Notes under the pieces: generated by a model
What the model saw: the letters and a program-made list of their open reading frames with translations, nothing else
Databases searched by the model: none
What the model was told of the DNA's origin: nothing
Assembly: GCA_017506865.1 (NCBI GenBank)
Contig: JAFCMP010000001.1
Location: forward strand, 2,232,001-2,296,000
Direction: 5' to 3'
DNA from: Tribonema minus
Taxonomy: Eukaryota > Sar > Xanthophyceae > Tribonematales > Tribonemataceae
DNA length: 64,000 nt
Position numbers and translations under genes: made by a program
Part shown: in pieces, positions 1 through 64,000 of the stretch
How the letters are laid out: every line of letters starts with the position of its first letter
Numbering within the stretch: position 1 is the stretch's first letter

Positions 1-815
1 CACTCTTAGCAATGCATTTTTTGTGAGGCAGTGATAGTCCAAATCAGTTACTCGCTTAAAACTCGCACATGCCCTTTCTCTCAAGTACGTGATGCTGATG
101 CTGAGCATTTGCAACAGTTGCAACAGCAGCCAAGTCAGAGATGCGTCAAGGGTCGTTGGGGCACCCGTCGCTATGTGTGGAATGGCGCAATTGATCGCAC
201 TCCTCGACCGCAAAGATTGTCTGCATGCCTTGCAATGCAAACACTGAGCACTGGGGGGGGGGGGGGGGGATGCATGGCTTGTGGTGGGGTACGCTTGCAC
301 AACATGTGCACATCTCAAGATGGCTGCTCAGTTCATGAAGCTGCACTTTCTGTGGGCTGTGCATTACTGTGGTTCGGCATACATCAAGCGTACGACGGAG
401 CGTGCAGAGTCCATTGGGTCTGATAACATCAAGTGTGTGCATGCAATTGACGCTTATGGCTTGCTCGAGCTGCTTCTCAACAGCAAAATCTTGGATGAAG
501 ACACAGCATCAGAATTCTGTGTGACCGTATTCTGTTGATGCGGTTACAACGCTCAGCACTCACTTCAAACAAGACACATCATGATGCACGACACACATGC
601 ACAGCACACAACCGAGGGCAAAACATGTACAGACAGAGGGCCAAGGAACAATAGCAGCAGACGAAGAAGCAGCAAGCTGCACAGCATTATCGTCGGCAAC
701 ATGATTACATTTGCATCCTCACAGAAAGAAAAAGAATCCATCACAGCCCATATCTGCGCCCCCCTAACCATGCTATAGACATGCTACTCCTCAGAAGAGG
801 ATGCGGCGACTACTT
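1..815. other. Left edge, no supported gene
   Basis: No reading frame here shows splice continuity or a recognisable domain. A run of 14 G lies near 257-270. The stretch from about 751 begins the tandem repeat described separately. It may hold the 3' untranslated region of the minus-strand gene that ends at 1263 or, if the alternative last exon is used, at 816. Confidence 0.5.
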
Positions 816-1640
816 CTACAGTACCACAATGCCGTGGCGTGTGCAGGGGAAGGGCGGGCGGGACTCAACATCATGTACATTGCAGGAGCCAACAGTCGCC
901 ACAGGGGACTGAGGCACCGACACGATAAACTTTGGTGGTGGCATGTTGGGGACGCCAACGGCGCTGCTAGCAGTGGAAGGCTGCGGGGAAAAGGGGGGGG
1001 GGGGGGAGGGGAGGGGGACAGAGGAGGGGGGGCACATGTGAGAAATGGGTACACAGCGCGCAGGCAACACTAGATCATTGATCGTTGTGCTGTGCAATGT
1101 CAACACATGGGACGCCACTTGAGAAGAGAGCAGCGCGAAATCACTGGCCCACTGTCCATCATATGCAAACACATACTTCAAGAATCTGTCGCAGCCGATA
1201 TCTGCGCCCCCCTAACCATGCTATAGACATGCTACACCTCAGGAGAGGATGCGCGACTATCTCTACAATACCACAATGCCGTGGCGAGTGCACGGGGAGG
1301 GCGCACGGGACTCAACATCCTCTACAGGGCAGCAGCCAACGGTCGCAACAGGCGACTGAGGCACCGACACGATCAACTTAAGTGGTGGCGTGCTGGGGAC
1401 GACAGCGGCGCTGCTCGCAGTGCGGGCCTGCGCGGAACAGGGGGGGGGGGAGGGGGGGGGCAGAGGAGGGGGACGCGTGTGAGAAGACGGGTACACAGTG
1501 CGCCGGCAACACTAGACCATTGATTGTTGTGCTGTGCAATGTCAACACATGGGACGCCACTTGAGAAGAGAGCAGCGCGGAAACACTCTCCCACTGTCCA
1601 TCATATGCAAACACATGCTTCGAAGTATGTGATACGCAAT
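751..1640. repeat. Two-copy tandem duplication, period 448 bp
   Basis: Unit 1 (about 751-1198) and unit 2 (about 1199-1640) match along their whole length by eye, with many substitutions and different lengths of the G run. Each unit carries one copy of a terminal exon of the minus-strand gene, including its acceptor and the C-rich tract before it. The start of unit 2 is a precise restart of unit 1 (matching TATCTGCGCC at 751 and 1199). Confidence 0.9.
816..980 (-). other. Duplicate terminal exon of the 1263-3018 gene
   Basis: This exon has the same length (165 bp, 55 codons including stop), phase and acceptor as the last exon at 1263-1427. The encoded tails share the core IVSVPQSPVATVG and the end CTRHGIVVL before the stop. 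It is open and keeps an AG acceptor after a C-rich tract, so it could be a mutually exclusive alternative last exon, or a duplicate drifting without selection. Differences are spread over the whole exon. Confidence 0.7.
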
Positions 1641-3018
1641 ATTTGCATCAAACAGAAGACTCACCAGCGCAGTGTCCACACGCAGGTCAGACAGGGACAG
1701 CGAGCGCTGCCGCTGGTGCTGCCGCTGCTGCTGCTGCTGCTGCGCCATGATGGGGCGCTCAGCGCAGACTTGATCCACCTTGGGCAGTTGCTGCAGAGGT
1801 GCGGATGATGGGATGCCACCTTGACAAGCTGCTGAGGAGCGCTTGGGCTTGTCGACGGTCTGCTGCCACCATGCGCCGATGGCCTTGCCGGTGTTGGCGG
1901 CGACGGTGTTGATAAAGGTGCAGCCTTCCTCGATGGCCTTGCACGTGCCTGTAAAGGAAAGGAGCAATAGGAGCGAGAATGCGGCAGCATTTAATCTGCT
2001 GTGTGTGATATCATAGCGCATGATCGGTGGTGCGCAACTCGAACACCGATGGCAACGGATGCCATTATGCTGATACCAACTGCGCATGCCATCAGTGAGG
2101 AGATGAGCGCTGAGACATTTTAGCCACCATCACGATGCGCACTTGTATACACCTGGGCAATGCATGATAATGTACGCAATGACGTGCATGTTGTCCAATT
2201 GACTTACCCCTCAGGAACTCCGCAAAGTCCTCTCCGAACTCGCAGCACGTGGTGGAGTCATCGAACTCGTCATCGGGCTCAGGGTCTTCAACCTCATAGA
2301 GGTGGCAGTGCTCTGGCTGCAGAGGCGGTAACAGCAAGTGACAGAGAGGACAACACAACGGCAAGGGCATGAGCATCTGATGGGACAGAGTATGCCAGAT
2401 ATTCCTGTGATGATGCTGCACTGCGATGTCTTTACACTTCAACATCAAGTGCAGCCTGAAAGAAAACTAGGCGATCAATGGCAATGCAATTGAAACATGA
2501 AGGAAGTGCCATTCAGTTGCTTGAGAGCTGAACCAAACCAGTACAAGCGTTCAGGCAATGTCTTGGCAAGCAAAAGCGCCTATAGCGAAGCACTGATCAC
2601 TCACCCGGCCCCGGCTCTGCACCTCGGAGAGGAGCACGGCTCTCTTCTTCTCCGTCCCCTCGGGGTCTTTGTTGCTGTCAGGCTTCTGCAGTACATCCAT
2701 CCAGCCACTGGGATGGGCAAAGAGGCAGCCATAGATTTCCTGCTTTGTCCTGCAGGCCGCCCTGTGCTGCACCTCCCTCCTAAACGTCTCGCGGAAGGCC
2801 TCGTTGGCCAGAAGCAGGGGGCCAATCTTGAGCTTGCGCAGCAAAAGCGTGCGGATGTTGTATAGAGCTGCACGCTCGTCCCAAGCCTTGACCGCCTCTG
2901 GATCCATGGGCTTCAGCAGCCCACCGGGCCCGCACACACCCGGGTTGGCGGCGGCGAACTCTCGCACCTCGCGCATCATCTGTTTTTCCTCATCGGACCC
3001 GAAGAACGCGGCACCCAT
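1263..3018 (-). CDS. Hypothetical protein, four exons, 323 aa
   Basis: I do not recognise this protein. Exons in transcript order are 3018-2605, 2316-2208, 1948-1665 and 1427-1263. Donors read GTGAGT, GTAAGT and GTGAGT, all acceptors are CAG, phases agree, and the total is 972 bp. The first exon has charged helical sequence (EEKQMMREVREFAAANPG, then RTLLLRKLKIGPLLL). The second is acidic (EDPEPDDEFDD). The third has Cys and Trp (GAWWQQTV) and a Gln-rich run coded by CAG/CTG repeats near 1723-1745. The tail ends in CTRHGIVVL. The start chosen is the first ATG after an in-frame stop. An upstream exon is possible, because an ORF with a poly-Gln stretch lies at 3040-3270. No signal peptide or known domain was seen. 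Structure is well supported; function is unknown. Confidence 0.75.
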
Positions 3019-5824
3019 GTGCCCCAAAGCGTGCTAGACGTGACCAGCGGCGTGCTGCACCGGCGTTGACGATGCTGAAAAGCATAGTTGCTGGTTGCTG
3101 TTGCTGCTGTTGCTGCTGTGTGAAAAGTGTTGTGTGAGCTGCCAGAGAGCTGTGCTTTGGAATCAGTCTGGCCGCGAGAGATGGCTCAGCTGCATCGAGC
3201 TCTCCCAGCTCCGCGAGCAGTTTCATCTCTTCGAGGTTAACGGTATTCCTTTCGGAAGGTGAAAGGACCAACTGAGGTCAGTTGCAGCCGTCATCAGCGA
3301 TCCGTGACTCTCTCCGCGGTCAGGAGGTCTCGCAGCTGCCCGTCATATCAGGCGAGAGCTGAATGGGGATCGCGGGCTTGGCGGCGAGGATCTTGCTTCC
3401 TGCTCGGAGCTGGTGTGATGCTGGCAGCCTTGGAGGCGAAGCAGTCTACTTGAGTGTTTTGTCATGGCTTCCATCAGGGCAGGAATTCCAAATGACAGCG
3501 AGCCTACACACTGCTAGCGCGCCGGTCGGCCGCTAGCGATCGCTTGTGATTCCCCGATCTTCTTTCGAGCTCTTTCAGCAGCAGCCCGTGATCGTGAGCA
3601 GCTTCTGACCACCATTCATGCAGAGCCCTTTATCAGTAGATCCATGCATTCGATTGGCCGCGACATGACATGCCTCGTGCCGGCCGTGATGACAGGCCTG
3701 GACACGGGGGTAGGTTGCCGCCGCGGCCGTACTTGGCCGCGCAGCATCTGCTGATCAGCTCTCAGATGCAGTCATGCAAAACGATTGTGTTTGAAGCAGC
3801 TTTTGATTCATGCACTAGACGCAGCAACAAGCAGAGGCTCACATTTGCCTACAGCGCGACCTGCAACTTCAATGGGAGGAGCGTTTTTGAAAGTCGTGTT
3901 CGGTGCCCCGAGCCATATGCTTTGAAGTTATTGCTGCCATTGAGGCAACAATAGTGCTGCACACCATAATCAGCCGCGCTGACTGCGCCTTCATCGCTCT
4001 ACTATCACGGGGAGGCTAGCTCTGCCGGCGCCAAACACGAACATTGCCCAATAGTAAAGGGAGGGCCACGTGGCAATTACATCCCATGGTGGAAGGGGGG
4101 TTTGAGGGGCATGCCATGGTCTGGTCTGAGGTTAAGAGCGCGCCAGACGCTTGCATCATTGCGCAAGCACATTCTTCATCGAGCGCGCCAGTACCCTTGA
4201 ACTCATTGCGCAGTCACACGCTTCTTTCACATGAGCGTTTCGTGCGTGTGCGCAGGCCATGTGCCAGCTAGAGTGCTGAACCACCAGACTGAAGCTCGAA
4301 AATTGTGTGTGCTCACACCTGTCCTTCTGTCTTGACTTCGGTCATGACCACCAATCTATCCACTGGATCGATTACGTCATCCCATGAGCAGCTGCGCACA
4401 ACTGTTTTGCAGCTCAGCATGCATGTGCTGAGCATCTGTCGTACGAGGCATAGTGGTATGAAATCATACTCATACACAATACCTCTGTGTGCAATGCTGA
4501 AGCAATGACGTGCATCTAGGCCCATTGACGTTTGCTTCGCGCTGATTGGAATCTGCCCCCCCCATATATCCACTTGCGGTGCGACAAAATGGCTCGCATG
4601 TAATATCTTTGAGGCGCGGTCGTGAGGAACAAATCATATCAAATCACTGAAGTCGCCATGTGCACGCATGAACAACTGCGGTGCAGGTACAATGTACAGA
4701 GCACATCACACTGGTATTGAGCTTTGAGCACATGCCTGTACAAAAGTCAACTCTTACATTGCACTGCGCTCATAGCACACGCCTCACTGCAGAAAACCTC
4801 TCAGTCTCCCACCCATGTCCAATGACACATGCCACCATTGAGTTGATAAAACGCCGACTCCTTCCACTTCAAAGATTTGGCTATCTACTCACACGCGCGC
4901 TCCTTTTGTGACAGGGCGCACTGTCCGCGTGCCGTCGCGCGCGCACGGCTGCAGCTGCTTGCTGAGCACTGCCCTCGATAAGCGTTCACTTACACCCCCT
5001 CGCGCGACGCCACACTGCCCCTTCCACACGCGCCAGCAGTGCCTCGAAGCTGCAGCGCCAGCGTCGTCCTCAGTGTGCGCTGCTGCTGCGGCGCTACTGC
5101 TGCCGCTGCCAACGCAATCGCCAACTGCTGCGCGCTGCCGCTGCTGCACATTGCACTTCATGCTGCAGCGCTACTGCGTGCGGGAAGCCCGGAGCGCTGC
5201 TGCCCGGTTGCTGGAGGGAGTGCGCGCGCGGCGTTTGTCATGGCGGCTGCGCGCCGGGTTCAGTCAGCAGTGCTCAGGAAAGTGCGGGCACGCGGCGCTC
5301 ACGTGGAGCGCTGCTGTGCGCACGGTGATGGTGCAGTTGGTATGCGCGCGCCAGCGACGGTCACTCTCGCGCTATCGAGCACTGTGGGCCAGGGGCTGTG
5401 GGCATATTGGACGCAGGAGGCCGTAGCAGCAGTGCTCAGATGTCCGCGGCGAAGCTGGCATCACCATGTTGGAGGCGGCGTGCTTGGTGCGAAAACCTAT
5501 CAGGTGGTGATGAGCAGCGGGCGCTGAGCGGTGGCAAAGGCGGGCAGCACTGGCAGCAGCAGCAGCAGCAGCCGCGGCGGCGGCAGCGCCGCCGCCGCCA
5601 TCGCAGCACACGCGGACGTCACCGCTCACGCACTCCCTGCGCACTTTCAACAGGCTTGTGGCGGCGAGCCAGTGCTCAGTTGCAGAGGCATGCGCGCGGC
5701 GACGTGGTGGCGGCACACAAACACGTCAGTTGTACGGGGGGGCGTGGGGGGGGGTGGGGGGGACAACTGGCAGTGCGACGCCGCAACGGTGCTGTGGCCC
5801 ACGGCGGCGGCGCGCGGCGTTGAG
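3019..5824. other. Intergenic region, no supported gene
   Basis: The part nearest 3019 is presumably the promoter and leader of the minus-strand gene. From about 4900 to 5820 the sequence becomes very GC-rich and carries many copies of the pseudo-palindrome TGAGCRCTGC or its complement (for example 4960, 5271, 5431, 5673), plus a Gln-codon-like CAG repeat near 5551-5570. Long frames here are side effects of GC richness. None has splice support. Confidence 0.5.
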
Positions 5825-6815
5825 TAGAGTATGGGTTGCGAGCAGTGCTTTATTAAAGCCACTTATATGCTGGATACCGTGCGTGGGGCATCTGCGCGTA
5901 CCGCACGATGGTAGCTGCACGGTGGCGCGCGGCTCGGTGCAGCGCCGATTCACACTGCGTACAGCAACGTGAACACCAAGTGGTTGTGGCTTGTGGGTGG
6001 AGACGCCTGATGACTGGCTACTGGTGGTGGTGATGGGCACTGCTGCATGATGGTGATGATCAACACGGACGGCCAGCGACGACACGGCCGCGCAACGGCG
6101 CCGGCGGTGCTATCGCAGCAGGTGACAGAGCACACGTGCATTGGGATCAGGCGCGCCACGCCAGCTGGCGGCGCGCATGCAGCAGCGCGCAGGCGGCGGC
6201 GTGGAGCGATGCTGCAGGTTGTGATTATGAATGAGTCCAGCTTCAGCTTGCTTGCGCGGCGAGGATCGGCGGAGCTGTCGCAGTGGCAGCGCTCAGGCAG
6301 AGGCGGCACCGGAGGCGCGGGGTTGGCGACCGCGGCAGCAGCGACGGAGAGCTGCACGGCGCGGCAGCAGGAGCACTGCCTCATTCTGACCAGGCCAGCG
6401 AGCAGTGGCGGCGGCATGCAAGGGGGGGGAGGGGGAGGGGGGGCTGCTGTTTGCGGGAGCGATAGGTGTCTGCAGCTGAAGCACGGAAGCTGGCAGTAGT
6501 GAGTGGTGCGGGCAGCGTGGCCTTTGGCGGCGTGTGAATTCATGAATTCCGTTGAGCGATTGCGTGCCACGCACTCATGTACAGCAATACGGCAAGGGTG
6601 CTGCTGACGGTATGTCCACCTGACATGTCATGCGCATTGGACTCGAAGCTTTGTCGAGGAGCGGAAAGCGAAGCGTCGGTGCCTCTCACCACTGAAACAT
6701 CAAGTGGCTCGGCTGCATTCCTGCCAGGTTGCATGAAATACTGAGACGCGCAACACACAGCACGCGTACCTCGGAATCTGCGTACGGTATTCATTATGTA
6801 TATACATGGCAGCGC

Positions 6816-9800
6816 TCAGGTAAAGCCAAACGGGTCCGGCAGCGGCGTCCGCGCCTGCGTCCGCCCCTGCGCGCCTCCGCTGCCGCCGCCGCGCCAATGA
6901 CCGCCCCCCGCCGCTCCCCCACTTCCACCATAGTCATCCAAGTAATGTGCATCATCATCCCGCTGCGTTGTAGCCCAAGAGGGCCCCCCATAGGCCCTGA
7001 TCGGGCTGGTTTGTAGCATGGTCTGGCCGCCTGACTCGCTGCTGCAGTGGTGCCGCTGCTGCTGCGCCGTCAACGCTAACTCCATCCTGCACGCGACAAG
7101 CGGTGCGAGGGTGCGGTTTTGAGCTCGTGTGTTTGCCAGCGCGATGCGCGCGCGGTTTGGCTGACAGAAGCAGGAATGAGGTAGGACGCAGGGGGGGGTC
7201 GCTACGCGAGAGCCTGTCACAGAGTGCGGCAGCAGCAGGCGCTGCTGATGCGCACACGGCATATCTGAGCGCAGATTACAGTATCATTCATAACAATTTA
7301 AGCAAGTGCGCAAAAATGCGCTGCTTCCGCCTGTCGCTTCATAGCGAGCGTCAGTCACCCTTCCATTGCTTGGCGGATCGGTGCTCGGCACGTGACCAGA
7401 TTTTGCACCGCGCGAGCGCAGCAGCGGCAGATCATCCTGCACATCTGCCCGTTTGTGCCGCACACGCTGCAGACCTGACTAGCCGCAGCTCTTCCGCCGC
7501 AGCGCGTGCAGCGAGCCGAATGCCGCATTCACATTTACATGCATTTTGACACAGCGCGCAGCACCGCAACAGCGCTCAGCACCAGCTGCGCGCGCGCGCC
7601 AAGACCGACATGCACACTACGCTGCGCTGCGCACAATCTAAACTGTTTGCCTTCTGCATGAAATCAAAAAAACAATTAACTTGCTCTCATCGGTAACCAT
7701 CACTGTGATCGCCAGTGCTCACATTCCTACCACAGCCTCAGCTGTCTTGCCGACACTAAACCACTCCCAAAAATGCACAAGTCTCCCCTCGCAGCAGCAG
7801 CGCCGCCGCTGGCGGCCGTCACTCGCGCGCGGCGCGTACCTGCCCGCAATCGCGCGCCGCAGCGTGTCGAGGCGGTAGAATGCCGCTTTCTCGTGCATCT
7901 CGCGCAGCAGCGCTCCATTGTCCTTAGGGTTAGGGTTAAGGTTTAGGGTTAGGGTTTAGGGTTAAGGCCCTCCCTAAAATACACACATCTCCCCTTGCAG
8001 TCGCCATCAATCATCACCCGCTTGCGCGCACCTGCCGGCGATAGCGCGCCGCAGCGTTTCCAGGCGGTAGAAGGCCGCCTCCTCGTGCATCTCGCGCAGC
8101 AGCGCTCCGTCGTCCGGCAGCGCGCCGCTGCGCAGGAACTGCAGCACGTAGCGGAAGACCCACCAGTCGCGGTCCAGGAAGAACGCGCCCGAGGCGGGGT
8201 CCTTCTCCACGGGCGCCGCACTGCCGCCGCCGCCGCGGCACAGCGCTGCCAGCAGGCTGCGCGCACGTGCAAAGCAGGGGGAGGGGGGGTGGAGGAGGGG
8301 GTTCACTGGATGATAGGGAATGCGTGCGAAGCATGAGGGAGAGGGGGGGGGGGGGGGGATGATCACTGGACGCTAGGGGGGCGGACACGATTTGCGACTG
8401 CACAATACATGACACCATGATCATCTGCAGAACAGCAGCGTGCTGTGTTTGAATTTGACTGTGATGTCTGTTTGATGACTGTCCGTCGGAGGCAGCAGCA
8501 GCGCGCAGGAACGTCGCCGTCACCACGGCACACACGCACCGCCGTCGCCACGGCACCCACGCTGCCAGCGTGCGTTGCGCATGCGCGTATCAAGCCTGAG
8601 GCGCGGAACACAAGCATGTATTCACGCCTGTGCTGCTGGCACACAGGCTTTTGCATTGGCATGCTTGCCACACAGAATGATGCGGCATGCCGCATGTCCA
8701 TTTGCGCCACCGGCTGTGCTTCGGAAGGGTGACAGTTTCATGTGCGTAGAGACGGATTCACTAGCGTGGGGGGCGGGGGGGGGTGGAGGGCGTCTGAGCA
8801 TCACCAGCGTCACACGTTACAACCTGGCAGTAACTGATCCTTGAGGGTACGTAGGGCAGATGCAATGCATGTGCAACAGTGACTACAGTCGTATGCAGTT
8901 ACACGCTGAGCGTGATGCTCTGGCGAGGCAGGTGGGTCAAGAGGGTCACTTACTGTCATTTGGTCAAACAATGTGGAAAAGACCTAGTTGCTCTGTCCCC
9001 GCGCGACGCCCCAAGAACGCAATCATTCTGAATGGCCTGTCTCCCAAGTATACCTTTGATCCACAAGCGGGCTATGCCCGGGAGCCCCTCAGCCACGCTT
9101 ACGACCACGCCACTGGTCGTGTCGTGGAGCTGAAGGAAATGTATGGATCTGCAGAGCAAGCCCTGCTGCAAGTTTTGCTGCTATGACTTCACCACTCTGA
9201 AGCGGGCTGCCAGCGAAATGCGGGCGCACTGCTTTGTCACATCAAAGAATTGCACCAGCTGTACACGCACGCGCCATGTGCGCATCACGGCGCTTGTACT
9301 ACGCACAGCAGCAGTAAACTACAGGTATCTGTCAAGTCACGTTAACTTTATGTATGGTGCAGCGCCTCACCTGAAGCGGTCTCTGCACAGCACCCCTGCT
9401 GTCGTCTCAAAGATCTGCCCGCCCACGTTTAGCACCACGCGCGTCGGCGCCGGCACAAACCCTAGTTGTGCTTCCGCTTCGAACCTGCAAATGCGGCAGG
9501 AGATGCAGCAGAAGTTGCAGCGCCAGCAAGGTGTGAGTATGGCAATGAGCAATGATCGTTGCATGTTGCAGCCAGATATTGACATTAAGTAGATCACGCT
9601 TGTCATTGGGCGCTGTCTTGCGTGCCTTTCCAGCTTGCGCAGTGCATTGAATGTATTGTCTACTGCCCATACATGATCCACTTTGGAACGCTCCTTTCAA
9701 GTCAGAATGCAGTGGGGCCAGACAGTGCAACATTCCACACGCTGGCACTGGCCTTGCAGCGAATGCCTGCGACAGCATTGTGCTTGTGAAAGTCTACTCA

Positions 9801-10200
9801 ACCACTCACGTACGGTCCTAAAGTGTCAGCAAACATCAGCGCTGTGGTCTGGTGCGTGCTGCTTCTGCATTTCTTTTTATGGGGAAACGCAAGGCTGCTT
9901 GAGTTCGACCATTCAACAAACAGGGTTTCAGACAATTTCTAGTAAATGCGCGCGGAGGCACACATGGCCAGATAATTGACAGTGCTGCCCCAAAGCAACC
10001 TGCTGCTGCAAACCAGGTCAGACTTGAATAAAATCAAGGACTCACGCTCGTCTTTTTTCCTCGTTGACGGTGTGCATGTCCGCAATTTTCAGCCATATCT
10101 CCTGCAGTTTCCTCCGTTCCAGCAGCACGTTCTGCTCTTCCTCCTCTAGCGACTCCCAGAGCAGAGACACAGACGGGTCCGCGGCACTGCTACCTCGCAT
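6816..10200 (-). CDS. BTB/T1 domain protein (KCTD-like), 254 aa
   Basis: Exons in transcript order are 10200-10046, 9484-9371, 8256-8032 and 7086-6816. Phases agree, all internal junctions are phase 2, and the total is 765 bp. Residues 1-52 form a charged helix (LEEEEQNVLLERRKLQEIW). Residues 67-165 are a T1/BTB tetramerisation domain of the KCTD or potassium-channel type: VVLNVGGQIFETTAGVL, a low-complexity loop, then DPASGAFFLDRDW, VFRYVLQFLRSG and EEAAFYRLETLRRAI. No channel membrane segments follow. The last exon is Gln/His then Gly-rich, ending TPLPDPFGFT. KCTD proteins usually form oligomers and often act as cullin-3 adaptors; the role here is not known. It sits in the left inverted-repeat arm and is the intact copy. 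The right-arm copy (59944-63001) is damaged in exon 1. Confidence 0.88.
7840..7967 (-). repeat. Boundary echo of BTB exon 3 with telomere-like junction
   Basis: Positions 7840-7923 repeat the last 80 or so bases of exon 3 (8032-8110) and its donor, which reads GTACGC here against GTGCGC at the real exon. The following intron sequence is also repeated. Between the copies lies a 44-bp tract of TTAGGG-type repeats (7924-7967). The right-arm copy lacks the exon part of the echo and the TTAGGG tract. Confidence 0.85.
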
Positions 10201-10995
10201 AATTCTACCCTTCTATGGTGGCAAGACAGCACTTGGCCGCTGCTGTCAGGACGACTAGCTGCAGTGCTGCTGTCAGAAATGCCGCCGCTGTTGGCGTGCG
10301 CAGCTCAAGTCGTGCAGTAGGCACCGCAGGCAAGCACAGGACACGCACACGACAAACTGCCGGTAAATCGCGATGTCACGTAACTGAAGTAACCGATTTC
10401 GGCACTGACAGACTTCTTGAAAGAACTAGGAACAGATGCAATTACTGGCTCCAGCGCCAGGCAAGAGACCATGTCGCAGCTGTCAGGCACAGAGTTGCTG
10501 TTTGTTGGGCGCCATGGCGCGACATGAAGTGACCCATGAGCAGGCAGCAGCGGCAGACAGAAGACCAAGAGCGCACTCGCCAGCTCAAGTGTGTGCATTT
10601 ATTTGCAGTAGTGGATCGTGGCCGCATTCCAGTCCTCGCAAAATGAGAGGTGAAGCATGCCACAGCCAGCCAGTTGCACTGCTGCTTATGTTTGGAACAG
10701 AAGAACAACGCCAAAAATGGAGCCTCCGTTGTTGAAGTGGGGCAGGAAAGGGAAACCAACAAGCTCGCGACGCACGCATACAACTCCCAAATGTATCCTG
10801 GCTGCCATTCGGCAAGCTTTGTGTCCGCAAGGGGCAAAGCAGCTTGATGCCACTTCCAGGCGTGCTGCTGGTGCTGCTGCTGCTGCGCTGCTGATGCTGC
10901 GTTGCTGCTGCCGCAATAGCAGCAGCGGTGCGCACCGCGGCATCAGCAACTCTGTGAGCCGTGCACAGCTTTTGAGCTTCGCTGCTGCGGCTGCC

Positions 10996-11540
10996 TCACT
11001 CCACTGGCATGCGCCGAAGGGTGTCCACCAGGTCCTCCAGGCTGTTCTGCTGCCTGCCACCGCACAACAAAATATCAGCGCAGAGAAGTGCATCAGCAGT
11101 GGCACTGTCCATTGATGCTCAGCGGCCGTGCCAACAGTGTTGACCGAGGCCAGACTTCCTGCATCGCAAAGTGAGCAGGAGCAGTTGACGAAGCAAAACG
11201 TTGCATCCCGCAGCTCTCGCAATGGCGACAATGCAAACTGACCAACTTGCCCTAGTGGGCCTATGCTCAGACAATGACGGGCCGCATACAAAAGCATGCA
11301 AAAAGCAGATGCACAGCATCTGGTAATAATGACGCGAAAATCTGCAGCTCGCCTGTGGGGACGCAATGATTATCTGAGCTGCGGAACAGCTGCAAGCGCC
11401 TCGTGCTGCAACACCTGCTTCTGCGCGTGGACATCAAATTTAGCTTACCGATATGCGTCGAGCACGCCCAGCAGCATGGGGTCTCTGTCGAGCTAGCGCC
11501 GCAGAAGCGCGTCCGCCTGCTCCTGCGTGAGCAGCTGCTA
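10996..11540 (-). pseudogene. Decayed copy of the last two modular-gene exons
   Basis: 11539-11449 corresponds to the penultimate exon of the 33384-58838 gene (57396-57527), and 11053-10996 to its last exon (58781-58838). The 5' part of the penultimate exon is missing and a Trp codon is TAG here, so this copy cannot extend the reading frame. The donor after 11449 and the last exon with its TGA are preserved. No other exons of that gene are present on this arm. It is therefore a remnant carried along in the inverted duplication. Confidence 0.85.
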
Positions 11541-11589
11541 CCGGTTTTTGGTCTCCCGGACTTCAACTTGCCTTGAAAGGCTTGTAATT

Positions 11590-11885
11590 GGCACCAGCGC
11601 CAGGTGTATGGTGGCGGTACATGGATATCTTAGTTGCATGGGAATGTAAGTGGCATTGCGACGCCGCTGCGTTGCGGCGGCTCACGGCGGCGGGCGCGCG
11701 GCGGCAGCGCGGCGCGCCCGTGCCCGACGATGAGTAGAGCAATGCTGCGGCGCACGTGTCGACGCAACAACCTGCTGGTCACAAGCAGCGGGCGAGGAGC
11801 AACTGGGAGTGCTGACGCGAGCAGGGCACACCAGCAGCACCATCGCACGTGTGACTTGCGTGGGAGAACGACACTTTCAGACTGT
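11590..11885 (-). repeat. Block X, left copy (relocated segment)
   Basis: This 300-bp block matches 59395-59700 on the opposite strand. Here it lies upstream of the decayed modular exons. In the right arm it lies downstream of the intact modular exons, before the BTB copy. Both copies abut a GGCGCTGGTGCC sequence. The block has therefore moved, or has been exchanged, relative to the rest of the arm. Confidence 0.75.
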
Positions 11886-13319
11886 CATACGACATGTAGA
11901 TTCCTTACAGCTAGATGCCAATCATCTGGGCTTTTTCGCGCCTTGAGCGAGAATGAATAAAAAGTACTGCCTGCTCGCTGTGCACCGCACAGTATGTTGC
12001 GGAGCGGTGCCGCACGGCGGATCCGCCATACTGTTTCAATGCCAAAGTTCAAGGGCTTGCACAACAGGGACAGAGTGGAGCTGGTTCGTGCACAGGCGAA
12101 GGTGACTGCGGCTTTGTGGTGAGATTCCTGTCTTGACTCCGACGCGGCGGTGCGCACCGGCGGCAGCACCCCTTGAGTGGCAGAGAAAAGGGGACTGAAA
12201 GTGTGCGGAGCACTGCTGCCACAGCTTCATGCGGCCACGAAGCCGCTGAGCGCTGGGTGAACATGCACATGGTTGTGGTCACAGCGGCATGCTTGCTTGC
12301 ATTCTTGGGGGGCCCTCCCACATTGATGGACAGAAGGTGTCCGGCAGGACTGCGTGATGTCATGTACCGTGGCTCCATTCGGCAGCGCCGTTTGCATGCT
12401 GTCCTGCGTTGCGCCATCATGCAAACGAGGCACCATGTGACGCACGTATTCGTCGCGTACAATGACCAATTCAATCAACGTTCTCGTTGACCATTTGAGC
12501 TGTTTTGCTAGCATCTCAAACTGGCAGCAACATGACACAAGCTGTTAACATGCGGCAACGAAGTACCTCACGTCCTCGCCTCTGAACTTCAAGTGCTCTG
12601 AACTTCAAGTGCTCGTCAACCTGAGACAGGCAAATGTGCAGGTCTAAAGCAATGCTCTGGCTCTCAACAGATTGGAGTCACCTAGATCGCACGTTTACTA
12701 CACGGTCGTTACAACATGCTGATTTTAGTTCGCGCCCCATCCTGTCACTTCATGTCATGGCCCTATAGGGGGTCACTTGGAGCATCGATGAACTGTTTGA
12801 ACCTCAACACCAGACAGCTTTCTCAGCACTATGTAGAAATGACAAGTCATCAGCACCCGTCTCACCGACCTCAGCGCACGACATTGCAATGACGCCAGCA
12901 TGGCGCAGACGCGCAGAACACCGATCCTCAGAGCAGGAAAAACCCCGCAACAAACTCTCAGGCCTGTCAATGTCCATTGAAGGTGTGCGGCACCTCCCAC
13001 AAATAGTTAGTGTACAAAGCCTGCTCCAGCCGACAGCGCAACAGCCCTCAACAGTCTGATGCCCTCGGCGCCTGTCAAAACTGACACATGCCCCCCTCCC
13101 CCCCGCCGTCCTACCCACCACCACTCCTTCCACTCATTGTCCCCGTACACATTTCACCCCGTGGCAGTGTCATTCCCCGCAGCGTCCGCGGGAGTACACG
13201 CGGCGCCTGCAGACGCCGACTCCCCTTACAGACTGGGACCCTAACCCTATCAAAAACACGACGGCGGTGGACAGTTGAAGTTGAAGATGAAGTTGCGCCT
13301 GCTACCCCCTATTCCCCCC
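11886..13319. other. Spacer between left arm and kelch gene
   Basis: I see no gene. A canonical AATAAA lies at about 11955 on the plus strand. A short direct repeat of TGAACTTCAAGTGCTC lies near 12580-12615. A C-rich stretch is at 13088-13110. Near 13244 there is a CCCTAACCCTA telomere-like fragment, and at 13273-13292 a TTGAAGTTGAAG motif just beyond the stop of the kelch gene. Confidence 0.5.
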
Positions 13320-16300
13320 TTACGGCATGGATGCACGCCGGAACTCGTTGTTCCCGATGGGAACGTAGCGCGCCTTCTTGCGCCCCTGCACGATCTTATA
13401 TACAGTGAAGGCGAGGCCCGCGATGAGCACCGACGCGGCACCCATGAGCAGCACCGACAGGTCCACCACGGGCTTCTCGATGATGCCCGTGGCGCCCGGC
13501 GAGCAGTCGCTGCGCCCCACCTGAGCGACGGACGGCAGCGGTTGAGACGGACAGGGCAGGGCGCGCGGACGAGCGGACAGGGGGAGCGCGCGTCAGAAAT
13601 CAGCAGCGCTGCGCTCTGAGGAAAGTGACTTTGGAGAGGAGCTTGTGGCTTTTACTTGTGTCAGCAAGATGCGTGAGTGCGCAGAAGTGGACCAGCGCGT
13701 TTCTTAAGGCTGCCCGTCTCGCACCCACTACGGATTGACAGTACGCTGCAATTTTGACATAGAAAGAGCTGTCGTTACACTGCAACGACACACTGAAGAC
13801 AGAGAATCTGCACAGAGTATGCAATGTATGCGGCTGGCTGATTGGCCGGAGTATATGCAGCCCAAATTGTATTTGGATGTACACATTTTTTTCTGCTTGA
13901 ACGTATGCAACACTGCCATGCAACAAAAGGACTTCAAGCTGTGGATTGATTTGTCAAAAAGCCTGTTTCGATTTTGACAGTGCCATTGCAACTGCAAGCT
14001 GGTGTAGAGGGGAGCATTCGTGATCTGGGGGACACAGCCACTCCTGCCTGCGTTTGCACACATAGGAACTTCAGGTCGTGCCAAAGGGCACCCACCTTGC
14101 GCCATGCGGAATCCGCTATTGCGTACAGCCACACATCGTTCAGCAGGTCGTGGTGGCCGCTGCAGTGGGCGAGACGGAAGGTGGGGGCGGGGGGGGCGGG
14201 AGGGGGCACTGTGAGTTGAAGTACGCAACCTCAAGGTGACGTTGCGAGCGGGCTTGGCTGTGAAAATTACAACGCGGCGTGCAGCGCAGTGCTGCGCTGG
14301 CAAGGCGGGCGACACGCTGGGTTTGCTCATCAAGGTAACACGGACACGTGCATGCGTACAAAGGCTGACATGACCAATGGTACGTATGACGCCGCGTTCC
14401 GTTCGGGGGCAGTTAGGATTAGAATACCTAAAAATTAGGTTTGGGTGCGTCGTCTGTGCTTGCATGCCCCTCCGCTCGCGCACGGGCAACAGGCGGCTGC
14501 TCCATGATCAGCCCCACACAGCTTTACGAAACAACCCAGGTTCTCCACGCTATACATGCATGCACCTCGGAGTGTACACGTGTATGCTACTTCTACTTAC
14601 ATGAGAACTTCCACTTCAAAGCATGTGTGTTTTTAATGTGTGTCACCGCGCACCATGTGCGCATACACCATCATCTGAGCTGAGAGGTAGGTACAGTGAC
14701 TGAATTATCAACTCGCGTCAGCACGCATGCGCGCACCTGCTGTTGATGACCTCCCCCCCCACCAAGGCCAGCCCCGGGGACCCATCCCCCGCGCTGCCGC
14801 GCCACGCCGTGAGGCCGTGCCCGAAGCGCGGCGACGGGCGCTTGGTGGACACCTGCGCGTGCTGCTTCCACCGCCGTGTCTTGAAGTTGAAGCTCCAGAT
14901 GTCATCGAGCGCGGGCACCTGTTCACACGGTCGCAGCAAGTGAAGGTCCTGTCAACACCATATGGCGCGCTGAGGAAGGTGCTGCGCAATGTGGCTCGAA
15001 AGCTGGAGGTGCCCTCGGGAAGTTAAGCTCAGCTTCTGAAGGGACAGGAGCGTTCTCACATAGCGACTGCGTGAAGTGTGTTGCGGGCATCCGCGCTGTA
15101 GGCCACGCCACCTGTCACCAGAGCGCGACGCTCGTGAGCGCAGCCGCCTGCAACCAGAGCGCGACGGCGCGCTCACGAGCTCGCTAGGTGCTGCGTGCCC
15201 TTGCCTCGTCACAGCGTAGCAGTGAGGCTGTGCGCCGCGCGCGTGAGCACTGCTATCTGCACAGAATGCCATCCAAAGGAGCGCAACGACCACGCTCGCG
15301 CCTCGTTCTCCTCACTGCCGCATGCCCTTCGCTCCTGCAGACGCTGCGCCTGCTGCGCCGCGCAAGCGCGCGCTGCTGCCTGCACAGCATACCTACATGC
15401 CTGCTTCGACAACATGCGCGCGAAACGCAATGTCCAGCACACCGCGTCTCCCGAGCAGGCACGCCCACAAGTGCGTACAGCGACGTGCGTTCTGCAGCAG
15501 CAGCGCTCATCTCGGGCAGCAGCAGCAGCAGCGGCAGCAGCAGCAGCAGCAGCAGCAGCAGCGCTCACCATCTCGTCCGTCCACCGCCCACCGTGTATGA
15601 AGAGCGAGTGCAGCTCCTCCACGTACACGGCGCCGTGGTGATCGCGCGGTCGTGGCACCTGCTCGTACGTCTCCGAGTCGTCCGCCTGACAAAGCAGCAG
15701 CAATCGGCGGCTCATCGTCAAGCTCTCGATGAATGCTTTGCGTTGGCGCAGTCGCAGAGGAGGGGGTGCATGAGCGCATGGTATGTGTCGTTGTTGAAGT
15801 GCGCAGACAGCCTGCAATCTCAACACCGCGGCACCTGCTCGTACGTCTCCAAGGCGTCCGCCTGAAGAAGCAGCAGTGATCAGCAGCAGCACACGGCAGC
15901 TTCTTGACGGCTGTTTGCGGAGGGCGTGGTTGCAAAAATGAGCACATGGCCGCAATTTACAAAAAAAGTGATAGAAATATGCAGAGTAGCCCTGAAGAAG
16001 CAGCAGCGATCAGCAGCAGCACCCAGCTCATCGTCAAGTTCTTGATGATGTGCCTTGCATTGGTGCGGTCGTGATGGAGAGGGTGCCGGTGCGTGAGCGC
16101 GTGGCGAGCGTCTCTGTTGAAGTACGCGGAAAGCCTCCAGTCTCAACGTCAATGAAAGGCACGCGCCGTGCGAGCTTCTCGGTGTGCGTCCGCGACTGCG
16201 CACACAGCACCGCCAGGTGTTGACGGCTCGCCAACTACTTGTTTCAATAGATCGGCGGTCACGAGGCTGGGCCGCAGCGTCCCTAGCGTGCGGGAGAGTC

Positions 16301-19300
16301 ACCCAAATGGCAGACGGCATGCAACGGCAACTTCAACGTCACCGCTGGCCTAATGTATGTCAATGTCCGTGCATGTGTCCGCGGCGTACATGGTTTGGTC
16401 GGGTGTGCATTGCACGCCCGTGGCCGAGATGTGTATGGCTGCATTGAGTTTGCATACTGTAGCACTCTCATGGTGGTAAAGCATTCTTGCCTTGAACCCC
16501 TGACGTCACCGCTGTGACAAGAGCGCATGTGCCGATGACCGCGTTTCACGTGATGGAGCTGGCAAGGCACGACCCGTTGGCACTGATCACCTGTTTATCA
16601 ATGTCTGCACAAAGTTGAAGAATGGGTGTTGAAGTGCGCACATGCGCACACACTGCACGCCGTAAGCTTACAAACGACGTCACCGTGCGCACACCAGAGA
16701 CACTCAGGTGCATCATTGGCAGTGGGCGCCGACCGACCCGTGCGCTGACCCCTGACCCTACTTGCTGTGGCAGATCACTGCCCCAGACCCTCGCTGCGCA
16801 AACCCTAGTTGGTCAAACCCTAGCTGCCACAGCGCTCAACAGTCGCGCACCTCGCTCGCCACGCCGTGCATGTTCTCCTCCACCTCCGGTGTGAGCAGCT
16901 CCCAAGTGTCAGTGACGGGATCGTATGCCCACAGGTCGTTGAAGTACCTGTTGAAGTACGAGGGTGGGCCGCACATCATGAACATGTGCGGTGCAACGGT
17001 CAGCACAAGACATTCATTCCATGAACGGGCCCCGAGAATCGCACGCGCGATGGGACATGTACAGAGTACACATGGACAGCAGAGCACACAGAGCAAACTC
17101 GTGCGGTGCTGCTGACACTGCGCACGACTCAGACCGAGACTTGTCGGCGTTGTGCAGAAAGTCACACTCCACACGCGGGGACGCACGGCGCGCTCAAACT
17201 CCACCTGTGCAACCGTCGACCGCCGAGCGTCCAACAACACAAGCTATATTCACGCATGCATGCTGCACAGCGAACGACTCAGGATGAGCGATGAGTATCG
17301 CCTGCGGCGGCGGCTGCGCCCTCAGACAAAACTGCTGTGCACCACGGCGTTGCGGCTCTCGCCGGCGACCATTTGTTAGCGCAAGGGGGCTGTGGTCACA
17401 GCACTTTGACGCGGTGCGTCATGCCCAGCAGTACCGCAGCGCAGGCTTAAGTTTAGCGACCGCAATGTATACATTCACCCCACTGCAGCGTCTGCCCCCT
17501 TGGCCACATGCTCACTTTGCTGCAATGAGTCCCCGAAACTACACTTGCAACTACGGCATCGCTGACACAGCCATACATGCAGCAGCAGAAGCGGGCATGA
17601 CGGTTACATGACAGTTACGCACTTGTAACCGCTGCCCTGGTAGCGCCGGCCGCCGAACAGCACCAGCTTCTCGGTGCCGTGGACTGCAGCAGCGGCAACG
17701 CAGCCCGGGGGGGGGGAGGGGGGGGCAGCGTTTCCAGCACCAGCAGCGGAACAAGCAGCGGCAGCGGAAGGGAGCATGAGGGTGTTGGTGGTGGTAGGCG
17801 TGCGCAAGCACATCTCAGTGCGGACACTCTAAACACTGCTTGGCAATCGTGCTGTTGCAGTATGCACGCCTACGCACATGCACATCCTGCGCAGTACAAC
17901 TAGCCCCCCTGCCCCCCCTCCCCCCCCAACGCTCTACCGCGGGAAGACTCAGGGAGGCGCGTGGCATGTTGCAGCACAGTTCGACGCAGACTGCAAGTGT
18001 GCCTGCTTTTGTGACATTCTTGCACGCGGGCACGAGCACTGCTAGCATCTTGCCCTTGCAGATGCATACCTGTCCTTGCATATACATACTTCGGAAGTAC
18101 ATACACATGCACCTAAAACAGACTGCGCAGAGCAGATGGCCCAAAGGCGTTCTTTGATGGTTGCGTGCCGCACAGTGTGCTGCTGACGCGCGCTCGCGCG
18201 CTCCGAGCGCCCCTCCTCCGCTTCCCCCCTTCCACTGAAATCACAGCGCACCAGACTGAGCAGCGACACGCGCCGCGCAGCGCCTATCGCCCGTTGAGCG
18301 CCCTGCCTGCGCGCTGACACGCCTCTTGAACATACGACCTCCGATTGTACTTCAACTTCACATACTTCAACTACACGTGCGACGCACCTGGGTGCTCGCC
18401 CTTCTGGCTGGCCTTGAGCGCCCGCGCGGCGCCCTTCTGCGCCGCGCCGTCAGGCTGCGCGCTGCTGCTGCTGCTGCTGCTGCTGGTGGTGGTGCTGGTG
18501 GCGGCGGAGTCCGCCGTGGTGCCGCCGCTGATGCCGGTGCTGTTGGTGGTGGTGTTGGGGTACGTGATCACGCGCGTCATGGTCTGGCCCCAGCGGCACG
18601 GCGCCGGCAGCGACGTCTGCGCGTGCGCAGCAGGGGGAGGCGTCACGTGCGCGGTGAGGCACGCGTCAGGTAAAAATGACAGCTCGTGCAAGTAGTTCAG
18701 CAGCTGCATTCAAGAGGGCGTGATAGCGGCTGATGCAACAAGTACACGGGGGTTGCAACAGTCGGATTCGTGTACATATTTCAGTGCACGAGGGGGCTGT
18801 CGCCAGGCTCGAGGCCCGTAGCCGCAGCAAGCAGAGAAAACGTTGAGGCGGGTAGAATGGTGGGTTTAGGGTTAGGGTAACCTAACCATGATCCTAACCC
18901 TGACCATAATCCTAAGAAGGGCTTCGTGTACCAACGCTGAAACTGGTCACTTGGCCCTGCAGGCAGTGCCGGCTGAGCATTGCCGCATGTGGCAGTGCTC
19001 ACCACGCCGAACACTGCGCCTGGCTTTCCTGAGCACAGGTGCTTGTTAAGGCGCCACGGTCGTCACCACGGCGGCTTGCGCGGCGCAGCGCAGCACGGAT
19101 TCCCAGCATGTCTGTACACCCACGCCTTTGCGACAAATGGTGAGTCTGGGAGTGCTGCGCGACCTCGAATCCGGCGCGCCTGGTGAGCGAAACAGATTAT
19201 GCTCTGACATGGCATCCATGCCTGTGTGGCGGATGCGATCTCGAACGCGCCGGTGATGACCGCGGCTGCGGCACGCGGAAACGGCCACTTCCCGCTAAAA

Positions 19301-22300
19301 TCAAACTTGAAGTTAGAGCTTGGCGCAGTGGCCATCAGAGGAAGTCCAGAGTGCGCTGTGGTCGTACACGCCGTTGCGCTCAACCACAGCGGTCCCTAAC
19401 CGTTACCGTAGACAGACCGCCCCCAAACCCACGCTCTATCGCAGCAACCCCCCCTCGCGCACCCGCCCCCTCAAAAGGTGGGAGGCGCGTGCTCTTCTGA
19501 CGGTGCTTACTTCAACATTAACTTCTGAGCGCTGCCCCCACCCCCCTTGGTCGCTCGCGCCGCATTCGCCTCCATGAGGTCGATTTGGGAACACTTTGCT
19601 GTCGCACCTCGCCACCTCCAACCCCCCCCCCCCCGCCTCATCGCGGCTGTGCTTTCAAAAAGGGCGCATGCTCGGTTCGCGGCCCCAGACCACACTTCAA
19701 CATCAACTGCTGAGCGCTGCCCCCCCGACTCAGCTTGGTCGCCCGCGTTCGCATCCGTCAGGTCGAACGCGAACACCTTACTGTCGCACTCCAGCCCCCC
19801 CTCGCTTCCTGATCACCCCCACAAAAGCCTCAATTCAAGCTGCAACAAATACCACTTGAGCGCTGCTCCCCCCCCCCCTCACCTTTGGTCACTCATGTCG
19901 CGTTCGCCTTCGTGAGGTCAAATGCGAACACCTTGCTATCGCAGTCCAGTTCACCCTCGCTTCCTGATCATCCCCTGAAGAGCACCACTTGACCACGTCA
20001 ACCCCCCCCAAGTCCCGGGTGTGCTTCCGAATGCTTCCAAACAAGGACCATGCTCGGTTCATGGCCCCAGTTCAAACTTCACCATCAACTACTGAGCGCT
20101 GCCCCCCCCATCTCACCTTGGTCGCCCACGTCGCGTTCGCCTCCGTCAGGTCAAACGCGAACACCTTGCTGTCGCACTCCAGCTCCCCCTCGCCATTCTT
20201 GCCGCTCGCCAGCACCACCACACCCCCGGAGCTGACCGCCATGCCCTGCCCGCGCCGCTGCCCTGGCGGGTGCTCCGTGTCCGTCGCCCACAGCCGCTGC
20301 CACGACTTGCCGCCGAGCGTGACGCCCTGCTGCGGCGCTGGGGGGGCAGGGGGGATGGGGGGGCCGGGGGGGGGGGGGGAGATGAGGGTGGATAGGAGGT
20401 GGCTGACGGTTGCTGACGGATCGAGTGCTGCTTCGAGTAGCGCTTGATAGGTGACGGGCGCTTGCTGCCGTATCAACAGCTACTTCGAACGGCGCTCGAT
20501 GGAGGGAGTATGCACGCAGCAGAGCGCTTTGCGTAACCTGAAGGTGGAGAGATTATGTCCTGAAGGGGATGTAGAACTGGCGGGGAGGGGCAGGTGACAT
20601 GAGCAGATGATGCAACCATACTGCTCAGGCGCTCTGCTTCAGATTTGACATTGCCATAAACATGCCATGGACAGATGGTCCGCTGATGGTCCGTTGCCAC
20701 ACAAGCAAAGACACCAAGACGAGAGCCGTGGCAGGCGATAGCTTCACAACTACAAGTTCAACTCTGGTGCGGCACAAGAAGAAGTGATGTGAAGGTGCTC
20801 AAACCAGGAGTCGTTTTCTTGTAAAGCACATCGGCGGTTAGTGATAGCGAAGGTTTGAGAATGAGCATCGCTAATCTACGTTCTGCTGCGCACAACAGTC
20901 CCAGAGGTGCAGTACCCCTAGACGCACTGACGACAGTTGTGACAAATGTGTTAAGGTATCAACGCAGAGCATGCACACCTTGCGACGTATAGACGTGCAG
21001 ACAGCTGCCCTGCACCAACAAGCCTGCATGTGTCCCATACAATGCAATTGAAATGAAGTTGAAGTAGCATTCAGGGACAACGTCAGTGCTCTGTACGACT
21101 GAGCAGCACAATCCGTGCTGCGGAGGTCCAACTGGTCTCAGAGCCTGTGTCCTTTTTATTAATTCTCGCTCAGGGCGCGAACTTCAGTGGCTTTTTCGCC
21201 TTGCTCATCGTCAACAAAGGGGTGTACACACAACTTAATGTTTGCACAACTTATGCTCCCCCCCCGCCCCCCCGGCAGTTGCGTGCACTCACTAAACGAC
21301 CACAGATCACCCAGGTACTCCGCATCACCTGCCTCATTTGTCGCCGCCGAAGATGGTAAATGCGCTGCTTGTGCATTGAAAAAAGGTACCACCACCAAGA
21401 GGACCGAGTCACTGCGAACACGCACTTGAACTTCAACTTAAGCACCGCGCTCAGCGCAGTCACCGAACGACCACAGATCGCCCAGGTACTCCGCGTCGCC
21501 CCCCTCTTTGTCGCTGCCGAAGATCGCAAACGCGCTGCTTGTCTTTTACATCGAAACAGGTACCACCACCAAGAGGATTGCTGCGAACACGCACATGAAC
21601 TTCAACTTCAGCATAGTGCTCAACAAAGTGCTCAGCTCACCGAACGACCACAGATCGCCCAGGTACGCCACGTCGCCCGCCTTGTTGTCGCCGCCGAAGA
21701 TGGCAAACGCGCTGCTTGTCTTGAACCCACCAAAACAACACAGTCACTACGAACGAGTACATCAACTTCAACTTCTTCAAGGTCATGGCACCCCCTCCCC
21801 CTCCCCCCCCCCCCCCCCCCCATCACCAAAGGACCACAGATCGCCCAGTACTCGGCGTCGGCCGCCTCATTGTCGCCGCCGAATATGGCAAACGCGCTGC
21901 TTGTCTTTATGATGAGTTAAGATACCACCAAGAGGGCAGGATTGCTGCGAACACGCACATGAGCTTCAACTCTCAGCGCGCACTCACAAAACGACCACAG
22001 ATCGCCCAGGTACTCCGCGTCCCCCTCCTCTTTGTCGCCGCCGAAGATCGTAAACGCGCTGCTTGTCTCTCTTAAAGGTCAAACAAGTACCACCACCCAG
22101 AGGACAGAATCACTGCGAACACGCACATAAACTTCAACTTCAGCACAGCACTCACCGAACGACCACAGATCGCCCAGGTACTCCGCGTCCCCCGCCTCGT
22201 TGTCGCCGCCGAAGATGGCAAACGCGCTGCTGTCATTGTACGCGCTCATGGAGAACTTCCAGCGCCGCCCCGGCGCGTTCCTGAGGCCCGAGTCCAGCTC

Positions 22301-23956
22301 GCTCCAGATGAAGCCGTTGTTGGTGATGTGCAGCGCCCAGACGTCGTTGAGGAAGTCCTCCTGGTCCGCCGCGCCCGGGTGCTGCATGTAGTCCTCCCTG
22401 GCGGGGCGAGGGTACAATGACAGTTACAACGCTTGGTTTAATTTCACAACTGAATAGCACCGGGGTGCAACGTTTGGTTTAATTTTATAACTGAATAGCG
22501 CCAGGGTGCTGCATGTAGTCCACCGTGGCGCCGCAAAGAGAGAGTGGCAGTTACGGCGGTTGCAGTCACAGCCTTCACAACTGAAGCCCGTGCCGGGGTG
22601 CTGCATGTTGGTCCTCCCTGTGGAAGTTACGACGGTTGCAGTCACAGCCTTCACAACTGAAGCCCGTGCCAGGGTGCTGCATGTTGGTCCTCCCTGGCGC
22701 CGCGAGAAGTACGGTGGCAGTCACGACGGTTGCAGCTACGAACTTTGAAACGTGAACTCGCGCCCGGACCGTGCGGTGTGTACAGGCTTGCAAGCCCATA
22801 CTTCAAGGTATGAAAACAGCCATCCAGCATTGAAGTGGTCTGCGCTGTGAATCATACAGCGTACGTGACGCTTCAAGCTGCGACAATAACTTCTATTAAT
22901 GCTGGTGTTCAAAGGGTCATCGAGGTGTGCGTTAAAGCTGAAGTCATGCATGTTCAGCCTCATAGTGCCTGTCAGACCCAATGTGGTTCAGTACCCCTGT
23001 CAGAGTGAGCATCTGGTTGCTGGGATTGTAATGACATCGGATGGTCTTGTCACGCAACAATGGTTTTTCCAATGGCCTCAAGTGCCGACCGCAATGATGT
23101 TGGCGTCATCCTGCAACTCCATGGCAGTCCATGCCCATAGTCATTGCCATGGAGTCCAATTGCAAGACAAGAGCAAATTGAACACGGGGTGCCTCGCATT
23201 ACAGATGATTTGATTGCGCAAATTGCATCGCTCACGCCACAGCTGTAATAAGAACTTGCGCAGCGTTCTAAGAATATATAACACTGATGGTGGCGTTGTT
23301 TGTATGGCTGCTACTACCGAAGTAGACGAAATGTTACATTTCATCATTAGGTGCCCCGACACCATTGAAAATTGAAGCATAGATGATGTCGAGCTTGAGG
23401 CATTGAACACGTTAGTGTACATTTTGCCTGTGTCGTGTCGTATTGGGACGTACGACTTGACATCACGGCAGCCGTGTGTACATGTAACAAGATAGTGTCG
23501 ATGCCACAATTCCACAATCTGAAAACTGACAACAGTGCTTGTGCGATGGTACTTCATGGCGCGCACGCTATGGGTGATAGGTTGAGTAAAAATGTTGCTT
23601 TACGCTTAGTGTCAGAGCACCGATGCTTGACATGCAAGCAAACTGTGAGATTCGCACAGATGCAAGTACAACTTTGAGAGGGCAATCTCACAGGCACCTA
23701 ACATGCGCGATCCTCACCCCTTGCCGCCAAAGATGACGACCCTTTGCTCCAGCTGCACCCTTCCAGCTGCAGCATCGTACACGGGCAGCCATATTGTCTC
23801 CGCGCCGCCTTGCTTCCGGCAAAACGGGATGGCGGGACGCGCACTGTACAGTGAGTGCGGAGCGCGCAGCGCTTTGCCAGCTGCCGCCGGTCGCACTGCC
23901 GTGCCTGGATTCGAGCAGGCACAGAGTGCCAGCAGCGCCGGCACAAGCGGCCTCAT
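13320..23956 (-). CDS. Kelch-repeat type I membrane protein, 550 aa
   Basis: Ten exons in transcript order: 23956-23718, 22397-22156, 20337-20117, 18616-18388, 17683-17623, 16947-16851, 15685-15569, 14918-14737, 14159-14096 and 13520-13320. They total 1653 bp with consistent phases. A signal peptide comes first (MRPLVPALLALCACSNPGTA). Kelch strands follow: VVIFGGKG, LNDVWAL, FAIFGGDN, LGDLWSF, LVLFGGRR, FNDLWAYDPVTDTWELL, LFIHGGRW, LDDIWSFNFKTRRW, LALVGGEV and LLNDVWLY. That is enough for about a six-bladed propeller on the outside or in the lumen. A Thr/Ser-rich stretch is at about 250-290. The last exon has one membrane segment (about 502-528) and a basic tail (GRKKARYVPIGNNEF). It is probably a binding or adhesion protein; the ligand is unknown. 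Its introns carry the densest boundary echoes in the window. It diverges from the plus-strand gene at 24120. Confidence 0.9.
15835..16160 (-). repeat. 3'-boundary echoes of kelch exon 7
   Basis: The acceptor region and start of the exon at 15685-15569 (TTCAG followed by GCGGACG, then TACGAGCAGGTGCC) is repeated at about 15810-15890 and, more diverged, at about 15990-16150. Shared intron sequence (the CATCGAGAGCTTGACGATGAG block) lies between the copies. Only the copy at 15685 opens into a coding exon. Confidence 0.75.
19530..19965 (-). repeat. Three 5'-boundary echoes of kelch exon 3
   Basis: The last 50-60 bases of exon 3 (20117-20180, encoding VFAFDLTEANATWATK) with donor and early intron are repeated at about 19875-19960, 19725-19790 and 19535-19610. 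The intron between the copies is also shared, including TGAGCGCTGCCCCCCC and a CATCAACT element. Copies nearest the true exon look best conserved. Confidence 0.85.
21280..22065 (-). repeat. Five 5'-boundary echoes of kelch exon 2
   Basis: The end of exon 2 (22156-22230, FAIFGGDNEAGDAEYLGDLW) with its donor and the following TTGAAGTTGAAG intron motif recurs at about 21980-22060, 21830-21905, 21645-21725, 21465-21540 and 21285-21360. Unit length is 170-190 bp. This array makes up nearly half of the intron. Each copy ends in or near GGTGAG/GGTGAC, so several could still be cryptic donors. One copy is followed by a 20-plus C run near 21797-21820. Confidence 0.9.
22480..22710 (-). repeat. 3'-boundary echoes of kelch exon 2
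   Basis: The start of exon 2 (GGAGGACTACATGCAGCACC at 22397) with its upstream intron is repeated three times at about 22505-22535, 22600-22625 and 22675-22705, as GAC(T/C)ACATGCAGCACCC variants each preceded by CAGGGAGGAC-like sequence. The intervening intron (GGCTGTGACTGCAACCGTCG) is shared. Exon 2 is thus echoed on both sides. Confidence 0.8.
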
Positions 23957-24119
23957 GAGCCCCTGCAGCAAGTCTCTGCACTACACACACGACTTCACAA
24001 AATTCCTACTTCAATTCCATCGATCAAGACTCGCCAGGGACTCGAGCCCACCCATGTCAGAGAGAGTGCTTACGTTTTGAGCAACAGCACGACTCCAAAC
24101 CCACACACACGACAATACC
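23957..24119. promoter_or_regulatory. Compact bidirectional promoter region
   Basis: Only 163 bp separates the start codons of the minus-strand kelch gene (23956) and the plus-strand plastid protein (24120), so both 5' leaders and core promoters must share it or overlap. I see no clear TATA box. Confidence 0.6.
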
Positions 24120-27100
24120 ATGAAGACCATCGCCATCGCCGCCGCTGCGTGCGCCGCCGCTTCCGTGGAGGGCTTTGTGCTGGCACCAGCAGGCACCCAA
24201 TGTGAGCTCCAAAATAACGCGAACTGAGAGAGGCACTCTGGGCACCGCGGTTCTGAAGGCACGCCTGCATGTCCCCTGCATGCATTGACAGCATCACGCT
24301 TGCACAGCTGCTGCAGTTTTCAGTTACAGTGCTTGCTGCATGCCTGCCAAGGGTCTTTGCCGCTTTGGATCGCCATTCCTGCGCCTCTAACAGACGTGAA
24401 TATCTTGAGGATCACGCACCTTGCGTTACCGTTGCTGCACTCTTCGCGAATTGCAGGCAGCTCAGTTGTCATGTCGGCCGAGCCACTGGACAGGCGCGCT
24501 TTCGCTGGGAACGCGGCTGTAGCACTCGCTGGTAAGCGATAGCCAGCTACTTCAAGCCACACTCGAGGAAGGATTGTGAGAATAGCTGCAATAGATGTGC
24601 AATCCCTAGGATGGAGTGAGAAGCAATGTGTTGGCCGTCCTACTTCATAGTAGCGGCAGCATTTTCGCTGTGTGCTGCACACAATTGTGCACTTCCGCAC
24701 AGACCGTAATTCGAGCCGTTATGAATCGCAAACCGGCGCTCTTGCTTGAGTCCTGTGCATGTCGTTGCAAATTTGGCTGTAAAAATGTAGTGTCTTTGCT
24801 TCGGGAGCTCATACAGGGTATTGCGTTTCAACGATTTGCACAGTCACCGTCGTTGATGACAAACGAAATGAAATGGGCCGTTGCTGCATCTCGATGTTTG
24901 AATGACTTGGTGCATATATTTACTTCACAAGTTTGCGCACGCATGCAGTCTCGAATGCCTGCAAGTGCCTGTGAAGAAGCTGATCACGAAGGCACTGGCA
25001 CTGACTTGCGGCGAAACACCTTTTTTCTCCCTTCACGCGTGTATGTACAGGCTTGACAGCATTCTCACAAGGCGCGTCTGCGGCCAAATACTTTGGCGAC
25101 AAGGTGGGTGGTGTGGTATGCAGACTTGTTTGCCGCTGCTCTGATGATTCATGGAAGAGACATCAATCGATGGCGTCTCCCTTGTTTTCAGACCAGCCCT
25201 TGCACGTCAAGCACACACATGGCCTTCTTTGTCTGCCATCACATACGGAAGTCGATAGGAATCGGTGGCGCCTTTCTGAAGTTGTTTGGGCGCTGCTCAG
25301 GTTATGCAGAGGAGGGGGGGAGGGGTACGCCAGAGTTGACAACGATGCAATCAGCTCATGACTGATGCAGAGCGCACGCAACCTTCAAAAATTCAACACA
25401 TTGAGCCAAATCAAACACTGTGTCAGGTTCTAATGTGCATTTGTGTTGTAATACACGCACGTTTGGGGGTGATAGCAGATGCAAATATGTTTCGGCATCA
25501 TCACGACTGTTTTTCAGTCACCTTGTGCGCTTAGGTTCGTCACCAACTTGTGCACATGTACCAAAGGCCAGCACCACAGTGCCCTGCGCTGGTGCCACAA
25601 CACCTTTCGACGCTCCACAAAACATGAACCTCTCACACTAATTTCCGTGCTGCGCTCGCCTCCAGAACGACTACCCTGAGGTGGTGAAGCCGGAGGATGC
25701 GGTGAAGGACGATGCGGCGTTTGGCTCTGCTGAGGTGCGACCCTGCCCTGCTAGAAAATGCTAGAAAATATATGACTCTGCTGAGGTGCGCCCCTGCCCT
25801 GCTAGAAAATACTTGAATATGTATGCCTCTGAGGTGCGCCCCTGCTAGAAAATGCTGGAAAATGCATGGCTCTGCTGAGGTGCTCCCACGCCTTGCTGGA
25901 AAATGCTGTCAAACAGCAAATGCAGACCACTGCGAATCTGCCGTAGTACGCTGACGGAGGTCCAGTGTTACCTGTATCTTGTTGACATAGAGTTGATTGC
26001 AGCCTAGGAATTCTATGGAGTGAATCATTCATAAGTGAAAACACCTTGACTCAAGATCTTTCCATACGTGAAGATACTGCAGCGTATGATATCAGCGAAA
26101 TGATTTCGACATCATGGGTGCTTATTGCAGCGTACACATTCAATGCATTAAGTCATTATCATAACTGAACTCGGTTGGGCACGGTCTGTACATGATTGTC
26201 ACTAAAGTGAGCCATTAAGGCAGCAAGTCTTTTGTTACGTCTAGTTGCAGCACATATTTCTAGTGTGACAATTGGAATGAATGAGTAGATGTAAAATCGT
26301 CCTGCTGCCCGATCTTCTGATATGATTGCAACGTGGGCGTTCAACGAACTGCATCATAACAAATGCGCAAATTATCGCAGCATATGCACTACTCAGATTG
26401 ATTGTTGCTAATTTCAACTGTAATTTTTTTCATGGCAAGTTGCAACGATTGACATACTTCCAGCAGAAACTCTGGCGAAGTGAGGTGTGGCTACAAGTTT
26501 CTGTGGCGTATACATGGGAACACACCGCTATAACTGAAGTTGTCTCATACAAGATCTTCCCAGAAAAATGTATGCATCATATTTACAGTTTTTTTGAGTT
26601 TGATTATTGTTGAAAAAGTGCGACTCTTTGGCAAGAAGTCAACAGCATATTCGCATGGGGCTTCTTGCTGCACCTGGAGCGACGACAGCTTGCAGGACGC
26701 GTTGCTCAGATGTTGCGGCATGATAAATCACTCAACACGAACATTCCCAGCTGTGGCGACATCACAAAAGCTGACGTGACCCTGATTTGGCTGCTCACCG
26801 TCAGCTGCGCTGCAACTTCAACTTGAACTGTGTGCCTCGCACCGCAGACCAAGTCCGCGGTTAGCGACATCAAGGGCTACAAGCAGGCGGTGGTGGAGCT
26901 GCAGTCGGCGCTCAAGGCGGACCCGCAGGTGAACATATGCTACAGTCACATGCTGCCGCTGGAGGCTGTGATTGCATGCCAGTATCGTTGGCAGGTTTCT
27001 ACGTGGAAGTGAATACGTGCTGCGGTCGCCTGCTGTTGCAAGCCGTGATTTGCATGACAGTGCCATCAGCAGGTCGTGCGTACAGGTGTTGCAGTCAGGA

Positions 27101-30026
27101 CTATGTACATGCTGTGGTCATGAATAGAGGTGGACCTGCAGTCGGCGCTCAAGGCGGACCCGCAGGTGAACACATGCTGCAGTCGCCGGCCACCGCTGCA
27201 AGCCGTAATTTGCATTCCAGTACCATCAAGTTGTGCGTGGACCCACAAGTGAACTATGCTGCGATCGCCGCCACCGCTGCAAGCCATTTGCATGACAGTG
27301 CCATCAGCAAGGCGTGGAGGCGTTGCGGTTGAGACCCATGTACATACTTGAAGTATGAATATGGCAGTGCTCAAAGGCGTAGACGCAGGTGAGCCGCTGC
27401 CAGGGTCTTCGGTAGGGTCCGTCAATGTTGACTGCCACTGATTTACAGGCGCAAGCATGGCCTGTGCCTACTGCAGCACGAGCACTCAGTCAACCCTCGC
27501 TGGCACAAACAATAGAGCATTCCGCAGTCCTTGCAAAGTCTGTAATCTCTGGAAGCGTTTTTGCAGCATAAGTCATTGGGATGGTTTCCAGTTACTTCTG
27601 CAGAGGCGGGAGTCGCAGGGACCTGGAGTGTGTTGACGGGAGGGGGGGGGGGGAGCAGGGGGGCCCTGAGCACCGCTTCGGTGGCACAGGAGAGCGTGGC
27701 GTCAACATCAGGCGATGCAACAGCGGTGGCGCACGTCACTGAGCTGCGCATGGTTAAGGCGAGAGTGAGGGTCACAGTGCGCGGCGCGGCTCACGGTTGG
27801 CACACGGGGGGGAAGGGCGGGGGGGGGGGGGGGGGGGGCTGTGCGCACGTGCAGCAGGGGATTGAGATGAGCGCAGCAGCGCAGGGAGGGGATGCGGCAA
27901 TTATCGCTCCGGCGCTGCGGCGGCAGCGCCTTGCGTCCCCGCCCGTGCCTTGTAGCGCTCAACGGCAGTGAACGTCGCATGCTGACTAGTGCCGCACGTT
28001 GTCATTGTGCGTCGAAGTCAATCGCCCCGCTGCGCTGCCAAGCCCGGGGGGGGGGGGGGGGGGGGCTGTTGCGGCGATGCTTAACGCGTAGAGTTGTGTG
28101 ACGCAGCGGTTGAGTACACTTGCAACTCTGCGAGGGATGTTATTGGACTTCGACTCATACTGCTTTGTATATACTGTTGTGCGTATGCGCGTGCCCCAGG
28201 CGGACCTGCGCTCTCAGCTGAAGAGGAGCTTTGAGTACTCCAAGCTGCGCACCTCGCTCAACACGGCGGGCGCGGCGTTCGACGAGGACAGCCAGCGCGG
28301 CCTGGACCGCATCACGCGCCTCATCCTCCAGGTGTGCATGTATACTCTAAAATCCGACTGATTCATTGTGAAAAACATTCATGACTGCAACACACGGCTC
28401 ATCCCCCAAGCACAGGTATCACTCGAATGAGTTCATTCAAAAACATTGATGAATGTGTGACGGCCGCAGCACGCGCCTCATCCTCCAGGTATGTATGTAT
28501 GCATCGCTGAAAAGTTCATCTTGAAATTGAGTTCATGAGGTCACTTGGGTGTTCATGAATGCTGACAGCAAGCAGGTGTAGACCCCCTTGCTGACACGGC
28601 TCTCAACAGAAACTCGCCTCGCGCGCCCTTGATGATCAAGCGCAAGCGTTTCGCGTCCCTCACCGGGGCTGTCGGAAGCCATTGGAAGCGCGCACAAGGA
28701 GCGCGTAGCAGTGCTCCGAGAGCCATGCGCGCATTTGCACAAGTCCCCCTTTGTGTGCGGGGGAGTCCACGCACTTGCCCACGGTCGCGTGAGGCAATGA
28801 CTCGCGGCGGCGCTGCCTTGACGCTGACGATCCGTGACGGCGCCCCGCTATGCAGTGACATGGACATTTTTCTGTACGAGATGGGCCGTGCAGTTTGTGC
28901 CTGCGGCTCTTGCTCAACTTCAACTGCGTGTGCGTTGCAGTTGCGGTCCACACATTTATCTTGGGCGCTATGTACTGACTGATGCTGACGTTTACGCGGT
29001 GCGCTGACGTTGCAGGACGCGGTGGAGTTCGAGGAGGCGTCCAAGCTCAAGCCCGGCACCACGCGCAACCAGCGCAAGCTCTCGCTGATGACCACCAAGC
29101 TCACCAAGCTGGTACGTCAACCCGCGCCCCATGTGCTGTGACCGTGCCTTGGTAGTGCGAGCAAATGTTAATAATGGCAGCCGAAGGGGTTTTGACTCAA
29201 CCTTCTCAGTGGTTGTGGGCGTGTGCAGATCGGGATGATGGCAGGCTCCACAAGCGTGCTCAGTCGCATTGTGTCTCACGTGATGTGAGTGGTAGCCGTG
29301 CATAGTGGCTGATGCAGATGGATCCGCTGTCGTGATATAGTGTAAGCAGATTGTACGGCACATACTTCCTGATGCAATCGAGCATTGCTGGCAAGTGAGC
29401 ACGATATGTAGGGGTACTGCCGGTTCAGCCATGAGCAACACCCTCAATTTCATCTTTGAACTGACGTCAATATTTGTAAACACAAGTGCCGCCTGAAGTC
29501 GATGGTAGCAAATCAGTACACGCCACTTCCGCTCACAGCAACGCTCAGAGGGGCCTCCGTCGGCTGCCATTTGCGCATGCCAAGTGCGCGCCTGCCTGCT
29601 GGCTCGACTTATCTCACAAGAGCAGTGAAACCTCATTTGTCCATGGCATTGATGTCGACTTGGGGTGCAAATACCCATTGTCTGGTCCGGCACATGCAGC
29701 CATGCACATAATGAAAGGACCTCAGGAAATGAGCCACACTTTGTCAGCGCGGCATTGATGAACCACCTTGGGCAGCTGATCCATGGCCATCAGGTGTTGC
29801 CATGCACGTGCTGTGTTACGCAATGTGACACCGCTGTCTGAAGCCCAATGGCAGCGGGGAAGCAACAAGCCGCCACTGCTCAGCCGCTGCAACGGCATGG
29901 CAATACAACATCAAAATGCTGCAATGCTGATGCACTTGGCATCAAGTGCTGACCTGTTCGTGTTTCACTGCTGCTCCCCTGCGTATGCAGTCATCCGAAC
30001 TGGACGAGATGCTCAAGTTCTTCTGA
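24120..30026 (+). CDS. Plastid-targeted helical protein, PsbQ/Psb31-like
   Basis: Seven exons: 24120-24201, 25051-25103, 25666-25734, 26848-26928, 28200-28331, 29016-29111 and 29991-30026. Total 549 bp, 182 aa, with consistent phases. Residues 1-18 are an Ala-rich signal peptide; the likely cleavage leaves F19 in VEG-FVLAP, the aromatic +1 signature of import into complex plastids. The mature part is almost all amphipathic helix (VSDIKGYKQAVVELQSALK, RSQLKRSFEYSKLRTSLNTA, GLDRITRLILQDAVEFEEAS, LMTTKLTKLSSELDEMLKFF), ending immediately at the stop. Size, helices and the conserved-looking LKPG turn resemble lumenal PSII extrinsic proteins of the PsbQ or Psb31 group, but this is a judgement from memory. 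Another small thylakoid or stromal helical protein is possible. Exon structure is secure; function is tentative. Confidence 0.8.
25735..25890 (+). repeat. Three 5'-boundary echoes of exon 3
   Basis: The exon end GGCTCTGCTGAG plus donor GTGCG and the following CCCTGCCCTGCTAGAAAAT recurs at about 25773, 25828 and 25871 with a period of 45-55 bp. Each copy begins with TATGACTCTGCTGAG-like sequence. Confidence 0.9.
25930..26640. other. AT-rich segment in intron 3
   Basis: Base composition drops well below that of the surrounding sequence. No coding similarity was recognised on either strand. It may be an inserted element or organelle-derived DNA, but nothing in it allows a choice. Confidence 0.4.
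27125..27262 (+). repeat. 5'-boundary echoes of exon 4
   Basis: About 35 bases of the exon 4 end (GCAGTCGGCGCTCAAGG, then CGGACCCGCAG) and donor GTGAACA recur almost unchanged at about 27133-27185. A shorter copy is at about 27233-27262. The downstream intron sequence (CATGCTGCAGTCGCC and CCGCTGCAAGCCGT) is repeated with them. Confidence 0.85.
27600..28070 (+). repeat. Poly-G tracts in intron 4
   Basis: Three runs of about 12 to 22 G lie at about 27641-27654, 27818-27838 and 28046-28067 on the coding strand. Such runs could form G-quadruplexes in DNA or pre-mRNA, and their length is probably unstable. Confidence 0.8.
28390..28495 (+). repeat. 5'-boundary echoes of exon 5
   Basis: The exon 5 end (CGCGCCTCATCCTCCAG, then GT) is echoed as ACACGGCTCATCCCCCAAG near 28395 and as CACGCGCCTCATCCTCCAGG near 28471. 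The second keeps a GTATGT donor. Flanking GAATGAGTTCAT-type sequence is shared too. Confidence 0.8.
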
Positions 30027-31035
30027 GCACTGACGGATTCAGTAGCAGCAGCAGCAGGCAGGATTCAGGTGCAGCAGCACTAGTGGCGTGGCTCAGCAGT
30101 GTGCAGTGCCCAACACATGCGACTTATTTGTGCTATTGGGGGAGAGGGGGACTTCACCGGACTTTGTTTGTTTGGGGTGATGCGGCGGGCCAGACTGGCG
30201 GCACCTAGACATGTTTAGACCAGAGGCGGCCGCGAAAGCATGGTCCCAAGCACAGACACACACACACACACACACACACCAGAGATGATGCCTGTTGTAG
30301 AGATTATGATGGACTGTTCACACACATGTTGTTAGGACAAATGAGAGCAACGGGCTTCAGATGACCGTGAGTGCTGTTTAGAGCATGCATACTGTTTTCC
30401 TGTTGTTTGTGTGATGATTCGATCAGTGCATTTGTGATGCAAGGCCGTGCTGCATTATGGCCTGCTTCGAAGTATGATATGCTGCTGTTACCGTAGCCAT
30501 GCACGGTGACAATGCCGATGATGCAACGACGTCCTCATGCTAAGGTCAAGAACCAGTCCGCTGACATGCTGATTCCTCACCACACCATATGGTCAAGGTA
30601 AACATTCACTTGTGCGTACATCCGCCACCAATGGCGCACTTCGCACTTCACAGGCTGCACAGCAAAATAACCGTCATCGCAAAACAAATGAAGTCCATTG
30701 AAAGCGCGTGCTGAGCGGCACACACTGCCCGCACGCAGCGGCAGCTACTGCAACAATGTACACTTTGCAGCCGAATTGCCGCCAGCGCATGTCCACGCCC
30801 CGCGCGCGCCTGCGGCGACAGCGCTGCTTGGCCGCCCCTTGCCAGCGCAGACTTGCCCAGCTGCGGTGTGCCCTCGCACCAACTGTTCCGAGCGCACTGT
30901 GTCTTGACACGGCGCTAGTAAGAGCGGTGTGCACATGGCATGGCAGGATGCGCGCTCACATCTGCCGTATGCGCGACGCGGCGTGCTCATTGACGAAGCG
31001 CATTGCGTGCTGGCGCGCACGTACGGCCCTGTGTG
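30027..31035. other. Tail-to-tail spacer between two plastid-protein genes
   Basis: No gene was recognised. It holds a CAG repeat (about 30042-30060) and a (CA)n microsatellite at about 30256-30279. Both flanking genes end here, so 3' untranslated regions and poly(A) sites are expected. Confidence 0.5.
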
Positions 31036-33135
31036 CTATGCCGACGATGCTGAGGCGTGCTGCGATAGGGCCTGCTTGATGGCGCTTTCCATGTCCGCCG
31101 CCGGCCGGAAGCCCTCCATGCGCATGAGCTCCTTGCCGTCCTGCGTGCATGCGTAGGGTTAGGGTTAGAATCAATATCAGAAAGCAATTGAGAAGGACAT
31201 GTCCCTGCCCCACATATGATGGTGGGATTTTGGACCGAAAATCTACAGCTATGGTTTTTGTTCAAGATGCTTCTCCTCAAGTGCGGCTCGAGTGATTTGC
31301 AGATTGGCATTCATTGCTCGAATCCGGGAGTCTGTGAGTCTGTGAGACACATGCTGCATGCAGCATGTGGAAGATGACTACAGCATCATAACCCTGCAGG
31401 TGATCGAATGGGTGCATGCATGCCTGTTGTGCATGGGGGCAGTACATAGGGGGTCACAAGAAAAAAGGGGGCCCGCCACCAGCCTCACCGCGCTTGTACT
31501 CTGACACCTCTTACATCGTCCCATGTAGGCCAAGGCTAACCTTGACCCTAGGTCTAGGATTGAAAAAGTCAACTAGGGTTACTGTGCCAATATTTGAAGT
31601 TGGCGGCATATTTCAAATGCCAGAACTCAATCGCAGAGCACTGAGGCCGTGGCACCGTGTGTTAATCGCTCCAATACGCTTCAGCAGCATGAGTATAAAA
31701 GCCTTCGTTCATGCATCAATCGAGAAGCGGCGAGCGGTAGGTGGACTCGATATGAGAGCGGTCAACCCCGAGCAGCGCCAAGCCGCTTTTATAATGACCG
31801 AATCCTTGTCCAGCCGCCCGACTGCTGTACGATCCTGTGACCGCGCTGATATGAAGCGCTCCTTCACGATAAACGTCCATCTACGAGGACACAGCTCGAT
31901 AGTGGTTACCTACGCATCTCAACTGCTCGACAAAGGTCTCGCATTGGTTGAACGCAGCGTTTGCAGGCTCCGCTTGACATGCCAGGAACGGCTAGATGTG
32001 CCACATATCACTAGACAGGTGATGTACTGCTGATTTGCTTCAAAGCGGCAAGCAGTGTATCAAGACAGCTTCACGTTGCGGCTTGCAGCGTCTTACTGTA
32101 TTTGTGCACAAATTCGCCTTGTAAGATGCAAGGCATGGAATGTGCCTAGGTACACAGACGTAGGTGGGTATGTAGTAATTTTGAAGCATGATTACGCGGT
32201 GCCTGCGCGTTATCTGCCATCCCAATCTGCGCCGCTCCAGCGGCAGCGGCAACTGCTGGTGCATCACCAACGGCCCACGTGTCTTGACAGTCAAAAGTAA
32301 GAATGGGTGGGGTCTGCCAGTGCAACACCCTCACAGCCGTGTCAGCCCTCCTCACATGCCATATGTCGCACTAAAGGTAAGATGAATTCGCACAGCGTTC
32401 GTCGTTCACGCCCCCATGGAGCTGTCAAGTGGCGCCGCAAGCTCACCTTGAACAGTATACATGTGGGAAGCCCCTGCACGCGCAATTTGCTCGCCAGCGC
32501 GGGGTATTTGTCGCTGTCCACCTTTGCCACCTGCAGCTCTCCCTTCATAGAAGCTCCGAGCTTCTCTAGTTCAGGCGCCAGCATCTGGCATGGGCCGCAC
32601 CCTGTGGAGATGTGCAGCGAAGCAGGTGACAACAATCGAGGCAATGCAGCTGCCGGTCATGCATCAGTGCTACTGTTACCATTACATGGCACATCGTGCC
32701 GGCCGCATGGCAGCTTCTCTGGAGCAGTGTGAGCGAGCCACGTGTAGGCAGGCAGCGTGCGCATCTATCCGCATTCTGAGCGCAGCATCCTCTGCACTGG
32801 AGGTAGCATGGTGGGGCAGTGGGGCACACAGAGGGCCGAGCCAAGGACCCCGTCCGCGTAGTGACGCAGGAACCACAAGGACGCCGAACCCTCACGGGCA
32901 GCACATCAAGGTATCACTCACATACGGCGTACATGTCCAGCAGCAGGGGCACCGGAATATCCTCAATCATGTGTTCAAAGTTCCGATATTGCGCCTTCTT
33001 TGCGTGCAGCGCCACCGCTGATGACGCCGACGATCTGCTCCTTGCTAGGTTCAATGGTGCGATCACGAATGCCTGGCACACCGTCGCCAGAGCCGCCAGC
33101 AGCACTGTAAAAACAATGCACGAGAGGCGCGTCAT
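31036..33135 (-). CDS. Plastid-targeted thioredoxin, 157 aa
   Basis: Exons in transcript order are 33135-32922, 32601-32447 and 31140-31036. Total 474 bp with matching phases; the first intron splits the Trp codon of the active site. Residues 1-22 are a signal peptide and cleavage leaves F23 in QA-FVIAP, as in complex-plastid presequences. A Ser/Arg-rich transit region follows. The thioredoxin fold starts near 50: LLLDMYAVWCGPCQML with active-site WCGPC at 72-76, VAKVDSDKYPALA, LPTCILF with the cis-Pro at about 117, and DGKELMRMEGF near the end. It should reduce disulfides of stromal targets. The WCGPC context and EG-F end recall y/x-type plastid thioredoxins; the exact type is not certain. 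It diverges from the modular gene at 33384. A GTAGGGTTAGGG telomere-like sequence lies in the intron just before the last exon. Confidence 0.93.
31416..32033 (+). CDS. Long open frame inside the thioredoxin intron, doubtful
   Basis: A 205-codon frame opposite to the thioredoxin gene lies wholly within its second intron. The part from about 31617 has less GC-biased codons than nearby genes (REKRR, DMRAVNPEQRQ, SFTINVHLRGHS). No domain was recognised and no splice sites are needed. It may be an inserted foreign fragment or chance. Confidence 0.2.
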   Translation: MHACCAWGQYIGGHKKKGGPPPASPRLYSDTSYIVPCRPRLTLTLGLGLKKSTRVTVPIFEVGGIFQMPELNRRALRPWHRVLIAPIRFSSMSIKAFVHASIEKRRAVGGLDMRAVNPEQRQAAFIMTESLSSRPTAVRSCDRADMKRSFTINVHLRGHSSIVVTYASQLLDKGLALVERSVCRLRLTCQERLDVPHITRQVMYC

Positions 33136-33383
33136 GATGAAGCACCGCGGTTCTCTTCAACTGCTCCGTTTTAAATTTGCAGCTGTGCACATGTCATGTC
33201 AACAGATCCACGAACTTCAAGTTGAACTTTCTCTCCAACTGAAAAAATCTTTCATCGGCGCTGTTTTGCTGACTGGGCACTGGGGAGCACGGGCAGAGGG
33301 GGTGCCAACAGCAGCACGGCATTGTTATCTGTGCGCAACGCGACTCCCTGCACCAGGGACTTTTCGCTGGAGCCTTCTGGCTT
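33136..33383. promoter_or_regulatory. Bidirectional promoter region
   Basis: 248 bp between the thioredoxin start (33135, minus) and the first possible start of the modular gene (33384, plus). It holds an ACTTCAAGTTGAA element at about 33212-33224, one of the dispersed palindromic motifs. No obvious TATA box. Confidence 0.55.
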
Positions 33384-33846
33384 GTGAGGAGCAAGTTGCT
33401 GCAGAATCCTGAAGTGAACAGCGCGTCTGCCAGGGACGCTGCAGCAGCAATGGACACCAAGCTTGTGTACGTCGAGCATGGCGGTCTGGCCCATCACGTG
33501 GCGCTCTACTCCGGCATCAGCCCCACTGAGCTCAGCAGGCTGCTGAAGGTGACGCGAACTGCATGCCGTGGGCTTGAACCTTTCTTTTGCGTGTTGTTGT
33601 TGATTCAGCAACCATGACATGAATGCTGAGCGTCGGTGCTCCTTTACGGAGATTCGGCCCCCACCTTCATTACGCAACTGCGGCATGCTCCATCAAGCGG
33701 CATTGCCATCAGCTCCAGCCTTCAAATTAAATTGAACTGACTCATTGCCTGATTCGCTGCCTGCCCTGCAGCCGCAAGGACACCCACCATGCACACCAAC
33801 ACGCACACACATGCAAAAATCAAGGGCCATGAACATATGCACGCAA

Positions 33847-33938
<92 letters not shown>

Positions 33939-36900
33939 GCGCACACACACAAACACATTGTAACTGTCGCTCACACACTCTTGTAACTGTCACCTGTTCG
34001 CATGCATCAGGCCGCCTACCAGCTGCGCGCGCAGCACGTGGTGGGGCTGCAGCACATGGAAAGCCGCGTCGTGGTGCCGCTGAGCCTGGCGTGCCACACG
34101 CCGCAGGTCATATCGCAGGGGACGTTCGGCCTGCTGCTCTGCGAGAAGGAAATCGACTGGGATGCGCGCGCCGTGAGCGCACGCGCCGGCGCCGGCGAGC
34201 AGGCACGTGTAGCAAACAAGTATCGCCATCGCAACGATAACAAACTTTTTGCTTTGCTTACGTGTGCCTGAGGGACGGAAGCCGTTGGCGTGTGTGCGAC
34301 ACACGCACTAGAGCGCATGTGCTCATGTGAGCAGTGTGTCGAAGTTGAAAATGTTGTGTGCTGGAAACTTTTGAGGGTCGATATTCGTGCCCGACTCCAG
34401 CGCTAGGTGGAGGCGCTGTCACAGCTGGGCGTTTGGACCAGTTGATGGCAGCACGTCCTCAGAAAACCCATTTCCTGTGTGTGGCAGGTGCTACATGCTG
34501 TGGTTTGCACAATTGGAGAACTCGGGCTTATTGCAAAGCTGATTCAGACGTCAATGACCAGTGGGCAAGCGGCCAGACCAGTGTCAATGGCTGAGTTTCA
34601 GCAGTCGATGACTTGTGCGATCGTCAATCAATGCGCAAGACAACATGTGGCGGTACCAGCGAACACTTTTGAGACACGAGCATAATGATTGGCTGCATAG
34701 TCTGTACGCCTTCCGAACTACAGTAATATCTGCAACTGTCAAATCTTTATGCTTGCTTCTGAGGCCAGCTTCTAGACAGTCGCATCATAGTGGAAATCTC
34801 TAACTTGACAAGCTTTGCACTGGGTCTAATTGCACCAGCAGCTAGGGTGTTGCTGCCAGGGGGCACAGCAGTGCTGTACTCCTGAAAAATTGTCAGGAGC
34901 GTCACGAAAGGGGCTGAAGTTGTTTGTTGCTGTAAACGAACCATCCTCGGTCCCCACACAATCGCTGTCCTGCTTACGCGTCTCATGTCATGCTCCGCTG
35001 CATGTCTGCGCGAATCACCACCCTCACAGTCACGAATGCCCCCGCTCCCTATATAATCTACCCCCTTCCTGATGTGGCAACGCTCCGCCGCCCCCTCCTT
35101 GCACCTCACCGCTCAGCAGGACTCCCTGGTGGACGCCGCCGCCACGCTGCGGTCGCGCGCGCAGGCGGAGTGGACGCGCAGCAGTGCGCGCGCTTCCGCC
35201 GCCGCCGCCGCCGCATTCTATGGCAACGACGGTGCCCGCGGTGATGATGGGGATGATGCTCAGCAGACGGGGCAGGCGCGCAGGGCGGTGGCGGCGCGGG
35301 GGGCGGGGGGGGGGGGGGGGGGGGGGCGGATGCGCGCGCAGGAGGTTGAGGTCGCAGCGGACGACGGCGAGAGCGAGGAGGGCGAGGAGGAGGGAGGTGA
35401 AGACGGTGAGTTGAAGTTGAAGTGCCGCACCAGGTGGTGGTGTGGGTGACATCTGGCGTTGCGTGTCTCGGCAGACCCAGCCCGTGTGCATGGCCTGTAA
35501 ATGGTGAAATGAGTTGGTGTCGATGACAATGATGCCGACATGTGCTTGGCGGCTCCGGGCGTTGTGGACCTCTTGCGGCATTCCCACCTTACAGCGGCTA
35601 ATAGATGTCAGTGCAAAGCGACCCTGTTTGGGTGCTATGGTTGCAGATGGTTTGCACAAACGTACATGTGCAATATGTTGCTGTACAACGCATGTTATGA
35701 TGGCTCAGATTAGTGAACATGGGACTGTAAGACTGGCCTGCTGGCCCACCACGCCGGGACTGTTGAAGTCGACACGTGCGCGCCTGCTCGCCACCGCACT
35801 CGCCACCTGCACACGTCATTCGCCCTTCGCCCGACGAACACCGCATACACCCTCCTGCCCCCCCCCTCCCCCCCCCCCCTTCCCCTTCAGACGACGTTGA
35901 TGAGGACGACGAGGAGGACGAGCGGGGGACGACGCAGCGGGGGACGACGGCGATGAAGGGGAGGGGGAGGGGGAAGACGAGGAGGACGCACGCGCGCTGG
36001 CGGGCGCGGCGGCGTTCGCGCGCCGCATGGCGGGCATCGGCCTGCTGAGCGCGCGCGAGCTCGCGGCGGCGACGGCGCTGGTGTCCGACGGCAGCGCGGT
36101 CGCCGCGGCCGCGTACGCCGCGGCGCTCGAGGAGCAGGTGCGCCTTGTACGTGGAGTATCTGTTCCAAAGTGTGTGTATTTGCAGGCCTGCGTGCGGTGC
36201 TTGAGGAGCAGGTGCAGGTGCGCTACGTGCATACATATGCGTAGTTGTGAGCTTGCATAACTGTGTACAAGGGGCCGTGTACGCCGCGGCCATCGGACAG
36301 AAGGTGCGCCATGTTGTACGCGCATGCGCACATAGTCTGGGTGCATATATTCACGGCCACGTCCTTGCCAGCCTCCGTTTCTGGAGTGCAGACGTTATTT
36401 CGGCCCTTTGCATGGCTACGGTGTGACTGCCAGATGCTCGTCGGGCAGGCGCTTTTTTGTGCGCGCAACTTGCATGTGGCATGTCGACGTCGACTGCGCA
36501 CGACCCGCACCGCCGTGCGCGTCGGCGCCCCGGCCTGCTGCAGCCGCGCTGCGCCGTGATGGCGCATGTTGAGCGCTGCTCTCACGAACGCCACTGACCC
36601 CCGCACGCTGCGCTCATTCATACTTAGCGCCGGCAAGCAGTACATCGCTCATACTTCCCTCCGATACACGCCGCTGATTCCACCGCCGCTCGCCATGCGC
36701 GCGTGCACGCTGCGCGCCAGGACCCGGAGCTGCTGGCGCAGCTGCTCAAGGACGCCGCGCAGCGCCAGCTCTCGCGCGAGGGCCAGCTGACGGTGAGACG
36801 CCTGCCCCCTTTCGGTGCCCCGGCCAAGTGCTACGATGCTGAGACATGCAGACATTGTGTGGCCACGCAGCTCCCCCTTGTTTCAAACGGCTGCGACGCC

Positions 36901-39900
36901 ACGCATGGCCCGATGCTCAACTGTCATCGTGTCGGCGCTGCGTGGTGTGCGCCGTGCGCGCGCCGCCACGCCCCCCGCTGCCTGTGCGCGACCGCAGGCG
37001 TCGCTGTGTCGTCCAACATGGCTTCAGCAGCATTCCTGAGCACTGCAGCGTTGATGAGTAATGCCATCTCTCGGCGCTGGACGCCAGCCTACCGTAGTGT
37101 TGCTGAGCATTGCTGAGCTTTTAGTGATGAGCGCACGCCTACGCGTGGCGCCGGCTGCTCGTTCTCCACACGGCAGAGGCTTGCACAATTTCTGGCCACG
37201 GTGGTGCGGCATTCGGTGGCGCAGCGGTCGACTGTCTCGGTCACCTCCCTCAACGGGCCTGACAGCATCAATCAACGTTGCTGAGCACTGTCGCGCGCCG
37301 CGCATGCGCGCATAGACCAGACTCTCGAGCTGTGCACCGTCCCGTACGTACCACTTCCTCTGCGCCACCGTGCAGACCATGCGCGCTCGTGACGCCCCTC
37401 AAATTGCTGTACGTGCACGTCAAGGCGCCGATCTGAGTGCTGCTTTGACGTGCGTGCGCCACGCCGTGCAGCCGCCCCCTTGCGCGCGGCAGTGCTGCCC
37501 CCTGAGGCAGCATGAAGAAAGAAGCGTCCGTGTGTGTGTGTGTGTGTGACTGTGTGGCCCGCCTTGAATCACGTCCGCTCGTCGCGTCGCGCGTCGAACT
37601 GAGCACTGCTGCACCATGTGGCGCGCAGCTGGCGGCGGAGGGCGACCTGCTGCGCGCGTGCGCGGCGCTGCGCAGGTCCGGCGCGCTCTCCGCCGCGCAG
37701 CGCGCCGTGCTGCGCCGCCTCATCCTGGTGCAGTCGGAGCCGGTGAGTCGCGCGACGGGGTGTGACTCTCCTCGCGCAGAACATGGCGTGTCGCTGCGCC
37801 TTGCTTTTGTCATAGACGCGTGTTCGCATCTCATGGTGTGATGCAGTGACGCTTCTCGCGCCTGATGTGTGTTGATGTGCCGCTGCGCCCTCAGCAGTGA
37901 CATCCGCTTGCGTCTCGCGTGTAGTGTAGTGATGTATGGAGTCTACGTGAAGGGATCGTGGCTTCTGTGGTGGCTACACATACATGCGTTGCGCAGGCAC
38001 CTTTTGTGTGTCACGCAGCACTGTACTGCTCCCTCCCTGCCCTCATGGAAGCATATTGCAGCAAGGATGAGTGGAACACCCCGTATTCGCGCAGTCTGCT
38101 CACCCCACGCCAGATGCCCACCGCAAACCGTGTATAGCTGCTGACGCCATCCGCTGGGATGTCACCGCCCGCCGCAGATTCCCCGGTCCCTCACACATTC
38201 CACATAATGCACATGCCAGCTCACAGACTATTGTACGCACTTGATCTCAACTGCAGTCAACATCTGGCAGCGACTCTGCGCATGCCTGCAACCCCCCCCC
38301 CCTCTCCTGCGCCCACACTCCACTCACAATTCTGCAGCCAGTACGCGGTAGCAACTCAGCGCCTAGGCTGCTACCCCCCCTGCCCCCCCCCCCCGCCCCC
38401 CCCCGCCCCTGTTTCAGGTCGCCAGCGTGCAGGAGGCGTACGCCGCGGACGGCAACGTCGTAGCCATGATGGCGCGCCTCGAGCGCGCCGCGCTGTCGCT
38501 GGAAACTGACGATGACGAAGGCGACGAGGAGGAGGACGCCGGCGATGACGATGGCGAGTACGCAGAGGGCGGCGGCAGCGGCGGCGGCGGCGGAACGCGG
38601 GACATGGCCACGAGCACCGACGACAACAGCCCGGTGCCGGGGGGGCGCGCGGGGAGCGCGGTCAGGCGCGCGGACGCGCTCAGGTGCGGTCTTTGTGCTG
38701 CGCCGCGCCGGCGACCGATCGCTTGAAGTGCACCTGTGCGTTGCGGACTCTGTAGAAGCGAAGTGGTGGTGTTGAAGTTGACGAGCGTGTGCTGAGTGTG
38801 GCGCAGTGAGTGCGCCGGGAGGGGGCCCGTTTGCCCGTTGCCGGGGGCCGCTGACCCCCCTACGGCGATGTGCGCTGCGCACTGAGGAGCGTCACCTCGC
38901 AACGGCGTAAGCTACGAGACGCCAAGGCGTGGTGGTGCTCAAGCCTCAAACAAGAGGAGTGCTTCAACTTCAAACTCTGTATACACTGTGCCGCTGGGCC
39001 TTCGATGGATCCACCCTGTCCCTTTGTGTGTCTGCACCCATGTTCCTGGGAGTGCCCCCCTGCGAAGGCGTAAGCTACAAGACGCGCAGGCGTGCCGCCG
39101 CTCAGCGTATAGCCATTCGTTTCACCCTTCTCTGAAGCAAACTCTTGCATGCTGTGCGTAAGGCGGAGCGAATGCTCGTGCGTCAGGCAGGAGGTGTGCT
39201 GCAGGTTCAGAACGGCGCGCGCAGCCCCGAAAGGCCCCGGGTCCCCCTCGTGAACGTACACTGATGCGGCGCTGAAGCCTGTGAATGCGCTGCGTTCAGC
39301 CAGGCTGCGGTCATGTGTACTCATGCCAAGCCCTGTACAACTGCTGCCACTCCCTGCTTGCATTTGATCATCAACACCTTGCCCATCACCGTTGTGCACA
39401 AATGCATGTTCCCATCCCCCCCCCCCCTCCCCCCCTTCCCGGCGCTTCTTGTTTGCGCCGCTGCTGCAGCAAGATAGTGTCCGACAAGGTGTCGTCTGGC
39501 GTGCTGTCCATCGCAGAGGCGGAGCTGCTGGTGAGTGCTGCATGAGAAGCGGACGGTGACCTGTTTAGGGTTAGGGTTAGAGTTAGGGTTAGGTTAGGCA
39601 TGATGAGAAAAACCATTACTGCTCAGCACCTCTCCCCAAAACTCTTTGTCTTTCCAAACAGCAGTTTACTGTTTGGCATGTGTGCAGCGGACCGTGAACT
39701 TTGATGCACCGCCAACAGTGTCCTGTTACGCACCCACAAAAGGTGTCTGCTAATCCGAAGGAAATCACCTGTGCACTAGGGGGTGGTGTCATGGGGTACA
39801 GTACAAAAAAAACTAGCTGTGTGCCCGCAGACATTAGGATTGGGGTTGACGTCACCTTGGTGCTAGGGTAAGCAAGTTAGGGTTGACCATGCGCCCGCAC

Positions 39901-42900
39901 AGCCACCGCCTGTTTGTGCCGGCTTCCCGTGTGCTACCAAGCTCCAGGCGATGGACACTGCAGCGCAGCAACCCGCATCAAAATGTCACGCCGGACTAGC
40001 ACGCGACCCGGCGGTGAAACATCACACTTCAAGTTCAAGGCTGAATTCCACGCGCGCGCCCGCACTCGGTTTGCGCCGCACTCCTTGGCACTCTGCAAGT
40101 TGCCCCTTCTGGCGCGCGAGCCCGCACATCCACACGGATTGCCATGCGCGCCCTAGTTGCCACAATGGTCGCGGTCGACGGCAGCGCCTCCGCCTGCCCT
40201 CACCACCGCTTTCGCCTTTTTTTTTGCGTGCGATGTGCGAGCGCAGGTGGAGCTCATGTCGGACGGCCACGAGCTGGTGCAGGCGGCGCTAGAGGTATAC
40301 GCGGAGGACGGCGACGCCGCGGAGCTGGGCGACACGCTGGCGCGCCTCGCGCGCTACGAGTCGCGGCGGCGGCGCCTCACGGCGCGCCTCCTGCAGAGCA
40401 CGGGGGCGGCGGCAGCGGTGAGAGACCGCGTGCTCTGCATCGTCGCGCAGCGCACATCCCGATCTCCTTTGTGACCCGCGTCCCTCACTCCGGCAGATGT
40501 CCACGTCGCCAGGCGTGCGTGCAGCGCTCAGCAATACTCATCGCGCGCTACGAGTCGCGGCGGCAGCGCCTCGTGGCGCGCCTCCTGCGGAGAATGGGGG
40601 CGGCAGCAGCGGTGACAGACCGCGTGTGCTGCAGCGGGTATGCGCGACGGTGCGCAGCCAGTGATGCTGTCAAACGGTGGCGGCGCGGCACAAGCAAGGC
40701 AGCGTCCCTCAGCCCAGAGGCATACTATGGAGCGTGGTCACGGGCAGACCACGGATTGCACCCCCGTTCGTGATGCTCAGTAGCGGTTGGTGTATGGGAT
40801 ACAAGGAGCGCTGTCACGGCGCTCGTGTGCCTTCGCTGTGCGTGCGGCTTTGTCGAGCACCCTACAAACTGCGGCTGAAGGCACTGAACGCTAGGGCCGA
40901 CCTTGAAAATTGCGCTGCAAAACAGCACCTTGTGGCAGACTGCTGTGCATCGCCGCACAGCACACATCCCGCATTCCTTGCGCCCAGCATCCCTCAGTCC
41001 GACAGATGTCCACATCGCCAGGTGCGCACTCACTGCGACCCGTGCAACAGCGCAGCTTCGCCCGCTGGCTCCAGCGCTCAGCAATACGGGTTACTGATGC
41101 ACTGCTCCATGCATTCAGCCGTCTGAGCACTGCACGCCCGCTCCCCCCCCTCCCCCCCCCCCCCTCTCAGTCCCCATCGGAAGACAGCCCGCCGCCGCCG
41201 CAGCGCGCCGCTAAACCGCGCGCTGCTGCCGCCGCCGCGACGGCGCAGTCGCGCTCGCCACCTCCGGCACACGACGCCGCTGCCGCCGCCGTGCGCGCCC
41301 TGTCGGCGGCGGGCGTGCGTGACGCGTGGGGCGGCGCAGTGCCCCCGGTGAGTCACAGTGTGAAGTATTTGTCACATTTGAAGTGCTTGGTGGCGCCCAG
41401 GAGTGCATGAGTCAGCGGTGCGCGCAACGTGTGGTGTGCGGCACGTAGCGATGGCGGCGGCTGCCGCGGCAAGCGGCTTACGGCGCGTCAAGTGCTCAGC
41501 GCTCGACAGGATGGTAAAGTTGAGCGCAAGGGGGGGATGGTGAAGTTGCATGGCGCGGTGCGGGGGGGGGCTCTCCATTGCCCTTTCTTACGGCGCCGCC
41601 GGCGCCCAACAAATACAAAACCGAAGCGGTCATTGCGCCTTGAACGCACTCATGAGCGGGAGAGTATCGATTGTTTGGCGCGTGAGCAGCTCGCACGCGC
41701 CTGTGTTGTCTGCGTCTGAGAAGCACGCAGTGGATGCTGTCCGTCGGCGCACACGGGAGTGTCACATCTCATTACGACCAGCACATTCAGAGCAGCAGCG
41801 CTCATGCGACGGTGTCGCGGCTCAGCGTCCTCGTGAGCCGGCGGTGGGGCGCCGATTGCCGGCGCATTCGAGCTGCTACTCCGTTGTAAGTCATTTGACA
41901 GGCAGCATGCTGATGCTCCAGTCGGTGTGCTCGCGGGACAGAGCACTCAAAGGGTACAACCTTCTGTTACTGACACGCGCTGCACCTGCCTCCAATCATT
42001 TCGTGCGCAGGCCTTCAAAGCGGCTGTGCGGTAATCCCAGCCGAACCGCTCCTCAGAACTTTCGGCTCTTGCTTTTTTTTTTGGCGTCAAACTGTTGCTA
42101 CCCCAGCCAAAGCAACCCAGAACCCCGCTTCTCGGCCTCACGCCTGCCTCCGCTCGTTGCGTGCGCAGGGCTTCAAGGCGCTGGTGTGGTCTGCCCCTGC
42201 CGCAACGGCACTGGCGGCAGGCGCCGCGCGATCCTCCCAGCCAAACCTAACCATCAACCGCTGTAGCTCTTACGCCTGCTTCCGTTGAGTGCGCGCCAAT
42301 CCTCAACTTTCTTGGCTGCTACACTTGCCTCTGCTCGTTGCGCACGCAGGGCTTCAAGGCGCTGGTGTGGTCTGCTGTGGGCGCGGGGCGGCTGGCGGCG
42401 CCGGCGGCGGATGCGCTGTGCACGGCTTATGCCGCTGGGCCGGACGCGGCGCCCGCTGCCGCCATGGCGCACGCCGCGTGGGACGTGCACAGGCGAGTAT
42501 ATGTATGTATGTTATGAGGTATAAAGTACTGCATGGTAATTACGCAATGGCGCACGCCGCGTGGGACGTGCACAGGCGAGTGTATGTTTGTAATTTGCAG
42601 TAAGAATCTTCTGAAGTTTATGATACCACATAATGATTACGCCATGGCGAACGCCACATGGGACGTGCACAGGCGAGTGTGTATGATTTATGTATACTTT
42701 GTGGTGTACACTAATGCATTATGGGCACGTCCCTAGCGCGCGCTGTGTAGGACGTGCACAGGCGAGTGCTGGCGCATGCGCAACAGCCGTCGTCATCTTG
42801 TTTTTTGGGCGGGCGTGCTGTTCGCTGTCCTTTGGTACCTGGTGACCCTACTCAATTAACTTATGCTTACACTTACCTTCAGGTATGTACTTGAAGTACT

Positions 42901-45900
42901 TCAAAGTACTTCAAGGCATGTGTCCATGTGCTAGTATCGCATGCAATGATCCAGGCACAGCCAGAGTGAAGATTAGGGCTGGATCGAACGCTCGCGTCAC
43001 GCGCCAGCCAGGCGACGCTCGCCTCACGCGCTGACGCAGGAGCGTCAACTGCAACAACACCAGTACTGACCGCGCCCCAGCTCACATGCATCCCACACAC
43101 CGTGCCGTGCCGCTGCGCAACAGGCTCGAGGGCGACGACGACGACTGCCTGGACACGCTGGTGCGCGTGGCGCGCCTGCTGCTGCCGGGCGGCGCGCGCG
43201 CCGCCGCCGCTGCCGCCCCCGCATCGGCTGAGGACATGAACGGCGTGGGGCCTCTGGAGGTGAATCTCGTTGAAGCGCAATTGTTGACGCGTCAGCGCTG
43301 TATCATAATGCGGTTCAGTGTACTGTTCAGTGTACTGCGGCCCCCGCGTCGGACGAGGACCTCAACGACGCAGGGCCTCTCGAGGTGAATGCTTGCATTG
43401 CCGATGACCAGGCCACGCGGCAGCTGTAACAGAATGCAGTTCAGTGTACTGTTCAGTGTACTGGAGTCTTGTAGGGTAGGGTTAGGGTCAGGGGTTGGAA
43501 GCAGGGGTGATGTCGGACGAGGACCTCAATGGCGCGGCGCCTCTTGAGGTGAGACGCGTTGAAGCAGGCGCACTGTCGATGACCAGGCCACGCGGCAGGG
43601 CTGTACCGGAATGCTAGTTCAGTGTACTGTTCAATGTACTGCGGGCTTGGTAGGTCAGGGTAAGGGTCAGGGGTCAGATACAGGGGTGACCTGTTGCTGC
43701 ACTGCGATCGCCTCATCCGGCAAGCGCCTCAGGGGCGGTGCAGGGCCTCTCCAAGCGTGCGGTGGGCGCCAATATCTGTACACCAGCCTGCGTAGGACGT
43801 TGAGTGTGAAGTTGAACCAGGGTGCGTCGCAGCAAGCGCGTGCTCTGGGTTAGGGTTAGGGTTAGGGGTTAGGGTTAGGGTTAGGGTTAGGGTTAGACAC
43901 GCAGCGCACAGAAACAGCGAGCGAGCGCTGGCAGCAATGTCAGCAGGTACTGCATATCAGAACTAAAGGGAACAGCAGCACATACCATGCAGCCGAAATA
44001 GAAAGTTGAGGGCGGGGCCAAAGAAAATTGAAACGTTCAGCGTTGCTCGGGCAAATTATTATTTCACGAAGGTTTTAGACCATCTGCCAGAAGTTTGAAG
44101 GAAATCAACAGAACCAACAACACTGGGTTGTCTACCAAAGTAATGGGTGGATATTACGGTATTATTAATACCAAAAACATTGATAGAAAAAATTAAGAAG
44201 TGGTAACATTGCACTACTTGTAGACATCTTCTGGTATTGGCATCAGGGCAAATTTTGAGTTCGCCACATAATGGTGAACTCCAAATATTTATTTGGTTGG
44301 TGAAAAATTCACGCCCATTGAAGTAAAACAATGTTATTTGAAGAATTAATGTTATCTGCAGAAAACAATACTTTTGAACTACAACAATAGCTAAACCATA
44401 AGCAGATTCTGAAGCTGCTACTGTCTGAATGAATACTGCAAAACTTGACCACAAGCCAGTATATAGCCGGGGAAACATCCACATTTCCGTTGTCATGATT
44501 TTGATCAAGAAGAAAGCAAATGTGACCAAGGTGGGGAATGCGTGTTGCAAAATCAAGCATGAATGCAAAATCAGGCATGAAGAAAGGAACTGTGCGGACC
44601 CTCTTTTTGAATTGCAAACGCGGCGTAGAAGACTTAGGACCCTAGCCAACTTATTTGAACCGGTGATCCGTTTGCGTTCATTGTCCCAGTGGGCATGGCC
44701 GTTCACTGCGGCAGGTTCTGAACGCGCAGCGCAGCGCTGCGTCGAGCGTTCTGTCACGGGGCGGCGGGGGGGGGGGGGCTCAGGTGCTTCAAGAGCGCGT
44801 TTGCGTTTTCGGCACGCGCACGTGAGCGCGTACCGCGACGCTGCAGCTCAGGGCTGAAGTTACGAAGCGGGCCGGCGGGATAGGGTGACCGTATCAGGGT
44901 TAGGGTTAGGGCGCACCGTGAGAGCGCTGCGATGCTGCAGCGTACTTGGGTTCAGAGCTGCGAAGTAGGCCAGTGGGCGCTGCGTTCTGTGGGGCGCACC
45001 CAGCGGGAACGGTGCACTGTATAGACGCGGTACGCATGACAGCGTGATGCAGCTCCCCAGGCACTTGACCGGTTGTGTTACTTTATAGGCCAAACCGGGG
45101 AGAATATCTAAAGCGTAAATAAAAATGTTGGAACAGGAAAACATGGAACTTTACTTGATACTCAGGAGAGCATTGAAGCCAGCCATTGCAATGCTGCAAC
45201 AGTTGCAATTAGAAGGGGTGCGGCGCGCGGCGGCACGCAGGTGGCTGGCGAGCCGCGCCCATTGATGCAGCGGCTGCGCTTTATGCTGCACCTAACCCTA
45301 ACCCTAACCCTTCTCCATCACCTCAGAGGTGCACATGCAACGCGGAGCGTCATGCAGTGGCCGCACAGCCTCCCAACTTGACTGCAACCCCGCGGCGTCG
45401 CAATCTTTTTGCTCATTTACGAGGTTGTCATGCACGCCGATGATGTGCATCAGATCGCGTGATCATCATTGATCTACCATCGTTTCACGACGAGCTGGCA
45501 CGTTCACAATACCTTTGTTCGTCACTGCGCGTGCGACCGCCGCGCAGACAAACGGCAGCGGCAGCGGCAGCGGCGTGCGCGCCGCGGAGCTGGTGGACGC
45601 GCTGCGGCGCGTGATGCAGCAGTGCACTGATGTGCTGCTCGCGGGCGAGCGCATCACGCCGGAGGAGGCGCGCTGCCTGCTGGCCCCCTCGCCCAAGGTA
45701 TGTATGTACATATGTTCATGCAAATACACACCTATGTACCTCTGGCTGGCACCCTCGTCCGAGGTGTGTATGTATGTATGCTCATGCAAATACATACCTA
45801 CCTCTGGCTGGCACCCTCGTCCGAGGTGTGTATGTTATGTGGTCATGCAAGTGCGTACCTACCTCTGGCTGCCCCCCTCGCCTAAGGTATTCATGTGTTT

Positions 45901-48900
45901 ATGTGTGTATCAAACGCTGAAAAGCACACAGAAGTCTTTTAACTACTGTGGATATGGTGGCACTGTTTGACTCGTGGCCAATGGCTGCAGCAGCGGCGAC
46001 CACGGTCATTGGTAGAAGGCACTTGCGGCTGACCACACCTTGTCGCCTAGAGCTCTACGATCCTAAGATGTGTTTCCATGTATGTATGGCCATGCAGTTG
46101 CTATATATACACATCAGGTGCGTATGGGCTGGCGCGTTCTGGCAGTTGGTGCCGCAGGTCTCTTTTTTTTGCTGGCGTGATAATCACCGAGCGGCGACAC
46201 CTTCGCTTCCTGCTTGTTTAGTTGATGTACTTCAGAAGTAAGTAGGTAGTGGCTGACGCGTGTTCCTAGCAGAAGGCGCTACGGGGCTGGTTTGTCTCGC
46301 TGGCGTGCTGGTCGCTGAGTGCTGATGCCTTGACTGCGGCCATGCTGGGCCCCTCACCCAGACTAGGTATAGGTACTGCTTGGCGCCTGATGTCGTGGGT
46401 GTGGGTGGCGGTCGCTGAATGCTGACACCTTGTCACTGCCTGCTTGCCTAAGTTATGTAGGCATGGCCTGTTGCCTGGCCGTAGCGGACGGTGCCATGGG
46501 AAGTTCTGTGTTTTGCGGTGTGATAGTCGCTGGGCGTTGACAATTTGTAGTGAAGGCAGAGGCAGTGCTCAGGGCTCAGAGTCATGGTGCAACCCATGTT
46601 TTGTCACGGCAGGATACATGCACATTTCATCAGATTCTGCATAGGAATCACAGTAACACATGGCTGAACACCAGGCAGGTCTCTGTGCTGCACACCACCC
46701 CCTAGGGCTCGGCAGCTGTTTGCAGGGAACTTCCAGCATGACACCCATGCGCCTGCTCGAAGTTTTAAATCTTGATCTCGCCACACGCGGCGCTGAGCCT
46801 GTTTGCTGTTGTCCTCCATTTAGCACTGACATGCTCATCGCGCCTTCTTTATGGCGCTCTGGCAGGGGGAAGCGCTGATCTATGCCAGCCTGGAGAACTA
46901 CAATGCCTCGCGCAACCTCGAGAATCTGCTGGACACCATGACGGTGCGTAAAACAACTTCAACTTGAAGTTGATGCTTTGTAGCGCCCGCGCACGTGTGC
47001 TGTGCGTCGCAGTGCACGCAGTGTGCTGCACGTTCACATGACGCATGACGGCATCAGCGTAGACTAGGTAAAGCCCATACATTGGTATTCGCACAGGATA
47101 AAAAGGTTTCGCATCCGCGCCTCTGTAGCGCAATGAAGGTTTTGGCACCTGTGTCAAAAATTGTGCGTCAGCACCGCTCTGCCACCCCAGTCTCCTGAGG
47201 CAGGTAGCCGGCTGAAAGCTCTTCTGCGGTGCCAGCCTGTAACGCCACTTGGACGATGCGATCAACCGTTCCGTGACACTGTGCAGCGGCTGCTGCAGCC
47301 TTTTATAAATAATACTTTGAGACAATAAGGTGGGGTGCATTAGTGTTTGAGCCAGTTTGGCTCATTTAACCCCATCATGAGGTGCCGGTAGCAGTACCGG
47401 CATGCTTCTACGCCGCTTTGAAAGCCGGTTCAACTTTTGAAACACGCGAGCTGAAAAAGAAATTTTTGAATTCAGACGCAGCAGCAGCGAACAGGGGCGC
47501 TGGCGGTAGGCCCTTTCAAGCCAGGCAAGCCACGAGCTGAGCTTTGCGTGTGGTCAAGGAAGGCAAGCAAAGCACATGCTGGGTATGTATGTACAAAATA
47601 GTCGGCCCATGGTCTCAGCAACAGCCAACAGCCTGTGGGTTTCAGCATTGACCAGCAGCTTCAGCCCCCCCACTAAAGTGCGGTAGGTTGTATGTAGTCG
47701 TGCAGATGGTAGAATAGTGTGACAGCAATAGCGATGATGATTCTGCTTCTTGATGAAACAAAACTGCCAATAAAAATGAAATGTGTTCAGTAAAAGTTGC
47801 ACTTCATGAAGGTATATGTTCTTCGTGACAAACAGAAATAGTTGCCCTGAAGTTGGCTCTCGGATGGACAGACACCCCGTGGGGCGTGAAGCTCCTGTGT
47901 CTGAGTCTGGGTCTGACTCTGGAGCTCTGGAACTCCAGACCCCAGGGGGTGTCTGTTCACTGAGAGCCAGAAGGGAGGGCGCTGCCACACCTCTAGACGC
48001 GGACATCACCCAAATGGCCATGTACGTGTCATTTGTAGCTGAACACGTGCGGCATCAGCTGGTCACATGGCTCCAGTCACCATTCCGTGGCACTGCAGCT
48101 GAGGCAGCAGCCTTGACCCATGTGACCAGCTGACGCCGTGCCCGCTCCCCAGCAGCTATCAATGACACGTACATGGCCATCTACGTGGTGTCTGCATCCA
48201 GAGTTGTAGCAGCGCCCTTGCTTGATGGAACATCACACATGCAGGCTAGCACGTCACACCGTGCCAGTCCATGACGCAATGGCAAACAGAGGCAGCTGAA
48301 GATGACCCACACACACTTGGTGGTGAAAGCGGAGATCAAGGAGGTGATATTGCTTTCCCCAGCGAACCTGCGCTCGCCACTTCATGATTGCTGAGTCTCC
48401 TAGTCTAAATCAATGATCGGTAGCTGGTCTCAAACAGCTCACGAACAAGAATGCACTGCAACGACAACGTCAAGTGCCAACCTCAATAATGCCAACCTCA
48501 ATAAGGGCATGTAAACCAAAAATACTCAACAGCGCCATATTGCAACACCCTTCGCCAGTCGCAGCTCCATCACACGAGCTTGACCGACAAAACGCGCTCC
48601 TCGATGTCGGCCCTGCCATTGCAGGTCCTGGCGCGCAAGGAGTTGATTTTTGTGCTTCATCGATGCTGTATGAAACAAGGCCTGCGCTCGATTGCGTTCC
48701 CCAATTCAAGCACGGCCTTCACGTCTGAAGCACTCGCTGGCCGCAAACACTCCTGCGATACACCTTGCACTGCTTGCCACATCAGCATCTAAGCATGTAT
48801 GTACAACTATATACTTCCTCCGTTTCAATTTATTAGACAGTTGACTTTCAAATGCAAATATGAGGTCAAAAAGAGCTACAGTGACATACACTCCTGTTAT

Positions 48901-51900
48901 ATGAATGGAAGAGAACTCCAAGGCCTTTCACATGCACCAATCAGTTTTGAAAACGGTCCACAACTCGAAATGTTGTCACTTTCCCACTACGAGGGTTAGG
49001 GTTTCGGCTCGCGGAAAAAAACGGCAAAACTGCAAGTTTGAACTTGCGCGAGTTTGAACTCAGACGACATGCAGCGCCACACGCGCTATGGGCCACTAGA
49101 GCGATGGCAGCCTTAAGTAGAAATGCGTTATAACAGTACAGCTAGCGTTTGTGAAGCGCACTGGCGACAGGCCACCTCGTGGTGCGTGATCAGCGGTGGC
49201 AAACGAGCACGATGTGTTTCCCAGGATCTGTGCCAGAATACAGAGGATGCGCGCGCTATCTGCCAAGCTGGCGGTGCTGGTGAGCTGTGCTGCACCTTCA
49301 TATGCAGCTGCAAGGCTGGCAAGCCTCCAACCATCGCTGGCACCACGCTGGAGGCGGTGTCGGGTGTGTCTGTGAACAGCGCTAAATCTGCCGTGTTTTG
49401 GCTCACGCGGTCTACGTCGAATGCAGCACCTTGTATCGCTGAGCCAAGCTCAATACTCGCAGTCATTTGGTCAGATGCACAAAGGCCATGCTTTCTGACC
49501 AGCACATGCTCCACAGGGTGTGGTGTGCACCCCCAGCAGGGTGAGAGCTGTAGAGACGATGACAGCACCGCAGCGTGCACTTCAACATGAAGTAGCGTTT
49601 CGTTGTCAAAATGGCCAGGATGGCCACATTCCGTGTTGTGAAGTTGGACTGGGTGGCAATGGGCACCCCAGCATCAAATGCAACACGATACACCACAATA
49701 GTGTCGTGATTTGGTGTGCCTTGCATGCTCCAGGCTGCGCACGCACACAACAGCTCTAAAACGGCTTCAACTGGTAGGCCATAAAAAGAGCCCCCTATGG
49801 TAATTCTGGTCATCTACAACCTCATTATGGAGCACAGTGGGGTTCACAAACACAAACTGTACCACGATGGGGTGCACAACCGGCAATACGCGGGCATACT
49901 GCAGTGAAACGCGTCCGCTAACGTACATATTGTGCGTGCAACAGCGTTTTGGAGGTCTAAACGCGCGCGCGCGCGACTTGTTCATATCTGCTCATGGTAA
50001 GTTCACTGTCATCTGTATTGCCCTATTTCTGGAATGCTGATCACTTTTACTGAAGGGACTTTTTTGGTGTGCGCGGCCGTCTTTGCCCTTGAAATTGCAT
50101 TTCAATGTCAACTGTCTAATAAATTGAAACGGAGGAAGTATGCATGCCACCTGTTTATGGCGATGATGCTCAACATCAAACGGTGCGCCCTGCCATCACA
50201 GGTCCTGGCGCGCAAGGAACGGGAACTCTACATGGCAGAGGTGGCTGGCGCCGCCGACGCGCCCGGTGGAGCGGACGCGGCGATAGTCAACGGCTCAGCA
50301 GCCAGGGATGCCACGCATGACAAGGTAAGTTGGGGTATCAATACGCTACCCCTAACCCTATCCTTAGGGCTATTAACACCTCACTCCTGCCCCTCATCCA
50401 AACCTTAGGGCGGATAGGGCGCCGCCACAGCTCGGCAGCAGCCAGGGATGACATGTACGATAATGCGCGTATTCGACATGCACCACTTCACTGTCCCAGT
50501 AATTGGGTATGATGGAAGGCGGCCCGTTCAAACCCTAACCCTTGACCACGTCACTGCCTAGTCATTACTAGCAGGTATGATGGAAGCCGGCCCGTTCTAA
50601 CCCTAACCCACCTAGGTCACGGGTTGCAGTACGGCACGCATACCAAGCGCTGTCACAGAAGGGGTGGGGCGAGTATGTGCTTTTTAAAAACAATTTAAAA
50701 ACAATTGATGATTGTCTGCATGTTTATTTGGGCGGTCTTTTACAGGCACCAAAGGTGTCATTTTGGATGGATGGAACGTCGCCGTTTAAGCCTTCGCCAG
50801 TCACATGTCAGCAGCTCTGCGCCTTTTAGTCTCGAAGGGCCGCTGCCTTATTGCGTCGCCCAATTTTTGGTCCTCATTTGAAGGCAAAATCCCGGTCACT
50901 TTCCTTCGATGCTAGCGTGGAAAGAAAAGGGGCGCTTTAGACCGGATTCTTCACGTTCAATTGGAAAAGACGGCCTTAGTACGTGGCATTGAATTGTAGC
51001 GTTTCAAGGTATACCTGATTCACTTTCTCCTCTCTTTCACTTGCCACCTGATTTATTGTTCCCTCATTTTCAGATGTCAGATTCGATCGATTCACATCAA
51101 CAATGACAACAGCATCATGCTTGTTTATTATTATTTTTTACCTTGCCTGGTGTGGTCCAAGCTATAATCATACTTATTCAAGTAGCGTTTCATCTGTTGC
51201 AAATCCAGGCTTTCCTAATTTCATTATGTGCTTCAGTTCAGGCAATCAATTTTTATTTTCCAACAAACAATTGTTTGAATTTATTGTTTCTTCAGTGTGA
51301 TGGCTTCCAAGACTATTTACAGTAGATGGTACTCCATTCCTGGCATGAAGATTTGTGCAATTGAAATCTGCAAATTGAGCCGGTCCTGGAAATATTGTGA
51401 ATATTGATTTGGTATGCGCCTTCAAAGAGCTAGAAGTTTGATTTGTATTTCCTTCAGAGAGTTGCATTCATACTTGAAGTATTTTGTTTTTCTGTTTGCT
51501 GTTACTTTGAGGCTTTTGAGCGATTATGAAATATCATAAATAGGCCGAAGCCATGGGAAGTTTTTTTGAGGTCTTTAACACCAAATAAAGAAACAAAATC
51601 ATAGCAGACAAAGTTGAATTAAATGGTTAACTGCGTTTACTGTACAAATCAAATAGGCCCCTCAAAAACCTTACAAGAATCTGAATAATCAGAATTGTAT
51701 TATTGACTGAGTTGACATTTCCAAATCGCTCCATGTATTGTCAGTACTGAAAAAAGAAAGCGGTGATGCGCTCTGAATGCGCGCCATCAACCCTGGGCAG
51801 ATGATGGAAATAAGAAGCACGTCATGGCCTAGTGCGCCGTTGCAATAGTTGTCGGTGCGAAGCTCACAACGAGCCCGCGAGCCGGGCAATACACAAATAA

Positions 51901-54900
51901 AACAACCACTACTGTCAAAATGGAATGCTTTACGCCACTTCTACCTTTCATAACCCAAGCACTCCTCGTTGCGAGAGCTGTTTTCCCGTTGACATGCGCT
52001 GGCGACAAGTCTGAGCGCTGCCCCCGTCTGAGTGCTGCCACCGCATCGTGTGTTCACTCGTGGATGCTATCAGAAGGGCGGCGACGCGGGCTCGGACGGC
52101 GGCGGCGCGGCCGCGCGCAGGGCGCAGATGGAGCTGCAGGTGAGCGCTGCCACTTCAACCACTGAAGTAGTTCACACAGTCATTCATCATGAAATGCGAA
52201 ATGGTGGCGGCGACGCAGTCATTCATCATGAAATGCGGAGCGGCGGCGGCGAGCGAGCAGTGCTGTGGATGCATGTGAGCGCTGCTGCTTCACTCGGCGG
52301 TGGCGCGCGCCGATTGTGCTGAACGCTGTCGCCGTTGCTGAGCGGTGATGTGGCTGCCGCGCCCTTCAACTGTGACGACTGCAAGTGCGTGTGTCTGCTG
52401 TAGACCTGGCGCGCTCTGCGGCGCTTTCGCTCCCAGCGACACCCACCGCGTGGGCGTCTGCTGCAAGAGAAACTGCTCAAGGGCCCGTCAATTACCAAGA
52501 CTAAAAAGCAGAATTGCAGACCTGAGTTGAAGTGTGACCGACCGTACGCACATTTTTGCTGCATAAACAGCTTCCAGATCTCGTGTGCACACAGAGTTGA
52601 AGATTGATTTGAAGTTTTCCTTACGTCGCAGGACCTGATCGCGCTGCTGGGGCAAGCGGGGCGCCTCGGCAACGCTCAGCTGATTGCGCTGAGCCAGCTC
52701 ATCGAGGACGCGGACCCGCGTGTAATGGCTGCATACGACGTGTGAGTGAGAGAGTGCGGCGTTTCAACAAACTATTGCTGACAGAAATACTGATGAGTAT
52801 CATCTAATCATTAATGAGAAATATGAGATGAAAAAGAATTGAAAATGAAAAAAGGACCCACAACAAATAATTGAGCAGCGATTATGGGTGAATCATAATA
52901 TTTCATCTTATACACATTGAAATGAGAAAATTAAAACTTCAAAAAACAGAACCCACAACAAATAATCGGGTGGCGATTTTGGGTTAATCATAATAGAACC
53001 GGATATATTACCATGTATATATATCTACTACTTCTATTATGTGTATACGTTCACACTGTGAACATGTGAGCTCTTGACGTGTGCTGGGCAGGCTGCCAAA
53101 GGTGGTGGGGAGTGGACCACCCTTTGGCAAAACGCGTTTACATGCAGGCTGTGAACATCTGAGCCCTTTGACCTGTGCTGAGCAACCTGCAAACAGCGGT
53201 AAGGTTGGTGCAGCTGTTGTACTCACGCCATTCGTCACCCCTTAAGACTGGGGGGAGGCCAGCAGCCCCCGCGGGGGGGGGGGGGGGAGCACAGCCCCTC
53301 GAGTGTTTGATGCGTGTCGACTGCGCGGGCGCGTTCTCTTTGCCCAGGATTGGCACACACGTCAGGGCTTCTGCGTTCTCACGTATACGTGCATGTACAC
53401 TTAACCTACTTGAGGTTCATCAATTAACGTAGAAGTACATGTATGTATACACACGTTCACACACAGGTGGTTTTTTCAAAACCTCCATGCGTTATACATT
53501 CCCTCCACGATTCATAATACTTCTATCTGCTATTGTTGGAAATGATTTCAATATTTTAACATATGACTAAGGTTTTTGGCAGTAGATCAACTGGCACGCA
53601 GTTTACATGCAATGTGAGACACGCATGTCAGAATCTGATCCAATGCGCGGATTTCAGGTTTTCTACCAAACTCATGTTCAACCTTCAGGATCACGTAATC
53701 AGTATTTCATGGATAGGACTTCAGCTCATGACCATCAACTGTTGTTTAATTCTTGCCTGACAATCCTCTTTCAACGAATGGAATCTGTCTTACATAGTTG
53801 AGAGGGTGGTAACAAATAATCTTTTGATCTGAAGCTTTTGATTCTCAAGTTTTCATCATACTTCTAAATGTAGTTTTGATTGATTGGGCAACAAATTGTT
53901 TGCGACTGTCTTATACTTCAACAAGCAGATATTTTTCATCCGCTAAATTTAGGTCTAACAGCATGCACATATGGCATGGGCTCTGCTGCAGCACCAACTG
54001 TCAGCCGGCTCGTGTCCCTTTTCATCATGGTTACATGCCCTCCGTTGCATGCAGTCAAATAGCAATGGCTTGATTGACGCGAAGTTTGGGATCGAGTGCA
54101 CACCAGTTGATCGAGCGCACACCACCGGCACACAACGTCTTGCCACGATTGCCCTGCCCCTCTGCCCCTATTGTGTGCTCGGTGTGCAAACGGGCCACAG
54201 CCGCGCATGCAGCCATAGTCATCGATTCCACATATGTGTGATGCGTATCGCAACTGCGCATGCAGCCATTGCGTATCGATTCCACCACTGATCACGCTTC
54301 GCCTCTGGTGCGCAGCTACATGGAGATTGAGGACGCGGACGACCTGGCGGACAGCCTCGTGCGCCTCGCGGGCGCCGTCTGCGGCTATGACGGCGACGAG
54401 CAGGTGCGCTCCACGTGCTGAGCGCTGGCGCCTTCGACGTAGTCGGCCGATTCGTGACATGTGAGAAGCGGGGGGGCAGGAGCACCCGAGAGCATGAGTG
54501 CGCAATGCGGCGCATGTGAATGGCCGCGCGCGCTGACGCGGGCGGTCCGCTCGTCCGGGGCCGACGGGGGGGAAAAGGGGGGGGGGTATGGGCGTGAGCT
54601 CAGGCTGCAGGATTGGAGTTGTGCGTTGATTGAGGCACAAGCGCCTCCCATGCTCAATTTCAGCAAACAGGGCTACTGTCTGCGGCGCCCCCTTTCCCCC
54701 CATTCCCCACCCGCCCACCCACCCTCCCACCCACATGCGCGCGTGCGCGAACGCCACGCCAGTAACCAGGCATCTAGACTGCAACGCTGGCAAGGCAACA
54801 GGCACTCACTAATATAATACGCAAAACCACCTCTTCCTAGCACTGTTTACGCAAAGCCCTTTTCACATACCAGACCCCTCACTGCGCTGGCATCCCCCCT

Positions 54901-57900
54901 ACACCCCGCGCCCTCAGGATCAGACGGATGAGGACGGCGGCGAATCGAGCCCCACGCCCGCAGCACCCGCGAACGGCGTCAGCGGCGGCGGCGGCGGCAG
55001 CGCAGCGGCGGCGGCAGCGGCGGCAGCCACAGACCCCTACGGCGACGGGTCGGCGGTTACGGATGGCGGCGGCGGCGGCGAAACGGCGGCGCGCGCGGGC
55101 GTGCTGCGCGCCATGTTTGAGACGGGCGCGCACACGGCGGCGCAGGCGGCGGTGCTGCTGCGGCAGCTGCGCACGGGCGGCGCGCGCGTGCACGCGGCGT
55201 TCGACGTGTACGACGCGAGCGGCGACCTCGAGGACCTGCTGGACACGCTGGGGCACGTCGCGCGCATCGCCGGCGCGCAGAACGAGGTGCGCAGCGCGCG
55301 CAGCGGCGGTTTGGCGGCGGCGATGGAGCAGCAGCGCGCGTTTGCTGACAGAGAAGCAACGACTACTCGATAGTGTCACAAAGACTGTTTGTCGATAGCG
55401 CTTTTGAAGTTGTGCGCGTGTTGCTGAACGCTGTCGCGTGCGTGCGGTGTCGCGTGTGCGCGTGTGCGCCGACGGTGCTGCGGAGCGGTCGTGCGCTGTG
55501 CAGGGGGGACCAGCGACGACGCACTGTGCGCGCGCGCACACAATCGATACCGGTGCCCGACGACGTCTGATGCAGCATGCATGACACCGTCTTACCGCGC
55601 CGCCGCCGCTGCGCAGGGCGGCATGTCGACGGCGGCGCAGGACGGCAGCATGACGAGCGGCACCGGCGAGGACCCGGAGGGGCAGCAGCTGAGCACTGCC
55701 GGCAGCGGCGGCGGCGGCGCGGACGGCGAGCTCTCGCGCAAGCTGCTGCGCCTGGTGGACGGCATGGGCTTGGACGAGCTGGAGTCGGCGGCGCTGCGCC
55801 TGTGCATCGCCAAGCGCGACCCCATGATCTGGTGCGTGCGGCGACGCAGCGGCGCTCCGCTAACCGTATGGCGACGCAGCGGCGCTTCGCTCACCGTAAT
55901 TCTTAATCCTTTACCCTGATTCTACTTAGACTAGCGGCGAGGCAACGCTCAGCTTCATGAACCGGGTCAGCATTGCGGTCTGCGGGGGCCGCCATGGCGT
56001 GCTCGTTCGCGTGCTGAGGTTATGCGTTGTCAAATGTTGCTGAGCCTGGCGCTTGAAATACTGGGCGCAGCGCACATCTGGGCCACGTTGGGTTCAGTGC
56101 ACGGGTAATGGTCTGTGTTGAGACCCTTCTCTGATGCTATCACTTTGCGGCTGTCCTCATCGCGTGCCCCCCCCTTCCCCGATCTTCGCGACGATACATA
56201 CCTGAGGAGCTGCTCAGGTGCTCAACAATAAATGCAGCAATTTTGGGCTTGATGTTATACAAGCCAAACGTGCTACTTTGAGGTACATGAGCATTCATCT
56301 GTGATGTGCCCAAAACGAAACCGCCAATCGGAACGTGCAACAGGATATCTAGATAACTCAAAGGCAGTGCTCAGCAGGAGTGCAATGGTGGCAGCAGCAC
56401 TGACTCGCTGTCCCCTTTTTCATGGTGCGTAGGCTTGAAGATTTGCAACTTGTGGTACATGAGAAAATACGACAAAATGGCTATATCGCAAACTGCCGGC
56501 GGAGAGTGGGCACGTCCATCCGCACACCTGAACCCCGCAATTCACAGAATGAATTTATCCCCCCCCCCCCCCCCCCCCCCCCCCCTCGCCTGTTTTTACA
56601 GGGCGGCGCTGGACGTATACGGCCTGGAGCACGACGCCGATGACCTCAGGGACACGCTGCAGCGCATCGCGCGCGCGACCATCGCCGATATTGCTCAGGA
56701 GCAGCGCCGCCGCGGCTCCGACGGCGGCGGCGGCGAAGACGGTGACGGCGGCGACGATGGCGAGGAGGGGGCGGAGGGGGGTGATGGCGGGGACGATGAA
56801 GAGGGGGAGGGGGCGTACAGTGATGAGGATGATGATGAGGAGGAGCGGGGCATTGATATGACGCCGCTGGACAGGTGAGCGCGCGGCAGCGCTCAGCATG
56901 GTGTTTTTTTGTGAACGTTGATTATCGCTTGGAGCGCGAAGGAGCGCAGGTGATCAATGTCAAGTACGCTACCAGAATGTACATGAATCTTGTGACAAGA
57001 TCATGTGTGTCAATGCGCTTTGACGATCACTTTCAAACCACACTACCGCATGCCATCCGCATGGTGCTCTGAGATGGCGGGATTCAGCTGAAGGCAAAGT
57101 TGATTTTTTGCCTCAGCCCGACTTCAAAAACGGGATGGCAGTGTGCCTCACTGCCGACTGAGCGCACCTGTTGATCACCGTGGAGCAGGCTAGGTTAGCA
57201 AATTAGGCAGTAAGCCACACCGAAGATCAATACTTGAGTACGGTGTGCCGGGGCCAACGATGTGTGGCAGTTTGCGGCGCGCATGGCGTGCTCGCAGTGC
57301 TGCGATAGCAATCTTTTGACTGACAAGAACCCCGAAGCAACATATTCAACGACGTCAGCAACTCACGGGCCTCTTGTTTTTTGTTTTCGCCGCAGTGGGG
57401 ATCTTCTGCGCAAGCTTCTGGATGGTCTGGCGGAGCAGCAGTTGCTCACGCAGGAGCAGGCGGACGCGCTTCTGCGGCGCTGGCTTGACAGAGACCCCGT
57501 GCTGCTGGGCGTGCTCGACGCATATAGGTAAGCTGAATGCAATTTACAGAAATGGCGCGTAGTGCCATCTCTGCACCGGTCGCGCGTAGCGCGTGAAATT
57601 TGTGTACAAGTACGCGTACGAGTATTCTGAAACTGGTAGCTGTGGCTACCCGTACAAGTTTAACTGGTGCGTTGTGCCAACCGGTACCTGTATACTTGTT
57701 GCACCGGTTATTACTGGTCCAACCAGTTTTCACCAGCTGCACCAGTTATTTGGAAGGACAACCAGTTTTTATCTCCAACCAGTTTTTATCTCATGCAAAG
57801 GTCATGGTATGCTCATGTACTCATTACTTATTTCCTGGCATGTCAAGGCTGCAAGGGTGGGTACGCAGTTGCACGTGGATGTCACGGTGGCGTAAACTGC

Positions 57901-58838
57901 ATGATATGCATAACGTGCGGCAAACAGCAGCATGTCAGCACAGCTTGTCCTCTACAAATGACTCACGAAGTGAACGCACCAATGCTGAAACCATCGTGCT
58001 GTGCAGCACCTTGCTGTTGGCACCTGTGTTCTGCAGGCAGCTGAGTGGGTGCGTCTCTACACATAGTTTCACAGACTCTAACCTCGCCCTGCTCAAGGCT
58101 AAGGCCGTTCTAGTTTCGCAACGGTGCCAAAGTGGTCATCCACCGCGCCATCGGGTCGCTATACCAACGTGATGTTCCCTCGGCAGAACTTCGAGCACCG
58201 ACAGAATAAAGCGAAACAGGCGATTATTAACTTGTACCGCAAGTTGTCAGTTGCGGGGGACCGATCGGTTACTACGCATTGCCTCCCACGGCAAGTTACA
58301 CGTACCGGTTAATGCGTGTGGCGCAGCGGGCCACCGGTTACGGGTTAAAACCGGAACAAAAAACTTTTACTCGTACCGGTGCAACAAGTTTACGCGCCGT
58401 CTCTGGCGATTTACATTCACAGGTGTTGCAGCACTATGTAGGCGCATGCGACCAGTTGCAGCAAACAAATTGCATCAGCCTGTCCCCGAATGCGAGGTGT
58501 GGAGTAACGTGTCATTTTCACCAGCCTGATGTGCACCTGCTCCTTGTATGCGACATGTCATGTCTGAACATAGGCCCACTGAGGCAAGTTGGTCAGATTG
58601 CGTTGTCGCCATTGCAAGAGTTGTGGGATGCAACGTTTTGCTCCATCAACTGCTCCTGCTCACTTTGCGATGCAGGAAGTCTGGCCTAGGTCAACACTGT
58701 TGGCACGGCCGCTGAGCATCAATGGACAGTGCCAGTGCTGATGCACTTCTCTGCGTTGATATTTTGTTGTGCGGTCGCAGGCAGCAGAACAGCCTGGAGG
58801 ACCTGGTGGACACCCTTCGGCGCATGCCAGTGGAGTGA
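33384..58838 (+). CDS. Giant nine-module repeat protein, 23 exons
   Basis: Exons: 33384-33548, 34011-34172, 35120-35405, 35891-36136, 36721-36792, 37629-37742, 38418-38683, 39470-39530, 40247-40417, 41171-41347, 42350-42492, 43124-43259, 45548-45697, 46866-46943, 50202-50324, 52074-52139, 52632-52741, 54316-54403, 54918-55286, 55617-55831, 56602-56874, 57396-57527 and 58781-58838. Phases agree throughout except inside exon 4, where a one-base shift at the G run 35924-35928 is needed. From exon 4 on, a module of about 60 residues recurs nine times: two helices (LLRKLLDGL, LSxEQ, ADALLRRWL), a DP turn, AALDVY, an acidic turn, then DLxDTLxRLAR. Acidic, Gly or Ala linkers separate modules. No signal peptide or membrane segment. 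I cannot name the family; it reads as an all-helical scaffold. The first 55 codons may start at 33384 or 33450. Exon 11 ends in a GC donor. Confidence 0.85.
33848..33935 (+). repeat. (CA)n microsatellite of about 44 units
   Basis: An almost pure CA tract in the first intron of the modular gene, with degenerate CA-rich flanks to about 33957. Expected to vary in length. Confidence 0.95.
36137..36320 (+). repeat. 5'-boundary echoes of modular exon 4
   Basis: The exon end GCGCTCGAGGAGCAG and donor GTGCGCCTTGTACG recur as GTGCTTGAGGAGCAG plus GTGCAGGTGCGCTACG (about 36195-36222) and as GTGTACGCCGCGGCCATCGG plus ACAGAAG and GTGCGCCATGTTGTACG (about 36279-36322). Confidence 0.85.
40535..40630 (+). 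repeat. 5'-boundary echo of modular exon 9
   Basis: About 65 bases of the exon end (CGCGCTACGAGTCGCGGCGG onward) and the donor context GTGA(G/C)AGACCGCGTG are repeated at 40538-40625. Further downstream, intron sequence (CAGCACACATCCCG to GATGTCCACATCGCCAGG) is repeated again at about 40958-41020, matching 40450-40513. Confidence 0.85.
42000..42245 (+). repeat. 3'-boundary echoes of modular exon 11
   Basis: The acceptor and start of exon 11 (CGTTGCGCACGCAGGGCTTC, then AAGGCGCTGGTGTGG) occur twice upstream: at about 42001-42031 (TGCGCAGGCCTTCAAAGCGG) and about 42158-42240 (GTGCGCAGGGCTTCAAGGCG, then CTGGTGTGGTCTGC). Between them the CCTCCGCTCGTTGCG tract and the CCCAGCCAAAC block are repeated. 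Both upstream copies are open acceptors, so alternative splicing cannot be excluded. Confidence 0.85.
42541..42780 (+). repeat. 5'-boundary echoes of modular exon 11
   Basis: The exon end ATGGCGCACGCCGCGTGGG, then ACGTGCACAG, with donor GCGAGT recurs at about 42547-42580 (nearly exact), 42643-42676 and 42738-42766 (degenerate). The TGATTACGCAATGG-type intron sequence is repeated too. Together with the 3' echoes, this exon is echoed on both sides. Confidence 0.9.
43330..43770 (+). repeat. 5'-boundary echoes of modular exon 12
   Basis: The exon end GACATGAACGGCGTGGGGCC, then TCTGGAG, with donor GTGAA recurs at about 43350-43390 (GGACCTCAACGACGCAGGGC) and 43513-43556 (GGACCTCAATGGCGCGGCGC), and as a fragment near 43733-43757. 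A CAGTTCAGTGTACTGTTCAG intron block accompanies each unit; the period is 160-180 bp. Confidence 0.9.
43847..43896 (+). repeat. Interstitial telomere-like repeat
   Basis: About eight units of TTAGGG or TTAGGGG in the intron after modular exon 12. Shorter tracts lie at about 7924-7967, 18862-18880, 31154-31166, 39564-39598, 44898-44911, 45293-45311, 50345-50358, 50530-50542 and 50600-50613. All are internal and in both orientations. Confidence 0.9.
44030..44660 (-). pseudogene. AT-rich island resembling mitochondrial nad4L
   Basis: Composition is sharply AT-rich against the GC-rich intron. Read on the minus strand, one frame gives FAVFIQTVAASESAYGLAIV, very like the conserved NuoK/Nad4L segment (typically TVAAAESAIGLAI). 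The next frame then gives SKVLFSADNINS, like the usual Nad4L tail (KTISVDNINSL). The frame change and poor flanks indicate a decayed nuclear copy of mitochondrial DNA rather than a working gene. Stramenopile and haptophyte plastids generally lack ndh genes, so a plastid source is less likely. Based on recalled family motifs only. Confidence 0.5.
45700..45895 (+). repeat. Three 5'-boundary echoes of modular exon 13
   Basis: The exon end CTGGCCCCCTCGCCCAAG plus GTATGTATGT recurs at about 45745-45782 (CTGGCACCCTCGTCCGAG plus GTGTGTATG), 45807-45838 and 45868-45898 (CTGCCCCCCTCGCCTAAG plus GTATTCATG). The CATGCAAATACATACCTACC intron spacer is shared. Period about 62 bp. Confidence 0.92.
47850..48185. 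repeat. Adjacent hairpin-forming inverted repeats
   Basis: The first foldback pairs TGGCTCTCGGATGGACAGAC at about 47852 with its complement near 47975 through ACACCCC and GGGGTGT. The second is longer: 48016-48078 pairs with 48110-48180 (ATGGCCATGTACGTGTCATT with its complement, then CAGCTGGTCACATGG with its complement). The loop is about 30 bases. It could be a foldback mobile element or a small-RNA precursor. No coding role was seen. Confidence 0.7.
48600..48646 (+). repeat. 3'-boundary echo of modular exon 15
   Basis: CCCTGCCATTGCAG followed by GTCCTGGCGCGCAAGGA matches the acceptor and start of exon 15 (50188-50220). The 1.3-kb transposable element lies between this echo and the real exon. 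Confidence 0.85.
48814..50138. mobile_element. Tc1/mariner-like (Stowaway-type) element
   Basis: Terminal inverted repeats begin CTTCCTCCGTTTCAATTTAT and match perfectly for about 32 bases, then imperfectly to about 45. A TA dinucleotide flanks each end (48812-48813 and 50139-50140), the target-site duplication of the Tc1/mariner superfamily. The 1,325-bp interior has frames of 150-155 codons on both strands (about 49123-49590), but I see no DDE/DDD transposase motif, so it is probably non-autonomous or carries unrelated sequence. It sits in the intron before modular exon 15. Confidence 0.88.
50990..51900. other. AT-rich segment in intron 15 of the modular gene
   Basis: Marked drop in GC against the flanks, with no recognised gene. 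Several hydrophobic frames appear on both strands, as expected of AT-rich DNA. Could be organelle-derived or a relic element. Confidence 0.4.
52820..52995. repeat. AT-rich two-copy tandem repeat
   Basis: Units of about 75-79 bp at 52821-52899 and 52921-52994 share ACCCACAACAAATAAT, then GCGATT, then GGGT(G/T)AATCATAAT. They lie in an AT-rich patch (about 52760-53040) in intron 17 of the modular gene. More AT-rich, unassigned sequence follows at about 53490-53960. Confidence 0.85.
57549..58408 (+). mobile_element. 860-bp insertion in the right arm, possible retroelement relic
   Basis: Absent from the left arm, where the intron is short and uninterrupted. ATTTACA occurs on both sides (57542-57548 and 58409-58415) and may be a target-site duplication. 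The interior is rich in ACCGGT and AACCAGTTT motifs, and ACTTGTTGCACCGGT near 57692 recurs inverted near 58377. One frame has a CCHC zinc-knuckle spacing (57907-57948), as in retroelement nucleocapsids. If so, it is a short broken relic. A non-viral origin is equally possible. Confidence 0.4.
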
Positions 58839-59943
58839 GGCAGTCACAGCAGCGAGGCTCAGACATCTGTGCGCGGCTCGAAGAACTGCTGATGCCGCCG
58901 TGCTAACCGCCAGCAGCGGCAGTGGCGGCAGCAGCAGCGCAGCAGCAGCAGCACGCCTGGAAGGGGCATTAAGCTGCTTCGCCTACATGCAGACGCAAAG
59001 CTTGACGATCAGCAGCCAGTGATACATTTGGGAGTTGTTCACGTGCGTCGCGACCTTGCTGTTGGTTGCGCTTTCCTGCCCCGCTCTGACAGTAGTGGCG
59101 GCTCATTTTTTTGCGTTGTTCTTTTGTCCCACACATGAGCAGCAGTGCAATTGGTCGTGGCGCGCTTCACCTCTCATTTTGCGAGGGCTGCAATGCCACG
59201 ATCCACTACTGCAAATAAATGCACACTCTGAGGCAAGTGCACGCTTGGTCTTCTGTCTGCTGCTGCTGCTCATGTCGCGCCATGGCACCGAACGAACAGC
59301 AACTTTGTGCCTGACAGCTGCGACCTGGTCTCTTGGACAGGCGCTGGTGCCAGTGCAGCTGTGTTTTTCAAGTCAAGTTCAAGTCTCGTGATGCCGAACG
59401 GTTAGAACTCGGTTGTCCCACGCACGACACACGTTTGCGATGGTGCTGCTGGTGTGCCCTGCCCCCGTCAGCACTCCCAGCTGTCCCTCGCCCGCTGCTC
59501 GTCACCAGCAGGTTGTTGCGTGCGCTGCAGCATTGCTCTACTCCCCTCATCGCGCACGGGCGCGCCGCCCGCGCTGCCGCCGCCGCGCGCCGCCGTGAGC
59601 CACCGCAACGCCGCGGCGTCGCACTGCCATTTACAGCTACAGCATTCCTCCGTGCAACTAATATGTCAATGTGCCGCCACCATGCCTGGCGCTGGTGCCG
59701 TGAATGTGCGCAAAGTCAACTTCAAGTTGAAGTCAAATCGGTTACTTCGGTTACGTGACATCGCGATTTGGGCGTGAAACCGGCAGTTCTGTGTGTTTGC
59801 TTTTGCCCTGCGCGCGGTGTCTACTGCGTGACTTTGGCTGCGCAAGCCAACAGTGGCGCCATTTCTGACAGCAGCACAGTTCCTCCTCCTGAAAGCAGCG
59901 GCCAGGTGCTGTTTTGCCACACACAGAAGGGTGGGAACAAACA
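58839..59943. other. Spacer between modular gene and damaged BTB copy
   Basis: Colinear with the left arm (about 10995-10201) apart from the block X insertion at about 59395-59700, which is bounded by GGCGCTGGTGCC at about 59340 and 59686. A CAACTTCAAGTTGAAGT palindrome lies at about 59718-59735. No gene was seen. Confidence 0.6.
59395..59700 (+). repeat. Block X, right copy
   Basis: Matches 11590-11885 on the other strand. Located between the modular exons and the BTB copy, and absent from that position in the left arm. Flanked here by direct GGCGCTGGTGCC sequences, which suggests insertion or exchange by homology at that short repeat. Confidence 0.75.
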
Positions 59944-62900
59944 TGCGAGGTAGCAGTGTGGGCCCCTGTCTCTGCTCTGGGAGTCGCTAGAGGAGGAAGA
60001 GCAGAGCGTGCTGCTGGAACGCAGAAAACTGCAGGAGATATGGCTGAAGATTGCGGACATGCACACCGTCAACGAGGAAAAAAGACGAGCTTGAGTCATT
60101 GATTTTATTCAAGTCTGAACTGATTTGCTGCGCAGGTTCTTGGGGCAGCACTTGTACTGTCAATTGTCTGGTCGCTTACGCCACCGCGCACATTAACTCG
60201 AATTTGACGGAACCCCTGTTACTTGGATGGTAGCACTCAGGCAGTCTTGCATCCAAGGGGCAACTTCAAGTCACACAAATTGAAGCCAGACCACCAACAC
60301 TTGATGTTTGCTGACACTTTGAGACCGTACATGGGCGGTTAAGTAGACTTCAACAAGCATGGTACTGGTGTCGGCTATTGTTGCAGAGCCAGTGCCAGCC
60401 TTTAGACTGCTGCATTGGCTGCCTTCACTGCAATGCTGACTTCAAACAAGCATTCCCAAGAGGTTCAGGTTTGTGCAGTGAACAATAAATTCAATGCACT
60501 GCTGCGCAGGCTAACAAGGCACGCAGGACAGCGCCGAATGTCTAGCGCAATCTAAAGGATGTCAACATCTGGCTGCATTATTCAGTGGTCAGTGCCCATC
60601 GCCCTTCTTACGCCTGCGCTGGCGCTGCAACTCCTGCTGTGTTTGCAGGTTTGAAGCGGAAGCACAGCTAGGGTTTGTGCCAACGCCGACGCGCGTGGTG
60701 CTGAATGTGGGCGGGCAAATTTTTGAGACGACAGCGGGGGTGCTGTGTAGAGATCGCTTCAGGTGAGGCACTGCACCACATTGAAGAAGTTACAATGACG
60801 CAACACTATCTGCCCTCCGCTGCGGTTGTGTCCGGTTTGAGCGTCTTGGCGCGCACATCATGTAATGCCAAGTACCGTATTGTCTACAATTAAACCCATG
60901 GGGCGAGTGTTTATGAGTTCCCGAGCCCTCACAAAATGACGCCCCACCCTTACTGTTGCTCATAATGTGCCCCCCCCCTTTTCTCGCATGCATACGCAGC
61001 ATGTATCCTCTGCGTACGTGTACTCTGCACACTCTGTGACTCATGCTACATCACCACATTGTGTGTGCGCATGCATATGCACTGTCAGCAACGTGCAGAG
61101 CAGACAGAGAGACAGCTAACACTGTAGCCAAACTCACAAAAAGGCTCCCAGAAGCAGCTGGCTTTCTGAAAGGTGAACCGGTTTCAGGAGCGGCGTAAAA
61201 GCATGCTGGCACCTCATGATGGTGATAGATGAGCTGAAATGGCTCAAACATAAATGCACCCCGCCCTTTTTTCTCCATGTATTGATGGCGCCACACCCCC
61301 CTTTTTTGGCTGCATGAAAAACTCGCCCCATGGGCTGAATTGTAGATGATACAGTACGCCAATGCGAGGCCTCTGCACAGACGTGATCAAGCAGTCAGAA
61401 CAGCCACGTGCTCGCCCAAGCTGCCTGTACGTTCTGCATGTCAAGCATGTCAAACGCATGCGCTTCACCCGACAACACCCGCACGCCTACCGCGGCGACG
61501 GCAGCGCTGCTGCGCGCTGCTGCTGCCTCCGGCGGATGGTACACGTCAGACAGATATCACAGTCAACTCAGACACAACACGCCGCGGCTCTGCAGATGAA
61601 CAAACCGTCATGTATTGCCCAGTTGCAAATCGTGTCCGGCCCCCTCACCGTCCAATGACCCCCCTCCTTACCCCCCTCCCCCTGCTTCGCACGTGCGCGC
61701 AGCCTGCTGGCAGCGCTGTGCCGCGGCGGCGGCGGCGGCGCGGCGCCTCTGGAGAACGACCCCGCCTCGGGCGCGTTCTTCCTGGACCGCGACTGGTGGG
61801 TCTTCCGCTACGTGCTGCAGTTCCTGCGCAGCGGCGCGCTGCCACACGACGCGGCGCTGCTGCGCGAGATGCACGAGGAGGCGGCCTTCTACCGCCTCGA
61901 CACGCTGCGGCGCGCAATCGCGGGCAGGTGCGCGCGCGCGGGTGATGATTGGTAGCGACGGCGCTGCTGCTGCGTGGGGAGTTATGTGTATTTTAGGGAG
62001 TGCGCCCGCGTGTGACGGCCGCTAGCGGCGGCGCTGCTGCTGCGAGGGGAGACGTGTGTATTCTGGTGAGAGCCTTAGTAGCGGCCAGACGGCTGAGACG
62101 GGGGTAGGAAAAAGAGAATCGGCGATAGAAGGCTGGTTACAAGTTGCCAGTGAAATCAAGTTGTTTTCTTGCGAACTTTATGCAGAAGGCAAAGTTTGTA
62201 GCGTGTGCAGAGTGCAACGTAGCGTGCATTTGTGTTCCGGCACGCGCGCGCGCAGCTGGTGCTGAGCGCTGTCGCGGTGCTGCGCGCTGTGTATGGATGC
62301 ATGTGAACGCGACGGTCGGCTCCCTGCACGCGCTGCGGCGGAATGTGTGGCCAGTTAGACGGCATGAACGCGGAGATGCGCGAGATCATCTGCCGCTGCT
62401 GCGCTCGCGCAGCACGAATCTGGTTGCGTGTCGAGCACCGATCCGCCAAGCAATGGAAGGTCGACTGACGCTCACTCGTGACGCGACAGTGTGAAGCAGC
62501 ACTGTTGCGCATCTGCTCCATTCGTCATGAATGATACTGCAATTTGCGCTTGGACATGCCGTGTGCGCATCAGCGGCGCCTGCTGCTGCCGCGCGTTATG
62601 ATGTGCTGTCATGTAGCAACCCCCACCGCGTGCCACCTCCCTCATGCTTCTCTCAGCCAAACCGCGCGCGCATCGCTGGCAAATGTGAGCTCAAAAGCGC
62701 AAGCCGCACCCCCCCACCGCTCGTCACGCGCAGGATGGAGTCAGCGGCGACGGCGCAGCAGCAGCGGCACCACTGCAGCAGCAAGCCAGGCGGTGCAACC
62801 ATGCTAGAAACCAGCCCGATCAGGGCTTACGGGGGGCCCTCGTGGGCCACAACGCAGCGGGGTGATGCACATTACTTGGATGATTATGGTCGCAGTGGGG

Positions 62901-63001
62901 GAGCGGTGGGGGGCGGTCACTGGCGCGATGGCGGCAGCGGAGGCGCGGAGCTGCGGACGCAGGCGCGGACGCCGCTGCCGGACCCGTTTGGCTTTACCTG
63001 A
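59944..63001 (+). pseudogene. Damaged second copy of the BTB/KCTD gene
   Basis: Exon equivalents are 59944-60091, 60649-60762, 61703-61927 and 62734-63001. Exons 2-4 keep acceptors, donors, frame and the T1 domain (VVLNVGGQIFETTAGVL, DRDWWVFRYVLQFLRSG), and the tail ends TPLPDPFGFT. Exon 1 is broken in two ways: a stretch near 59958 is 7 bp shorter than in the left copy, giving an early stop, and its donor reads TTGAGT where the left copy has GTGAGT. Exon 3 differs from the left copy at about 13 of 225 positions, with roughly six amino-acid changes. It would need another first exon to be expressed, so it is probably a recent pseudogene. Confidence 0.8.
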
Positions 63002-64000
63002 GCGCTGCCATGTACATACAGAATACAAACCGTATGCAGATTCCGAGGCACGCGTGCTGTGTGTTGCGCGTCTCAGTATTTTACGCAATTTTGCAGGAAC
63101 GAAGCCAAGCAGCTTGATGCTTCAGTGGTGCCTGAGCACAGACGCGTCGCCTCTCGCTCCTCAATGAAGGCCGAATCTAATGCACATGCCATGTCAGGCG
63201 GCCGTGCCGTCAGCAGCGCCCTTGCCGTATTGCAGGGAACATTCAGTGCGTGGCACGCACTCGCTCAACAGAATTCATGAATTCATACGCCGCCAAAGGC
63301 CACGCTGCCCGCACCACTCACCACTGCCAGCTTCCATGCGGTCAGCTGCAGACCCTTATCGCTCTCGCAAGCAGTCGCCAGCCAGCCCTCCCCTCCCCCC
63401 CCTTACATGCTGCCGCCACTGCTCGCTGCCCTGCTTAGAATGAGGCAGCAGCGGTCCTACTGCCGCGCCGTGCGGCAGTCCGTCGCTGCTGCCGCAGTCA
63501 TCCATACCGTGCCACCAGTGCCGCCTCTGCCTGAGCGCTGCCGCTGCGACAGCTCCGCCGTTCTTCGTCGCACAAGCAAGCTGAAGCTTCACTCGTTCAG
63601 AATTTAGAACCTCCCACATCGCTCCGTGACGCCGCCTGTGCCATGCTGCGTGCACGCCGCCACCTTGCATGGCGCGCCCGATCCCAATGCACGTAAACTC
63701 TGTCATCTGCTGCGCAGGCGCCGCCGGCGCCGTTACGCGACAGCGACGTCACTGTCCGTCCGTGTTGCTCATCACCATCATGCAGCAGTGCTCATCACCA
63801 CTACAAGTAGCCAGTCATCAGGCGTCTCCACCCAAACGCCACGACCACTCGATATTCACCGTGCTGCATGCAGCGTAAATCAGCGCTTCGCCCAGACGTG
63901 CGCCACCGAGCAGCTGCCATCATGCTACGCCCAGATGCCGCAGGCACAGTATATACTCAGCGTATAAGCGGCTTCGATGAGACACTGCCCGCAACCCAGA
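63002..64000. other. 3' flank of the right arm
   Basis: Homologous to about 5825-6815 on the opposite strand. Frames in this stretch are not conserved between the arms, which argues against coding. Shared features include GAATTCATGAATTC and CATCACCATCATGCAGCAGTG. Confidence 0.6.

Follow-up and report, generated by a model that had tools for sequence, protein, structure and literature searches.

Tandem duplications straddling splice sites in the introns of Tribonema minus and their frequency at intron starts

Junction copies in the window

In the Tribonema minus contig stretch analysed here (64,000 nucleotides, hereafter the window), exon ends and their splice sites recur inside the adjoining introns, raising the question of how such copies, which we call echoes, arose and whether exon-intron junctions are favoured places for them. 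Self-comparison of the window confirmed echoes at 14 junctions in four genes (Table 1), bearing out an initial annotation that had proposed at least ten such junctions in four genes on both strands. The examples it named in the kelch gene, the 24120 gene and the BTB gene were recovered, as were several in the modular gene, but modular exons 13 and 15 could be assigned to no echo. The number of local pairs scoring at least 36 bits was 46 in the real sequence and zero in each of five single-base shuffles, and a faint further echo (41 bits) was seen at donor 36137 within the span of the modular gene.

Exons of three window genes were defined by exact back-mapping of public proteins, and annotated exons that overlap echoes were counted as intron. 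The translated 24120 gene is identical to T. minus P0001 across 207 residues (100%); its domain, PF05757, denotes the PsbQ family, and none of its eight exons overlaps an echo. The BTB label is the initial annotation's name for a flanking gene with a predicted exon at 8032-8256. A gene finder trained on the window exons was used to judge gene content elsewhere in the 158-Mb assembly. Two introns in our data are likely to be of the GC-AG type, one at locus L030 of the kinase sample described below and one at modular donor 42492, whose GC donor recurs in its echoes.

Table 1. Genes, echo arrays and telomere-like runs, in window coordinates
Feature	Position	Strand	Description
PsbQ-like gene (24120 gene)	24120-30023	+	Public protein P0001, PF05757, 8 exons
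Kelch gene	13337-23956	-	Match to T. minus public protein P0009
Modular gene	33450-58834	+	Match to T. minus public protein P0040, whose annotation extends past 58834
Kelch exon 2 donor array	21288-22238	-	Parent and five echoes at a period of 168; unit of 76 bp of exon end, 5' splice site and ~90 bp of intron
Kelch exon 2 acceptor echoes, upstream intron	22369-22735	-	Contain younger tandem duplications of 76 and 41 bp
Kelch exon 3 donor array	19509-20193	-	Three echoes, exon part frameshifted in all three
Acceptor and exon-start echoes upstream of kelch exon 15569-15685	15651-16147	-	
PsbQ-like donor 25734	25722-25908	+	Tandem 51-bp units of 13 bp exon and 38 bp intron
PsbQ-like donor 26928	26892-27348	+	Echo at a period of ~237 bp, and a partial copy
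PsbQ-like donor 28331	28307-28500	+	Single echo, 37 bp alike
Modular donor 40417	40347-40636	+	One echo; second, intron-only copy at 40941-41022
Modular acceptor 42350	42145-42375	+	Echo keeps AG and exon start intact
Modular donor 42492	42460-42768	+	Tandem echoes; read as GC donor, public annotation picks another donor
Modular donor 43259	43210-43689	+	Telomere-like stretches between echo units
Modular donor 45697	45679-45905	+	Head-to-tail 66-bp units
Acceptor of modular exon 50202-50324	48610-50218	+	Echo 48610-48641; inverted-repeat element 48811-50141 between copies
Donor echo of predicted exon 8032-8256 (BTB label)	7832-8115	-	Echo 7832-7923; CCCTAA-type run 7924-7967 at unit boundary
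TTAGGG/CCCTAA-like runs, mostly intronic	7924-7967, 18866-18877, 31156-31167, 39565-39598, 43847-43896, 44897-44908, 45293-45310, 50598-50609		

Alignment of the copies did not support the description of the units as starting or ending at junctions. Among 20 donor clusters from the window and the kinase sample, the aligned copy crosses the junction in 16, by 6-12 bp in three and by at least 25 bp in 13; in the remaining four the aligned part halts 5-23 bp short of it. All six acceptor clusters cross. The exon part of an echo unit measures 13-95 bp, and the first echo stands at a period of 51-282 bp. Copies abut head to tail in 8 of the 16 donor-crossing arrays (seven by pair alignment and one more, at 25734, according to Tandem Repeats Finder), and in the other eight at least 15 bp of unaligned sequence lies between them. 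Given the slow change of the exon parent, such unaligned stretches are compatible with age, and they fit templated insertion too. Some old copies appear to stop close to the junction, which is what decay of their intron half would produce; in several old echoes no intron half can be detected, and there a templated insertion is indistinguishable from a decayed tandem copy. The exon occupies a smaller fraction of the unit than random placement predicts (0.35 vs 0.45, P=0.009). Junction echoes are short tandem duplications that straddle splice sites rather than beginning or ending there. GC content as a determinant of the position of duplication was ruled out, the duplicated DNA being no richer in GC than its surroundings.

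Paralogues of two of these regions were also compared. A paralogue of kelch exon 2 on another contig (C52) had no local duplication on self-comparison over 3.2 kb. Of the BTB-side paralogues, one has a 44-bp CCCTAA-type run between the echo and the preceding unit, and the other is without the run and without the exon part of the echo, having kept the second intron-start copy. As judged from the two sequences, the simplest reading is that the BTB-side echo is ancestral and was partly lost in one paralogue.

Duplications at junctions and in intron interiors

The window sample was chosen for its echoes, and we set beside it loci from a kinase family search. Among the 131 matches listed, interrupted domains were chosen regardless of echoes, giving 30 stretches of which 28 were used. 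L033, L043 and the donor of L037 (no clear donor) were dropped, as were low-complexity pairs and, in L029, a possible acceptor at the first match; in L047, L054 and L055 the donor was re-placed on the basis of the reading frame once the sequence had been inspected, and two members of the sample, L052 and L056, are paralogues. The 39 introns of three window genes have 10 donor ends and 4 acceptor ends within local direct duplications. In kinase introns, duplication clusters take in 10 of the 26 donors and 2 of the 9 acceptors, with arrays on a par with those of the window in L036, L047, L048, L050 and L055. The echo pattern is therefore present elsewhere in the T. minus genome, and the serial duplication of junction-bearing segments that the initial annotation had suspected beyond the window was indeed found at loci picked regardless of echoes.

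For the window and the first kinase batch, probes made of 100 bp of exon end and 30 bp of intron were compared with their own intron, with mirror probes for acceptors. Matches were returned by 12 of 50 donors and 6 of 48 acceptors, as against 17 of 224 probes from intron interiors, or 3 of 102 where the intron had no junction echo (a single intron supplied two of the three). This is the contrast between junctions and interiors that had been put forward as a check on the pattern, and it came out in the predicted direction. Probes from exon middles gave 0 of 9 matches, and exon-end probes compared with the introns of other genes gave 1 of 300. Counted as clusters over the window and the kinase loci, duplications occupy 20 of 65 donor ends (16 crossing) and 6 of 48 acceptor ends, while 12 interior-only clusters lie in 60 kb of intron. 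The difference between donors and acceptors (Fisher p=0.025; window alone 0.14) is suggestive only of donors being favoured.

It could be argued that the junction is not special at all, and that random tandem duplications, combined with selection on exons and slow decay of the exon half of each unit, simply make junction echoes more visible. We consider this unlikely. The slower decay of the exon half is observed, and we built it into a simulation of random tandem duplication with protected exons, real introns and observed unit lengths, run at exon-decay factors of 0.667, 0.625 and 0.5 and, by group, 0.4 (codon counts suggest ~0.58). At a factor of 0.667, the simulated shares of donors, acceptors and intron interiors were 0.157, 0.115 and 0.728, so that some 27% of detected units would cross junctions anyway; the observed share at junctions was 26 of 38 clusters. 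Relative to the expectation based on interiors at the same factor, donors were 7.7-fold in excess (P=2e-8; kinases alone 5.5-fold, P=5e-4), or 16 clusters with P=3e-6 if only crossing clusters were counted (kinases 6, P=0.03). The donor excess survived a halved exon distance (factor 0.5, P=4e-6; kinases alone 0.004). Acceptors lay close to what random duplication predicts in some tests; at 0.667 their excess was 3.2-fold (P=0.027; kinases alone P=0.16).

The same question was approached from the background density of duplications. Two colinear 120-kb blocks, A (C90:760-880 kb) and B (C179:148-268 kb), are gene-poor according to the gene finder, and their use was for that reason limited to estimates of background density and to recent indels. 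They align over 87 kb with 5.5% substitutions, and their sequences suggest haplotypes or homeologs kept as separate contigs. Duplication density in these near-copies of one block, 0.22 and 0.18 per kb, is about that of intron interiors (0.20 per kb), which argues against a general visibility effect as the source of the junction excess. Against the pooled interior and gene-poor background of 0.21 per kb, 20 donor clusters (16 crossing) were seen where 2.4 were expected (3.1 at factor 0.5), and over factors of 0.667 and 0.5 the donor excess ranged from 5.1- to 8.5-fold for all loci and from 4.8- to 10.6-fold for kinases.

Stricter versions of the comparison separate the two samples. With exons masked, 11 of 29 pooled clusters started at the donor, compared with 14% expected (P=0.001). 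That excess derives from the window (8 of 15, P=3e-4) and is absent in the kinase loci (3 of 14, P=0.33), a result that random duplication would accommodate. A strict kinase count, restricted to crossing clusters and excluding two re-placed donors, gave P=0.17 against the loci's own interiors, and P=0.012 (factor 0.667) or 0.03 (factor 0.5) against background. Overall, duplications are some 5-8 times more frequent at 5' splice sites than expected; the excess is strong in the window, and the independent sample supports without securing it. The best intron-only identity of duplications that start at a donor (median 81.6%, 11 introns) did not differ from that of 19 others, acceptor-linked ones included (82.4%, p=0.49). 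Donor duplications thus look no older than the rest, which, in these small numbers, favours more frequent formation over longer retention.

The initial annotation had described duplication as an ongoing process. Support for this is only indirect and comes from blocks A and B, two copies of a gene-poor block at 5.5% divergence, between which 12 of 27 indels of at least 20 bp are tandem-like, some of them within satellite-like arrays; no junction echo was observed to vary between haplotypes or strains.

Fate of the copies

We asked what becomes of an echo once it is formed. Substitutions between 19 window echoes and their parent exons fall on codon positions 1, 2 and 3 in the proportions 20:20:54, which fit the 1:1:2 expected of a dead copy whose parent changes only at third positions (p=0.35) and depart from 1:1:1 (p=5e-6). 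Frameshifting indels interrupt the exon part of 11 of 38 echoes. Echo decay therefore looks mostly neutral. The two kelch arrays, of five and three echoes, argue against a fully neutral reading, in that changes private to a single echo are distributed 5:5:13 (p=0.06 against equality) and mixed changes 2:1:8 (p=0.02). The third-position excess is also present in the echoes of kelch exon 3 (private 3:2:6, mixed 0:0:4), all of which are frameshifted, and so the excess need not stem from coding. The kelch bias may come from faster mutation at third positions, which are rich in GC, and coding constraint could act on some kelch echoes.

Splice sites have fared better than the sequence around them. 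Of 68 bases in donor dinucleotides 64 are unchanged, and of 18 in acceptor dinucleotides 17, compared with ~13% mismatch in the exon part, a pattern suggestive of selection for spare splice sites. The picture of introns littered with spare splice sites stands to that extent.

Seven annotated exons coincide with echoes, of which P0009 has four and P0040 three, and they yield repeated peptides. Since an echo bears only one junction, the second splice site of any such exon must come from elsewhere. Four of the seven use one homologous splice site; three use none, as would be expected of a predictor that patches reading frames, and on their sequence all seven are possibly artefacts of gene prediction. 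The P0009 annotation also continues into a segmental duplicate at 11.0-11.7 kb.

These observations bear on whether some echoes are functional, as extra or alternative exons or as spare donors under selection. The annotated exons with a homologous splice site, the third-position changes in kelch, which include those on the echoes' own branches, and the few altered dinucleotides (4 of 68 donor bases, 1 of 18 at acceptors) all speak for such a role. Set against them are the frameshifts, which affect all three echoes of kelch exon 3 despite their third-position excess, the three echo exons without a homologous splice site and the pooled codon positions, which match dead copies. On balance, we regard a function for some echoes as unlikely.

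Echoes had also been proposed to lengthen introns. Window introns with echoes are longer (median 1166 bp, n=14) than the others (650 bp, n=25; p=0.001), but after subtraction of the array copies their median is still 980 bp (p=0.01), so arrays explain only part of the length. Donor array spans make up 3581 of 36,159 intron bases in the window.

Origin of the echoes

The echoes have an ordinary basis, short tandem duplication followed by mostly neutral decay, and one unexpected property, in that they are concentrated at 5' splice sites. Several papers report that introns can be gained by tandem duplication (PMC3443670, PMC4974935, PMC2891723), two of them documenting gain by duplication of an AGGT-bearing exon segment (PMC3443670, PMC4974935), and the initial annotation had called attention to this route. 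That the arrays mark introns themselves gained in this way is very improbable, because the AGGT model puts a copy of the exon end at the 3' end of the intron, and in the nine window introns whose donor probes returned echoes, these stop well short of the acceptor. Introners and other dispersed mobile units would also give introns that carry repeated units, but this origin is scarcely credible here: introners place one sequence in many unrelated introns, whereas the 3.4-kb kelch echo region matched, among its best candidates, itself, one paralogous exon (72%) and otherwise less than 75 bp, and cross-gene exon-end probes gave the single match in 300 noted above.

We consider it probable that echoes arise by short tandem duplication of junction-containing units and that the donor excess reflects more breakage and fill-in repair near intron starts. 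What was observed is that half of the arrays are tandem in anatomy, that many copies have lost their frame, that echoes are found at other loci of the genome too and that donors carry an excess of duplications; from these and from analogous systems we infer a break-repair route. A unit spanning an exon-intron junction would be duplicated in tandem at a period of ~50-280 bp. The outermost copy would remain in use, and the copies on the intron side would be spliced out and mostly decay without selection, although arrays may grow further after the first duplication. Duplications internal to exons would be purged and those internal to introns tolerated. The donor excess would follow if breakage and fill-in repair were more frequent near the start of the intron, for example if structures linked to transcription left staggered nicks that were filled in and joined end to end.

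Telomere-like sequence in echo-bearing introns fits such repair. Exact runs of at least two telomere units number 10 in 60 kb of introns and 10 in the window, as against none in each of the two 120-kb gene-poor blocks and a mean of 0 over 20 shuffles. Across the genome, TTAGGG repeated three times occurs at 5238 and 6236 overlapping places, the reversed control at none; among the matches listed, TTAGGG arrays are scattered along contig C1 and contig C2 starts with the repeat. The runs are interstitial telomeric sequences in the usual sense, the organism's telomere repeat lying inside chromosomes. Such runs are reported as scars of break repair in mammals, in the accessible text of PMC2246262, and by analogy their presence in introns, once at an echo boundary, may hint at break repair in T. 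minus. As there, the runs are intrachromosomal TTAGGG repeats, which in T. minus lie in introns and, in one case, where two echo units meet; unlike those in that report, they are linked to tandem duplication, in two arrays only.

Short tandem duplications arise by fill-in at staggered breaks, through CST-Pol alpha and end joining, according to the available text of PMC8355091. That system resembles the present one in its direct head-to-tail copies, and breaks are invoked there for natural genomes too. Its breaks were induced in cells of mammals and its duplications are mostly below 100 bp, whereas the T. minus events are evolutionary, somewhat larger and concentrated at 5' splice sites. Intragenic duplications described earlier likewise include splice sites within their units, but T. 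minus copies remain within existing introns, with no multiplication of whole exons or introns seen. The potato RdRp gene, as the accessible portion of PMC4974935 presents it, also has a junction-straddling unit and further duplication inside the intron; it is a single acceptor-side case in which a new intron was made, while the T. minus duplications are mostly at donors and in many genes, with no new intron seen. Among the top matches in the open-licence literature, as far as their text was available, we found neither a description of tandem duplication focused on donors nor one of such a pattern in Tribonema, and the introner survey PMC9860276 does not use the word Tribonema in its main text.

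A bolder form of the break-repair reading is conceivable, and we offer it tentatively. The intron start might itself be a fragile site, where transcription or splicing leaves staggered nicks at 5' splice sites and telomere-type fill-in repairs them, and the resulting copies might lengthen introns and supply donors and exon ends for new exons with repeated peptides.

The echoes touch on two open questions, what gives introns their length and what determines the sites of tandem duplication. Should the donor concentration prove true, transcription or splicing would shape the sites of DNA breakage and repair, and introns would grow from their 5' ends by the copying of exon ends. If the sampled rate holds, the T. 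minus genome would offer a large natural set of such events. For practical purposes, annotation may take such copies for exons.

An inverted segmental duplication of ~6 kb (5832-11869 and 58420-63998, ~77% identity) flanks the genes of the window, and a 447-bp tandem duplication at 732-1621 has two copies that are 87% identical. One modular intron contains, between an acceptor and its echo, an element of ~1.3 kb with 60-bp terminal inverted repeats (48811-50141), and the same intron contains two neighbouring long imperfect palindromes, at 47854-47969 and 47976-48218.
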